Source: Owenia fusiformis
Lineage: Eukaryota > Annelida > Polychaeta > Sabellida > Oweniidae
Direction: 5' to 3'
Assembly: GCA_903813345.2 (NCBI GenBank)
Contig: CAIIXF020000009.1
Span: forward strand, 22,655,759-22,719,758
Length of the DNA stretch: 64,000 bases
Made by a program: the position numbers and the translations under genes
Shown here: piece by piece, positions 1 through 64,000 of the stretch
Numbering within the stretch: position 1 is the stretch's first letter
Layout of the letters: each line of letters begins with the position of its first letter
The notes under the pieces: model-generated
What the model saw: only the letters and a program-made list of their open reading frames with translations
Database searches by the model: none
What the model was told of the DNA's origin: nothing

Positions 1-353
1 TATACTCCTGCCCTTATTCAAAGTCTCATACAAGACCTTCGTGCTTAAATCTTCTTGTTCTCTCAGCTAATTACGTAATGCCATTGGCGCGGAAGGGGGA
101 GGTCGTTGGGGGCGGAATGTTATCCTTAAAGTCAGTACTGTTGTTGTAAAAATGCGCGACATGGAATGATTGAGAACAAATTTAATCTTTAAATTGTGAC
201 TCTCTTCCGAAACGTATCCCTTCTTGTACGCTTGTAAGCTTTTAAATACTTTACAGCAATATACGTCCATACCATCCCGAGCGCTTTTGTATTTTCACGT
301 ACGAATCCATCCCGTTATTCAATCTTCAGTAAAATGTAATAGAATTATATACT
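1..353. other. 3' flank of the somatomedin-B gene; no gene seen
   Basis: No convincing coding region. On the minus strand this is the presumed 3' untranslated side of the somatomedin-B protein gene. The only poly(A)-type signal I see on that strand is a variant ATTAAA (complement of 181-186), which is weak evidence. Confidence 0.4.
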
Positions 354-2351
354 CTAGTATAGTAAAAGAGCAGCGGTGACTTTCAAGAAATGAAAAAAAA
401 TTGATTGTACAAAAAACGATGGTGCATTTCCTCTGAGTCCGAAATCCTGTGTCGTTGATGTCATTTCCCGTGTCATTGATGTCATTTCCCGTGTCATTGA
501 TGTTATATTTTCATTAACTTTTGGTCCTGTTGTTGTGTCTTCTGATAGTGAATTAACTTTCATCGGTCGTGGCAATATATTTAAGGCATGAATGGTAATG
601 TCAGATATGATTACCCCATTCATAAAACCCTCTTGCCTGTTTATGACTTCTTTCAATTGGAACAGTCGATTGTTTAAAATATTGTTGATCATACCCAATT
701 TAAGTTGTTGATCTCTGATACCGGTGTTGAAACCTAGCTCCATTTTCATCAAACGTGAATCAAAGAATTTCGGAGTGTCCAACTTGATAACACCAACCGG
801 TTGAGCGACCTCTATTATGATCCCTTTGAGCAAATGGATCATTTCTGAAACATTGTGCATGGGATACGTCGTAATGAAGGTTATTGTCATATTAGTCGCA
901 ACTGCTATACCTGCGTAAACACACCCATCTATACCGATTCTTTCAAAGCCAGTAGGACATTCATCGATCCTGCATCCGGCATTCATTTGACATTTCATCC
1001 TTATCTCATCGACACCACCCAGGTTTTGTATAGGTGTAGCATTTATCTGTATGACAGGTGCTTGCTTTAACGAATATCCAAGATCGACTTCCACGAACAT
1101 TTGAAATGAGAAGGCGTCCCATCTCCCTTTATGTAACTTGACAACAAAGTGGGAGGTCTTACACAATAAGAAATCAGTCGACGATCGGTTGGTCGATCTG
1201 TTAGTATTGTGGCATGTCCAACAGTACTTATTTTTGTATGTTGTAAATGTCCTTTGTTCAATGACTGGTGACAAACCATGTGTCACGCACAGCTTGGAGA
1301 CTGGACTATCAGCCTCCGTAAAGGGACACACGGAAACCATATCGTAACATTTTCTTGCTGGGTACCTGGCATCTGGTAGTATATACTCTATCAGACAGTC
1401 GTCACTTATTAACATATGTAGTAAACTCTGGGTGTCAATGGCCTGCATGTTTCCAACCGGCTCATTCTCAAAGCAATGTGTTTGAATAGTCCATAATAAA
1501 GGATTTTCGACATGGTTACATTTTGCACAATATATGTTCTTGTAATGTCTCTTAGTCATTGGATCAAAACATGGGGTGTTGTGTGTGATAATATTTGGTT
1601 GAATCGTGGTACCGTCACCACCGAGACAGTTTCTTTCCATGGCTGTGCCTTTAAAGTCATTTTGACAGATGCCGATTAGGTAAACCGAGTCGTTACTGAC
1701 AGCAATACATTTGAAAGCATCGTGTTCAAGAAAACGTCTAGGTGAATTCGAATTGATCTTATCAGTCATAGACTCAAATGTGGTGGTGTCTGAAGGTTGT
1801 TCCATCGTAACAGTCAAAGTATCCCCTTCCGAAGCATTCGTGTCTTTACCCGTTTGAAAAGTGGTATCATCTGCGGGGTCATCTGTACGCTGTTGTCTCT
1901 GACTTGGAGTAACATATGTTTGTGGATTTGGTGTTTGACTTGTTAGATGATGCCGATCTTCTTGCGTCTGCGTGACGTCCAGTGCTTCCAATAATGTTTG
2001 ATGCGAATGTTGTTTATGCGTCACATTGGTCATTTGCTCATTCTCAACTGTGACAGTGTCAGATTGCATGTCCCTGGTTATTTTAGCATATCTGCTGTGG
2101 TCCTCATCGTTTAAACAACTTGAGTAATCATGGCAACAGTCTCCGTATTCAGTACAGGAATCATCACATTGACAAAGACTGCCAAATCCGGTAATTGAGG
2201 ACGTTATCTCACATCTGCCCTTACAGGAATGCTCCCAAGGGTGGCATATTACCTCCGAGTCAACGTCGTCATCACTTTGAAATAGCCAGGAGTGTGAATC
2301 CCAGAAATGACACACAAGGCAAAGTGTGATTAACAAATTTGCAATATACAT
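354..2351 (-). CDS. Secreted or GPI-anchored somatomedin-B domain protein, single exon
   Basis: Uninterrupted 665-codon frame. Residues 1-22 are a hydrophobic signal peptide. Residues about 36-79 form a somatomedin-B domain, a compact eight-cysteine fold: I see CHPWEHSCKGRC, then CQCDDSC and DCCHDYSSC in the family order. A Ser/Thr/Gln-rich linker (about 90-205) follows. Then comes a cysteine-rich region with two related modules, YKNIYCAKCN and YKNKYCWTCHN, and the motif CPTGFERIGIDGC. This combination is known from invertebrate orphan cell-surface proteins, some of which end in a seven-helix receptor. Here there are no seven helices: the protein ends with a Thr-rich stretch containing a seven-residue repeat (SMTREMT) and a hydrophobic tail of about 18 residues after GNAPS, which looks like a GPI-attachment signal. 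The ligand is unknown. Lack of introns may mean a retrocopy. The start follows from the signal peptide. Confidence 0.8.
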   Translation of the reverse strand: MYIANLLITLCLVCHFWDSHSWLFQSDDDVDSEVICHPWEHSCKGRCEITSSITGFGSLCQCDDSCTEYGDCCHDYSSCLNDEDHSRYAKITRDMQSDTVTVENEQMTNVTHKQHSHQTLLEALDVTQTQEDRHHLTSQTPNPQTYVTPSQRQQRTDDPADDTTFQTGKDTNASEGDTLTVTMEQPSDTTTFESMTDKINSNSPRRFLEHDAFKCIAVSNDSVYLIGICQNDFKGTAMERNCLGGDGTTIQPNIITHNTPCFDPMTKRHYKNIYCAKCNHVENPLLWTIQTHCFENEPVGNMQAIDTQSLLHMLISDDCLIEYILPDARYPARKCYDMVSVCPFTEADSPVSKLCVTHGLSPVIEQRTFTTYKNKYCWTCHNTNRSTNRSSTDFLLCKTSHFVVKLHKGRWDAFSFQMFVEVDLGYSLKQAPVIQINATPIQNLGGVDEIRMKCQMNAGCRIDECPTGFERIGIDGCVYAGIAVATNMTITFITTYPMHNVSEMIHLLKGIIIEVAQPVGVIKLDTPKFFDSRLMKMELGFNTGIRDQQLKLGMINNILNNRLFQLKEVINRQEGFMNGVIISDITIHALNILPRPMKVNSLSEDTTTGPKVNENITSMTREMTSMTREMTSTTQDFGLRGNAPSFFVQSIFFHFLKVTAALLLY

Positions 2352-3009
2352 TTCTATCTGATAATACTATTTCTGTTTCTTTGGTCCTAGGGTACTAAAC
2401 CAAGTATTTTACTTTTTTTCCAGAGCTGCGCTAGCTAGAATGTGTCTATATAGAATGAAGTTTCCGTCTTGTCAATTGATTTGTCTCAGACTGTTGAGTG
2501 TTACATAAAATCGTTTTTGCTGTATTAAGTTGGACAACAACCACACGGAGTATCAAATCCCAACGAACAAATTCTTTTTTATTTATTGCTTCAATCCGAA
2601 ACATGTCACGATACTGTACTTACCATGTACCCTTAGATATATTCAAATTGATTTTGAAAAGGTAAACAAATTAGGTATCATGAAGTCATTTTTCCACAGA
2701 ACAATTATAGGTTGATTCCAAACTTATTACAATAGCCTCAGCTCCAATTCCTGCAATAGGCAGCCATTTTGAATTTTCCGGACTTCCCCAGGACAGATTT
2801 TTTTACTTGTAATTGACATGTTTGCAGAATTTGATCATATGACTGGAAAATTCACTTAAACATGGCCGCTGTTGTGGCATTGATTGTTTTGCTATGTATT
2901 GCTGCAGACCAAATATAAGCAATTAACTGATAGTTGCATACCATAACTGATAGTTGTATACCAAAATGGCATGTATGAAAAGTGAAATCAAATAAAAATC
3001 AAGTGTCAG
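2352..3009. other. Upstream region of the somatomedin-B gene
   Basis: AT-rich, no coding region that I can support. It probably holds the promoter of the minus-strand gene ending at 354, but I see no clear TATA box or other strong element. Confidence 0.35.
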
Positions 3010-3017
3010 ATTTTGAT

Positions 3018-3243
3018 GGCACACACCATTTTTGGAGTTATAATAAATCGGTCCATCAGTATATTTGTGTTATTTCCCGGATTGGTGGAGGAATCGACTG
3101 ATCGACTGACATAAATGGAGGCCTTTATTTGGCACACACCATTTTTGGACCAAATGATAAATCAGTCCATCAGTATATATGTGTAATTTCCCGGATTGGT
3201 GGAGGAATCGACGGACCGACTTGACATGAATGGAGGACGTACA
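3018..3243. repeat. Two-copy tandem repeat, about 113 bp per unit
   Basis: Two adjacent units begin GGCACACACCATTTTTGGA at 3018 and 3131. Both run through ATTTCCCGGATTGGTGGAGG and end near ATGGAGG. They are roughly 85-90 percent alike by eye. Short frames inside this repeat are not genes. Confidence 0.8.
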
Positions 3244-3759
3244 ATATCCACATTGAACGAAGATCGTCGACATTTAGTGATATAATAGCCACACCACGTC
3301 ATTCAAATTAAATACTGAGTTCATTATAATTACGAAGAACATCATTGTCCTTTCGTCAGTAGGTATTCATAAGAATACATATAATCAAGACTAATAATAA
3401 TGGATTCGTAGGCGCAACATGTTATTAAGAATTATTAACATGATTAAGACACTCCTAGAAATGATTAACAATATAGTGTTTCATGTTTTCATACTTATGT
3501 CACGGATAAGATACTGTGCGTACACACTGACGAAAACAACGCTATATTAATGGTATCAAATGACGGCAAAAATCTTGCATCATTGCAATAGTATACAATT
3601 GGTTTTCTCTAGATATTCTTTAAATGATGATAAAGCAATATAAAATCAAAAGGAGAAAACGTAGATGTGTTCTAGATTTAGTGGTTTTACCTAAATAGAA
3701 TTAAATACAAAATGCTTGTTTCATGCAAAATGTTGAACTCTCAATAATACTAATATTTC

Positions 3760-4350
3760 GTTCTTTCGTTTGTCCGGGCGATAACTCAAATATCGGTTGA
3801 AAAATATGGTTCAAAATTTTGTAGGGTGATGCCAAATGGACTCTGAACGAGAAGGAATTTCAATATGGTCATTCATTTCAATTTATCCGCCTTTTTCGTT
3901 AAAGTATCTTTGATATCTCTTAAATCAGTTTAGTGGATTTGGATGAAATTTTCTTTGCTGAACTAGCAGATACGAGACTCTGCTCAAGAAGGAATTTCAA
4001 GATGGCTGCTCATTTCAAAATGAATGACATTTTCATGACAAAAATGTTGTATTTATTAGCCTACCATAACATTTGTATAGTTTGGTCCAACGTCTACACG
4101 ACTGTTCAAGAAGGAAATTATGACAATTCAAAATGACCGCCATTATGTACAAAAATGCAATGTTTGATAACTGCTCAAGATGGAATTTTCAATATGGCCT
4201 CTGAATTTAAATTGGCTGCCTTATTTCGAACTCAAATACCAGTACCGTTGTCAGATTTTATTGTATTGTATGCTTATTGACATGGATTCTGCTAAAGAAG
4301 GAGTCTTGAATTCATTAATGACCACCATTTTTTGAGGGGAAATAGGATTT
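3760..4350. repeat. Degenerate dispersed repeat rich in 'aagaaggaatttcaagatggc' type modules
   Basis: Modules of the type GAAGGAATTTCAATATGG followed by TCATTTCAAA recur near 3850, 3995, 4110 and 4185. The stretch opens with a phrase around GCGATAACTCAAATATCGG. A related copy lies at 46985-47165, where GAGCAGTAACTCAAATACC leads to CAAAATGGCCGCTCATTT. This looks like an old interspersed repeat, not a gene. Confidence 0.6.
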
Positions 4351-4889
4351 GTCTGATAACGCAATTAGAATCTTGAATTTGAGAGCCTGGACCTTTATTT
4401 ACACTCAGTTTTGGACAATTTTTAATTCTTGACATTCGCATCGCGTGATTCATGGAAAGAATGTGACCCAATGAGGTATCATTTACCAGTTTTCAGGTAA
4501 AATGATAGAAACTATAATATTTATCCCTGTTTTAGTTTCAGTTTTACATCAAGACCCTACTTTCCCCCATTCCCTCCCACACAGGCTGAACTGAAAGGTA
4601 AAGAGTGTTCAAGGAGTAGATGTAGGACTAGATGCCTTATAATATTATCTAATAACTGACAAACATATATAGTTAAATAGTATATGACGTATCAGCTTGA
4701 AATTGCTGATACCTTTATAATATTTTATTGTTTTGCATTTTTCAATATTTATACAAACTATGCGTAAATGAGAAAATAAACATTGTAAAGGCGTCAATGT
4801 ATTACTGAAATGACCCACCCTTTTCTGTATACATATTAGAGAAAATAAAGCATTTCATAGTTGGATTCATCAGCATATTATATAACCCA

Positions 4890-5129
4890 GTTGCTATGGT
4901 AACAATGATGATGATATCAAAACTTCACAAAATTGTTTTATAATAAGGTGTATGATACTGGCTTGCTTATGAACAGTATTACTAGTATAGAAGACAAGAC
5001 ATGGTACCATATACAATATTCATTCTTGAGATCAGTGGTCTACATTTCAGCTGCCATAGCAACCAGTCATTGCAACATATAAGTTGCCACAGCAACTGAC
5101 CATAGCAACATTACAGTTGCTACAGCAAC
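4890..5129. promoter_or_regulatory. Cluster of X-box (RFX-type) palindromes
   Basis: Four 14-mers resembling the RFX X-box GTTRCC-NN-GGYAAC lie in 240 bp: GTTGCTATGGTAAC at 4890, GCTGCCATAGCAAC at 5050, GTTGCCACAGCAAC at 5083 and GTTGCTACAGCAAC at 5116. The last three are separated by spacers related to AGTCATTGCAAC, so they may have spread by local duplication. Binding is inferred from motif resemblance only. Confidence 0.4.
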
Positions 5130-5244
5130 CAGTCATTGCAACAATACAAAAAAACAATGAACTAGAATTATTTATAAATACATTGTTGATATTGTGGCAT
5201 ACTAGAACAGTAACTGAGAATGTTTCTTACTGAAGAAACATTAC

Positions 5245-5705
5245 CATTCAGCTAACTAAATGTGACTATTCGGATAACTAAATGTGACTATTTGGATACC
5301 TAAATGTGACAATTTGAATAGATATATTTAATGAATTGATTAGCTAAATGAGACTATTCACAACTAAATTTGCTAAATGTGACTTTTTGGTCAGCTAATT
5401 GTGACTTAGGATAGCTAATTGTGATAATTTGATTAGCTAAATGAGACTATTCATAGAACTAAATGTGACAACTTGGTTAGCTAAATGTGACTATCTGGTG
5501 AGCTAAATGTGACTTAGGATACCTGATTGTGATAATTAGATTAGCTAAATGAGACTATTTAGTGTATTCACAAAACTAAATGTGACAACTTGGTTAGTTA
5601 AATGTGACTATCTGGTTAGTTAAATGTGACTATCTGGTTAGCTAAATTTGACTTTGGATAGCTATATGTGAATAATTCAATTTGACTATTTGGACATGAA
5701 TATGA
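5245..5705. repeat. AT-rich minisatellite, 'agctaaatgtgact' core
   Basis: Degenerate tandem repeats with the core TAGCTAAATGTGACTATNTGG, about 20-30 bp per unit, more than 15 units with variable spacing. No coding potential. Confidence 0.85.
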
Positions 5706-7744
5706 CTGTGACTCAAACAGTAACAACATTCCCCCTCATAGCATTACAATGCAACACCATACAACAATGCCCCAGAGAAATGACAATATAAGTATAAGTA
5801 AGAATGAATTTATCATTTTTTGTCTTAATCGAGAACTTGTCATTGCAACATCAAATAAAAATAAAGATCACACCATTACTCTATGCAATTCAGGACAACT
5901 TTGGTCCCATTTAAGTCCAAAATCGTTTACATGTACTTCCAATATTATTGTCAATTTTAAGTACAATTATTTTTAAGTTTCATTCCATCGAATAATGGTG
6001 CAACAGGTATAATAGGGATTGAATGTGTTACGTGTTTTTACATGATGATGACCAATGTTAAGTGATTTAGTACAAAGTAAAAAGATGTTTGGTATATGAG
6101 ATACTAGCAAATTACAACTTGAAGAGTAAATGAAAAGTGCTACATGGCAGACTTTTTAAGACACAGAAATGCGTGTCGGATGGTTACTTTCTTGGACACT
6201 ATCATTTTCATCGAGTGGTAATTTTTGAAAAATTCTCATTTCACATTCTGAGTTGAGACTGATTTTTAATAGCAACAGTTTCTACAACCTGGTCCTAGAA
6301 GTAACATATTAATATGGCCATGGTCTAAAGCATGATACAGATATAAACAAATGGATGCCATACAATTTAACAAATAGGGTTTGTTTTCCTTGTAAACAAA
6401 AAGGAAGTCCATAAGCAAATCAGGAAAATCAATCTGAGATTTATAGATGGTTGGTGTTTTCTATTAAAACACAAATTTTGTCTTTGATACCGTAAAACAA
6501 GATAAAATACAATAAAAAAATTTTGGAGTGAAGATGAATGAATGAAGCTTAAAAAACACTAAGCGCAAAACCAGTATTATAAACCCAAGGAATAGAATGA
6601 AAATTCAGATCAGAAAAAAGAAATCTCTAACCGCTATAATTCAAATTGAATAAAATCAAATAAATATAAATTTTTCTTCATTAAGTACAACTTTGGCATC
6701 ATTCAGAATTGCAAATACTGGAAGTTCTAAAGTGTAGCTATGCAAAAATATGTTTATACTACAACTGGATACACAATTTTTTATTTATGAAAGCCATGTA
6801 CTCAATGTATTAATACTCTTTATATACCTGATTTTGTACTTATTCCACATGTTTTAACTATGAATATTGAAATCTCTTGATAAAGATAATTCTAAATTCA
6901 GTTATTTACATTAGGAATTTATAATACAAAAAATGAGAAAGAAAAAGTTCTATTGAAATCAAATTTGAAATGATCAGCACTACATTTTCTATTGTAATGT
7001 GTGATTGCCATATACCCAGGGCCTGCATAGTATATCTGATTATCTGATTATCATTTAAACTCCACCTTATTGAGTTACAGTTCACAAAGTTGCGCCATAA
7101 CTGCTCTATTTTAAAATACTTCTCACAAATCCGAACAGGTTTTCCCTGTTGCTAAGTAACATCTTCATCTATATACCATCATCTCATTATGAAACACAGT
7201 CACTATCAACTGTCATTGGGGTCACAGATATAACCAATCACAACATGTATAATGCTGTCAATCAGAGCACTGGTCATCTTTATAATAAAGGAGATAATCT
7301 CAATGCATCCTTGTAACCATAGTGACACCCAAATAATCATAAATCCAAAGTATCTGTCTTCTTTCTGCTTTAATAAATTTCCTTATCCGAATCTGTAGTC
7401 TGCAAATGCGTATAATGTGTATGTATCACTGGTGTGGTCTGATATATTCACATCTAATCGTGAACTTGTGTTGTTCAAATTTAAGGTGTCAAAAATATTT
7501 TCCTTCCATGATGCGTCATCCTCTACAGCAGATCTTCCTTCGTAGTTCTAATCATTGATAAATATATAAAGTGATTACATAAAACTAAATACATTATAAT
7601 AAAATAGATGGAGCATAAATTAGCTCCTTTCTCTAGTTACCATGACAACGGCTTCATATCTCCTTTGGGTTATCATGGCAATTGTTTGTAAGAATAGAAT
7701 TCTGAATAGTCCTACAATTTGTTAAAATCCTAAAAGTACGTTGA
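5706..7744. other. 3' side of the UNK gene; no other gene seen
   Basis: AT-rich stretch downstream of the UNK stop codon, probably holding its 3' untranslated region. A minus-strand AATAAA (complement of 6780-6785) would give a 3' UTR of about 0.95 kb. Two X-box-like palindromes, GTTACCATGACAAC at 7636 and GTTATCATGGCAAT near 7670, lie within 110 bp of the stop. Short frames here show no recognisable protein. Confidence 0.45.
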
Positions 7745-10700
7745 TTATAACGGTAAAACTATGTTTGATAATTGTTTAATCTGAGCGTGACAGTAAGGGC
7801 ATTCAGTCCGCTTAGCTACGCAAGAGTCACATAGTACATAGTGATTACAGGGCATTACAGCTACACTACGATTCTTTTCTTGACAGACGAGACATTTCAT
7901 AGCCGTGTGTTGGTATACCACCTGGAAGACAACAAAATTCATAACAATAACTTTTTTAACAAGGTGAAACAATTGCAACTGATATTTTTGAACATCATTA
8001 TTGAACATCGTCAACAAAATGAAATTTTGTTAATGGAGATTCCGATAGGATTTGTTAATGGCATAAGGCAACAATTTTGTTTGTACAAGAGACTACAGGG
8101 GCCCAATAGTGTCCAGTCATTGTGGTGAGAACTCAGGCTCATCTAGCAACTAGACTAACAAAATACCTTATCTCCTACATCTAGATCAATCTTCAGAATC
8201 TAGAATACCTAATCTACAGCAACTAGACCAACCCTCAGAATCTACAACCTCAGAGTCTATAACAATACCTTATCTGCAGTTACTAGACAAACCCACATTA
8301 AGACCAATCTTCAGAATCTAGAATACACAATGTGCCTTATAGCGACAAAACCAACCCTCAGAATCTACAATACCTTATCTACAGCATCTAGACCAACCCT
8401 CAGAACCGAAAATACCTTATCTACAGCATCTAGATCCATCCTCAGAGTCTGCTGCACAAGTTTCAGCTGTGGTAAGGGGAGCATCTCAAGGTCTGAACGT
8501 CGGTGTAACACATGTAAGTGTGGACCTCCAGACATTCTCTCTACATCAATCTTACATTTTCTTAGCTGATTAGTAACCTGTAAGGGAATTCATTAGAATA
8601 CATGTATGTTCAATCATATGATATATATTCACCATCTACAGCATCTAGGGTCCATAAATAGATCTAACCAATGGCTCCATATAAACAGATTTTGGTTCCA
8701 TATAAGTAGACACTCTGACCATTGAAAGATGACTCAGATCATGATTTTGACTGCAAGTAGTTCAACCAAGGTTTTAATGTATATAATGCAGGAGGATATG
8801 CTTCAAATTGAGGATTTTTGCCCCCTCCCTGTGAGTACAGAATATGCACATTTCACCTTGAAGTTGAATTAACTCTGATAACTGATGGAAAACACCTTTT
8901 TTAACTCAAATTGTAAATTCCATAAAAGTAAACCATAAAACCTGTGTATATAAAACATTTTTTGCTGAGAAAAACATCCACTGTTGTTGGACAGAGAGGG
9001 AATTCATACAGAACTCAGTTAAGTATGTGGGGTTGAAGGGTGTCTACTAGAGACAGGTGTTCACTCGAGGGAGGTGTTCACTAAGACAGGTTTTAATGTA
9101 ATATCCTATTTTGCAAAAAAGCCTCATTTTTATATTTGAATCTTGGCTATGGCTTTGATAGTTCATACCTCTTTTGGTTTGTATTGCCACTAAGAGACCC
9201 CCTTCCCCTATTGATCAATTGCATATGAAGTGTGCATACCTCTTCTTTCTGTTTGATTGCAATAATATGTTCCTCCTCAATCATCTTAACTTTCCTAGTT
9301 GCTTCTTCTGCTTCCTTCTTCCAGGCCTCACATGCCTACAATACAAACACATATTCTAAATACCATTCAATTAAATCTAGTCAAATGCTGTGCTTTGTGA
9401 ACATTTCCCTTTGGATATTGTGAGGCATCAAGATTTCTTATGGTTAATGAATGCATTCAATGCATGCACACGCAGGACCATTCAGCACAAAATGACTATT
9501 GTACAATATTTAAGGATTTAAGCCCTGGACTGAATCATTCCTCAAAAAGGTGTTATTTCAACCTTTGCAGTGCAGTTATATGAAATAATGTGTTCGGATT
9601 GGGTGGAATCTGATACACCTATGCCTTACTATGTGTGAATTTCTTTTCAAGCATGATAAAAATCAAATGTGTAAATAAACAACAATATCAGCCACTTACA
9701 CTTCTAGCTTGAGCAATTCCTTCCTCCCACGATGCCAGCTTAGCTTTATTGGCAATGAGCTCTTCTCTCAGCCTCATTATCTCAGAGTTGGTGTTGTTGT
9801 GTAGGTGTAGACTGGATGTGGAGCTTAGACTATTAGGGGTGCTCCTGGGGGAGTGATTGTTCATTATGTCGGGTAGAGCTGCTGCTGAGAATTTACCGGG
9901 ATTGGCATGACTTAGAAATGCTGCTTGAGCCTGGAATAAACAGGGATGTATCAAATTGAAGTCAATAACCTATTAGAAAAAGTTTACACTGAATGAAGTA
10001 GAATTTGCTTTGGTCAGAATCAGAATCAATAGGATATTAAAGAAAAGCTATTTGTACAATTGTAAAAACAGAATATTCTGATTCTTAAAATGAAATCCTT
10101 TACTACTAGATGACCCACCCTAGTTAAAGTGTGATTTTCCCCCAAAAATAGTTTACTAAAATGGTTAATGCACATTAAATTAATGAAACAATATTTAACT
10201 TTGTACCGACAGAATGAAATGATTTAAATTATATGTAGAATTACATTTGGAACTTAACCTCTTGAATCCCAGGCTCTAAAATTGGCATGAAACCAGAAAA
10301 TTTTTCATTTTTTGCCACCTTTTGACATTTTATTAAATACCTATACAACTTTAGATGCTCAACTTAGTAAAATTGGACGGCAGAGATCATTTCTACACGT
10401 TTTAAAACAATTTTTGTGTAAATTGGATGAAAATTGTTCAAATGAGAGCAATTTTTGTGAAAAATATTGTGACGGATTTTCTCGTCCCTCTGGGCACCAG
10501 TCTTATTTCATTTGTGACGGATATATCCGTCACTCTGGGTATTCAAGAGGTTAAGAGAGCATGTAAAAGTTTTTCAAAGTACTCCCCTGCTATTCTTGTG
10601 TTTTTCCAGTATTGATTAAATCTAGATATTTATACATGTACTACATATCACATATACATGTACTACATATTACATATAAATGAACTCACCTGTTCCAACT

Positions 10701-13700
10701 GCTGTTCCTGTTTCTGCTGTTGCTGTATGTGCTGAGGTACAAAGGCAGGAGGAAGGGAGGGGAGGGATGAGGGGGACTCGGGTAGACTGCCCACACTTCC
10801 TGCCTGGAAGCCTCCAAAGCCACCCTGACTGCTTGAGGGTATAGCCATTGGCACAGAGGAACTACCTATATAACCTATGGAGAAGGAGACACTCGATTAG
10901 TACTAAACTATGGAATTAAATCATATTCACATGTAACAAATAAGTTCTGTATAAATAGACAAGGCATTAACATGTCACTACCTGCCATTTGTTACAGACA
11001 CCAACCACCGAACAACACCCACAAGAAAGTTGGAGACCATTTATATACCATTTATTTAATGTTCCATTCGATCCTTGAATATTTGAGTAAATGATTCAAA
11101 TGTAAAGAAACGGGTGTTATTTTTTCTGAGAGAGTACTTTGTATTCTTTTCCCCAGCAGAGTCAGCTAATCACGAATCAAAACATTCAGACATACACATG
11201 TGAAATAATTGTACTGTATTACCCAATAATGTAGTGTAGCTTACCCGTAGATGAGAATCCTGCACTAAGTGAGCTACTGACAGAGTTTGTTTCATTGTCA
11301 TTCTCTAGTTCTTTATCTATAGTTGAGAGATCAAACTCATCTATATTTAATTCCTCTAAAGTATTGGCTGAAACATAACAAATATAAAACTATTTCAACA
11401 TCTAACTTTCATAAGCTGTCACTTTTCATTGTTTATTAGGTTGTTTCACTGCAGTGTGAAAATGAAATATTAAAATGACATAATCATGTCACGCTTCACT
11501 TGTACAATGCCATTCGCACGAAAAACTAATATTTCAAGGTTGTTGTACTAAACATAAATTTCCAATCATGTTCCACATTCCCTTTACAAAATTCTGCAAA
11601 TTATTTTGAGTAAATTTCAAATCTGGCATTTAAGTTGAGAATTAGTGTGCGTCTTACCTATTACTGATTCCACTGTATCTCCAGCTGGGTAGAAAACAGG
11701 GGCATGTGGTGACATGGAAGATGAAGATGTTGCACTAGAGCCTATTCCAGATGTCCCACTTGATGCGCTAAATGAGTTTGTTACGTTAAGATTATGAAGA
11801 AGTAATAAGTTTTGTTTACGTTTTGCCTTTTCTGCTAGATCTATAGTGACATCTTTTTCTATTGCTTGAAGTTGTTGCCGCAATTTAATCTGAAATATAA
11901 TATGAATAAACAGAATATCACTACATGTGTATTTCATTCTTGTAAATTTGGCTATAGAATTAAACGAGGAATATAATAATTAACTGAATGAATAGATTTC
12001 ATCAGGAAGTTGATATATTGTTTTGCACATTTTGTCTAGATAAACAAAACTAAGACAAAAACAATCTCCTTGCTAAAATCTCTTTATCACGGGGGTAAAG
12101 CCGACCCGATGATGCAATGAGCTTGCTCGGCGGTATTATGACTGTATCACGGGTCTTAATGTATAAGTGTGCTCGGCGGTAGGTTCAAACAACGCGGATC
12201 CTCAAAGCATGTGCTCATGGTATATTCGTGTTTTAACACCCATGTTTATGTCCTTAAAGCAGGGAAAGTTGGGAGGTTAAGACATTGACAAGGTTACGAT
12301 GCAAGAATAACTTCTGTCCATATGCACATACCTGTGGGTCTTCTCGCTCAGACCCAGGGGCCTTTAAATATGCACTCCCCGAGTCTGATGCAATACTGCT
12401 TGACGTGCTTCCTGAACGACCCTTCCCTATTGGCTCTGGGATAATTGTATGATGCATTGAGTTATTGGAGTTAAGATTTGATGCGGTGTTAGTTACTGTA
12501 CTAGTTGGCTGCAAAAGAAAAAAACAATAGAATACTTTTTGTTAATCAATACATCATATTTTGAAATTTTTCATAAATTAGAATATTTTTTAGTACTTCA
12601 CGTTAGATGGAACTAAATCAGAAATAAATTTTGTCAATAAAACAGACACTAGCCCAATTCAGACCTACAGTAAGAATTTTGTTTTTTATGTAATTTATGG
12701 GTGTTTACTGTTTAATGAAAAATATCAGTCCTACGAGAATTCTGAACTCCCTTATTGCAACCCATATAGAATGAAAAAGAAAAAACAAATTAAATCAAAT
12801 AACACTCACCAATGAACTATGATCAAATATACTAACCATAGAGCTATGATTAAATATAGAAGTAGGTTGCTGTTTATTTGAGGATGAATCAACAGGCTTA
12901 TTGTTGTTATGAGCTGGGGCCAACAGCTGAGGCGGGTGCTCATCCTGGAAGTAGAACAAACAACAATGAATACAAGGCATTAACATGCAAAATGTCACAA
13001 CTTGCCATTTGTTTCAGATGACCTACACCAAACACTGACCAGCGAAAACCGGCCACTGACCACAGTAATACTTCCCCTTCAATGTACATGTATGTGTTTC
13101 ATCAGAATATCTGGCAACCGTCAATATTATTGGAAATTATAATTTTAACATGGACCATGGAAACAGATGACAATAGATTTTGACAAAAATTGACTATTGC
13201 CTGCTTCTAGTGAAGCCAAAGATTTTAAACTGGTATGAAAAACTATTGAATTAGTATTCTTGCACTGAGTTGCATGAACACTGACCTCTCCAACTAGGAT
13301 CTACTTCCCCTTCCAAGATGACGAGTGTGTATGGTAGAGCTTGATTATATGAGTATCGATAGTGTCAGTAAAAAAGTTTTGAAACAATTAATATTAAGAG
13401 TAATAGATGTTTTTAAAGGATTAATTCTTAAATAAAATTAAGAATTATAATTACCTGTGTGGTTTGCTCTGAATCATCCTTATTGCCATTAGTATTACTA
13501 TTGCAAGATACTTCGCCATTAGTGGTGCCACCTGGGAGAGCACTGAAGAACGCAGCTAGAGAATTCTCCATTGGCAACTCACGCTGTGATGTCATTTCCT
13601 CTGAAATAGAAAGTCATAATAACAATATTATTAATTTGTTATATAAAATTATTTTTTCAAATTCAATAAAAGTTGAACGGAGACCACAGCAAAAACAGCA

Positions 13701-16700
13701 CAATTACGCATACAAATAAAAATAAACATTTATTTATCTGTTCTCAATTCAAATATTGAAATTCAATTAAGTAATAAATATTTGGACATTTTAATAAAAT
13801 TTAAATAAAAGTTAAACTTAATCGTTTAATTTGAAGCTGTCAGTGATATGTAGCACAAGTGATTGAATGTTTCTTACGTTCCACATGCGCAAACGCACAG
13901 AAGGGTCCTCTTGGACAATAGCCTGTCTGTACCATATCATTGCATTTAGTTGACTTGTAAATCTGGAATACAGTGAGACATTCAGTAAAATAATGTTCCA
14001 CACATTGGATGTGCTGCAATGCAATGGAAAATTCTTGGCCTCTAAATTGATGATTTGTCTTTGTCTCAGGTAGGTAATATCAAAATCTTTGCCAGCTGCT
14101 AAAATCTTTGCCACGTGCAAATGTCAGTAAGTTATCTCAACTTCTAATACATGTATATGGGGAAGATTAATGATGTCATACCTAGTTTTTGATATTGTTA
14201 ATTTATAAATTAATTTGAACGTCAAGCAGTATATGAGATCATGTATTATGGGTCATAGCGCTTTGAGTGGCAGTATGAATATTTGATGACAGAACTTACC
14301 TCAGGATGAAACTGTTGCTCTGTTCGTGTGTGACAATAAGGACAATTTTCTCCATTCTCACACTGTGTAGGATCCCCCCAGTCATCACCATGTTTAACAT
14401 TGGGACATGGTGTAGACCTACAAACAGAAGAATACCCATGAGAACTGATCTCAAGAAGTGTTTACCCATCAAATAATAATTATATTACAAGGCATTAACA
14501 TGTAAGATGTCACCACCTGCCATGTTACCGACACTGACTGCCGAATGCCAAACATAGACAGTCAAACACTGAATACTGTCCACAAAAACGTTGGAGACAA
14601 TATGTCATCACTTGTGGTGGTGACATTATATTGAGGAATAGGTATATTTTGATCAGTTTTCATCAACATTTTGGAGTAAGAACTACCAGTAAACAGAGTC
14701 TTGGCACAGACTACATGTTTTTATGTAAAACAATCAGTTCAGACTGACTTGTTTGTGACATAAGGTCACTAGACCCTTCAATTATTGGTTACAAATTTTT
14801 AATCTGCATTTAACAGTTACTTCCAGTTAACAAAAGTCACTCAAGACTATTCTTGATTCAAGCCCTTCTGACCCTTGCTACAAACCTATGATAAGTGAGT
14901 AAAAATTAGTACCTGTACTTTAAGTCTACTATGACATGTGCAAAATCTAAAAAATATATTTAGGTTTCATCATATCAAGATTGTTTACTGAAGTTCTGTT
15001 ATGATCTAAAATATGTATGAATAATAAGATTTTAGAATGGCACTGATCTAATTAGAGGACAGAAAACAAACATTTCATTGTCTTCCTTCTACTATATCTC
15101 TGACAGACATTAAAAACAATTAAGATATTCGTCAATTGTTGTTTTCATTCTTGAGTCAATATACATGTTCAACATTGTCTGGTGGAAAAAGGATTTTACA
15201 TCACTCATACAAAAAAACAATGTATAAAGTTATCATTGCTTCTATAAATCTTTGAGACATTTGTTTATACACTGAAAAAGTTCTCTGTGATTAAAAGTTG
15301 GAATTATTTCACAATCAGATTATTGCCAAATTAAGTCAACTTGAGTTCATGTTTGGCGTGACAAAATAACAAAGAACATAAAAAATAGATTCAGTGATCA
15401 CGATAAAATTGATATCGCATGTGCCGCACCGATCTAAGAATTTGAAAACTGCTTTGCATGATTATCAATTTGTATTCCGTTAAGAATTTCAAAAATATAT
15501 TTCACTAATACAAAGACAACATTTCTTCAAAGAATTTGTAAAATTAGAGTTTTGCACTCAGTAGAGAAGAAAAATCTTGCAGTGAAACCAGTTGAAGATT
15601 TACTCAATGTATTTTTAACTTGCCTGTACTTTACTTTACGTGGACTTCTTCGCCTGTCCCGTGTGTTGTGGTATTGGGGACATGCATAACCCTGGCGGCA
15701 CAGCCTGGGGGGCCGTTTACACTGCTCTGTCTTGTAATTTGTCAGAACATAATTAGTATCTACAATAAACAAATATAACATAGTAACGATGGCATCTCCT
15801 ATTTGTCCTATTCAGCCATAATACGAAATGGGAGTGAGGTTTTGATTTGGTGATTGAAAAAAGTCCAGAATTAAAGTAATTTTAAATCATTCACAAAATC
15901 TATTTAGGGATCACTGAATATCTATCTAATGGCAGATACAATAGAATACAAAATGATTTCCTCAATATCTTCTTTTCCGTTTCAAAATGGAACTTTTGAC
16001 ACTATTTTGCCTACTAGCTAGGGATTCATTTATTTATAAACTACCAATACTTGAAAATGAATGCCTATAGGTGTTTATAAAGGAAAATTGTTGTTATTAG
16101 ATGTTTATTTTGGTTGGTAATCACATTAGCTGAGAACTCCCAGGGCATATTTTGACTTATGAAAATGGATTGTTCATATTAATATGATGATATATAAGGT
16201 TCATCTAGGAATCGGCAACTCCAAAGAGTAGCAAATCCCAATGAAAATATTCATGAATCTGTATATGACACTATGTAATATTTACCATCTTCTCTGCCCT
16301 GGATTTGGAGATACCAGAAATTTTCCAATCTTAACATTTGGGTGACCATTTAGCAATTTCAAAGGCACAAATCATACAACACAATACAATATTTGAGATC
16401 TAATGGAGTATGATAATATAACTTTACTTTGAAGAGTTCTCTAAATTATAGCTAATTCTCACGTAATATGGCTGTTTTGCATTATCTGAAGCCTGACGAA
16501 ACATGAGTATTTTTGGGAGTAATTCCAGAAGCCAGGAACCACTGTCTGATCACATCTCATAATAATATTTAGACTCACTGTTTAAAGGATGTAACTATCA
16601 AGGGCTTAGAAAACGATAAAAAATGAGTTTTTCAAGAATATCCTTTAATTGATTCCTTTTCATCAATTAAATGCAATAAATACACTTTCGCTTTCTAATC

Positions 16701-19700
16701 AAATGCGAAAGTGCTCTAATATTATTATTATTATATCTTTATTTCCCATTATTCATGGATCATTTTACAACGTAATTACATGTTAATAAAGTGTATAAAA
16801 ACTTTCAAACGAAGGTTGTTTTTGTTTTGTTTTTAAAAAATGGTAGTTATTTACATCATTTATACATTTATGTTGAGCAGAAAGCTCGAACACCTTGCAT
16901 TATTATCGCTTTAATCTGGAAACGCTGGAACCAATGAGATTCCGTTTACAAAAATCAATGTGTGTATTTGTGGCAAAATTTTACTTAATGCTGCTATTTT
17001 GTCGCTTGTGTCTTCATCAGCGTCGCGGGGGTCACATACTAAGTCGTGCATGTTCATACCTTTGCAGACAGCATCACAGCAGCATTGAAAGAGTAAATGA
17101 TTTACTGTATCTTTAAATAAATTTCCGCATTTTTCACATAAATGATTGGTTTCTTTGTCTTCAGGAAGTGCTACTAGTTTCGCTAGTGTGTAACAGTATT
17201 CTAATAGATGCGGATGTTTTTGACCAGTAGTCCATATGATATTGTTAGATAATTCGACTTTGGTCAACCTTAGAGTGCTGATGCTAGCTTCAACTTGTAT
17301 TTGAACGTTATTTTTGCAAATCAATTTCCATAGTTTTGTTGGGGGAAAGTACCCGTCATCTAAAAATCTTTCTAAGTATTCATTTAGACTGTACTTCTGA
17401 AGTATGTTTTGGATGTAAATCCAATGTAATGTGATGTCATTTCCCTAACAACGGTAGCTTTGGAGAAACCCCCAAACTGTCAGTGGATTCCCCAAATTAT
17501 TTCACATTTATGTACAAAATTAACTCTAAACTTGGGTATAATAAGCATTATATTATATTGCAATTGATAGTAATAGTGTATAATGCCTTCCAAGAAATAA
17601 GCCCAAAAATGGCAATGTTATTCTAACTGAATGAATTGTTCCCTCATTAATTACACTGGATAAAACATTTCTGAAAATGCTAAAAGTAGGGGTCATTGTA
17701 ACAGCTCCTGCTGCTTCAGTATGTTATCAATTTCTGCTTTCTTTACATGGAATGAAAGATGAGTATCCACTTCAAATATGTAAATAAAATTTAGTATTAC
17801 ATATACACAGCAACATGCAGTATGAAGTCTTTGAAAATGAGTCAAAACACTTTGATAGTTATATTCAACCTTTTACTTAGCCAAAAAATCAAATTTCGAG
17901 AAAAAAACATGTCTGAACTCTGATAAATCAACCTATCACATTTAAACCAAATAGGACAACTGGAATTTGAATTTTAACCCAAGCACACAAATGGATGGAT
18001 GAATAGGTGGATGTCTTCTACTTCATTTAGTGGGATAGTAACATATTTGACTGAACTCACCATTCCACTTGGGGTCTTCATTGAGTATCTTTTCTTTCTC
18101 CAGACTACTGGGTCCACATGGACTCTGACTTAGTAGGCCCATTCCCATTCCCATATCAACTTTCTCTGTTTCTAGACCTGCTAGTTCACGGGAGTCATAT
18201 ACTGGGGGTCGAAGGTCATGAGCCCCATGTGCAAATGCACAATGGGGACCATTCTTGACACAGTTACCTCTAGTGTCAGTCTCATGGACGCATGTTCCAG
18301 TTTTGTAATATCGGAGATGGTATCTACGTTCTGTGTCACCTGCTGTCCTGTGGAGTAATGGACACCTAAAAAGGAAGTGTTGAATATACATGTCGTTTCA
18401 GGGAACTAGAATGATGTCACATATAATTAGTGTTTTCTTTTGCTATATATTTGTGCCTCAAACATACTAGTTGATATGTTAATTCAAATTGAAATGGAGA
18501 GACAAGTAACTAGGTAAGCTAGGGTATTCCACATATTTTGCATTTTTATTAAGCCCAATTTGTCTCCTGATAGTACAAAAACCCAGCCAAATGGAACAAC
18601 AATTAGACACCCTGTTCTTACCAGTCACAGTTTCAAATTAACTTATACAAATATAGTTTAAAACCTGATGCGAAGTACCGATTCAATTACAATTGTCAAA
18701 GATTAAAAAACATTTTGAACTACATAACGGGCATATTTAAACGCATTTCCAGACTATAAACAGGACTGTCAGATTTGGCTGAATTAATAATGAGCAAATA
18801 AGGAACTAACCTTCTTTACCACATATTATACCACTGAATGGCACTGATGATGCCACATGTGGTATCATCGATGATTTAACCAAGTTAACTAGTTCAAACT
18901 ATCAAGCGGATACATAGAATTAAACTTATATACAAAAGATGGGACATTCTCCTCACTATAACAGTGCTTGACATTGATACAAAAAATACATGTAGTGTTT
19001 TGCATATGCGTCAGGTGCCTCATCAACAGTGGCCATAGCAACCATATTCTAGACAAGAACTCCTGGTAATGGAAAAACCCAGCTGAATCCAACAACATTT
19101 AGACACCCCTGCCCTTACCACAGTTTCCATGGATGAAGTATATACTACAAATGTAGAGCTCTTGATGGTTTGATGCCATTTAATTTCTGAAGTGATTTTT
19201 TTTCAAAATGACTAAATCTTGCTAAATAAAAATTGTCAAAGATTTACTTCACATTATACTAGTTATCTGGTGTTAGGTCACCACACTGATTTAGTCTAAT
19301 TGGTTCTTTTAGGAACAAACAGCTGAGACAATATTTGAAAAATCAAACAATAATCTTCCAAAAGCTGATGATAAATGAAACATAAATGAAACTGTTCCTT
19401 TATCCATAGTTTTTATATGTTAACTGATAGCCTAATCAATCATATTTTTGAATTTTTATCGCAACTGACTGATTGCCAGAACAGCCATTTGAAAGATGTG
19501 AACATTCATGTATGTGTCGAGTGACAACTATGCGTCCAAAAATAAGTGATTGTAAGAACCTATGGAAATATTATATGAAAAACATATCCTACTATTTTTT
19601 TCAAGGCCTGTCTGCGTCGCTAACATGCTAAATATAAGAGTTAGCTGACGTTTGGGAGTCTGACTTACCTTCTAAAGGTTAGAACCCGAATCTTAATGAA

Positions 19701-21427
19701 ACCATATCACCTTTGTTCCGTCAACCATGGAGCATTTGCCACAACATCCAAGAGGTAAATCATGGATCGAGAAAATGAATGATTTCCTTGTAAGTTCCGG
19801 AAGTTTCAATACGAAAAATTACCGAACATATGTGAAAACCGAATATTTGTTCGTTGTTTTCACGATTTACAGGTTCGTTTGTTCTTCAATGTTTTGGTCT
19901 AAATTATAAAGCATCACCAACAGGTCTTTCTCTATTAATCGACTAATACAGCAGACGGCTCATATTTCTACGTAGCATTTCATTCAGACAAATAGTGGGA
20001 CTGTAGATCACGCAGTTTCGTTCGTAGCGTACTTCACTCGAAATTGGTAATTTTATATTGGCTACTTCACTTAGCTTGGCGGATGTAGAACATTGCTTAA
20101 TATTCTTTTAATTTTCACACCAGACATGCTTGGTTGACACGTCAACAAAGTAAAGTTCAAGGGTCAATGCGTGATTTCGTGATAACTACAACGCCTTCCC
20201 GGAAGTCAACATTGATGAAAAATGAAAAAGTCGGAAAAGCATTTAAGCTAATTTCTATCAAATGCTATGTTTATGCATCATCATCGACGCAACAAAGGTG
20301 ATATAGTTTCATTAAGATTCGGGTTCTAACCTTTAGAAGGTAAGTCAGACTCCAAAACGTCAGCTAACTCTTATATTTAGCATGTTAGCGACGCAGACAG
20401 ACCTTGAAAAAAATAGTAACTTTTGTATATTTTGGTTTCATGTATGCCTAAATTTTAAAATATACATGGAAAATTGAATTAACAAATCATAACTTGATAA
20501 ATTTAGCACTCAAATAAACAATATTTATGTGGGAGTTGAGGTTTTGTGACACATGTGATAATGCACATAACATCCTAAATCTGCAATCTGCTGATGTCAG
20601 ATCAGCCATTTTTTCATTCAAAATACTTTGTTTACATTTATAAATCACTTTCTTCTAAGCAATCCTATACAAATTTCTCATTAACAACTGTACATTTTTA
20701 AACTTAATAACATATGGTAAATATTGGGCAGATTGTTACTTTGATTTATAATGCATTGGGGCAACTGGACTAATTTCAAGATTGTAAATAAAGAAATTCA
20801 CAGCTGAAATGGCCGCCATGTTTGTTTACAAATGTCACAAAATTTTGCCAAAATATTCAGCAAGATTTGGCATATATCCAGTCATCGATTGACAACTAAA
20901 CCACGTCTTTTTGATAAATCTATGAAGCATCACACAATTTCCTTATTCTAGTTGAATATAAGAAAACATTTCATCTGTATTTTGTTCCCAAGTTTGACAA
21001 ATATTGGAAAATCTTTCCCACCAAAATTTGAATGTTTTGAAAATTTTGACAACTCACTCTTCTCCATCTGGACATTGCCCTGATGTCTCGTCATATTTGG
21101 TGCAGTAAACGTCGGGGCTATAGTTGAATGACCCATCTCGCTTTCTCACGGGTCTTCTTCGTCTCTGATTCAGGAAATGCCAGTGAAAACAAGTAAATGG
21201 CCGATGCTGTGTGCATTTGTGCTGGAGAAACAGTGGACATTGCTGTGTCCGAAATTCTTTCAAATATCTGGAAGATAAAAACATCCAGTTAGATTTATCC
21301 AACATCAACGTAAAGCTCATATATTAATCCATTTGATTTTCATAATATATATCCTGAATACTTACGTATAATGCTGAGGTTTCTCCGTTTGCGTCGGGAG
21401 AACGGGTGCCTCCGACGGCATTTTCAT
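7745..21427 (-). CDS. UNK: Unkempt, CCCH zinc-finger RNA-binding protein with RING finger (16 exons)
   Basis: Coding exons (minus): 21427-21366, 21267-21058, 18365-18061, 15759-15624, 14417-14300, 13962-13878, 13600-13455, 12944-12810, 12508-12332, 11889-11658, 11367-11245, 10874-10690, 9930-9700, 9335-9240, 8577-8416, 7921-7745. They total 2580 nt, all phases agree, 859 residues. Unkempt binds UAG-containing mRNAs through its CCCH fingers and lowers their translation; it acts in neuronal shape control and downstream of TOR. The six CCCH fingers lie at about 31-50, 70-95, 105-132, 206-225, 242-268 and 284-302. DTVESVI and EELNIDEFDLS are the conserved central motif. A coiled coil (about 680-800) leads to a C-terminal RING (CLVCQ, CNHYVLC, CPYCH). 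Human UNK has 810 residues. Start is the first ATG (MKM), just before the conserved EKPQHYTYLKEFRT. Intron 4 uses a GC donor. A LINE fragment and several MITEs sit in the introns. Confidence 0.95.
8160..8460. repeat. 42-bp minisatellite spanning the UNK exon 15 donor
   Basis: Degenerate tandem units of about 42 bp (landmark TACCTTATCTACAGCATCTA at 8371 and 8413; older units near 8164, 8206 and 8266). The last unit is the coding end of UNK exon 15 (DLDAVDK) plus its splice donor; the others lie in intron 15. The unit next to the exon stays open in frame and ends in a second AAG|GTATTG donor-like site. Confidence 0.85.
8930..9105. repeat. Partial copy of the 'ACAGTAAAACCTGT' MITE family
   Basis: AGACAGGTGTTCACTCGAGG and GGTGTTCACTAAGACAGG match, in reverse complement, the better copy at 51111-51294. 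Terminal inverted repeats are poorly kept. It lies in intron 14 of UNK. Confidence 0.55.
10254..10554. mobile_element. TTAA-flanked MITE, piggyBac-like ends
   Basis: Both ends are TTAA followed by matching termini: TTAACCTCTTGAATCCCAG on the left and its near complement CTGGGTATTCAAGAGGTTAA on the right. TTAA target duplications and termini starting CC are features of the piggyBac superfamily. Inside, the palindrome TGACGGATATATCCGTCA stands near the right end. It has no transposase, so it is non-autonomous. It lies in intron 12 of UNK. Confidence 0.75.
10961..11042 (-). repeat. Dispersed repeat family R1 (partial), UNK intron 11
   Basis: Reading on the minus strand it contains GGTTGGTGTCTGTAACAAAT, then GTAGTGACATGTTAATGCCTTGT, the end typical of this family. 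It is in the sense direction of UNK. Confidence 0.75.
12972..13065 (-). repeat. Dispersed repeat family R1, abutting the UNK exon 8 acceptor
   Basis: On the minus strand it ends TGCATGTTAATGCCTTGT and is followed within about 30 nt by the polypyrimidine tract and CAG of UNK exon 8 (exon start 12944). It is in the sense direction of UNK. Confidence 0.75.
14490..14640 (-). repeat. Dispersed repeat family R1, UNK intron 4
   Basis: Nearly full copy: on the minus strand it starts with a GTCACCACC/GGTGGTGAC palindrome, passes through TCTCCAACGTTTTTGTGG and ends CATGTTAATGCCTTGT, 73 bp upstream of UNK exon 5. Sense direction of UNK. Confidence 0.75.
16718..17445 (-). mobile_element. LINE 3' fragment with C-terminal reverse-transcriptase zinc finger
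   Basis: An open frame runs on the minus strand from about 17440 to the stop at 16911. It contains LRLTKVELSNNIIWTTG and then a zinc-finger motif CEKCGNLFKDTVNHLLFQC (C-x2-C-x9-H-x4-C). That finger follows the reverse transcriptase of many non-LTR retrotransposons. Past the stop comes a short 3' tail with AATAAAGATATAATAATAAT, a simple-repeat end usual for LINEs. The polymerase and endonuclease parts are absent, so this is a 5'-truncated insertion of about 0.73 kb. It lies in intron 3 of UNK, same sense, so its tail could offer a premature poly(A) site. Confidence 0.75.
19590..20418. mobile_element. Foldback element with about 130-bp terminal inverted repeats
   Basis: The left arm begins TACTATTTTTTTCAAGGCCT at 19590 and the right arm ends with its complement at 20418. 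The arms match for about 130 bp with few changes, including GTTAGAACCCGAATCTTAAT. TA at both ends may be the target duplication. The 560-bp middle has no transposase; a 60-codon frame at 19727 has no recognisable match. It lies in intron 2 of UNK. Confidence 0.8.
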
Positions 21428-21600
21428 GTCAATATTCATTTGGACTGCGCAGGTCAATTACGCAGGTCTGTTTGTGAATTTAATTGGTCGATAGCAATCA
21501 CGTGGTCTGAGGTACCAATGGGAAATTCGATACTTGTTTACAACACTAGCAGGGAACAGGATGCGAGACAGGCGGGGAGACAGGGATGATAGCCCGCGGA
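21428..21600 (-). promoter_or_regulatory. Probable UNK promoter region
   Basis: Directly upstream of the UNK start codon, richer in GC and CpG than its surroundings. It holds two CCAAT-type motifs (AATTGGTC near 21483 and ACCAATGGG near 21515) and the E-box CACGTG near 21500. I see no TATA box. The call rests on position and motifs. Confidence 0.5.
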
Positions 21601-23154
21601 CGATAGACGTATGTGGCTGTTCTGGGCTACCCAAGTGTTCAGACTCTTGCCCAACTGTTCCATGTGTTTTGACAACCCAAGTGTTCCGAGTTCACTTATC
21701 ATATCTTAAAATTCACAAGTCAAGAGCACTGGCGGATCTGGGGGGGAGCCTTTAGACTATATCCTATTTAGTCTGAATTATATTCAGACTATAAGGCACC
21801 TATGTTAAAGTTTGGTAATATTAAATATTTGTTTACAGAGGAAGTGCCATTCAAAATGGTCGATTGGGTAAAATTAATTTTCACATTTGTTAATTCAACT
21901 AGCTTTATTTCCACTTGACAATATGCTGTGTGTTACTTTTTATTGCATTTAATTGTACCTTACTAGTGTTTATTTTATTGAAGAAATTGTTCCTCCAATT
22001 GATAATTTTGTGCAAAAAATTTCACTGCAATTTCCACAGGAAAGTAGTACATCATAACAGACTGACTTCTAGTCAGTCTGTTGGATACATACTAGGGGCA
22101 GCCTTGGGTGGGCCCAGAAAAAATGGGCCCCCAAAAAAATTGAGCAAAAACGGCCTTTTGGTCATTACTGGGCCTTATGATTTAGACCCACTTTTCGGTT
22201 TTAGGGGCCCAATTTTTTTTCTCTGACCATAAATTTGGGCCCCTTTGTTGGTTCCCAGATTCGCCCCTGAAGAGAATTGTTGCTGAAAAAATGGTAGAAT
22301 GAAGCGAGAGAGTCTTAAAATGTTGGCCCTTTGAAAGTTGTAACTCAATTTTTAAAAATATGAACTCATTTTTTAAAAAGGCCCATTTCCCAAAAATGAG
22401 GCATATTCCTGAAATTGTGACCCAGCCTAAATATATTGATATATTCTGGGGGGGGGGGTGCAAGATTAGTCTGTATCCGACAGACCCAGAGACAGACCTA
22501 GGATTCATTTCTTCAGTCCATTCTTTGACTGTTGGCCTAAAAGGCCCTGGCACGGGATAAGGCGAAGCGGCGATACAGAAAAAATTAAATGGAGGATAAT
22601 GGTCCATGAGGGAATCTCCAAAGAAAATTCATTTTTAAAGTTGATAATTTTTAAAACTACATTTTTTTTAATTTTACATGATTTCAAATATGATATCGCT
22701 TTGGCTAAATTTTGAATGCCATATTACATAAATCAAGATTATTTCTACTTGCACTTGTGAATGCTGCATGTCTTGGAAAGTTAAATTAACCATTTAAATC
22801 ACGATTAAAGACGCACATGAAAAAAACGTCTAATGTCTCAGTTGTTGTAAGAACAATTTCATTTTTGTTAGTCACTTTGGATCATGCATGACGAGAAAAC
22901 GCTAATAACATAAAATTATGTTCACTATGGTATGGAATGTACTAACGCTGTCTGTCTTTAAAATCACGTCGTCATCTTTTTCTAGGTAATACAATTGTTT
23001 TTCAGCTGTTTAACGTCAATCTGATAAAAACTACATTCAATATGTCAAAAATAGCTTTCCTAGGGTGTACTTAAAAATTATAAACTTTGATCCTGACAAG
23101 TGAACGCACGTTTAATCAAATCATTTTATGAGAAATACGCATGAAATACGTAAA
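21601..23154. other. Intergenic between UNK and GGPS1, repeat-rich
   Basis: No gene supported. At 22080-22260 there is a stretch rich in GGGCCC and GGCCCA phrases; a related stretch stands at 24380-24510. The frames seen across it on both strands come from this low-complexity sequence. Any non-coding first exon of GGPS1 could lie in this gap, but I cannot place it. Confidence 0.4.
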
Positions 23155-23420
23155 AAATTGGATGGATTTCCCCAATAACTCAGATGCAAGTAGGTAATTA
23201 CCAGTTTCACCAACAGGTGGCTCATTTGGGTCAGATAGCATGGCGGGTATAGTAGAAGGTTCCCTTAACTTTTAGTGGTTCAATTTTCATATCACCCTTA
23301 AAATGTATCTAATAGTTATGTAAATTGAATAAAAAATATGTCCAGTAAAAGAAAATATTATTGTTAAACAATTTTCAAAACCATATTTCTAGATGTACCT
23401 TTACATGTATATTTCAAATA
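23155..23420 (+). repeat. Dispersed repeat family R2, carries a CTCF-like motif (copy 1)
   Basis: Starts near TAACTCAGATGCAAGTAGG, contains CCAACAGGTGGC at 23210, then GTCAGATAGCATGGCGGGTA and AAATATGTCCAGTAAAAGAA. Other copies are at 52013-52105 (truncated) and 62325-62690. Confidence 0.75.
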
Positions 23421-24009
23421 TGACATCACTTTGACTGAATTTTTTAGTTTCAGATGACGTAAATTAGATTATTTCTACTCTTTTGAAAAGAGCAATATAA
23501 AAAACATTGGCTCCAGCCGTGTATTCAAAAAAGACATGTATTCAAAATCGAAATTTAAGGCGACAACTTTGGTCGGTCTTTTACACATTTTCCTCAAACC
23601 CTTATTTGGGGCTACCCAGTGTGTAAAACACCGACGACCTGTCCGTCGGTGATCGGTAGGTCACTCAGTCTTTTTCGTAGACCCAGGGGAAACAGAAAGC
23701 TCAATACAATTCTTTTCCCTTGGCATATGATCAAATGTTTACCTGAACTTAAAAATTATAAGAAATTAAGTACAAATTGAATATTCATACATGTATATTA
23801 GGCCGAGTTCAGCGTCCATTTTCCTATCCTTGCAGCAAGGCCTATATACTGTAGTATTTATAAATAATTTGCATCTAAGACTTTAAAGAAGGATGGTGTC
23901 ATTTTGCCAGATCCAGGATCTAACAAGAGTGGGGAGTGCCAGATCCAGAATCCAACAAGAGTGGGAGGGGGAGATTTCAAATCAGAAAAATGTTGTGCCG
24001 GCCCTTCAA

Positions 24010-24381
24010 TTAAAGGTGCTACAAATAGTGCAGGGGGGCCATTCAATGATCATCGACAAGTGTCAAAATATATTTAGGTTTGGATATTTCATCAAGACTA
24101 ACATATATTTTCATTATCTACAAAGAAACCCTCTGGATGAACATTATTTCAGCTGATATTCCTCTTGAAACATGGTGGATCTCAAAAATCTATAAGTGGG
24201 ACTCCCTTTATAGAAGCTTTGAATTGAATTTACACTTCTTAATGCTGAAATTGATAGTTTATACATACATTTTATGAAAATAGGTATGTCAAAGAGGGTA
24301 TTAAGCCAAATATTGACCTGATAGCTCAGAAAAAATAAAAAAATTCGAATTTTATCTCTACAGTCCTTATTGCCCCTTTAA
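24010..24381 (+). mobile_element. TTAA-flanked MITE family M1, copy 1
   Basis: About 372 bp. The ends read TTAAAGGTGCTACAAA and TTATTGCCCCTTTAA, inverted repeats of about 14 bp next to TTAA. The interior, including TATAAGTGGGACTCCCT and CTGATAGCTCAGAAAAA, is shared with copies at 27923 and 33567. It codes for nothing. Confidence 0.8.
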
Positions 24382-25184
24382 ATCCCAAAATTGGGCCCAC
24401 ATTTTGAAAATCATGGCTAGGAAAGTCCAAGTAATGCCCAAAAAGGCCCACTAATTGAGGCCCTATTTAATTTTTGGGCTCAAATCTTTTTTGGGGCCCA
24501 CCCATGGGGGGACACTACAGGTCAGTGTTTTAGACGCTGACGAAGTCCCGCGTGACAAGTGCAAACATAGCCATAACTTATCATGTTACTTTTATCATTC
24601 GTTTGGCTTCTAAAAAGTAAAAAGAGGAAAACAGTTTTAGAGATTTTAAAATATTGGCTTGTGAACGTCCAGGCTCCAATCCTGGTATTGGGAGTTCTAG
24701 AAATGAATGATCCGTCCCCGATTATTTCGCTGTAGCGAATTATGGAAATATATCAGATCTATTAGATGTTCTTATACCAAAAATAAAAATGATTCATTGA
24801 GTTTTTACTACTATTTATAGTGATTTTCTGCATTATTCTAGGCAGTTCACCAGTCTTTCAGCTGCACAAGGTTTGTTTATGAATTAATATTGTACAGCTT
24901 ATTTATATTTAACACGTATTTCTTTAAATATACATTTAAAAGTAATTTACTAATTATTATTTCTGGTAAAGTTTTATTTTTATTCTGGGAAGCGGTTCAT
25001 ATGGTTAAATAACGAAATGATGTGATGTAACCACATATCTAGTTACCAGTATGTTCTATGTCATCTATCGGACTAAGTTGCATTGTGGAACTCAGCCAAA
25101 CATGAGAATGATTCAATGAAGGCAACAACATATCAATATTGATCTTAGCCGAATTCTTTGAAATTTAGGTCGTCCATTTTGCAA

Positions 25185-25426
25185 GTCACTGAACAGAATC
25201 TTTTGAATTTTTCAGAAAATGTGACTAATATATTGCTCTAAATGATACAATCTTTGAAAATATGATATCATTAGTTGAAAAAGAAAAAATGGAATTGCGA
25301 TCTATTTTCCTTTTTATGACCGCCATTTTTGTTTCAGACAATTTTCAAAAATTTCAAAGTTTGTATTATTTAGAGCAATATGTTGAGCACATTTTCTGAA
25401 AAATTCAAAAGATTCTGTTCCGTGAC
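25185..25426. repeat. Palindromic element (hairpin), about 240 bp
   Basis: The left arm GAACAGAATCTTTTGAATTT pairs with AAATTCAAAAGATTCTGTTC on the right; the arms extend through TTGCTCTAAATGATACAA. Probably a small MITE. Confidence 0.75.
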
Positions 25427-25474
25427 CTTTCCTATGCTCCTACTTTTAACTATTTTTCAGTGACCTTTTCAGAG

Positions 25475-26100
25475 GGCTGAAAAAGTTATTTCATCATGTT
25501 TAGGGTCATTCCGATCATGGCTGTTGTGATCCTGGTCATGTTAATGATATGTGGAACTAGTTAAAGTGACTGGAGGTCAAAACGGAACTCTCATATTTTG
25601 GTTCAAAAATGTTTGAAATCAAGCATATGGTTTTATCACTTCCTGTTTTGTCATTTCCTGTTAAGTATCATGAGACCTTAATATCTGGTCAGTTAAGGTC
25701 TCGGGGGTAGTTATCAGAAATTTACCCCAAACAGGAAATGAAAAAAATAACCATACCTTAACCTTGTTATTTTACATCAAGATACAGAAATGAGTAAGGA
25801 ATACGCTAACATTGATTTAAACATCACAACGATGTGTTGTATTCAGAAACTAACTGGTGAAAATTTGAACAAACGAAGGTGGTAAACAAGACATGTAATT
25901 ATGGACTGAAAAAGTTATTTCTTCATGTTTAGGGTCATTCTGACCATGGACATTGTGATCCTGGTCATGTAAATGATATGTGGAACTATTTGAATTGACT
26001 GGAGGTTAAAACAGAACTCTGTTATCTTTGTTCAAAAAATGTCAAAAAATGTAACATTTTTTGTCACTTCCTGTTTTGTCATTTCCTGTTAAGTACCACT
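25475..26100 (+). repeat. Spaced direct repeat, two copies about 200 bp each
   Basis: Copies at about 25475-25680 and 25900-26100 share GAAAAAGTTATTTC, TGTGATCCTGGTCATGT, ATGATATGTGGAACTA and TTCCTGTTTTGTCATTTCCT. They are separated by about 220 bp of unrelated sequence. Confidence 0.75.
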
Positions 26101-26240
26101 GCACCTTAATATGTTTCATTGCTGTGTGAATGAAATAGCAATACTACTGTAGTAATGGGAACAGCAGGGAAACATATCAACACAAAATATTTTTCAAAAA
26201 TGTATGGAAAACAAAGTTGCTCCGCAGAACGCACATACAG

Positions 26241-26254
26241 GTTGCTACGGCAAC
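26241..26254. promoter_or_regulatory. X-box-like palindrome upstream of GGPS1
   Basis: GTTGCTACGGCAAC closely resembles the RFX X-box consensus. It lies about 860 bp upstream of the GGPS1 start codon. Motif match only. Confidence 0.35.
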
Positions 26255-26624
26255 CATACATGAAATATTTTTGTGTCAAGTAATATTAGCAAAATGAAGC
26301 TTACATATAGATCTTCAATTTGTGTGAATTCCATATTGTTTCCTCATTTAAGAAAAAATGTTAGAGTAAAATTATCATTACTTATGGAACACCATATACA
26401 TGTATTGTGAAAACTGTTCAGATTAGACAGGTTAATTTTTCAAAGATGAGTGTTGTGTTCACCGTTCGAATAAGGAGGTGTTCATATTTCAAGGTTTTTA
26501 TTAACATGGGAGTCAATGGGAGGAAATTATGGTACCAGAAAAAAGTGTTCAGATTGGCAAATGTTCGGATTAGCCAGGTGTTTGGATATACAGGTTTCAC
26601 TGGACATTGAGGTTTTTAACAAAA

Positions 26625-26735
26625 AGTGGTGACATTTTGTTATGGTCTCCATTTTTTGTGAGTCGATCGGTGGTCGGCGGTTGGCATCTGTAACAAATGG
26701 TGGTGACATTTTGCATGTTAATGCCTTGTTGCTAT
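26625..26735 (+). repeat. Dispersed repeat family R1, upstream of GGPS1
   Basis: Begins GTGGTGACATTTTGTTATGG, passes GGTCGGCGGTTGGCATCTGT and ends TGCATGTTAATGCCTTGT. Same direction as GGPS1. Confidence 0.8.
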
Positions 26736-27101
26736 GTGGAATCATGATACAAATAATGCTAGTCTAGACAAACATGCATGCTATTATATTATGTACAATT
26801 GGGATTACTCTACAGCTTATAGCTTAAATTATCTTGTAATGCAGGTGGTTAGATCATGACATCACTCATATATACATCAACCCAAAGAACAAGTATCTTA
26901 GTATACATTTCATTTGATGAATTTCAGCAGTGATGAATTTCAATGAGGTAGGAAGCAAATTTTCTTTAATTTTCAGTGTGTGTAGTTGCAAGATGGCAGA
27001 ATATGTGATGTGGAAAATATCCATGTTTTCTTCATGTCACTCATTGTCTTACTAAATGGAATGCCAATTGAATCATTTTATTTCAGTTTTCCAAGTGGAA
27101 G

Positions 27102-30100
27102 ATGGCACAAAATGGGTTCAACTCTGACATTAATAAACACAAAAACAATCTCGATGTTGGCACAGATAAAGAAAAGGTACGTGTACACTTAGACTAGTCT
27201 TATAGATGAATTTCATTGTACCCTAAGTTGAAATTCACAAATATCACAAATAACCCTAAAACATTTTTAATTCACAATTAGATACTATCTTACAAAATCA
27301 ACAGACTGACATTATCCAAATTTTTGATATAGTTACTATTATATTTTCTCCCCATTTTCAATTTGAGGAACTGCTATCTTAAAGGAATATTCCTTGCCAA
27401 ACCATCTCTCTCCTCATATGGTCAAATTTGATCACTTAGAAATGTGATGCTCAATTCCAGTAAGCTGCCATCTTTTAAAATTTCACACAGGAAGTGATGT
27501 TATCGACTCTCAACTTTGCATATAGCATTAGGTGAGGAGCTATTAAGAATTACAAAACCAGCTAAATATTCTTTTTCAACTTTGTATCTTATTTAATCCT
27601 TCTGAAAATCTCTTCTTTTATTCTAAGTTGACAAGCCCTGAAAATATTTTTGCACAGAAAGTAATGATCACTTGTCTAGAAGTGATTTTGTGCTTCTTTC
27701 CTATACTGTTATGGGCAAGGTTATAGAAGTTGAGAGTTGATTACATCACTTCCTGCAAGAAATCTTAAAAGATGGCAGCTCACTGGAAATAAGCACTAGA
27801 TTTTTAAATGATCAATATTGACCATATTAAAACATTTTCCCATGTTTTGCTAAATATGGAAACTATATATATGATTATAGCTACCATATCAAGAGAGAAA
27901 GGGTCTGGCAAGGAATATTCCTTTAAAGGTGCAACAATTAGCACAGGGGGGCCATTCAACGATCATCGACAAGTGTCAAAATATATTTCAGTTTGGATAT
28001 TTCATCAAGACTAACATATATTTTTATTATCTACAAAGAACCCCCCTGGATGAACATTATTTCAGCTGATATTCCTCTTGAAACGTGGTGAATCTTAAAA
28101 ATCTATAAGTGGGACTCCCTTTATAGAAGCTTTGAACTGAATTTACACTTCTTAATGCTGGAATTGAGTGTTTATCCAATTACATTTTAAGAAAATAGGT
28201 ATGTCTAAGAAGATGTTAAGCCAAATATTGACCTGATAGCTCAGAAAAATAAAAAATTTCGAATTTTCTCTCTACAGTCCTTGTTGCCCCTTTAAAGTTT
28301 GGTGTATATTTTGCAAGAGGTAGATAATGCTACTGCCTTGATATTTCTATCATGAATTTTTGCAAAATGAGTGAGTTGGTAAATCTGTTCTTTGGTATAT
28401 GCTACTCCGGGAAGTTGCTGTTTTAGTTGATTAACTTCTTAGTAGAAAGTATTGATGCATGCGATGCTCATCCATCTAAATTGAATTTGTGTCACAAAGA
28501 CATTTAAAAAGTCTCAGCAATTATGGAATGCTTTTTCGAGATGTTGCATTGTCACTAATGATTTCATATTCCTTGACTATATATACATATATTGTATATG
28601 TATTTTTTAGGTATTACTAGAGCCATTCCATTACATATCCCAGATTCCTGGTAAACAGATACGCACAAAGCTTTCAAAGGTAAGAACATTGATATCTTAA
28701 ATTGGTGAAGGTGATCACTGTGTGAGACCCTTCAAAATGTTCATTATTTTACCATACATAACTATACATTTCAGAAAATAAAAATTTATATTCTCACATG
28801 GAAATCCATCCTCCAAATGCAGGGCTCCGAACATCCACTATGTTCCTTTCTTCTTCCAGGAGAATGAGGTACGAGTTCTCGAGGCCTGTGTCCAGAGGAT
28901 GATGGAAATCTGATTTGTACATATTACCTACTGATGAGAATTTTGGAAAACAAGCCAAAAAATATTGGAAGAACTGTTTAAGAATAATTGAATGCAATTT
29001 TATTTTTCAGGCATTCAACTATTGGTTAAAAATTCCCGATGATAAACTTCTTGCCATTGCTGAAGTAACACAGATGTTACATAATGCTAGTCTATTGTAA
29101 GTTACAAAAATAATATGCTAATCGAAGTAATAAAGATAATTCACGATGCTAGTCTACTAAGTTATACAGATATTAGAGAGATTTCACAACTCGCTTATAG
29201 CATATTTATTATTCCTATACTTGTATAATGTAAAACCTAGGAAGCGTTTGGTTACGTTATCCTTTATTGTGCAGCTCTTTACATCCATAAATGTGATATT
29301 CTTACCTATGGATGACATATGCGCAATAAATGATGACGTAATCAAATGCTTCATAAGTTATAAGCTATACAGGACTAATAAAGATGCTATAAGTGAGTTG
29401 CGAAATCTCTCTTTTATATGATGCTAGTCTGTTTAAGTCACATGGATTTTACACAATGCTAGCAGCCTTGTAGCCAGCTTTTCCCCAGCGGGTGCAGGGG
29501 CATAGCCAGTTTTGAGTCAGGGGGGTGCGATCGCCAAAAAAATTTCCATGGTGTATTTAAAATTTAACAATTTTGGTGCAAAATCACTTGAAAAGTGCCA
29601 AAAATTGGGAAAATGCATGATTTTGAAATGATCTTTGAATCCCCAAAAGCCTCCTGGCTACTGGCCTGGGGATCATTAACAGACACTTCGTAAAATAATG
29701 AATTCGTAATCGTAAATCAATTATTGTAATTATGGATATAATTTCGGCACATTAGAGAACAATGTCACACAGATATACATTCTTATACAATCACTGGTAT
29801 TATTTTCAGGATTGATGATATTGAAGACAATTCAGTTCTTAGAAGGGGTATTCCAGGTAAGATATTTTGATTTATTATATCACTGTCATATTTCTCACTC
29901 TCTGATTGGTCCATGTCCTACATGTGACTAAAGAATAACAAGCATTATTATATCACTATCTAGCTAGCGACAGTATGATTGGTCAAAACCGGGTCACATG
30001 TCGTGGGATATCTGGGGATATTCAATGGCAATGCTAATCAGATAAGACAACTGTGAGATATTGAACAAATATTTCACTCTATTGAGGTGAATACCTGTAC

Positions 30101-33100
30101 ATCTTTCACAAGTGATATTCCACGAAGCCCGAAGGGCAAGTGGAATATCACCTTGTGAAAGTGCTACAGGTATTCACCGAAAATAGAGTGAAATATTTGT
30201 TTTATTATATCACTGTCTAGCTAAACATCCCTAATATTATTAAGTCATAGGTTAACATTGAAATACATATATTTCTACTCGGTTCGTATGCCATTTTGAC
30301 TTACACTGAACTAAATCATTTACACTGAACGAAAACAAATTCTTTGAAAATTCCCGGGAGCGTGGGATATCGCTAGATATCTCACGGTTGTCTTATCTGA
30401 TTAGCATTGCCATTGAATATCGCCAGATATCCCACGACATGTGACCCGGTTTTGACCAATCATACTGTCGCTAGCTAGATAGTGATATAATAACTAGCGT
30501 TATTATATCACTATCTAGCTAGCGACAGTATGATTGGTCAAAACCGGGTCACATGTCGTGGGCTATCTGGCGATATTCAATGGCAATGCTAATCAGATAA
30601 GACAACCGTGAGATATCTAGCGATATCCCATGATCCCGGGAATTTTCAAAGAATTTGTTTTCGTTCAGTATTAATAATTTAGTTCAGTGTAAGTCAAAAT
30701 GGCAGACGAACCGAGTAGATTCAATGTATTTCAATGTTAACCTATGACTTAATAATATTAGGGATGTTTAGCTAGACAGTGATATAATAAAACAAATATT
30801 TCACTCTATTTTCGGTGAATACCTGTAGCACTTTCACGAGGTGATATTCCACTTGCCCTTTGGGCTTCATGGAATATCACTAGTGAAAGATGTACAGGTA
30901 TTCACCTCAATAGAGTGAAATATTTGTTCAATATCCGACGCTCCCGGGAATTTTCATAGAATTTGTTTTCGTTCAGTGTAAATAATTTAGTTCAGTGTAA
31001 GTCAAAATGGCAGACGAACCGAGTAGATTCAATGTATTTCAATGTTAACCTATGACTTAATAATATTAGGGATGTTTAGCTAGACAGTGATATAATAAAA
31101 CAAATATTTCACTCTATTTTCGGTGAATACCTGTAGCACTTTCACGAGGTGATATTCCACTAGCGTTATTATATCACTATCTAGCTAGCGACAGTATGAT
31201 TGGTCAAAACCGGGTCACATGTCGTGGGCTATCTGGCGATATTCAATGGCAATGCTAATCAGATAAGACAACCGTGAGATATCTAGCGATATCCCACGAT
31301 CCCGGGAATTTTCAAAGAATTTGTTTTCGTTCAGTGTAAATAATTTAGTTCAGTGTAAGTCAAAATGGCAGACGAACCGAGTAGATTCAATGTATTTCAA
31401 TGTTAACCTATGACTTAATAATATTAGGGATGTTTAGCTAGACAGTGATATAATAAAACAAATATTTCACTCTATTTTCGGTGAATACCTGTAGCACTTT
31501 CACGAGGTGATATTCCACTTGCCCTTTGGGCTTCGTGGAATATCACTAGTGAAAGATGTACAGGTATTCACCTCAATAGAGTGAAATATTTGTTCAATAT
31601 CCGACGCTCCCGGGAATTTTCATCGAATTTGTTTTCGTTCAGTGTAAATAATTTAGTTCAGTGTAAGTCAAAATGGCAGACGAACCGAGTAGATTCAATA
31701 TATTTCAATGTTAACCTATGACTTAATAATATTAGGGATGTTTAGCTAGACAGTGATATAATAAAACAAATATTTCACTCTATTTTCGGTGAATACCTGT
31801 AGCACTTTCACAAGGTGATATTCCACTTCCCCTTCGGGCTTCGTGGAATATCACTTGTGAAAGATGTACAGGTATTTACCTCAATAGAGTGAAATATTTG
31901 TTCAATATCACGTGACTTCCTGTGAATATCAGATGATATTCACCGGTCCGACTTAGTCCAGTGTAATTTTTTAATTCTATAATACCTGGTAGTACATTGT
32001 TATGATTATGATTAATTAGACATTAATAGTCTGTTACTCCATTAATGTGAGTGAGGAATATAACACTGAATAATAAAACAAAAATTTAATTCTATTTTCG
32101 GTGAATACCTGTGACACTTTCATTTTCACTTTGTGGAATACCACTTGTGAAAGATGCACAGGTATTCACCTCAATAGAATTAGATATTTGTATAATATCC
32201 AATGATTGTTAAATCCCTAGCAATCTGATAAGCCCAGGTGAGGTAAATATATTCTGATTGTATTTTCGCGATCACTTCCTGTGTGAAATAAAGATGGCAG
32301 CCAACTGGAAATCATTAGCACTGCATTTTTCACACATATGATGGCAATTTATTTTTCACATGGTATTTGCTATACATATCTCAAGTTAATAAAGTGTTCA
32401 CTGGTTCATGATAGATAACTTCCATAGATTACATGTCCATATGATGTCATATGATGTCTCCAACTTTGGCGATTGGTGTCTGGCATACATTGTCTGTAAC
32501 AATTTCTTAAATCTGATTTAAGATTTGAACTCACAATATTGTGACGAACTAGGTGGTGGCATTTTCTTGTTGTATATGAATATACTTGCAAATTCAAAAT
32601 TTGCTCATAAGTAGGTTGCAGCTAAGCTTGATAGACAATTTTGTTTTTTTGATCAGATTTTGTGAAAGATCACTTTATATCATAAAGTTGTTTCATGCAA
32701 TTAAATCTTATTCTGCTTATTTTAAAACCAGTGTGATATATCAGTTTCTATATACAGCAGATAGACAGGTAGATGGTGTTTTTGTCTGGCCAGAAACACT
32801 AAAGTCAGTTCAACCTTGATTTATTACTTTTTTTCCAAATGGATTGTTTTAAACCTCCTTATAAATCAATTTCAGAAGGTTTTTATTTTACCAATAGAAG
32901 TGGTTACATATAGTCTTCAACTTTTTTTGTGAATGGTGTTCAGTATGGGGTCAGTAACAACATTCAGCATCTGTAACTTTGTTTGGCGATTGGCCTCTGT
33001 AATAATTGACAGGTGGTGTCATTTTTTATCTTAATGTCTTGTTTAACATAATGTTGATGTGAATTTTATTTAGCAATTTAACAAAAAGGTTGGCTCAGGA

Positions 33101-36100
33101 TTGTGACTGGTTTGCAACTAAACATTTTACTTAAATGCGTAAATATATTTTTATTTCTAAATAGATACATAAATATTTGTTACCGTCATATGAGTACTCT
33201 TACAAGTATAACATAAACAGAGCATAGATGACAATTAGAAATTATAGGCTGTAATGAAACATCTATGAGATTCTCTAGCCATTATTCAGACAGTAATTGA
33301 TATCAATATCAATGTCATTGTCTATTAATTGTGTAGCCTAGCTGCCTGTTTTCAGATTGTGATATTTCTGGATCTTTAAAATTCTGTTACTGGGCGTTCT
33401 TTAACCCACTTGGCAATATTAGGTAGAGCAGCTACATTGTCCACAACCTTTGCAAATTTTGGATATGATTTCCTTATTTCATTTTTAATCTCCTCTGGCA
33501 GAGCATCGAAGTAATTTAACAGAAGTAGGTCTGCCCATGTTACCTGAAAGAAGCATAAATATATAGTTAAAGGTGCAACAATTAGTGCAGGGGGTCATTC
33601 AACGATCATCGACCAGTGTCAAAATATATTTAAGTTTGGATATTTCATCAAGACTAACATGTATTTTCATTATCTACAAAGAAACCCCCTGGAGAAACAT
33701 TATTTCAGCTGATATTCCTCTTGAAACATGGTAGATCTTAAAAATCTATAAGTGGGACTCCCTCGATAGAAGCTTTGAACTAAATTTACACTTCTTAATG
33801 CTGAAATTGATAGTTTATACATACATTTTTAGAAAATATGTATCTCAAAGAAGATGTTAAGCCAAATATTGACCTGATAGCTCAGAAAAAAGAAAAAATT
33901 TCGAATTTTCTCTCAGCAGTCCTTGTTGCCTCTATAAATGGATATTGATGCAATAAAATCAATACAAATATTGAATAACAATTTCATTATATACAGGGTG
34001 TCTCAAAAATGTACCCAAAAGTATATCTACAGCACAGATAAACCAATCAATATTTTCAGACATTTTTTGCATGGTCATGTAGTGAAAACATGAAAGTTTT
34101 CTCCCCAATACACCATTTTTATTTCAGTCTTGCCTTTTTGATGCTTTAACCCTTTACCTTTTACACTACATATTCAATGTAACCTCATATTTTGATGACA
34201 GCCTATATCCTTACTGCTAAATTGTTCATCACATTTGATAATTGTTTTGGATTTGGATTTCTCTTTGGATGTTGCCCTTAAGTTGTTCTAGGTCTTTTTG
34301 CTTGGAATGAGTATTAAAACACTCCTTCAAATATCCCCATAGAAAGATGTTTGAGGATGACGATGGCAGAACAAACACAGAGAATTATACCCTTTGCATT
34401 TGTTCAACTTCACTTCTTAAAAGAGAGCTTCATCTGCAACCTTTCAATTTACAATAAATCTCTGGTCTCACCAAGCCAATGAGAATTCGTCGTCGAAAAC
34501 AAACTTTCTATACAGTATGGTCATTTTCTCTGACATCATCGCATAGTTAATGAGCACGCATTTAGCATGCGTTCCTTCCAGTTCGCTGATTGGTTGAGAA
34601 AAGGTCAGCGTGGTAGGTTTGAAATGATTTATGACCCAGGCACTTGTCGTTGGGGCAGAGCTGTTAAACTGTAATATAGTCTATATTAGGCAGAGGGTAG
34701 TTTATAACTAGACTCTGCATGCAGGGTAAGAGAATTAGGTCAACTATAGGCAAATGATTCAGGAGTTACCTTCCAGGCTAGCCTGGAGACCAAATGATAT
34801 CCAAATGAAAACACAGTGGTCTGAAATTGATTGAGCCCCTCTACACACAACAGAGTGATGAGTATTCTCATATTATGCTCAGTATATACTATAGTATGTA
34901 ATTATGTACTTACACTATTGCCTACAATCCAATCACCAGCAATGAGCTTGCTCATATTACTATGAAATGCAGGTCTCGTTTCTGTATTAAACTTTTCCTG
35001 AAGTACTGCCTGAAAAATTAAGGTTGAAGTCATTCTCTGGCAGTTATGAAAGGAAATACGATATTTATTTGAGACTAGTGGCATAATGACATGAATATGA
35101 AAACATATATAGTGGTTCTATTTGTCAGCTCTAGTACACAAGGGTGGCCCTTGAAATCAAGAGAGAGGGCCCCGAACATTTTTATGTGCTATCATCTGAT
35201 TGATTAGAGTTGATATCAGTTTTATGGCATTAGACAGTTCTATAACTTTTTGCGAATGACGATTCCTATTACATGTATATGGATAGTAATCATACCTTTT
35301 TAGCTTCATCTTTTTCAAAATGGGCTGTTATTTGCGCTCTAAATACTTCAGATACAGCTTCAACTGCAGATTCAGCAATTGCTTGATCAAAGCTTGTCTT
35401 TCCTTGCAGACCTGAAACCAGTAAATGTGCTTGACACTGCATTATTCTTTTTATAAAAGGGGTACCCTAGAATTTATAAATGAACCTATCCCCATATAAA
35501 TAGGTATATCTAGACTCAAGTGTTTTTGGTATGAAACCATAACCTTGACGTTTTTACATGTAAGAGCTGTCACATTTTAACATCAACATTACTTAGAGGC
35601 TATGTCACTATCATTGCATATATGCCCGAGGGTTTCAGTTATATATGGCCCGAGTTTGGGAGGGACATTGATCACTGAGAACCGAGGGCATATGTGCAAC
35701 TATAGTGACATAAACGATTTATAACATACCTATGATGATCTAGTCTGGTCAGAGAGTACCATTTTCTTATCTAATTGACTAGCAATGGTTCGGAAATGAT
35801 GATTTATTCCCATGTTTGCATCTTACGAATTTACAAGTCAGGGTGCGGGCTTTTCAAAAGTTATATTGGCCGGCTGTCTTGTGAACAGTTTACACTATAC
35901 ATCATCATAGGTATGTTATAAAGTCTATTAAAGTAGTATACCTTTCCTCTTTTAAAATCAACATCATACGAATTGTCTAAAGGTGATACAAGTAGTCGAA
36001 GATGGAAAGCCTTGCACCTCATCTCATTTTGACCCATATATAAAAAACGAGGCCTGTCCTCTTTACTTAAAATATTGACATTGTAAGAGATCTTTATATT

Positions 36101-39100
36101 TAGTTGACCCAAAAAGCAGGCAGGAGACAAACATAACAATGCCACTTAATAGAGATTTTCTCACGTGAACCATACCTCTTAAGTGAGAGTAAATACTCCA
36201 TGATCAAGATATCATACAACTAAACATGCAAGTCATCTTCGATCGTTAAATAGGAATAGGCTCTAATTTTTCACACAGGCTCTAATTAATCAAGGGAGTA
36301 GGGCATATTGCTAGACATTTTTTCCAGTTTTGCCGTAAAGATGCCAATTTTGATTTTTAAATGCCAGTTTTGACCAAGCTCATTACACATTTTGACCTGA
36401 CATCATATTTGATCTATAAAATGCCAATTTTAGCCTTACCTGTTTCTCTGGCAGCAAATCTTGCTATAGCCAAGCTCTGACTGAGTACTTTGCCATCTAC
36501 CTCCAATATGGGGAGTTGACCAAATGGAGTGCCTGAAAAAATGCAAGAATAATCTTCTGTAGACTGGTGTTACTACAAATACATATACAGGGTGTCAAAT
36601 AAATATGTTCTCTCCCCTTAATTTCCAAAGTATCAACTTTTGTGCATAAAAGTGCATCGAGTTGAGCTAGTCATCTGAAACTTCTTGTGGAGCTGCTCCA
36701 TTGAGCCTAGTTTTGTGTGCCAAAGAACAATTCAGATATCTTGCAGACAAAAATGTTATGCAACATCATGAGAATGTTAAAGTTAGAGGGAGATCATATT
36801 TATTTGACACCCTCTACAATTTTTTTATCAGACCCTTGGGTGCAATATTGTTATCAGTTTGTTTTTCTTTGGTTGTGATTTGAGAAATAAATTTCAACTG
36901 GGTATATATCCAACATATCTATAAATATATCTTGTCATAGTATGTTCTAAATATAGGATTGGTTGCTATTGCAGATGAATTTCGATCAAAGAAATATTTT
37001 GTTCAATATTTATCAAAGGTCAGAATAGCACTTGAGAAATTGCTTTTTGATGTGGGAATTTCTAATCATGCTGTGGTTTCATTTTGTAGTCAATTAATTG
37101 AAACAAGTTTAGCGATGTAATTCTAGTATTTTATAGTATGTGTGTACCTATTGCATATTGATATTGATATTACACTATTAACAAGATTTAACTTCATTGC
37201 CTAACATGGAAATGTTAAAACTACATGATATTCATTTGTAATATAAAGAAATTCTGCTCTCTCAGGGAGAATTAAAAAGAAAATTTTGAAGTTGTCATTT
37301 CAACATGATTTTCTTAACAAAATATCATGAACTCTGTATTTTACAATCACACATAAAACAACATTAAAATGACATTCTTTTGTATATATGTATAATTCAT
37401 TTTTTTTTTTTTTTTAATATTTATTCATGTAATATAATTATGATTAAGTATTACAATCAATTTACTTCTGTAATATAAAAGATTTACTTTCATATTGTAA
37501 ACATACGTATAATTGATTTTAAGTTAGATAATTAGAACATTTTAAATTGTGATATAATATTATATGATTTTTATATGGATTTCCATAATCGTTCAACTCA
37601 ATTTCAAAGTAATTTTATTTAATTTTTTCATACAGAAATAATACAATAAAACATAACTTGAAGTCATTTAAATCAGTATTGGATATGGCTGACATTTGGT
37701 ATAATATTATTGGCAAATGATGCATTGATATTTGCTAAGTGTTACAAGTGTGCACACTAGAAACAATCTTTGCAATAGATAATAATCATATTCGAATATT
37801 ACATTGCAAAGGAATACAATTAATGTTTATTGAATTCAAATTTGTAGAAGCACATATACACACATACCTCCCTTTTCTTTCATTTTTGTCCACTCATCTC
37901 GCTCTAGCCTGACATCTTCAAATTCAACTCCAGCCTGTTTAAATATCATTCTGGTTATTTCCCCGAATCCACGGCCATTGAAGTATGTCAACTTGTAGGT
38001 AGGCATGTTGATGTAGCAAGTAGAGACAGATTGTGTTTTAATATAAGGTGTGCAGTAGAAGGTGTGTGCTTGTCAGCTTTGAATGGTGTGTCTACTGCAA
38101 GGCTGCACTTATATACACAAAAAACTGCAAGTCATGGTGATGTATAGGCAAGCTGCCTATATTATTTTAACAGTAGAATATTGATTATATCCCCCAGGGT
38201 TCCAAAAAGAAAGTAAGGTATTATGTTTTTTAGAGTATTGTTGCCATGACTTGCAGTTTTCCAGGCTTTGATGATAAAACATAAAGGTGAATCTACTTAG
38301 GAATGAAATGTGTTCTGAGCTTATGATATACTGTGTATTTACACATGAATTAGGTTGAATTAAGTCTCAGAGCAAATTCACTTTCTGTACAGTACATGTA
38401 CTTAATAAAATGGTCTTTCGTCGTCTAAATCCTTGTTAAGTTATATTGTTATTAATGGAACACAATGGTTCCAGACAAATCCTTGGCTTGCACTGAAAAA
38501 CCCTTATATGAACATAATAAATTACAAGTAATTGCATAATATTATAAATTAAGTATACGGGTTGTACTTCACTTTAGAATTATTACATCTGAGGTTTTAA
38601 TACTCCAATTTTCCTATATTTGGATAGAAATATAGACAAGTCATTGATCATTCTTTCATCAGTTATTTTTTTGTCTTTTATATTGAAAAAAACACAATGT
38701 TCATATCCCGATCACTGATATACAAAGTATACATACATGCACAGACAATACACAGATAAATATTATACATGTATTCCAACAAGTATATTATGGAGTGTCT
38801 ATAATAATACAAGAAAGTAATTTTCCAATGATTAATAGTAGCTCAATAATGCAATATCGTGACAGTTTTTATCAATAAGTGAAATATGGAGAGAGAAAAG
38901 CAGAGTTATCCGATGTCCAATTTCGAGAATTTTCAGGCCTTACTTTGTATTGTATATATTTTTTCCTCTTGTTAGAGAGTTACAATTTAAATGCATCTAT
39001 ATATTATAATTAATTATAATTTACAACATGATATGTTAAATGAGTGAATGATTACTGCTAATCGAATATTTGTTATTCTGAGTTTATCATAGCAAAATGC

Positions 39101-42100
39101 CAAACTGCATATCAGCACATTTTCATAATATCTTATGTTTAGGTTTTGACAATTGAATTGTGCCAAGTTTCAATGCCCCAACATATATATGGCATTCCTC
39201 ATATTATTTACACAGCTAACTATGTATACTTCATAATATTGAATGTTGAGGTTTAAACCATTGAATTGTGCTATATTTCAGTGGCCCACCATATATGGCA
39301 TTCCTCATACCATAAACACAGCTAACTATGTATACTTCATAATATTGAATGTTGAGGTTTTAACCATTGAATTGTGCTATATTTCAGTGGCCCACCATAT
39401 TATGGCATTCCTCATAACATAAACACAGCCAACTATGTATACTTCATAATATTGAATGTTTAGGTTTTAACCATTGAATTGTGCTATATTTCAGTGGCCC
39501 ACCATATATATGGCATTCCTCATACCATAAACACAGCCAACTATGTATACTTCATAATATTGAATGTTGAGGTTTTAACCATTGAATTGTGCTATATTTC
39601 AGTGGCCCATCATATATATGGCATTCCTCATACCATAAACACAGCTAACTATGTATACTTCATAGCTTTAGACAAAGTACAGCAACTTGGTCATCAAGAT
39701 GCTACCAAAGTATTTACAGGTGAGACCCGTTTTAGCATTTTGCATTTTTTCTAAATTCAATATATTCAGGAAATCACAAGAGAGTTCTATAATTCTAATA
39801 GGTGTAATATGGTAAAGCTATACCTGACAGGTGCAAGATATAAATTTACAAAGATTCCATTTATGCATCACATGTTATTTCTAACATTTTTATTAGTACT
39901 TTATGGGGGGGGGTTACATTTTCTAATCCTAGAAACAAAGACTTTATCATAGACTTTGCAATCAAAAAATAAACAATTTTTTCAGAGCAATTATTAGAGC
40001 TACATCGGGGTCAGGGTATGGATATATACTGGAGGGATGCTTACACATGCCCCACAGAAGAAGAGTACAAGAGAATGGTTTTACAAAGTAAGTGTAATCT
40101 TAAAATAATCATATATACTAGAGGGATGCTTACACATGCCCCACAGAAGAAGAGTACAAGAGAATGGTTTTACAAAGTAAGTGTAATCTTAAAATAATCA
40201 TATATACTGGAGGGATGCCTACATATGCCCCACAGAAGAAGAGTACAAGAGAATGGTTTTACAAAGTAAGTGTAATCTTAAAATAATCATATATACTGGA
40301 GGGATGCCTACACATGCCCCACAGAAGAAGAGTACAAGAAAATGGTTTTACAAAGTAAGTGTAATCTTAAAATAATCATATATACTGGAGGGATGCCTAC
40401 ACATGCCCCACAGAAGAAGAGTACAAGAGAATGGTTTTACAAAGTAAGTGTAATCTTAAAATAATCATATATACTGGAGGGATGCCTATACATGCCCCAC
40501 AGAAGAAGAGTACAAGAGAATGGTTTTACAAAGTAAGTGTAATCTTAAAATAATCATATATACTGGAGGGATGCCTATACATGTCCCACAGAAGAAGAAT
40601 ACAAGAGAATGGTTTACAAAGTAAGTGTTATCTTAAAATAATCTATGATTATAAAACATGCATATGCAGACACCTCTTTAATCTGAATACCTCTCAATCT
40701 GAACATTTCTTTTCATATTTTTTAAGCTACAATTACTGTAAAACCTGCGAGCAAGGAACGCTCTTCAGACTGTTCCTTATTGACAGGTGCTCCATATAGA
40801 GAGGGTCCATACTTTGGGCCAACTCAAATAGATGATAGATTACCATATTGAAGAACCTTCAAATGGGAACACCTGTTGTCCTGCCAACCTTTTTGCTTTT
40901 CTTATTGGCGGTCTGATTAGACATGTTTTACTAGTATAATTATCTTAAAATAATCTATTACATGCAGTATCTAATCCGAGGCTTCATAGCTTGACATTCA
41001 GTTGTTTAACATACTCAGTTGAAATAGATATACAATGAATGAATCTTTGGAGCTATAATTTAATTAGACAGAAATGCAAAATCCTGTATTCATTAATTTG
41101 TATTTTAGAAACTGGTGGTTTATTCGGCCTGGCAGTTAGATTGATGCAGCTCTTTAGTCAGAATAAAAGGTATGGAACGTATTCCTTCTCATGTTTTGCA
41201 ATTAAGTGTTATTAAGAACCACAAGATTAATTCTGATTGGCCAAAGAGAAATATAGAATGTCTAGCTATGGGTGAATATTTATCTTATACATGTATAGGG
41301 GTTTCACTAGAAATTCTCACAACAGGCTAAATTTTTTTTTACATAAATAAATGAAAACAACAGGTAAAATTAATGGATAGCATTTTAACATAGAAAAGTC
41401 CCTAAAAACAACAGTCGATTTTGTGAAAACAACTGGTGAAAATTGCCTGTTGCCTGCTGCATATGAAACCCCTGCATGTATATTAATGATATAAATGTTT
41501 CTCTAGAGATATGCCCTGGGAGATATGCATCTCCATATACTGATGATATCTTTATTTGCAGCAACCTAAAACCTTTATTGGACAGTCTAGGTCTTTATTT
41601 CCAAATAAGAGATGACTTTGCCAACCTATACTCAAAGGAGGTATGTTACCTACTGGAAATAAATAAATTTAACATTAACTTTTAAATTGTTGTATAATTT
41701 GTATAATCATATACTGTATGTCATTTTAATGTAATGTACTTTCAAAGATGTCACTTCAATATTAAAGAGATATTCAGTCAGACATATTGAAATGCCTTCA
41801 TAATTAAATACTAATATAATCATCTTGACACATTGATAATTTAAGACATATAATACAGGCTCTGGGCTCGAACTCTGGCCAATTTTTTTTCAAAATCATC
41901 TAGTTTTTTTCCATTGCAGTTTTCAAGTGATTTTGGGCCCAAATTGTCAAATGTGAACCCCCCTGAAATTTTTTGAAAAGTGAACACCCTCTTGGCTACA
42001 GGGTGTCCCGAAAGTATGGGCCCCCCCCCTAGGCAGACATATTCCAGTGTCCTCATAGTATGTGTCATATATCATTTTAAAGCTTATCCAAAGTTACATT

Positions 42101-43710
42101 GATTTGCCAAGTATCATGGTTTAACTCCCAAATGGGAAAAAGTTACAGGCATTTCAAAATTTAGTGTTTGGTCAAAATTAAGTTCAATTTTACACCAAAT
42201 CACTCGTCAATGTGTCCTCCCGGGCCATCTTAACACTAGCAATTCTTTTTGGGTCGGATGGATATTGAGTTGGAAAAAGAGAAAGGTGAGGGTAGAAACT
42301 CTAAGGAAACTCTTCTAAAGTCCCTTAACAGGTTTTAATAGGGTTATAAAATTCCACACCCCTATTTTAAGGGCTTTTAAGGTCATATCTGAAAATAATT
42401 GCTGCTGTTAACATGGCCAAGGGGGGACACATTGACTAGTAATGTGGGGTAAAATTGAACTTTATTTTGACAAAACACTAACTTTTAAAATGACTATAAC
42501 TTTTTCCTATTCGAGAGTTAAACCATGATACTTGGCAAATCAATGTAACTTTGGATAAGCTTTAAAATGATATATGACACATACTATGAGGACACTGGAA
42601 TATGTCTGCCCAGGGGGGGCCCCATACTTTCGGGACACCCTGTATGGCCTGATATTATGGTAACATGTGTTTGAGGAAAACAAAAGTTTCTGCAAAGACA
42701 TAATAAGAGACTGCCATTGATATTGAGAAACTGTCTTGAGTTCATCATTTATTATGTCACATCATGTTGTGGTCTCCTTATTGTTATTGTGTTTGGCGGT
42801 TGGTGTTTGGCAGTCAGCATTCAATGGTTGGTGTCTGTTACAAATGGCAGGTGGTGACATTTTGCATGCTAATGCCTTGTTTTCATTTGCAGTATGAGGC
42901 AAACAAAAGTTACTGTGAAGACCTAACTGAAGGCAAATTTTCATTCCCAATAGTCCATGCAGTCCAGCAGTTCCCAGAGGATAACACTGTTATGAGTATT
43001 CTACGTCAAAGGCCCACTGATAATGATGTTAAAAAATATTGTGTTGAGCACATGAAAAATCTGGGCAGCTTTAAGTACACTCAACAAGTCCTTGTGGAAC
43101 TTGAACAAAAGTAGGTTATCTCATCATATATTTACTTAGGATTTGGGTGATAGAAATAATTTTCATGACATTATAGTAGATGTGTAAAATATATCTTGGA
43201 AGAGAAGTTGAGATTTGCCAAGTCTGAGAGATGCCACTGTCACCTTAGATGACAAATGTTATGAACTGAAATCATTTGCCATTGAAATTAATCTCAGAAT
43301 GTTCACTAATGGTTTGTGAATATTCTTATAAAGTTTAGAATTAATGATGTTCAAAAGAAATAAAGTTACTGCAATTTCTATAAAATGAAACTTTGCTTAG
43401 CTCATACGCTGCTGATACAAGTGCTTGTGTATGTTATCATATTCTTGAAATTGATTAGATGGTGTTTGAATGAATACAAAATGAAAATATTCAATAAACA
43501 AAAATCAAGTGACCTTAGTCAGATTTTGTAGCCTGACCAGAACACTACAACTATTCATCTAATCTATTTCAAAGAGATTGATTCTATGTGTAACATTAAA
43601 ATATTTTTCTTGTCAGGTTGCTGGTTCAGATCTCAGAGCAAGGAGGGAACCCCATGTTGGAGGCAGTAATAGGTGAACTAAGGGGTCTCTATATAGACCC
43701 TGACATATAA
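27102..43710 (+). CDS. GGPS1: Geranylgeranyl diphosphate synthase (10 coding exons)
   Basis: Coding exons: 27102-27176, 28611-28679, 29011-29096, 29810-29856, 39603-39719, 39986-40087, 41109-41169, 41562-41640, 42893-43110, 43617-43710. They total 948 nt, in phase, 315 residues (human 300). The enzyme adds isopentenyl diphosphate to farnesyl diphosphate to make GGPP, the donor for Rho/Rab prenylation. Exon 4 codes the first aspartate-rich motif ([10 protein letters not shown], about 76-85), followed by RRG. Exon 8 codes the second ([10 protein letters not shown]203-D204). [20 protein letters not shown] and [10 protein letters not shown] are typical of the animal GGPS1 group. The first 25 residues are longer than and unlike the human end. 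An acceptor 15 nt before the ATG (exon start 27087) implies an upstream non-coding exon. Odd: partial copies of exons 5 and 6 form tandem arrays, and a GST gene sits in intron 4 on the other strand. Confidence 0.96.
27379..27926. mobile_element. Long palindromic MITE, TTAA-flanked
   Basis: The ends are TTAAAGGAATATTCCTTGCC and its complement. Inner arms also pair (ACTTCCTG, AAAGATGGCAGC). It shares its right TTAA with the M1 copy that begins at 27923. It lies in GGPS1 intron 1 of the coding set. Confidence 0.8.
27923..28295 (+). mobile_element. TTAA-flanked MITE family M1, copy 2
   Basis: The ends TTAAAGGTGCAACAA and TTGTTGCCCCTTTAA are the best kept of the three copies in the window and define the inverted repeat AGGKGCAACAA. 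It is fused directly to the palindromic MITE on its left. Confidence 0.85.
29940..32210. repeat. Cluster of nested palindromic elements with a 666-bp tandem unit
   Basis: Two modules recur in both directions. Module A begins TTATTATATCACTATCTAGC and runs through ATTGGTCAAAACCGGGTCAC to a copy of TCAAAATGGCAGACGAACCG. Module B is a hairpin of about 140 bp with ends CAAATATTTCACTCTATT and GGTGAATACCTGTA. B hairpins lie near 30063, 30795, 31455, 31763 and (diverged) 32075. The landmark GGCAGACGAACCG occurs at 30701, 31009, 31367 and 31675, so spacing alternates 308 and 358 bp: two tandem copies of a 666-bp block. An inverted copy is near 30280. It fills part of GGPS1 intron 4. Confidence 0.85.
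32445..32575 (+). repeat. Dispersed repeat family R1 (diverged), GGPS1 intron 4
   Basis: TGTCTCCAACTTTGGCGATTG, then TGTCTGGCATACATTGTCTG and GGTGGTGGCATTTTCTTGTT. Diverged but in the same order as other copies; sense direction of GGPS1. Confidence 0.5.
32915..33055 (+). repeat. Dispersed repeat family R1, GGPS1 intron 4
   Basis: CTTCAACTTTTTTTGTGAAT, GGCGATTGGCCTCTGTAAT, then GGTGGTGTCATTTTTTATCT and TTAATGTCTTGT. Sense direction of GGPS1. Confidence 0.65.
33376..38006 (-). CDS. Sigma-class glutathione S-transferase (HPGDS-like), five exons
   Basis: Coding exons (minus): 38006-37868, 36532-36440, 35411-35296, 35009-34914, 33543-33376. They total 612 nt, in phase, 203 residues, the usual sigma length. 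These cytosolic dimers join glutathione to electrophiles; some isomerise prostaglandin H2. The N-terminal thioredoxin-like domain starts [13 protein letters not shown] with the catalytic tyrosine Y8. W39, [10 protein letters not shown] (51-60) and the Q65-S66 pair after VL are glutathione-site residues. The helical domain follows, with [11 protein letters not shown] in exon 5. The C-terminus lacks a special tail. The gene lies wholly inside GGPS1 intron 4, on the other strand. A TATA-like element is at 38108-38116; a poly(A) signal is the complement of 33150-33155. The closest named relatives in animals are hematopoietic prostaglandin D synthase and sigma GSTs; which substrate it uses cannot be told. 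Confidence 0.94.
33567..33936 (+). mobile_element. TTAA-flanked MITE family M1, copy 3
   Basis: The left end TTAAAGGTGCAACAATTAG is intact. The right end TTGTTGCCTCTATAAAT is mutated. The copy lies in the last intron of the GST gene, about 25 bp from exon 5. Confidence 0.8.
33990..34400 (-). mobile_element. Decayed mariner/Tc1-type transposon, transposase C-terminal fragment
   Basis: TACAGGGTGTCTCAAAAATG at 33993 looks like a TA-flanked mariner-type end. On the minus strand at about 34345-34225 a frame reads [10 protein letters not shown], then [13 protein letters not shown], before a stop. F-LWG-LK followed by a LE-L-NI-EI helix is the usual C-terminus of DDE transposases of the mariner/IS630 group. 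The catalytic region and the other end are not seen. It lies in the last GST intron. Confidence 0.6.
35601..35712. repeat. Short palindrome, about 110 bp
   Basis: TATGTCACTATCATTGCATA pairs with TATGTGCAACTATAGTGACATA, and TATGCCC with GGGCATA. Probably a MITE remnant; it lies in GST intron 2. Confidence 0.65.
35720..35921. mobile_element. MITE with 21-bp terminal inverted repeats
   Basis: The left end TTATAACATACCTATGATGA and the right end TCATCATAGGTATGTTATAA are inverted copies about 200 bp apart. No coding region. Confidence 0.7.
36586..36816. mobile_element. MITE with mariner-type TACAGGGTGTC ends, 231 bp
   Basis: The ends TACAGGGTGTCAAATAAATA and TATTTATTTGACACCCTCTA are inverted repeats with TA at each side. 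A half copy of the same family lies at 59340-59476. Confidence 0.8.
36900..37860. other. GST intron 1, AT-rich, no further feature
   Basis: Very AT-rich sequence with a T-run near 37400. I see no gene or clear repeat. Confidence 0.5.
38085..38118 (-). promoter_or_regulatory. TATA-type promoter of the GST gene
   Basis: On the minus strand GTATATAAG (complement of 38108-38116) stands about 105 bp upstream of the GST start codon, so transcription may begin near 38080. The call rests on position and motif only. Confidence 0.5.
38119..39119. other. GGPS1 intron 4 between the GST promoter and the exon 5 array
   Basis: AT-rich, no gene seen. This is the region upstream of the GST gene and may hold its regulatory elements. 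Confidence 0.4.
39120..39660 (+). repeat. Tandem array copying the GGPS1 exon 5 acceptor and first 60 nt of the exon
   Basis: Five units of 106-109 bp. Exon-like starts are at about 39173, then 39282, 39388, 39495 and 39603; the last is the true exon. Each unit holds intron end TTGTGCTATATTTCAG, the exon start TGGCCCACCATATATATGGC and on to TATACTTCATA, then ATATTGAATGTTGAGGTTTT. In the first unit the acceptor is damaged (CAA for CAG); the next three keep TTTCAG. Copies lack a donor. The distance 39495 to 39603 is 108 bp and open in frame. Confidence 0.92.
40020..40640 (+). repeat. Tandem array copying the 3' half of GGPS1 exon 6 and its donor
   Basis: Seven units of 89 bp (the last 88). Exon-end positions are 40087 (true), 40176, 40265, 40354, 40443, 40532 and 40620. 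Each unit contains the coding end from ATACTGGAGGGATGC through ATGGTTTTACAAA and the consensus donor GTAAGTGTAATC. Units differ at only one to three bases, so the array is young. 89 is not a multiple of three. Confidence 0.95.
40733..40800. repeat. Fragment of the 'ACAGTAAAACCTG' MITE family
   Basis: TACTGTAAAACCTGCGAGCA resembles the termini of the element at 51111-51294. A similar fragment, ACAGTAAAACCTGCAATAAC, lies at 43760. Confidence 0.45.
41297..41474. mobile_element. Small MITE with GGGGTTTCA ends
   Basis: The left end AGGGGTTTCACTAG and inner ACAACAGGC pair with GCCTGTTGCC and ATGAAACCCCTG on the right. About 178 bp, in GGPS1 intron 7. Confidence 0.6.
41997..42644. mobile_element. 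Foldback element with about 230-bp arms and TACAGGGTGTCCC ends
   Basis: The left end TACAGGGTGTCCCGAAAGTA and the right end TACTTTCGGGACACCCTGTA are perfect complements. The arms continue through CAGACATATTCCAGTGTCCT and GGCAAATCAATGTAACTTTG with few changes. TA flanks and CAGGGTG ends suggest a mariner-type family. It lies in GGPS1 intron 8. Confidence 0.85.
42765..42882 (+). repeat. Dispersed repeat family R1, abutting the GGPS1 exon 9 acceptor
   Basis: GTTTGGCGGTTGGTGTTTGG, then GTTACAAATGGCAGGTGGTG and TGCTAATGCCTTGT. The repeat end is followed at once by TTTCATTTGCAG, the acceptor of exon 9 (starts 42893). Sense direction of GGPS1. Confidence 0.8.
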
Positions 43711-45560
43711 CAATCAACAATGCTGCATACATGCACAAGGCACACCAGTTTATACACATACAGTAAAACCTGCAATAACTGATACACAAGCCAGTGTAGG
43801 AGATGTGGACCTATTTGGATAATGCCTGTATTAATGAAGACGGGTCATTATACAGGAAAGTGCCATAAAATGAAAATATGGAAGGAGGTTGTAACTCCAA
43901 AGGATGTCCATGCTTTCTCAGATGGACCAAGATGCCGACCAGTGATCCCTAAAAAAATCTGACTTCACTGACATGGTTCTAGTGATAAGATGACTGATAG
44001 TCGAATCACATCAAGCCAGGTATCCCTGTTTAAACAGACTATAATTTACTATACACATGGTTGTTGCTTTATACAAAAATATCAGAAGCTAAATAGTTGT
44101 GTTCAACAGGTGGACAGATTGATGGAGCAATGATATATAATGGTAGTATAGCAACTGAATATGATAACAGTTCAGTTCTACAGGTTTTACTCTATGGGGA
44201 AGAGAATTGTTGTATTTATGAAAGAAAGAGCAGATCTGAATTTCCAATTATTCATTTATTTGTGGTCGATGTGAAATGTGCAATATATATATGCCTGGTG
44301 AGGTTTCTGTAGTATGAAACTGACCCATATTGAGTATGTGGTTGAGTGTGGAGACATTTTGATAATGGTTGTTGTACCATATGAGTCAGTGGGTATCTTT
44401 CCTTGGTATTACTGGAGATCCCACACACAAGACAATGCTTTATGATACACACTGAAAATTACATGTGCTGTTGAGTCACTAAATGTTGTATATTGTTGTT
44501 ACTTTACCTCATTAGTAGCTCATTAGTAAAAATTTGTTAATTAGATTTAAAGGTGTCAATATTAGATGGCAAACTAAAAAATCAAAATCATAGAAATAAT
44601 TTCTGGTCTTCAACAATGTCAAAAGCTTTACTGAAATCTTCATTAATGGTATTCAGAGAAAAATGGCTTTGTGGCAGTTCATATAACAGAATCAAAAAGC
44701 ACAAAGTAAGTTAATTGCTCATTTTGCTTAAAAATAGTTAATTTTATGGTGTCACTTTAAGAGGGTTTTACCCCAGAGTTGAAGCACAGTTTTCAACTTT
44801 CCAGGCAGGAAAACAGTTTTAAGTGGTGTCCCTAAAAAGCATGTACTTTAATTATGCAAATACAGACCCATACCTCTGCATTATATCAGGTTTATGCGAA
44901 GGTTTAGATGGGAAAAATATGGCAGTTTGGCCTCTTCCTTTTTGTATAAATTATAATGATATCTTAATTCCAGTATAAAAATACTAATTTGTAATTGACA
45001 ATTTATTGTGAATTAATTCATTTTGCCTCAACTATGGGTCAAACCAACCTTTACTTTGTCAATGAATAATTTAGAGATTTTTGTTTGTAAGATGTCATTC
45101 ATATGTCAATTATTGCATTGTACAGATATCCATGTATTAAATGAATATTGATCCGGGATCAAAATATGAGCTCAGAAAGTGCATTTATGTAAAAAGCTTG
45201 TTCTAATTAAACAGCAATGTATTTGCACCATTATATGTAACGTATTTATACACTACAATTTATATCCGATAAATATTACATGTATTAATCATGTCAAATG
45301 TCAGAGCATGTATTAAATACATGAATCATGAATTAAAAAACAGTTTTTTGTACATTTAAGGGATTGTATAGTCTCTAGTCTATTGCAGGAAGAGTCGAGG
45401 TTTAAAACAATTTTATGATATACTAATCATTTTTGGAAGTATAATACATATACTGAATGATGTGGAGTTGGGTTTCTGTATACATTTCTGAGGGCGAATT
45501 CAATGATGCCCAGAGGATGAGTTGAACACAACCCAGGGTATCACATCTGTACCAAAGGAC
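43711..45560. other. 3' side of GGPS1; no gene seen
   Basis: Probably GGPS1 3' untranslated region followed by intergenic DNA. I see no clear canonical poly(A) signal near the stop. The short frames have no recognisable product. Confidence 0.4.
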
Positions 45561-45564
45561 AAGA

Positions 45565-45740
45565 AGGCATTACCCTGCAAAATGTCACAATCTGCCATTT
45601 GTTACAGATGCCAACCACCATACACCAACAAATACACAAAAAAGTTGGAGACTGTAACAATATGTTACTACTTCTGGTGGTGACATAACATAATTAGGCA
45701 TTAACATGACAAAATGTCACCACCTAGTTGCTCACAATAT
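45565..45740 (-). repeat. Dispersed repeat family R1, GGPS1-ASH2L gap
   Basis: On the minus strand it includes AGTCTCCAACTTTTTTGTG, GGTTGGCATCTGTAACAAAT and a second partial end GTTAATGCC. It contains the GTGGTGACA module. Confidence 0.7.
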
Positions 45741-45744
45741 TATT

Positions 45745-46215
45745 AGTTCAATCTTTGAATTTTTGAGAATTTGTAGATGATTTTGAAAAAAATTGGTCAA
45801 TTTTAAGCAAGTTGCAAAAATACCTTTTTTGACCCTGAGAATGTCATTGAAGGTGAAATCTCAATCTAATGTCAGAATTGAACTTCTGAGAACTTGTAGA
45901 TTATTTTGAAAAATTGTCAATTTGAAGCAAGTTAAAAAATATCTTTTTTGACCTTGAGAAGGTCATTGAAGGTCAAATCTTTTTTGACCTTGAGAATCTC
46001 ATTGAAGGTCAAATCTATAGTCATGGTTGCACTTTTGACAACTTCTAGATGATTTTGAAAAAGAATAGGTCAATTTGAAGCAAGTTGAAAAACAACCTTT
46101 TTGACCTTGAGAAGGTCAATGAAGGTCAAATCTCAAATCTAAAGTTATTGAAGGTCAAATCTTAAATATAAAGTCAGATTTGAACTTCTGAAAACTTGTA
46201 GATGATTTTGAAAAA
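45745..46215. repeat. Minisatellite with repeated AGGTCA / TGACCT half-sites
   Basis: About four to five degenerate units of about 110-130 bp. Each carries GACCTTGAGAAGGTCATTG followed by AAGGTCAAATC and a GTAGATGATTTTGAAAAA segment. The hexamer AGGTCA and its complement occur repeatedly. Confidence 0.8.
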
Positions 46216-46494
46216 ACTGAAATCAGTCTATATACATGTATATATCGTATCTTTTATTGACTCTTTAGATGTCATATCATGACATATTAGTCACTAAGGT
46301 AGAGCAGTTCTTCCCATTGTCGAGTTGAAGAACTGGTATCTTTATCCTGGCTAGAACCATAGACAATTCTAGCCAGCGCCAGCCTTTTATCGATTTAGCA
46401 GCACTCTAGTAATCGCCGGTATAGGTCAGCAGTCATAGGTCAAAGACAAATCACAAACAGTATTTGTTAAGTTATTGGAAGTTTTAAGAATTTG

Positions 46495-46575
46495 TTACAG
46501 ACGCCAACCGCCACCCACTGATCACCAACCACCAACCGCCACCTGCTGATCGCCACAAAAAAACGGAGACCATCA
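46495..46575 (-). repeat. Dispersed repeat family R1 (partial)
   Basis: On the minus strand: ATGGTCTCCGTTTTTTTGTG, then GGCGGTTGGTGGTTGGTGAT and GGCGTCTGTAACAAAT. Internal short GGTTGGTG repeats are clear here. Confidence 0.7.
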
Positions 46576-46984
46576 AATGGCAATATCTTCAATCTTACCT
46601 TACTTCTTGATATTCCTGTTTAGTTATTCAGATGATTTTTCAACTTACATATGGAAAAGATATTCAAGGATAGAAGTACACCTCCTCTCTATTTACCTCT
46701 TCCATTTACATTTGCCTCACATAATGTTTGATCCCAGTTTCACCTCTGATATATGTAAAGACCGAGATTCTATGATTTATGGTGCAATATATGACCGAAA
46801 ATATTATTCTGTTAATTGTTAAAAGGCAAAAATTGCATAGTGATTGAGGTCTTTGGCAATGCTCAGAATAAAGATTTGAGGTCTTTGATTCTAATATGAT
46901 TAATAAACCAGGAAAACAACTCCATATATTTGCGTTTATGAAAAGCAGTCATACAAACTTGATTATAGACCAGTAAATCAATTG

Positions 46985-47165
46985 TTATCCCATCGAACGA
47001 AGTTCGGAGGGATATAGGGAACGCCTCCATCCATCCGTCCGAGCAGTAACTCAAATACCTTTGGCCAATTTTGTACACTTATACCTCATGGGGGTAGAAG
47101 TTCTGCTTGGAAGCCGATTTTCAAAATGGCCGCTCATTTAAAAATGGCAATGGACAGTATTGCAG
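46985..47165. repeat. Second copy of the interspersed repeat seen at 3760-4350
   Basis: ATCCCATCGAACGAAGTTCG, CCATCCATCCGTCCGAGCAG and CAAAATGGCCGCTCATTT recall the 3760 stretch. Confidence 0.55.
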
Positions 47166-47354
47166 AAACATGCCAGCAAATCCAATTTTTATCACATCTT
47201 TCAGATCTTATTTGACACAAATTCTACTGTGCTACTCAGCTATCAATAACACTGATGTCAGTGTGGGTGAATTTGATATAATTTTTGTATATTCTTTATG
47301 CTGGTCTTTGAGGGCCAAGTGAGTGTACCCTAATACATATATGATCTGGTTTTT

Positions 47355-47505
47355 ATGTCACCACTACAAGTGGTGACATATTGTTATAGTCTCCAACTTT
47401 TTTGTATATGGTGTTTGGGGTTTGATGTCTGTAACAAATGGTGGTTGGTGTGTCTGTAACAAATGGCAGGTGTTGACATTTTACATGTTAATGCCTTGTT
47501 ATTTT
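47355..47505 (+). repeat. Dispersed repeat family R1, nearly complete
   Basis: Starts with the palindrome TGTCACCACTACAAGTGGTGACA, then AGTCTCCAACTTTTTTGTAT, AACAAATGGCAGGTGTTGAC and TTACATGTTAATGCCTTGT. This is the best guide to the family's full length, about 150 bp. Confidence 0.8.
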
Positions 47506-48149
47506 TTTACTCTCTTTGTAACTTATATCTATAATAGAAAACTCTAAATTGGAATACTGAACTTTTAAGCTCCCTCTCCCAGTTTTATCTCTGATCTCGC
47601 ATAAAGCCCATGAATAACATAACTTAATAGTTATATTCTATAAAAGAGTAGCATCGAATATATTTCATTTATCATTTAAATTGAGATATGTGCATACAGT
47701 ACATGCATGGTTTACATTGGAATTATCAAATAGTTGATGATCATCTCCAAAAGCTCACATTGAGTGTCTCACTACTTCGAATACACAGAATTCATCCAAT
47801 TTATTGTTGGACACCTAATGAAGTATTTTATTAGTTATGCTTTGGCAAGTGTAGATGCAATGATCTCTTTGATGAAATCTTTGTTTTGTGCCAGGATAAA
47901 CAGGGACAAGCCTCAGAGCTAGTTCTTTATAAAAGCTTTGTAATTTGAAATTTTATGAAATACTAGTCATCAATTCAGAGCCTTGTGCTAAAATAGGTGA
48001 ACTACTACACTACTCGTCTATGGGTTCGACTATATTTGATTGGAACTCTGGCTGTTTCCATGGTGGTACATGATGTCTGGCATCAGTCCTTGTATTACAA
48101 TATGTAAGCCCTTGTTGTATGGGTTCAACTGTATTAGATGTAGGTGAGT

Positions 48150-51100
48150 TCATAGAAAGTCTGGTTGCTTCCCCTCATGGTCCAAGTGGTACATCATATC
48201 TGCCATCATTTGTTCAACAACAGCCTCAGTAACCAACTCTTGCATCTGAAACATAAACAAGTTGCCTTGGAATGTGATGTGTAAACCCCTAACCTTCGAA
48301 TACAATGTGTAAAAAATAGTATCACAAGAAGTAACAATTTGAAAATGGTGGAAAGTTGTTTTTTGCAAGACTAAACAACAATTAAGTTGATTTTTACTTA
48401 CAGGCCTATAGTCTATGTCATCAGGAGGATACTTGAATGTTGGTCCAAAGTTACATACAACCTAAAACATAGAATATACATTATGAAAATATGTACATTC
48501 ATATACCACAAGTACACATAACATTTACATAATCATCAAGTTTTTAGATAAGTAGCTCTGAAGATTCGAGGGTCAAGTCTTATTTTCAAGACATTATACT
48601 TCCATGACCCTCATACCACCTGTATAAAATTTTATTTTTTCAAAAAATAATTTCCAAAAAATTCAATTTTTTCAAAAAAATCTTTTTTGTCTCATTTAAC
48701 AGATGATTTTAGGTACATATTGCTGTTGACCATTGTATATGGATATTATTCACCTGTCGGGGTGATTTGAGGACTATCCCTTGGATGATATCAATACTTC
48801 CCTCTGTCACTGCATTCCCTCAGGAAATATTGATACCCTTATGATATTCCCATATCAAATCCTCCTGGTGAATAACTTCTTTTTCATTCCATAATACTAC
48901 TGTTTTCCCAGGGAAATATGAAGGAATAAAAATCGTATTGAATCGTGTTACATGAAAAAATTGTATTGTCCCCGAGAAACAAATCGTGTTGGAGTGTATT
49001 ACATGAAAAAATCGTATTGTCCCCAGGAAAAAATCATATTGGACAATTAGGTTTATGAAGACAATTATTTGAAATTTAACTTCAAACAATGTGCATTTTT
49101 TATATAATGTTTGCATTATCCAAATGTAACATTTTACAGGGATGTGTTATGGAATAAATAGGTTATTTCTGGTCGGCATTGAATATGGGTTTTATTCCTC
49201 GGAAAATATGATATTGACCTTGGGCAATATGATATTGACACTCGGTCGCTGGGTTCCCTTGGTCGATATCATATTACCCTTCGGTCAATATCATATTGTC
49301 CCTCGGAATAAAACCCATATTCAATCCCTCCCAGTAAATAATCTATATGTATACAATATGCAATGTATAAAAAAAGAACCACTGAAGATTTCAGAAAACA
49401 GCACAACAGGCTTATAAGAAAGAGGGAAATTAAAAAAATTGTTCTGGCTCCTATAGCAGGGTTTAAGTGGGCATGATTGGTGTGCCGAACATGTCAATAT
49501 TCAATTTCTTTGAAAAGTAACTAGTACAGTGTACGTAATTAAAGAAATGAAAATCATACAACAAAAGATTAAATAAATAAAAAAGTCTGTTTTACCATTG
49601 AATATTTGGTCATTCTATACAATCTAAACATAATTCAATGTAAATAATATGAGGCACAGGTGATTGCAGATGATCAGGCATCAGCTAAGTCAACAGAATG
49701 TGGCAGAGATCATCTTTTATTTCACTTTATTACAGCAACAATGTAATATTCAAAGCGAGGGATATTCTCAAGTGCCTACATCAAGACAAACCCTATTAGT
49801 ACATCTTCATAATTGATTGAAGAATAAAGAACATGCTGACTCTTGATACTATCCCCATTAAATCTTTATTGAAAGATATCTGGATTTGTTGTTCTTTTTC
49901 CTAAACCACTTAAGATGAGGACAGCGATAATCTGTGCGCTTTTCTTTACACTGTTGGTAAGTGATTTGTATTTATTTATTATATCATTCAACAGTCTCTA
50001 TTATACAGCCCAAAAATTTGGAATGTTCTTATTTCATGCAGTTTAAAAGTAGCAAATATATATATATATATATGAACACTACTAAAACTGGTATAAGAGT
50101 ATGATTGAAGTATCAGACATGACTTTCCACATAACTGAAATGATATTTTGATGATTTATAAACCTATTTAGTTATTTAGAGAATTATGTTAATATCTCTG
50201 GCTACACATCAACATTCTATATCTTCCAATTTTCTTTAGAAGGAATTGAAAAGATTCACTTATTATCACATTTTAGAGTAATAAAAACAATGTACTGCTG
50301 TACTGTTTGTGGCATCAGTGATGTTATTAATGAAACAAAAATGATCCTTTTGTCAAGATTCAACTTGGTTCAACAATTAAATGATTGGATGCAAAAAAAG
50401 TATACCTATAACTGCAATTTTTCTGCAATTTTTAATTATACTGAGCAGATTTGTGAAAACCAACATTTTGATATAATAACCCTTTAGATAAAAGTGGAAG
50501 ACATGTTCATGCTATGTGAAAATGCAATTTGTGGATGAATGGGTTTATTTTAGATGGTAAGTGTGAAAGCAAATCCACAATGGGGCATGCCAATTGAACC
50601 TGCCCCAACAGAAACAATTGAACCTGCCCCAACTGAAACGGATGTAGAGGAAGAGCAACCAAAGGTGAGGTCATCGTCAGGGAAACAAAGGTCATTAATG
50701 AGGTCATCATCAGGGAAACAAAGGTCATTGATGAGGTCATCGTCAGGGTAACAAAGGCCTGTGATAGTGGGGATGTTTAGGGGGTTTATGGACATTGAAA
50801 CATTACTTTAAGATAAACTGCATTCTGATACTCATAGCATCTTTCTGTTTCACATGAAATATCTCAGGGCTAAGAAGAAATGAGATGTCATGGTTTATCA
50901 TGGTGGATAAACTGTAATAATTCTATGTTATAAAAATAGAACCATGGGTACTGGGCTCACATGAGAAGGTTTTAATATTTTAATATTCTATCTAAAATCA
51001 ATAATGTATTGGCACAACATAAAAATATTGAACTGAACTCTAAAGGGTAGACCATGACACAATATAACCACAATACATATGTGACGAATGCAACGGTGCA

Positions 51101-52836
51101 CTTCAATTTATACAGTAAAACCTGTGTCAGTGAACACCTTTCTCAAGTGAACACCTGTCTCTAATGGACACCATTCCTCCCCACATACTCAACTGACTTC
51201 TCTTTTAATGACCATCTCTGTAATGAACACATACCAACAGTGAACACATTTTTGTGGTTCTTAAGGTGTTCAATGTACACAGATTTCACTGTATTTGCAT
51301 GGGACACTAATGATGGATATGACTGTACGTTTCTAGGTAACTGATGAGCCTGCTGGCAAACAAGGAAAAGGCAATCGTAAAAGATGCAACACGAAGGGTC
51401 AGAATCAAAAACTGATAGCGAAACTTAGGGAACAAATAAAGAGAATGAAAACGAGAATGAAAAAGCAAGACTAAGACAGAAAAGCTGCTGCAATGGGCTG
51501 AACCATTCCCTCTATGATGTAACATTCCCTCTGTGATGCAACATTCCTTCTATGATGTAACATTTTCTCTACGGTGAAACATTTCCTCTAATCACCTGCC
51601 TGTATTTATACTGTCACAAATCAGCTTGCAAAACATTCTGAACATACTCTTTATATTTGCATTTAGCTTTCTACATGGGAAACCATCTACTATTCCTAAA
51701 TAATGTCTTCTAATCTATTAAACTAGTGCTATTATAACATTGGTTTATATAGATGTATGTTGGTCATTGGTTTGTCTTATAATACAATACTTTGATGTAT
51801 TAATCGAAGGCATTAATTATTTCAATAAAGAAATTGGATAGAATATCAGATTTGAGTTTTTGTTTAATTAACAGATGTTTAAATTATGATGAAACTTTAA
51901 TAAGTGGATAAAGTTGATCGACACTGCAACATCTGGTTAAAGAGAATAGGTGCACAAGAAAGGCCAAAACCAACAATGTGCCAAGTGAAAGAGTGTACAT
52001 TATACTCATAACAGATGCCAGTAGGTAGTTACTAGTTTCACCACCAGGTGGCTAATTTGGGTCAGATAGCATGGCAGACATAGAAGATACTCTATCTATA
52101 TCTCTTTTTCTGATAAGTAGATTTTCAAAATAAAAATATTCAAACCTAGAATATTCTCCGCATACCATATCAAGCTTCTACTTCTATTACTTTTCATTGT
52201 TTGACTTACATTTGCATTTTTGTATAGTGAGATGGCAGGGTAGTATGTTCCCATGTGGATATCAGTCCAGGCTGCACCTTGATTCTTGCCATTTTTGTAA
52301 AATATAATCTGGAAAAAATGTACATGTAATTAATGCTAGGGTTTGTATTTTAAATCTCAACAGCCAAATTTATTTACTGATTAGTGCTCGAGCGTAACAA
52401 TTTAAGATTTTTTCCACGCTATAACCTGATTGGTCAATTTGTAGTAGGTCACTCTCTGTTCAGTTTTCTTTCAAATGTAAGGATTTACCTCTATAGGTTA
52501 GTGCAACAAATTCAGGGGTCTGTTTTTGGATTTGGTCGCAGATCGTTGTTTGTCAAAAGGTAGACAATGGTTTTCTTGGAATCGTAAGTTATGAATGTAC
52601 CAAAAACAAACTTCTAGGTTAGAAGGCTTATCTATTCAGAAACTTCAAAGCCAACAATCATGTGACAAGTCATTCTCGTAAACAGAAACAGTGGATGGAT
52701 GTTTAAAACAATATCGTTTCAAAGTAATCATAGTATCACATACCTTGCTGCCAGGGAGAGGTTTGAGATTCTTCTCTGTCTCAGACACATAATCCTTCTC
52801 CTCATAGTAAAGATGGCTCTTGAATTTCACCAATGG
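48150..52836 (-). CDS. ASH2L: ASH2L C-terminus: last four coding exons (partial gene)
   Basis: Coding exons (minus): 52836-52744, 52308-52210, 48461-48402, 48245-48150. They are all phase 0 and give 115 residues ending in a stop. ASH2L is a core WRAD subunit that activates MLL/SET1 histone H3K4 methyltransferases in the nucleus. The first two exons encode the end of the SPRY domain ([17 protein letters not shown], then [17 protein letters not shown] and [10 protein letters not shown]). The third gives [17 protein letters not shown]. The last holds the DPY30-binding helix ([16 protein letters not shown]), with a C-terminus a little longer than the human one is after this helix. The exon before 52836 and everything N-terminal to it are not found up to 64000. 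Either a long intron hides them beyond the window, or this is a 3' fragment; open frames and intact splice sites favour the former. A possible poly(A) signal is the complement of 47800-47805. Confidence 0.9.
48950..49030. repeat. Short direct repeat pair
   Basis: GTTACATGAAAAAATTGTAT and ATTACATGAAAAAATCGTAT, each followed by TGTCCCC, about 60 bp apart. Adjacent to the palindrome at 49165. Confidence 0.6.
49165..49335. repeat. Palindrome, about 165 bp
   Basis: TTGAATATGGGTTTTATTCC pairs with GGAATAAAACCCATATTCAA. The inner part carries ATATGATATTG and CAATATCATAT in both arms with GGTC phrases. It lies in the ASH2L intron, upstream of the small secreted gene. Confidence 0.8.
49915..51474 (+). 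CDS. Small secreted lysine/arginine-rich protein, three exons, unrecognised
   Basis: Exons 49915-49956, 50554-50664, 51337-51474, all phase 0 with good GT-AG sites; 96 residues. Residues 1-20 ([11 protein letters not shown]... to VSVKA) are a signal peptide, split by intron 1, with likely cleavage before NPQWGMP. Then comes a duplicated acidic IEPAPTET and an acidic EEEQP. The last 45 residues are basic: GKGNRKRC holds a possible furin-type site and the only cysteine after the signal, followed by a [17 protein letters not shown] amphipathic helix. The acid-then-base layout suits a propeptide with a cationic mature part, for instance a peptide hormone or host-defence peptide, but I recognise no family. 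The gene is nested in an ASH2L intron on the other strand. A canonical AATAAA follows at 51834. Confidence 0.72.
50655..50756 (+). repeat. 33-bp tandem repeat at the donor of the small secreted gene's exon 2
   Basis: Three units of 33 bp, with GAGGTCATC at 50667, 50700 and 50733. The first unit includes the exon end and donor (CCAAAG|GTGAGG); the others have AACAAAG|GTCATT in the same place. The frame stays open through the array ([11 protein letters not shown] per unit). Confidence 0.85.
51111..51294. mobile_element. MITE with ACAGTAAAACCTGTGT ends
   Basis: The left end TACAGTAAAACCTGTGTCAG pairs with ACACAGATTTCACTGTA on the right; TA at both sides. GTGAACACCT modules fill the interior. 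It lies 43 bp before exon 3 of the small secreted gene. Confidence 0.75.
51834..51839 (+). terminator. Poly(A) signal of the small secreted gene
   Basis: AATAAA about 360 nt after the stop codon at 51474. Confidence 0.55.
52013..52105 (+). repeat. Dispersed repeat family R2, truncated, with CTCF-like motif (copy 2)
   Basis: GTAGGTAGTTACTAGTTTCA, then CCACCAGGTGGC at 52041 and GGGTCAGATAGCATGGCAG. The homology ends about 65 bp past the motif. Within an ASH2L intron. Confidence 0.7.
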
Positions 52837-55407
52837 CTGGAAAAATATTTCAGTATTTAAAATATTGAAAACAAACTGCAATAATAAGTAATATTTTATG
52901 TGTTCCTTTCCTCAAAGGGGAAGTCTGTATCCCCACCTGAAGAACATATCTCATGTTATTTTTTTATTTCATTTATCATATATATATATATTTCTTTTAT
53001 TGACAATTGTATCAAAACATGACACATTAGTCTATGTACAAACTAAACTGTCTTGACTCAAGACAATACTACACTTTTAACTAAATGCTAGACTACATTT
53101 ATAATTTCACTATGTACATGTAATGTAAAATCATTTGCATGAGTTTACAGGCTCTTTATAAAACTTGATGCATAAAAGATGATAAAAAATGTATTAGCAG
53201 TGTAGCACAATTATTGCAGTTTATTCTAAATTTTGAAAAGACTTGTAAATATATTTGCCAATATGCCTTTGAACAGTAATATTTTACGAAGACAATAGCA
53301 TTTTAAAATTTGTTTCATTGATTAGAAAATTGGGTCCAAATATTTCTTTCATTTTTTCAAAGAGGACTCTCCTTTGTGCATCATGTTTTTTACAATCAAT
53401 ATATATATTCATAGTAAATGTGATTTATGCACATTTCAACCATTTTTAAAAGGTGGACACTCATTCTAATAATGTTAAATAAGAATGACAAAGCTTTTGT
53501 TTAATAGAACCATACTTGATATAATAATCTCTATGATATAATAGTGAAGACATATTTTATAATTTCCCTGTTTTTAATTACTCAATATTTTTATAATTTG
53601 ATAAAATCATTCAATAAATCAATTTGTGGTGAGGAATACTGACACCTGATGACTTTAATTGATCAGCTATTGATTGCTTATTAGATTCAATTATACTACA
53701 GGTGTACAGGGTACAATGTCTAGTATTAACCCACCTGTGAGCAGCTACAATCAGGGCAGGGTCGACACCATTTTAAAATATAATTTTGACTTTTCCTTGA
53801 TTCAAATTAAAAAATACCTGATCGATGCATTTTTTATGAATGAAAAATCAATTTGGAATTTGTACTTCCCTGACATTGCAAATCAAAATTCTAAAATTCC
53901 CCTATAATTTTAGCTATTTTCCTTCACTACAGAGAATCTTTTCTCATTCTTCCTAAGCAATATGGTTCTATTGTTAGTGATTCCCCATGAACAGACCGGC
54001 ATATGTAAGCTAGAATTCAGGATATCGTCATATATCCTGAATTGATTTAAAAATTCCTTTTATGAAGAATTAACAAGTTTTAAATGTTTTGTGCTACACC
54101 TTGACATAACATTTGCTGTCAATCTTATCAATACTAAAGCATTAAGATGATTCCTTGAGTTCTATATTAAACACTGTATTTGCATCCTTGAAGACATGTC
54201 AATTAATTGAAGGAGCGAGTAGATGAATTAACAGCATGCATATGTTATAATGCCTAATATAGATTACCATCACTACTATAAAAAATAAACTTATATAGTA
54301 ATAGAGAGTAAAATGGTTGTGGGTTGCTTTATTGACTAAAATGTACCTGGTCTTAATTCATTCAAATAAGGATCGCACAAGTAATAGTTGATGATGAATA
54401 CATGGTTTATTATGGTTGTTGTCCTGTGTTGTTTTAATTAAGAAATACTATATCATATAAAACTAAAAATGAAATATTTTAATGCTAAAAGAAAGTGAAC
54501 AAATAATACAGATCGGTTAAATGCCGCCCAGCCTAATAATGAATTATATATTAGGAAAACACATTTTAATTCTACGTTCTCTGATCAAGGATTTCCAACA
54601 GCTTGATATGAGATTTAGTTCTTCAAATTAACCTTACTAATTTTCTTAATTTACATTTTACTTACAAACATGAGTAACACATGCACATGTACCTATGTTT
54701 CAAATCTTTGATTTTCACAACCATGATTCATTAATTGACTCTTAACCATTCAACAAACAGGCATGACTTATACCTTAATATATTAAACACAAGGGCAATA
54801 TAGCACATCAATATGAAGATGTAGAGTATCAGCTTGCTGCTATTAAAGAGAATGTGATATATAGCAACAGCTTGACTTTGGGTGGAGGCAGTCACTCTAA
54901 TGTAATATAATGTCACTAGAATAATCAAATATAATTAGGTGATTGAAATTAAATTATGTGTTTCATAATATTCCACTCTTCTCATTGGTAATATTAAATA
55001 CATTGAATACAGTGCAGTTTGAATATATAACAATCATATCAATGTTGAATGTTGTTTTTACATTTAGTGTTTCACAAGAGTTAGTAAGAAAATCAAACTT
55101 TTTCTGAGTATTATGAAAAGTACTTTGATTGATTCAAAAGTATTTAATTATTATTAATTCTGCTTCAAGTTAAACACATATTTTTACTCAAAGGGCCTTA
55201 CAAATATAAATCTTCATAGTCATTTCAACATAATTACTTTTTTTTGACAAATGAAAAATAATTTTCCCATGATATCACTAAGCTATTAAATAAAACAGAT
55301 GATAATTCAAAGCTGGATGGATGATAATGGAGGGTCTCATTTGAAGATGTGGGCAGACATATCAATCAAGTTTAAAGGGATGGACTTCTAGACAGACATT
55401 ACCAAAC
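52837..55407. other. AT-rich stretch between the ASH2L exons and the membrane-protein gene; no gene seen
   Basis: I searched both strands for the missing ASH2L SPRY exons and found none. Short AT-rich simple sequence (ATATAT near 52980 and 53400) is present. It holds the presumed promoter of the gene that starts at 55408. Confidence 0.45.
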
Positions 55408-58400
55408 ATGGCGTTAGGAAAACAAAGAGGAACATTGTGGATTTTGGCCATACATCTTATTTTATATAACACATGTAGGGCATTTAAACTACCAGACCAG
55501 ATAGAGACTAAAGACAGAATTGCATTTAATAACAATATTGGGGAAATTGACAATAGTAGAGATTCAGTCACAACAAATAAAATACAAAATCGTTTACAAA
55601 ATATTGTGATACCATACCAAAAACAAAACGGTTTGAACCGTGATAAGAAAACTGATTCAGAACAAAGACTAGGATCAGATCAAGAATTGGAAAATCATAA
55701 ATCTAGACATTTAAATGATTATCCAGCAGTGGATGATACATTTGAAAATACAATATCTGAAGGTGGTGATCTCCTTGATGGCCCTAATCAAGAAGTACAA
55801 TACCAGTCAGAGAACTTTAAAGATGATGACTTGCGGCAATTAAAACCTCAACCAAAGTCATTGCACCACAAATGGATGAAATATTTAAATGATGGAAATG
55901 AAATAATCGAAGACAATCTTGATCTCATTCCTCTCTATGAAAATGATGACAATGAGGTGCATAACATTGCAAATGATACAAGATATGAGTACATCGAAGA
56001 GGCTCTTAATGAAGAAAATTTGGCTGAGTACTCAAATGAAGGCATTCAGGATGTCCATATATATCACCAAAGTGAACCAGATTCAAGTTTTAAAAGCTTT
56101 GTACCACATCTGAATATCGCATTTTCTATCAACAACACATATAATAGAACAGTAAAAACGATCAATGCCTCTGCTGGGGTTAAAGATAGTGAGATATCAG
56201 AAATGCAGATAGACGTTTCCCCATCTCCACTTTTCGAGAAACTAGATGACCTAAACAGAGTTAAAGTACAATTCAAACTTCTAGACTTAGTTCTTGCAAT
56301 ATGCGGCACAATAGGAGCATTATTCATCTTATGTATGTCTGTAGGCCTTGTGCATTGTTGCTGTAAACGTCGTAAAGCACGGCCAGGTGGATTACATCAC
56401 CAGACAAGCAACACAGGTAGTCAGACCAACTCATATGAGAACATTAATGTTGAGAGTGGTGGACAGAGCACCAGTACAGCTAGGTCTGACGAATCAGAGG
56501 ATATGGAGAATACACTGATAGGGGAGAATCATCAGAGACAGTCTACTGAATCACAGGAGACTTCAGTAGATGATTCGAGATCAACAAGAAGCAAACAAAG
56601 TAGTGACAGTAAAAAATCTGGCAAAAAGTTATCAAAAAGGTAAGGGAATGCTACATGTTCGTAATCTTAAAAGTAATATTTTTAATGTACATCTTTCTCA
56701 TCATATAAGAAAAAAAATAAGTTTCATAAATTTGAATGGTACACACACAGCATTAGTCAACAGCAAAGGAGCCAATATAGCAGGTTATTAATTAAACATA
56801 TTTCATTGATTTAATTACTAATAAATAAATAAATCACTTGTCAACAAATTTTGCTTCTTGTGCTTTCAAAAGTTTCTTGGATATATATTCTAGTCAAGGC
56901 AAGTCAAAAGATAACAAACTCAACATAAGAGACAAAATCAAGGCATTTGAGAAGAAGAAAGCTGAAATAGTCGAGTCGGCATCACCTAAGTTGGAGCAAG
57001 ACTCAAAACCAAAGAAAAAAAGACCAACTAGTAAGGCTTATGAGGAGTTTGAGAGCCAAGGAATACTCATTGGTTTTGTAAGTTTTTATCAACAACATAG
57101 ATTTTACTGTGAATAACTGACAAATCATTGAAGATTGACATATTTTATGTGTAAACTGTCAGAAACATTTCTGGAAATCAATTTTGATCATGTGAGAAGT
57201 TCAAATTCTGTAAATCCTTAAAAAGAACATATTGTTAGTTACACTGAATATTATAAAGAAATCAAGCTGGTAAAATTTTGCTTGAAGTTTCATATCTCAT
57301 AATGACATTCATTTTGATTGACAGGGTCGCCCCAAGAAGAAGCGTGGAAGTGAACATGAGGAGCAAGAAGTTGTAGAAATGATCAGTGAAGAAGGAGAGG
57401 TACCAACAAACCTAAGTAACCTTGGAATGTTTCGGATCCCCAAAGCAGAATTAGACCACCCTGATGAAGAAGGAAGACACGTGTTGTAGGTTATCAACTT
57501 TACATCTGCATATACTTTATAATAATGCTAATGACAATACAGTTATGCATGATTTCAAACAAACAATTAGTCATGTTTTTTTGTGGGTGGCACCAGTTTG
57601 AAGGTGTCAGCTAAATGAAAATAAGAAAAATGACAAGCAGTAGCGATGTGCTTGCAAAGCTAGGTCTCATTTAATCATATGAATGACACAAAGTACAGAA
57701 TACATGAGTCCACCAAAAATATGAGTCGCCACATGCATGAGTCAACAGTCACAACCTCATGTATGAGTCACCACATGTTGGTTTTAGAGAGCAGTACCAG
57801 TCCAGTGTAAATGATGATGAAGGAATCATGACTATGGAGTCTGATGATGAACAAGAGTTTGCAGAGGTTAAACGAGAAGATATGCTAAAGTCTGTAAGTG
57901 CTTAACTTTTGCATCATTCGAGTCACTATCCTTGGTCACCTTCATAAGGCTTATATAACATTCTCTTGAAATAAATTTATAGGTCATGTAAGTCATGCTT
58001 TGTCCTCGTTTTATGCTTTCTCACAATAATTAGATTTAATCAGATTAATATCACCATGATGCGTTATAAACAATATGTATTTTTTACTTTCTAAGTTTCG
58101 TCGTGTCCCAGGTCCAAAAAAGACAAGGGCCCATAGATCAAGCAAGAGACGAGCAAGACTGAAGGAAATCACGGTAAGACATCTGAATATTCAATACAGA
58201 TGACTGCACTTGGCACACTGAAAGTAAGATATATGTATTGCAATGATGTGTTTTCCAGTATGGCAATGATGACCGCTCATTCTGGCAAGATGGGCACAAG
58301 GAACAGTGGAGTCCCTTCAACCAGAGACCTGAGGAGTCTGAATATGAAGGTCTTCGTCACCCTTCCCCAGAGCAGAACAATAGCAAACATACTGCAAAGC

Positions 58401-61400
58401 AAAGAGATTCATACGATACAGCAGATGGTGATCAACTGATGCTGGCAAAATCAAATTCACACAGAGATGAATATTTCAATGGTCATCATAGTGATAGTTA
58501 CTATGGAGATGATCATCATAGCAACAGCCAATATGGTGACAAGCATAGCAACAAGAGTAGAAAGACTAAAGAACAATATGGAGGGAATAAAAATAATATG
58601 GGCAATAGTAAAGCTAGTGGATACAATCATCAATACAGTGATAGCGAGCATAGTAATAAGCATGATGAATGTAGAAGTGATGCAAGTTGCCATGGAAATA
58701 AAAGAGATGATCGCAGCAACAAAAGCTGTTCATGCAGTAAAACAGAAGTGATTTGCAACCGTGACAGCCATGGCAGAAATGGTCACATTTGTGGAGGTGG
58801 ACACACAGACAGGTGTCACCATAGCAGCATAAACAATGACATATGTTACCATAAAAACATAATATGCTGCCAAGATACAGTGATACTGAAATACAATAAT
58901 TGTGAAGGGGATAACTACAACCACCTCTACAAAGACAGCCCTCCAAAACGAGGTCAGGACCCAAGCAATGTAAACAACTGCCCAAAACACAGCCAAAACT
59001 CAATAGGTGGTAGCAGTAGCTCAACTGAGAGGAATAACTGCCAGTGTCTCCATGGCAACATGAATAAATGTCAACAACGCAGCACTCCCTCCCTACATCA
59101 GGTGTCTCCTAGTCAGGTGAGACCTGGGCCAATCAGAAGATGGGATAGTGCCCACTCCTGTATCTATGTACCTGAACCTTCCCCCTCCCACACAGGAGCA
59201 GCTGAACAGTCTGCCCACTATAACCAGAACAGGAGAGACAGGTCAGTGAAAATTACAGCAGTGTAATTACCTCTCACTTAATACTTAAAGAAATGTAACT
59301 AAAATGCAGTCTGCATGATATCTGAATTGTTCTTTAGGACATTAAAACGAGGCTTCATGGATCACCTCCACAAGAAGTATCAGATCTGATGACTAGCTCA
59401 ACTAGATGCACTTTTATGCACAAAAGTTCATACCTTTGAAATTAAGGAGGAGAACATATTTATTTGACACCCTGTATATATATATTTGCAGCTATGACAA
59501 CCACTTTGTGCATCGTCAGCGTGCAGGGAATGATGAGATGCCCCCACCACCCCCAAGTGAACACACAGTAGAGGGACAGGGTAAAGGGGATGAAAACCAA
59601 GCAAAAGATACAGATATTCTGCAATGTGAGTATAAACCCCAATGCATATGTAGTAGATAGTTGCTTGATGAACAGATTATCAGAAATAAGAATTACCCAT
59701 TCAACTCATTTAGGAGTATAAAACCCAAGTCTAATGTTTATTAATTACTTACTCTGCAATTGAAAATAAATGAAATTATGAATACAAATAGAGATGAAAA
59801 TTAGAAAAGAATTTTAAGTTTGAAACTGAATGGATTGAGAGTTATCACCTGATTAAGATTAAGGAAACAAAAGGCAAAAATCAAGAAGTGGGAAATACTG
59901 ACCTTTGCAACAATTTGAATTTTCACATGATGCTCTGTCATAGAATAGTTTAAGCTGTAACCAATCAGATTTCAGATATGTGGTTACACCATGAACAACC
60001 AGATATAAGATAAACACATTTACCTTTCAGCATTACATGGGAAAGTATCAGGAATGCTGGGAAAACTCCAAGACAAAAACAAGCCAGTGAGTATGAATTT
60101 TCTTTGAGAAATCTGTATTTAGAATTAAAATGGAAAAGTGCATTATCGAGTTAATGAAATATTTGGTCATGAAAAGGTATTATTTCTGGACACCAATGGA
60201 TGGTGGCATTAACATAACACCAGTTGTCCCTTTCGAAAATAAACATGTACTGAAGAAACCTTTGAAATTGTACAATAGCATATATGTTAGCCTTGCCCCA
60301 AGTCGGTCTCTTTTACTTATCTTGATTTCTATTATGACCGCCTTGTACCAAAGAGAAAGCCACGTGCTTTACCGACAGTTTGTTTATGTCGGTGATTTTG
60401 ACCAATAGCACACGATCTTTCAATGTCTAAATTTAGGTTACAAACACACGAGGTAATACAGTTGTTGATTTTGCTCCAATCAGCAATTTAGTATTGGAAC
60501 CTTTGATAGTGGCATTGTGGGAAGTCCTACCTCGCTTTACTTTCATCAGCTAGCAAAACTGAAAATGACCCTCGCAAAATCGATAAACGTTTTATTTGCT
60601 AAATATAATTGAAAGTAATTTGAATGTAGTGAACCGATTTAATATCAGAAAGTTGATGACTGATCAGTTCACATATAAACACTTATAGTTATGCTGTGAA
60701 AAGGATAATGAAAAGTTATTATGGTTCTGGTGAATGCGTTTTATTTGTAAGGGAGATGCCTGGATTTGCAGACTGCAAGCATGCCGCATATAACTTCACA
60801 ACCGCATGGCGAACCAAGGGAAAGATCAATACCCAGTGATTTCAGCGGGAAGTGGCGTTTCGTTCAGTGGATGAGCTGCGCGCGCACGCATAAATGTGAT
60901 TATCCAATATAATTAGGGGAGGGCTATTTGAAATAGTTTTTGGTCTTAGGCGCGACCCAGGGCTGATGTCTTAAGGACATTTCGTTGAAAATGAGCCATT
61001 CGGCTGATAATTGGTGAGAGTTTGCGATCTTATAATGTATAACTGTTACTCAGACACATATTTTGACACGATTCTGTTGGAAATAAGCTTTGAACCGAGA
61101 GATATTCACGATTGATATGCACATTTTTGATTGTGCCATTGCTTTTCCATTGCACAATCCATGTATTGATAGAAGAAACATTAATAATGCAGATTGGTTT
61201 ACCTTCAATACATGGCAGACACTACATATCGGTCTATTAATACCAGTTTGTGCCTTAAATAGTTTTATATTTCCATCCACGGCCTGGAGCCTGTGTGTGT
61301 TTGTCTCTTATGTGTATGCTTGTGCATGGACTTCTAATCACTAGCAGAATTTAACATGATGCAAACTCGACATTATAACTCATGCTGTAACATTTTGACT

Positions 61401-63243
61401 TCGCTGGAAAACAATAGGAATTATTTTTCTTGCCAATCAATCATGAATCACAATCAAAATTTCAGAATGAGCAATCAGGCAATGTAGATCCAAATCAAGT
61501 TATAACATTATATGATATTCAGCAAGAAGTCCGGTAGAAATACAGAATATTTAAACATCAAAGCTGAAAGTTAAAAGCTAATCTGTCAATTTTCTGTCTG
61601 CAAAAGAGCGTTTACATTTGACACAATAACAGACTGAGGCTTTGAAATCTAGGATTCCCCAGGAAAATATGACGTCATACTAATTAGCATAAGGATTTCC
61701 CTATTGGTTTGGGTCGAGCCTTGTTCGAAAACACAATCCATAAATACATGCTAATTTCTAAGGAGATAGGAAGTGTATAACGTGTTTATCGATTTTGTTT
61801 AAATATTTAATCAATTATCAAATTGTTTAAGTGGATAAAGTGGTCACACTTGCTTCAATTCATAGCGAAATCGACGGATAGAAACTGACCGAATTCCCGA
61901 TATCCTACCCCGTATTACTGTAGGCTATAAGCACAGTGACCTACAGAGGGCGCTATCACAAACAAGTACTGCACGAACCGATAAATTCCCGGGTATTGTA
62001 ACGCCCTTGGGCGAACATGTGGATTTATTTATTGATTTTTGTGTATGACTACCGCTATTGGCTAATGCTATAGGGCACGCGTAATAGTTGGTGCATAATT
62101 TATCATAATAACAGTGGAGATGTATCGGATTACACAAGGCGGTAATAATTCAAGATCAGATAAAGTAAAAAATACCGACTTGGGGCAAGGCTACATATAT
62201 GTATGTAAAAGAAATATAAAAATGTACCATTTCCATTTCTATGTGATATCAACCAATCCAATAACTTATCCTATCAGATATTCAAAGAGAAACGATCATG
62301 TCCCGAACTCATCAATATTTTCCATAATAACGCAGATGCGAGTAGGTAGTTACCAGATTCACCACCAGGTGGCTCGTTCGGGTCAGATAGCATGGCGGGT
62401 ATAGTAGAAAGTTCCCTTTAACTTAAATTACATCTATTTGCGTGGTTCAATTTTCATATAACCCTTATGTATCTAATAGTTATGCAAATTAAAATATGTC
62501 CAGTAAAAGAAAATGTTATCTGTCCAATACAAGAAAAGATAATTCACTTTTTGTGATTTTCTAACATGGGGTCTATTAGGAATCAACCCGAACAAGAAGT
62601 CACATTTTCAAAAAAAATTAAATTTTCAAAGTTGATAGACAATTTTCGAAACCATATTTCTAGATGTACATTTCATTACATTCTTTCTACTCGCATGTAG
62701 TCTATTCTCTAGAAAGTATAAAATGAAAACAACAATATGCCTGGCTGGCTGGTTTAAAATATGAAACCCTAGAGCCAGGTTTTATATCATCATATTCTAA
62801 ATATCAGCACGGTTTTAAGAAATAGCTTCACATAAATAATGACAAGTCAATGTTTATAGAGATGTAACATCTGGTTGAAAACACATTTCACGTCTAAATA
62901 ATAAACCAGGTAGCTTCACATATGGTACTAATTGTTTTTCAAACAACAATGCAATACATGTTTGTTTGTCTTGAATGACATGATTAAAATTGGATGGAAA
63001 AATATATGAAGTTAAAGTGAATTTTTTTTCAATTATAGAAATTAGTGACTTATTAGTGAAAATAGTGACTTATCTAATCCTCAGACATTCCAAAGCTATA
63101 ATTTGAATGTTAAGTATAATTTACAAAAAGTAACCAATTATGTGGATTGATTTCAGTCTCAAGGATCTAAGCAGCCGCCACCCCCTCCCCCTAGAGACAG
63201 GAGCAGCCAGAGACCTCACCTCAGACCCTCTATGCAGATGTGA
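55408..63243 (+). CDS. Single-pass type I membrane protein with long basic/polyproline tail (9 exons), unrecognised
   Basis: Exons 55408-56639, 56894-57077, 57325-57485, 57788-57893, 58096-58173, 58259-59241, 59492-59625, 60031-60086, 63157-63243. They total 3021 nt, in phase, 1006 residues. A signal peptide covers residues 1-25. The outer part (26-290) is acidic, has few cysteines and several N-glycosylation sequons (NDT, NNT, NRT, NAS). One transmembrane helix (about 292-317) ends in CCCKRRK, a likely palmitoylation and stop-transfer site. The 690-residue inner tail holds Lys/Arg clusters (GRPKKKRGSE, GPKKTRAHRSSKRRARLKE) like nuclear-localisation or AT-hook motifs, a His/Asn/Cys/Ser-rich low-complexity region (about 660-830), and two polyproline runs (PPPPPP near the end), ligands for SH3, WW or EVH1 domains. 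A membrane-to-cytoskeleton or cleaved-tail signalling role is a guess. Poly(A) signals follow at 63595 and 63619. Confidence 0.8.
57700..57785. repeat. Short 'catgagtc' repeats before exon 4 of the membrane-protein gene
   Basis: ATGAGTC occurs at least four times in 75 bp, mostly followed by ACCACATG-like sequence, and stops at the exon's acceptor. Unlike the four junction arrays it does not copy exon sequence. Confidence 0.5.
59340..59476. mobile_element. Half copy of the TACAGGGTGTC MITE, next to an exon acceptor
   Basis: CTCCACAAGAAGTATCAGAT, ACTTTTATGCACAAAAGTTC and ATTTATTTGACACCCTGTA match the element at 36586-36816 in reverse complement. Its end is 15 bp before the exon that starts at 59492. 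Confidence 0.75.
60440..60960. promoter_or_regulatory. CpG-rich patch in the last intron of the membrane-protein gene
   Basis: Unusually rich in CpG for this window (GCTGCGCGCGCACGC near 60870). It contains a CCAAT motif (GCTCCAATCAGC near 60474), TTGTGGGAAGTCC near 60515 and GCGGGAAGTGGCG near 60846, which resemble ETS/E2F/ZNF143-type sites. It could be an internal promoter or enhancer; no coding exon was found next to it. Confidence 0.35.
61670..61954. promoter_or_regulatory. CRE palindrome and a CTCF-like motif
   Basis: TGACGTCA at 61670 is a perfect CRE. CTATTGGTTT near 61700 is a CCAAT motif. CCTACAGAGGGCGCT at 61940-61954 resembles the CTCF core. Motif matches only. Confidence 0.35.
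62325..62690 (+). repeat. Dispersed repeat family R2 with CTCF-like motif (copy 3)
   Basis: TAACGCAGATGCGAGTAGGT, CCACCAGGTGGC at 62362, GTCAGATAGCATGGCGGGTA, AAATATGTCCAGTAAAAGAA and CCATATTTCTAGATGTAC match copy 1 at 23155 in the same order. Confidence 0.75.
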
Positions 63244-63594
63244 AGTCAAAGACTCCCTAACATATCCTTAAGACCTTAATGCATATGTGTTGTATATAGA
63301 AGCCAGCACACTCAATACAGATTTGTGCCTCCCCCTCCCTCACTTTCACAGTGGTGATATAAAGACAGACCAAGCCCAGTATCTTGCACAATACAATGCC
63401 ACCAATATGACATGAGCTCGATAAGTTGCAATATTTGTTACACAGACACAGATTTTGAATTTTCTTATATCACCATTCTCTTAAACATGAACCATGGTTG
63501 CTGAGCTTACCCTTTTACATGTAAGTGAATTTAAAACCGCGAAAACTGAATGCGGTCAATGATCCGTATTTCACTGTTTTCAATTATTCAATTC

Positions 63595-63624
63595 AATAAA
63601 TGCATTTTTTATTTATTCAATAAA
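63595..63624 (+). terminator. Poly(A) signals of the membrane-protein gene
   Basis: Two AATAAA hexamers, at 63595 and 63619, about 355-380 nt after the stop codon. Confidence 0.55.
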
Positions 63625-64000
63625 GAGCTTTGTATCATATTCAAATCAAAGTCACTGCACAGTGTATATAGTTGTTGTATATAATTTTAGTATCTATTTA
63701 TACATTTACATGCATGTGTACCACTCTAGTTGTTTTGAGAATAAATTTAGATTAAATAAAATATGATGGTTTGGGTTATATTTCAAGGTCACATTAATTT
63801 GATTTGAGAAGGAGAATTTATGATGTTGATCTTCAGAATGGATCAGAAAGAAAGATAAATATTTGGCGACATTTCAGAAAATAATTGCTGGAGTGTACAT
63901 TAAAAAATTTATGAGGAAATGGCACTTTATTCTATCATTAATCAAGTATTCAATACTACCATATATATATACCATATACTGTAAAATTTTCGCTGACAAA
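63625..64000. other. Downstream AT-rich sequence; no gene seen
   Basis: No coding region or clear repeat. The upstream part of ASH2L may lie beyond this end on the minus strand. Confidence 0.4.

Follow-up and report, generated by a model that had tools for sequence, protein, structure and literature searches.

Mirage-type minisatellites at splice junctions of the annelid Owenia fusiformis

In a 64,000-nucleotide stretch of the Owenia fusiformis genome (the window, C9:22655759-22719758), the ends of several exons lie in tandem arrays whose repeat unit carries a splice site. Does tandem duplication favor splice junctions in this genome, or are these ordinary minisatellites that happen to cover junctions? 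We analyzed the arrays of the window and compared them with junctions sampled from the 498-Mb assembly (525 contigs). In keeping with an annelid source, three matches to the erythrocruorin-linker family (PF16915), a family typical of annelids and their relatives, exceed the cut-off in this assembly.

Arrays in the window

TRF recovered all four arrays that an earlier, sequence-only reading had described as exon-intron junctions copied in tandem. The description holds for the donor of UNK (unkempt) and for an acceptor and a donor of GGPS1, but not for a small gene without a Pfam match in a profile search. There, the array starts 2 bp into the intron after exon 50554-50664; it abuts the donor and does not clearly span it. 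The arrays and the exons concerned are the following (a slash marks the exon end).

8162..8450, minus strand: 42-bp array over the UNK donor (TRF, units at 8162-8244 and 8350-8450)
8577..8416, minus strand: UNK coding exon with the real donor end, VTNQLRKCKIDVERM...LDAVDK (sequence and gene model, donor corrected to 8416)
39122..39664, plus strand: 108-bp array, 5.1 copies, over the GGPS1 acceptor (TRF, sequence)
39603..39719, plus strand: GGPS1 exon with the real acceptor (sequence, gene model, Pfam)
40022..40643, plus strand: 89-bp array, 7.0 copies, over the GGPS1 donor (TRF, sequence)
39986..40087, plus strand: GGPS1 exon with the real donor, CAAA/GTAAGTG (sequence, structure match, gene model)
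50666..50757, plus strand: 33-bp array, 2.8 copies, in the small gene (TRF, gene model)

UNK was identified by PF25427 (zf-CCCH_UNK) and the unkempt structure PDB 5elh, and its RING exon by PF13920. In TRF's phase, the unit of its array consists of 35 bp of exon end and 7 bp of intron starting with GT, and the array is degenerate towards 8162. The real donor, GCTGTAGATAAG/gtattt, ends the exon at 8416 on the minus strand; GT is present in 4/4 intronic copies by alignment. A small exon finder picked the donor of the second copy, at 8374, instead of 8416. One extra 42-bp unit is open in frame, and a stop is met in the following copy. No second genomic place matching the UNK stretch was found in the one assembly searched.

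GGPS1 was identified by its polyprenyl synthetase domain (PF00348) and by PDB 6g31 and other structures. The unit at its acceptor comprises an intron part of about 46 bp, with AG at its end, and then about 62 bp of exon; the real copy is the last one, and AG is kept in three of the four intronic copies. At the donor, the unit is composed of 66 bp of exon and 23 bp of intron starting with GT, the real copy is the first, and all six intronic copies keep GT. The 89-bp period is not divisible by 3, so that each unit shifts the frame. Neither GGPS1 array had a further genomic match among the 40 scored candidates. Thus, in the three junction-spanning arrays, the real junction lies in the first unit at donors and in the last unit at the acceptor.

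Junction arrays across the genome

Two samples of junctions were taken. The first was built from Pfam exon matches to Pkinase, Myosin_head, Cpn60_TCP1 and DEAD (241 of 348 rows; 160 stretches, 377 junctions), and the second from 58 rows (40 stretches, 93 junctions) of families chosen as housekeeping or tissue-type. Together, 299 exons yielded 470 junctions, with domain-border ends and ends below the site score skipped. We omitted single-exon matches that were long, rows containing many stops, clusters of paralogs (kinases on C3, a kinase paralog on C7 and a cluster of myosin exons on C9), additional rows of the kinase, myosin, TCP1 and DEAD families, and two kinase rows, C10:2256896 and C10:2257074. 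These two match the same model segment, and they may represent another junction array. TRF weights were the same for the window and the samples, and arrays were counted at score cut-offs of at least 100 and at least 50.

The first sample contained 13 spanning arrays at a score of at least 100 and 14 at a score of at least 50; the second added two more over its 93 junctions. Outside the window, 15 (3.2%; score at least 100) or 16 (3.4%; at least 50) of 470 predicted junctions in conserved genes, from 200 loci, are therefore spanned, bearing out the expectation that junction arrays occur widely in this genome. They are distributed over 11 gene clusters, in genes for kinases, myosin, chaperonins, a proteasome component, a receptor and others. 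In the first sample, arrays with a score of at least 100 cover 5.1% of non-exon and 1.5% of exon bases and 13 of 377 junctions (3.4%). Arrays internal to exons are rare there (two at a score of at least 50, none at 100 or above).

We read the 14 first-sample arrays (score at least 50) by eye. In each, seven at donors and seven at acceptors, the unit consists of an exon end, the splice site and a piece of intron, and the real junction occupies the end unit on the exon side (in L088 and L094 after shifting the predicted junction by one copy). Units are 18-154 bp long in the samples and 42-108 bp in the three spanning arrays of the window. The exon fraction of the unit ranges from about 0.1 to 0.9 in these 14 arrays; such scatter is expected of breakpoints that ignore the junction. 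Only 5 of 18 measured periods are divisible by 3, giving no sign of selection on the reading frame. Of 86 intronic copies found, 77 aligned at the splice site and 74 of these kept the splice dinucleotide, indicating that the sites are not being weeded out. In the L018 acceptor and L140 donor arrays, the intronic copies are more alike among themselves (0.99 and 0.97) than they are to the real copy (0.87 and 0.93). Judged from the copies' sequences, this appears to be the homogenization with exclusion of the boundary copy known from amphioxus; the arrays of GGPS1, UNK and L117 gave no sign of it.

The sequence-only reading knew of no named system of this sort, but the kind has been described. 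Minisatellite-like duplications of intron-exon boundaries occur in amphioxus globin genes, with an origin called unclear in that report (PMC3087553), which also cites the Adh3 case for which the name "mirage" was given. Amphioxus mirages are reported from Adh3 and the globins BflGb6 and BflGb9, with units of 10-160 bp at 5' and 3' boundaries, many copies retaining AG or GT, internal homogenization from which the boundary copy is excluded, length polymorphism and normal splicing (PMC3087553), and also from troponin C and PGBD5 (PMC3902484). The O. fusiformis arrays resemble them in the boundary-spanning unit (three of the four window arrays and the 14 first-sample arrays), in occurring at both donors and acceptors, in unit length (18-154 bp) and in the splice signals kept by most copies. 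They differ from those gene-by-gene cases in being found in an annelid, in many gene families and at a sampled frequency (15 or 16 of 470). The matches listed in an open-licence literature search (titles and abstract openings) included no mirage report outside lancelets, although others may exist.

Other systems are related more distantly. Human genes in segmental duplications have variable internal tandem repeats at exon-intron boundaries, with 27 intron modifications (PMC2812944); as described there, these are recent primate paralogs with new splice patterns, whereas the O. fusiformis arrays lie in conserved genes and the old junction is apparently kept. A related paper deals with intronic minisatellites and splicing in C. 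elegans (PMC4039745). Models of intron gain by tandem duplication also have the duplication copy splice signals (PMC2891723; Rogers as cited in PMC3087553). In these models a new intron arises inside an exon, whereas in O. fusiformis an existing intron is lengthened and no new intron was seen. Studies by Gao and Lynch and by Zhuo et al. reportedly belong under the same heading of intron gain.

We conclude that the arrays are a real and common feature of the known mirage kind, which probably extends mirage minisatellites beyond lancelets to a new, annelid lineage. Their most plausible source, in our judgement a likely one, is the ordinary birth and growth of minisatellites of the mirage type, tolerated at junctions. 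A stretch of some 18-150 bp lying by chance across a junction would be duplicated in tandem, by slippage or break repair, as for minisatellites elsewhere in introns. The copy adjoining the exon body would go on coding and splicing, while the extra copies would fall into the intron and be discarded. Unequal exchange on the intron side could then make the array grow, shrink and partly homogenize. Since junction duplications would be tolerated and similar exon-internal ones mostly not, about 3% of sampled junctions could come to carry an array. The scattered breakpoints, the lack of frame bias, the rarity of exon arrays and the persistence of splice sites fit neutral tandem duplication, and the earlier suggestion that duplicate splice sites are buffered agrees with the anatomy: the end unit next to the exon holds the real junction, and the copies run into the intron. 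We infer that the arrays are mutational in origin, neutral and correctly spliced; by analogy with the published cases, the spliceosome would use the exon-side copy.

Chance and excess at junctions

Whether junctions carry more arrays than expected was assessed against two nulls. In the whole-array null, which is close to the test proposed with the sequence-only reading, entire arrays are shuffled. In the founder-unit null, only one founder unit must cover the junction, because an array grows from one founder and holds the junction in all its copies only if that founder covered it. The latter is, we think, nearer the biology.

For the window, 75 junctions in six genes were modeled with an exon finder, five ends being added and one corrected by hand. 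The finder, trained on the sampled exons, recovered 295 of its 299 training exons; at a cut-off of 20 over 298 kb, its additional predictions were 124 on the same strand and 46 antisense, and at a cut-off of 25 there were 22 antisense predictions. The shuffle placed the UNK junction at 8419 rather than 8415/8416, both within the array at 8350-8450. Arrays span three of the 75 junctions, compared with means of 3.9 (P 0.71, score at least 100) and 4.5 (P 0.78, at least 50) in the whole-array shuffle and 1.3 (P 0.16) or 1.6 (P 0.22) in the founder-unit shuffle. Under neither null, therefore, does the window hold significantly more arrays than chance would give. The argument that four cases within 43 kb exceed chance fails, and a weaker, genome-wide version of it survives as a hypothesis.

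Across the first 160 stretches (377 junctions), the whole-array shuffle likewise gave no excess: 13 spanning arrays were seen versus 17.2 expected at a score of at least 100 (95% range 12-23), and 14 versus 20.6 at a score of at least 50 (14-27). The comparison of array/splice-site overlap with shuffled positions, which had been set as a check, thus gave no support to the idea of a process favoring junctions. The founder-unit null gave the opposite answer. Over 470 junctions, 15 arrays were seen versus 2.96 expected at a score of at least 100 (ratio 5.2, 95% CI 2.1-10.8) and 16 versus 4.31 at a score of at least 50 (ratio 3.8, 95% CI 1.6-6.9; both intervals from a bootstrap over 153 gene clusters). 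Hence future claims of enrichment must name the null used.

About half of the founder-unit excess comes from TCP1/CCT genes, with eight arrays over 89 junctions versus 0.34 expected (score at least 100). At a score of at least 50 they have 9 arrays over 89 junctions, against 5 over 288 in the other first-sample families (Fisher P 0.001). Uniform mutation does not explain this concentration.

These results bear on the main alternative, that a mutational process duplicates DNA in tandem more often at or near junctions (or exons) than within introns; transcription, chromatin or base composition could be the cause. Duplication would then be several times more frequent at junctions than in neighboring introns of this lineage, especially in CCT chaperonins, through mutation linked to junctions or exons. 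The founder-unit ratios speak for it, as do the least diverged arrays: seven of at least 95% identity span junctions versus 0.48-0.63 expected (founder-unit null, first 377 junctions), so that slower decay would account for the excess at most in part. The second sample adds two versus 0.29 (P 0.036) at a score of at least 100, but versus 0.62 (P 0.13) at a score of at least 50. Outside TCP1/CCT the excess is weak, with seven arrays over 381 junctions versus 2.6 (P 0.017, score at least 100) or 3.7 (P 0.08, at least 50) expected, and in the first sample without TCP1 five versus 3.0 (P 0.19, at least 50) or 2.2 (P 0.08, at least 100). An extra set of 214 junctions from 107 gene-finder exons of the same stretches, which includes some false exons, gave four flagged arrays (score at least 50) versus 1.8 expected; two were left (L127, 22 bp; L160, 30 bp) once L166, already counted, and L193, on a doubtful and likely false exon, were removed. 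A link to transcription, raised in the sequence-only reading, found no support in this small sample: once the TCP1/CCT genes had stood out, and before the sequences were fetched, we had predicted more arrays in housekeeping than in tissue-type genes, and observed 1 over 47 and 1 over 46 junctions. With no excess in the whole-array shuffles, we regard a junction-favoring process as doubtful. If it is real, junctions would keep supplying spare splice sites as well as raw material for the gain of introns.

Three further ideas were set aside. For an exon-centered hot zone in introns, pure arrays were nearer to exons by nearest edge and not by midpoint; both distances carry a bias from the length of the arrays and the ends of the stretches, and we therefore draw nothing from them. 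Base composition was uninformative, spanning arrays being richer in GC than pure ones in three cuts (0.369/0.297, 0.354/0.288 and 0.369/0.330) and alike in the fourth (0.354/0.352). Longer survival of junction arrays, through constraint on the exon copy, would by reasoning bring a modest gain at most and leaves the class of at least 95% identity unexplained.

Selection, assembly and implications

Arrays could also be kept by selection, as spare splice sites that insure the junction or permit alternative splicing. The 74 kept dinucleotides slightly exceed the 68 expected at an assumed 0.94 per base (P 0.017), in a comparison where local alignment favors well-kept copies, and the UNK unit of 42 bp leaves one extra unit open in frame. 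But the UNK reading hits a stop in the next copy, the 89-bp unit of GGPS1 shifts the frame, periods show no bias to multiples of three, and the published amphioxus cases are described as normally spliced (PMC3087553, PMC3902484), all of which makes selection very improbable. Inflation of the repeats by the assembler is scarcely credible: one assembly was examined, and the BflGb6 mirage is reported as misassembled in the amphioxus genome draft (PMC3087553), but the copies bear their own substitutions, the pattern recurs in unrelated genes, and, provided that the assembly is the published long-read one (PMC9977687), its reads are much longer than the arrays.

Tolerated minisatellites of the mirage type thus remain our preferred reading. 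Their presence at about 3% of sampled junctions in an annelid genome suggests that mirages may be general among the genomes of certain invertebrates. Gene prediction can go wrong at such arrays, as the second-copy donor of UNK illustrates. The arrays also provide many natural experiments on spliceosomal choice among identical sites lying side by side, and on the ways in which introns grow and are gained.

Junction arrays in TCP1/CCT chaperonin genes

In the first sample of genomic stretches, fetched around Pfam exon matches outside the window, nine of the 14 junction arrays (tandem repeats spanning an exon-intron border; score ≥50) fall in TCP1/CCT chaperonin genes, for which 89 junctions were sampled. 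These arrays are spread over five separate genomic places, the stretches concerned being L124, L125, L127, L130, L131, L134, L135, and L140. Despite this surplus, the density of pure intronic arrays in TCP1/CCT genes of the first sample was no higher.

Candidate further arrays

L193:3-337, edge of an SNF-family stretch: 36-bp unit, about nine copies
G000:C10:2256896-2257205, + strand: a pair of kinase matches that hit one and the same model segment and start 178 bp apart

Several copies of the 36-bp unit carry a donor-like AAAG|GTAAGA, and this may be a further donor array, with its exon outside the fetched piece. The kinase pair is possibly a further junction array.

Other repeats in the window and a myosin cluster on the same contig

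Window 31289-31909: 308-bp segment duplicated in tandem, the copies almost identical (2.0 copies, 96% matches)
Window 41279-41496: a dispersed repeat roughly 180 bp in length
Window 42042-42600: long inverted repeat in a GGPS1 intron, found by eye
G000:C9:37986009-37994334, - strand, outside the window: a single myosin motor segment, matched twelve times in tandem

No modelled junction lies at the position of the 308-bp duplication. When 40 of 1907 first-look candidates were scored, the dispersed repeat had at least 39 other copies (79-86% identity). By visual inspection, sequence near 42042-42130 returns in reverse near 42512-42600, a layout similar to that of a foldback or MITE-like element. 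The twelve myosin matches cover model positions about 18-84, with the remaining myosin exons downstream, and this looks like a large alternative-exon cluster of myosin heavy chain.
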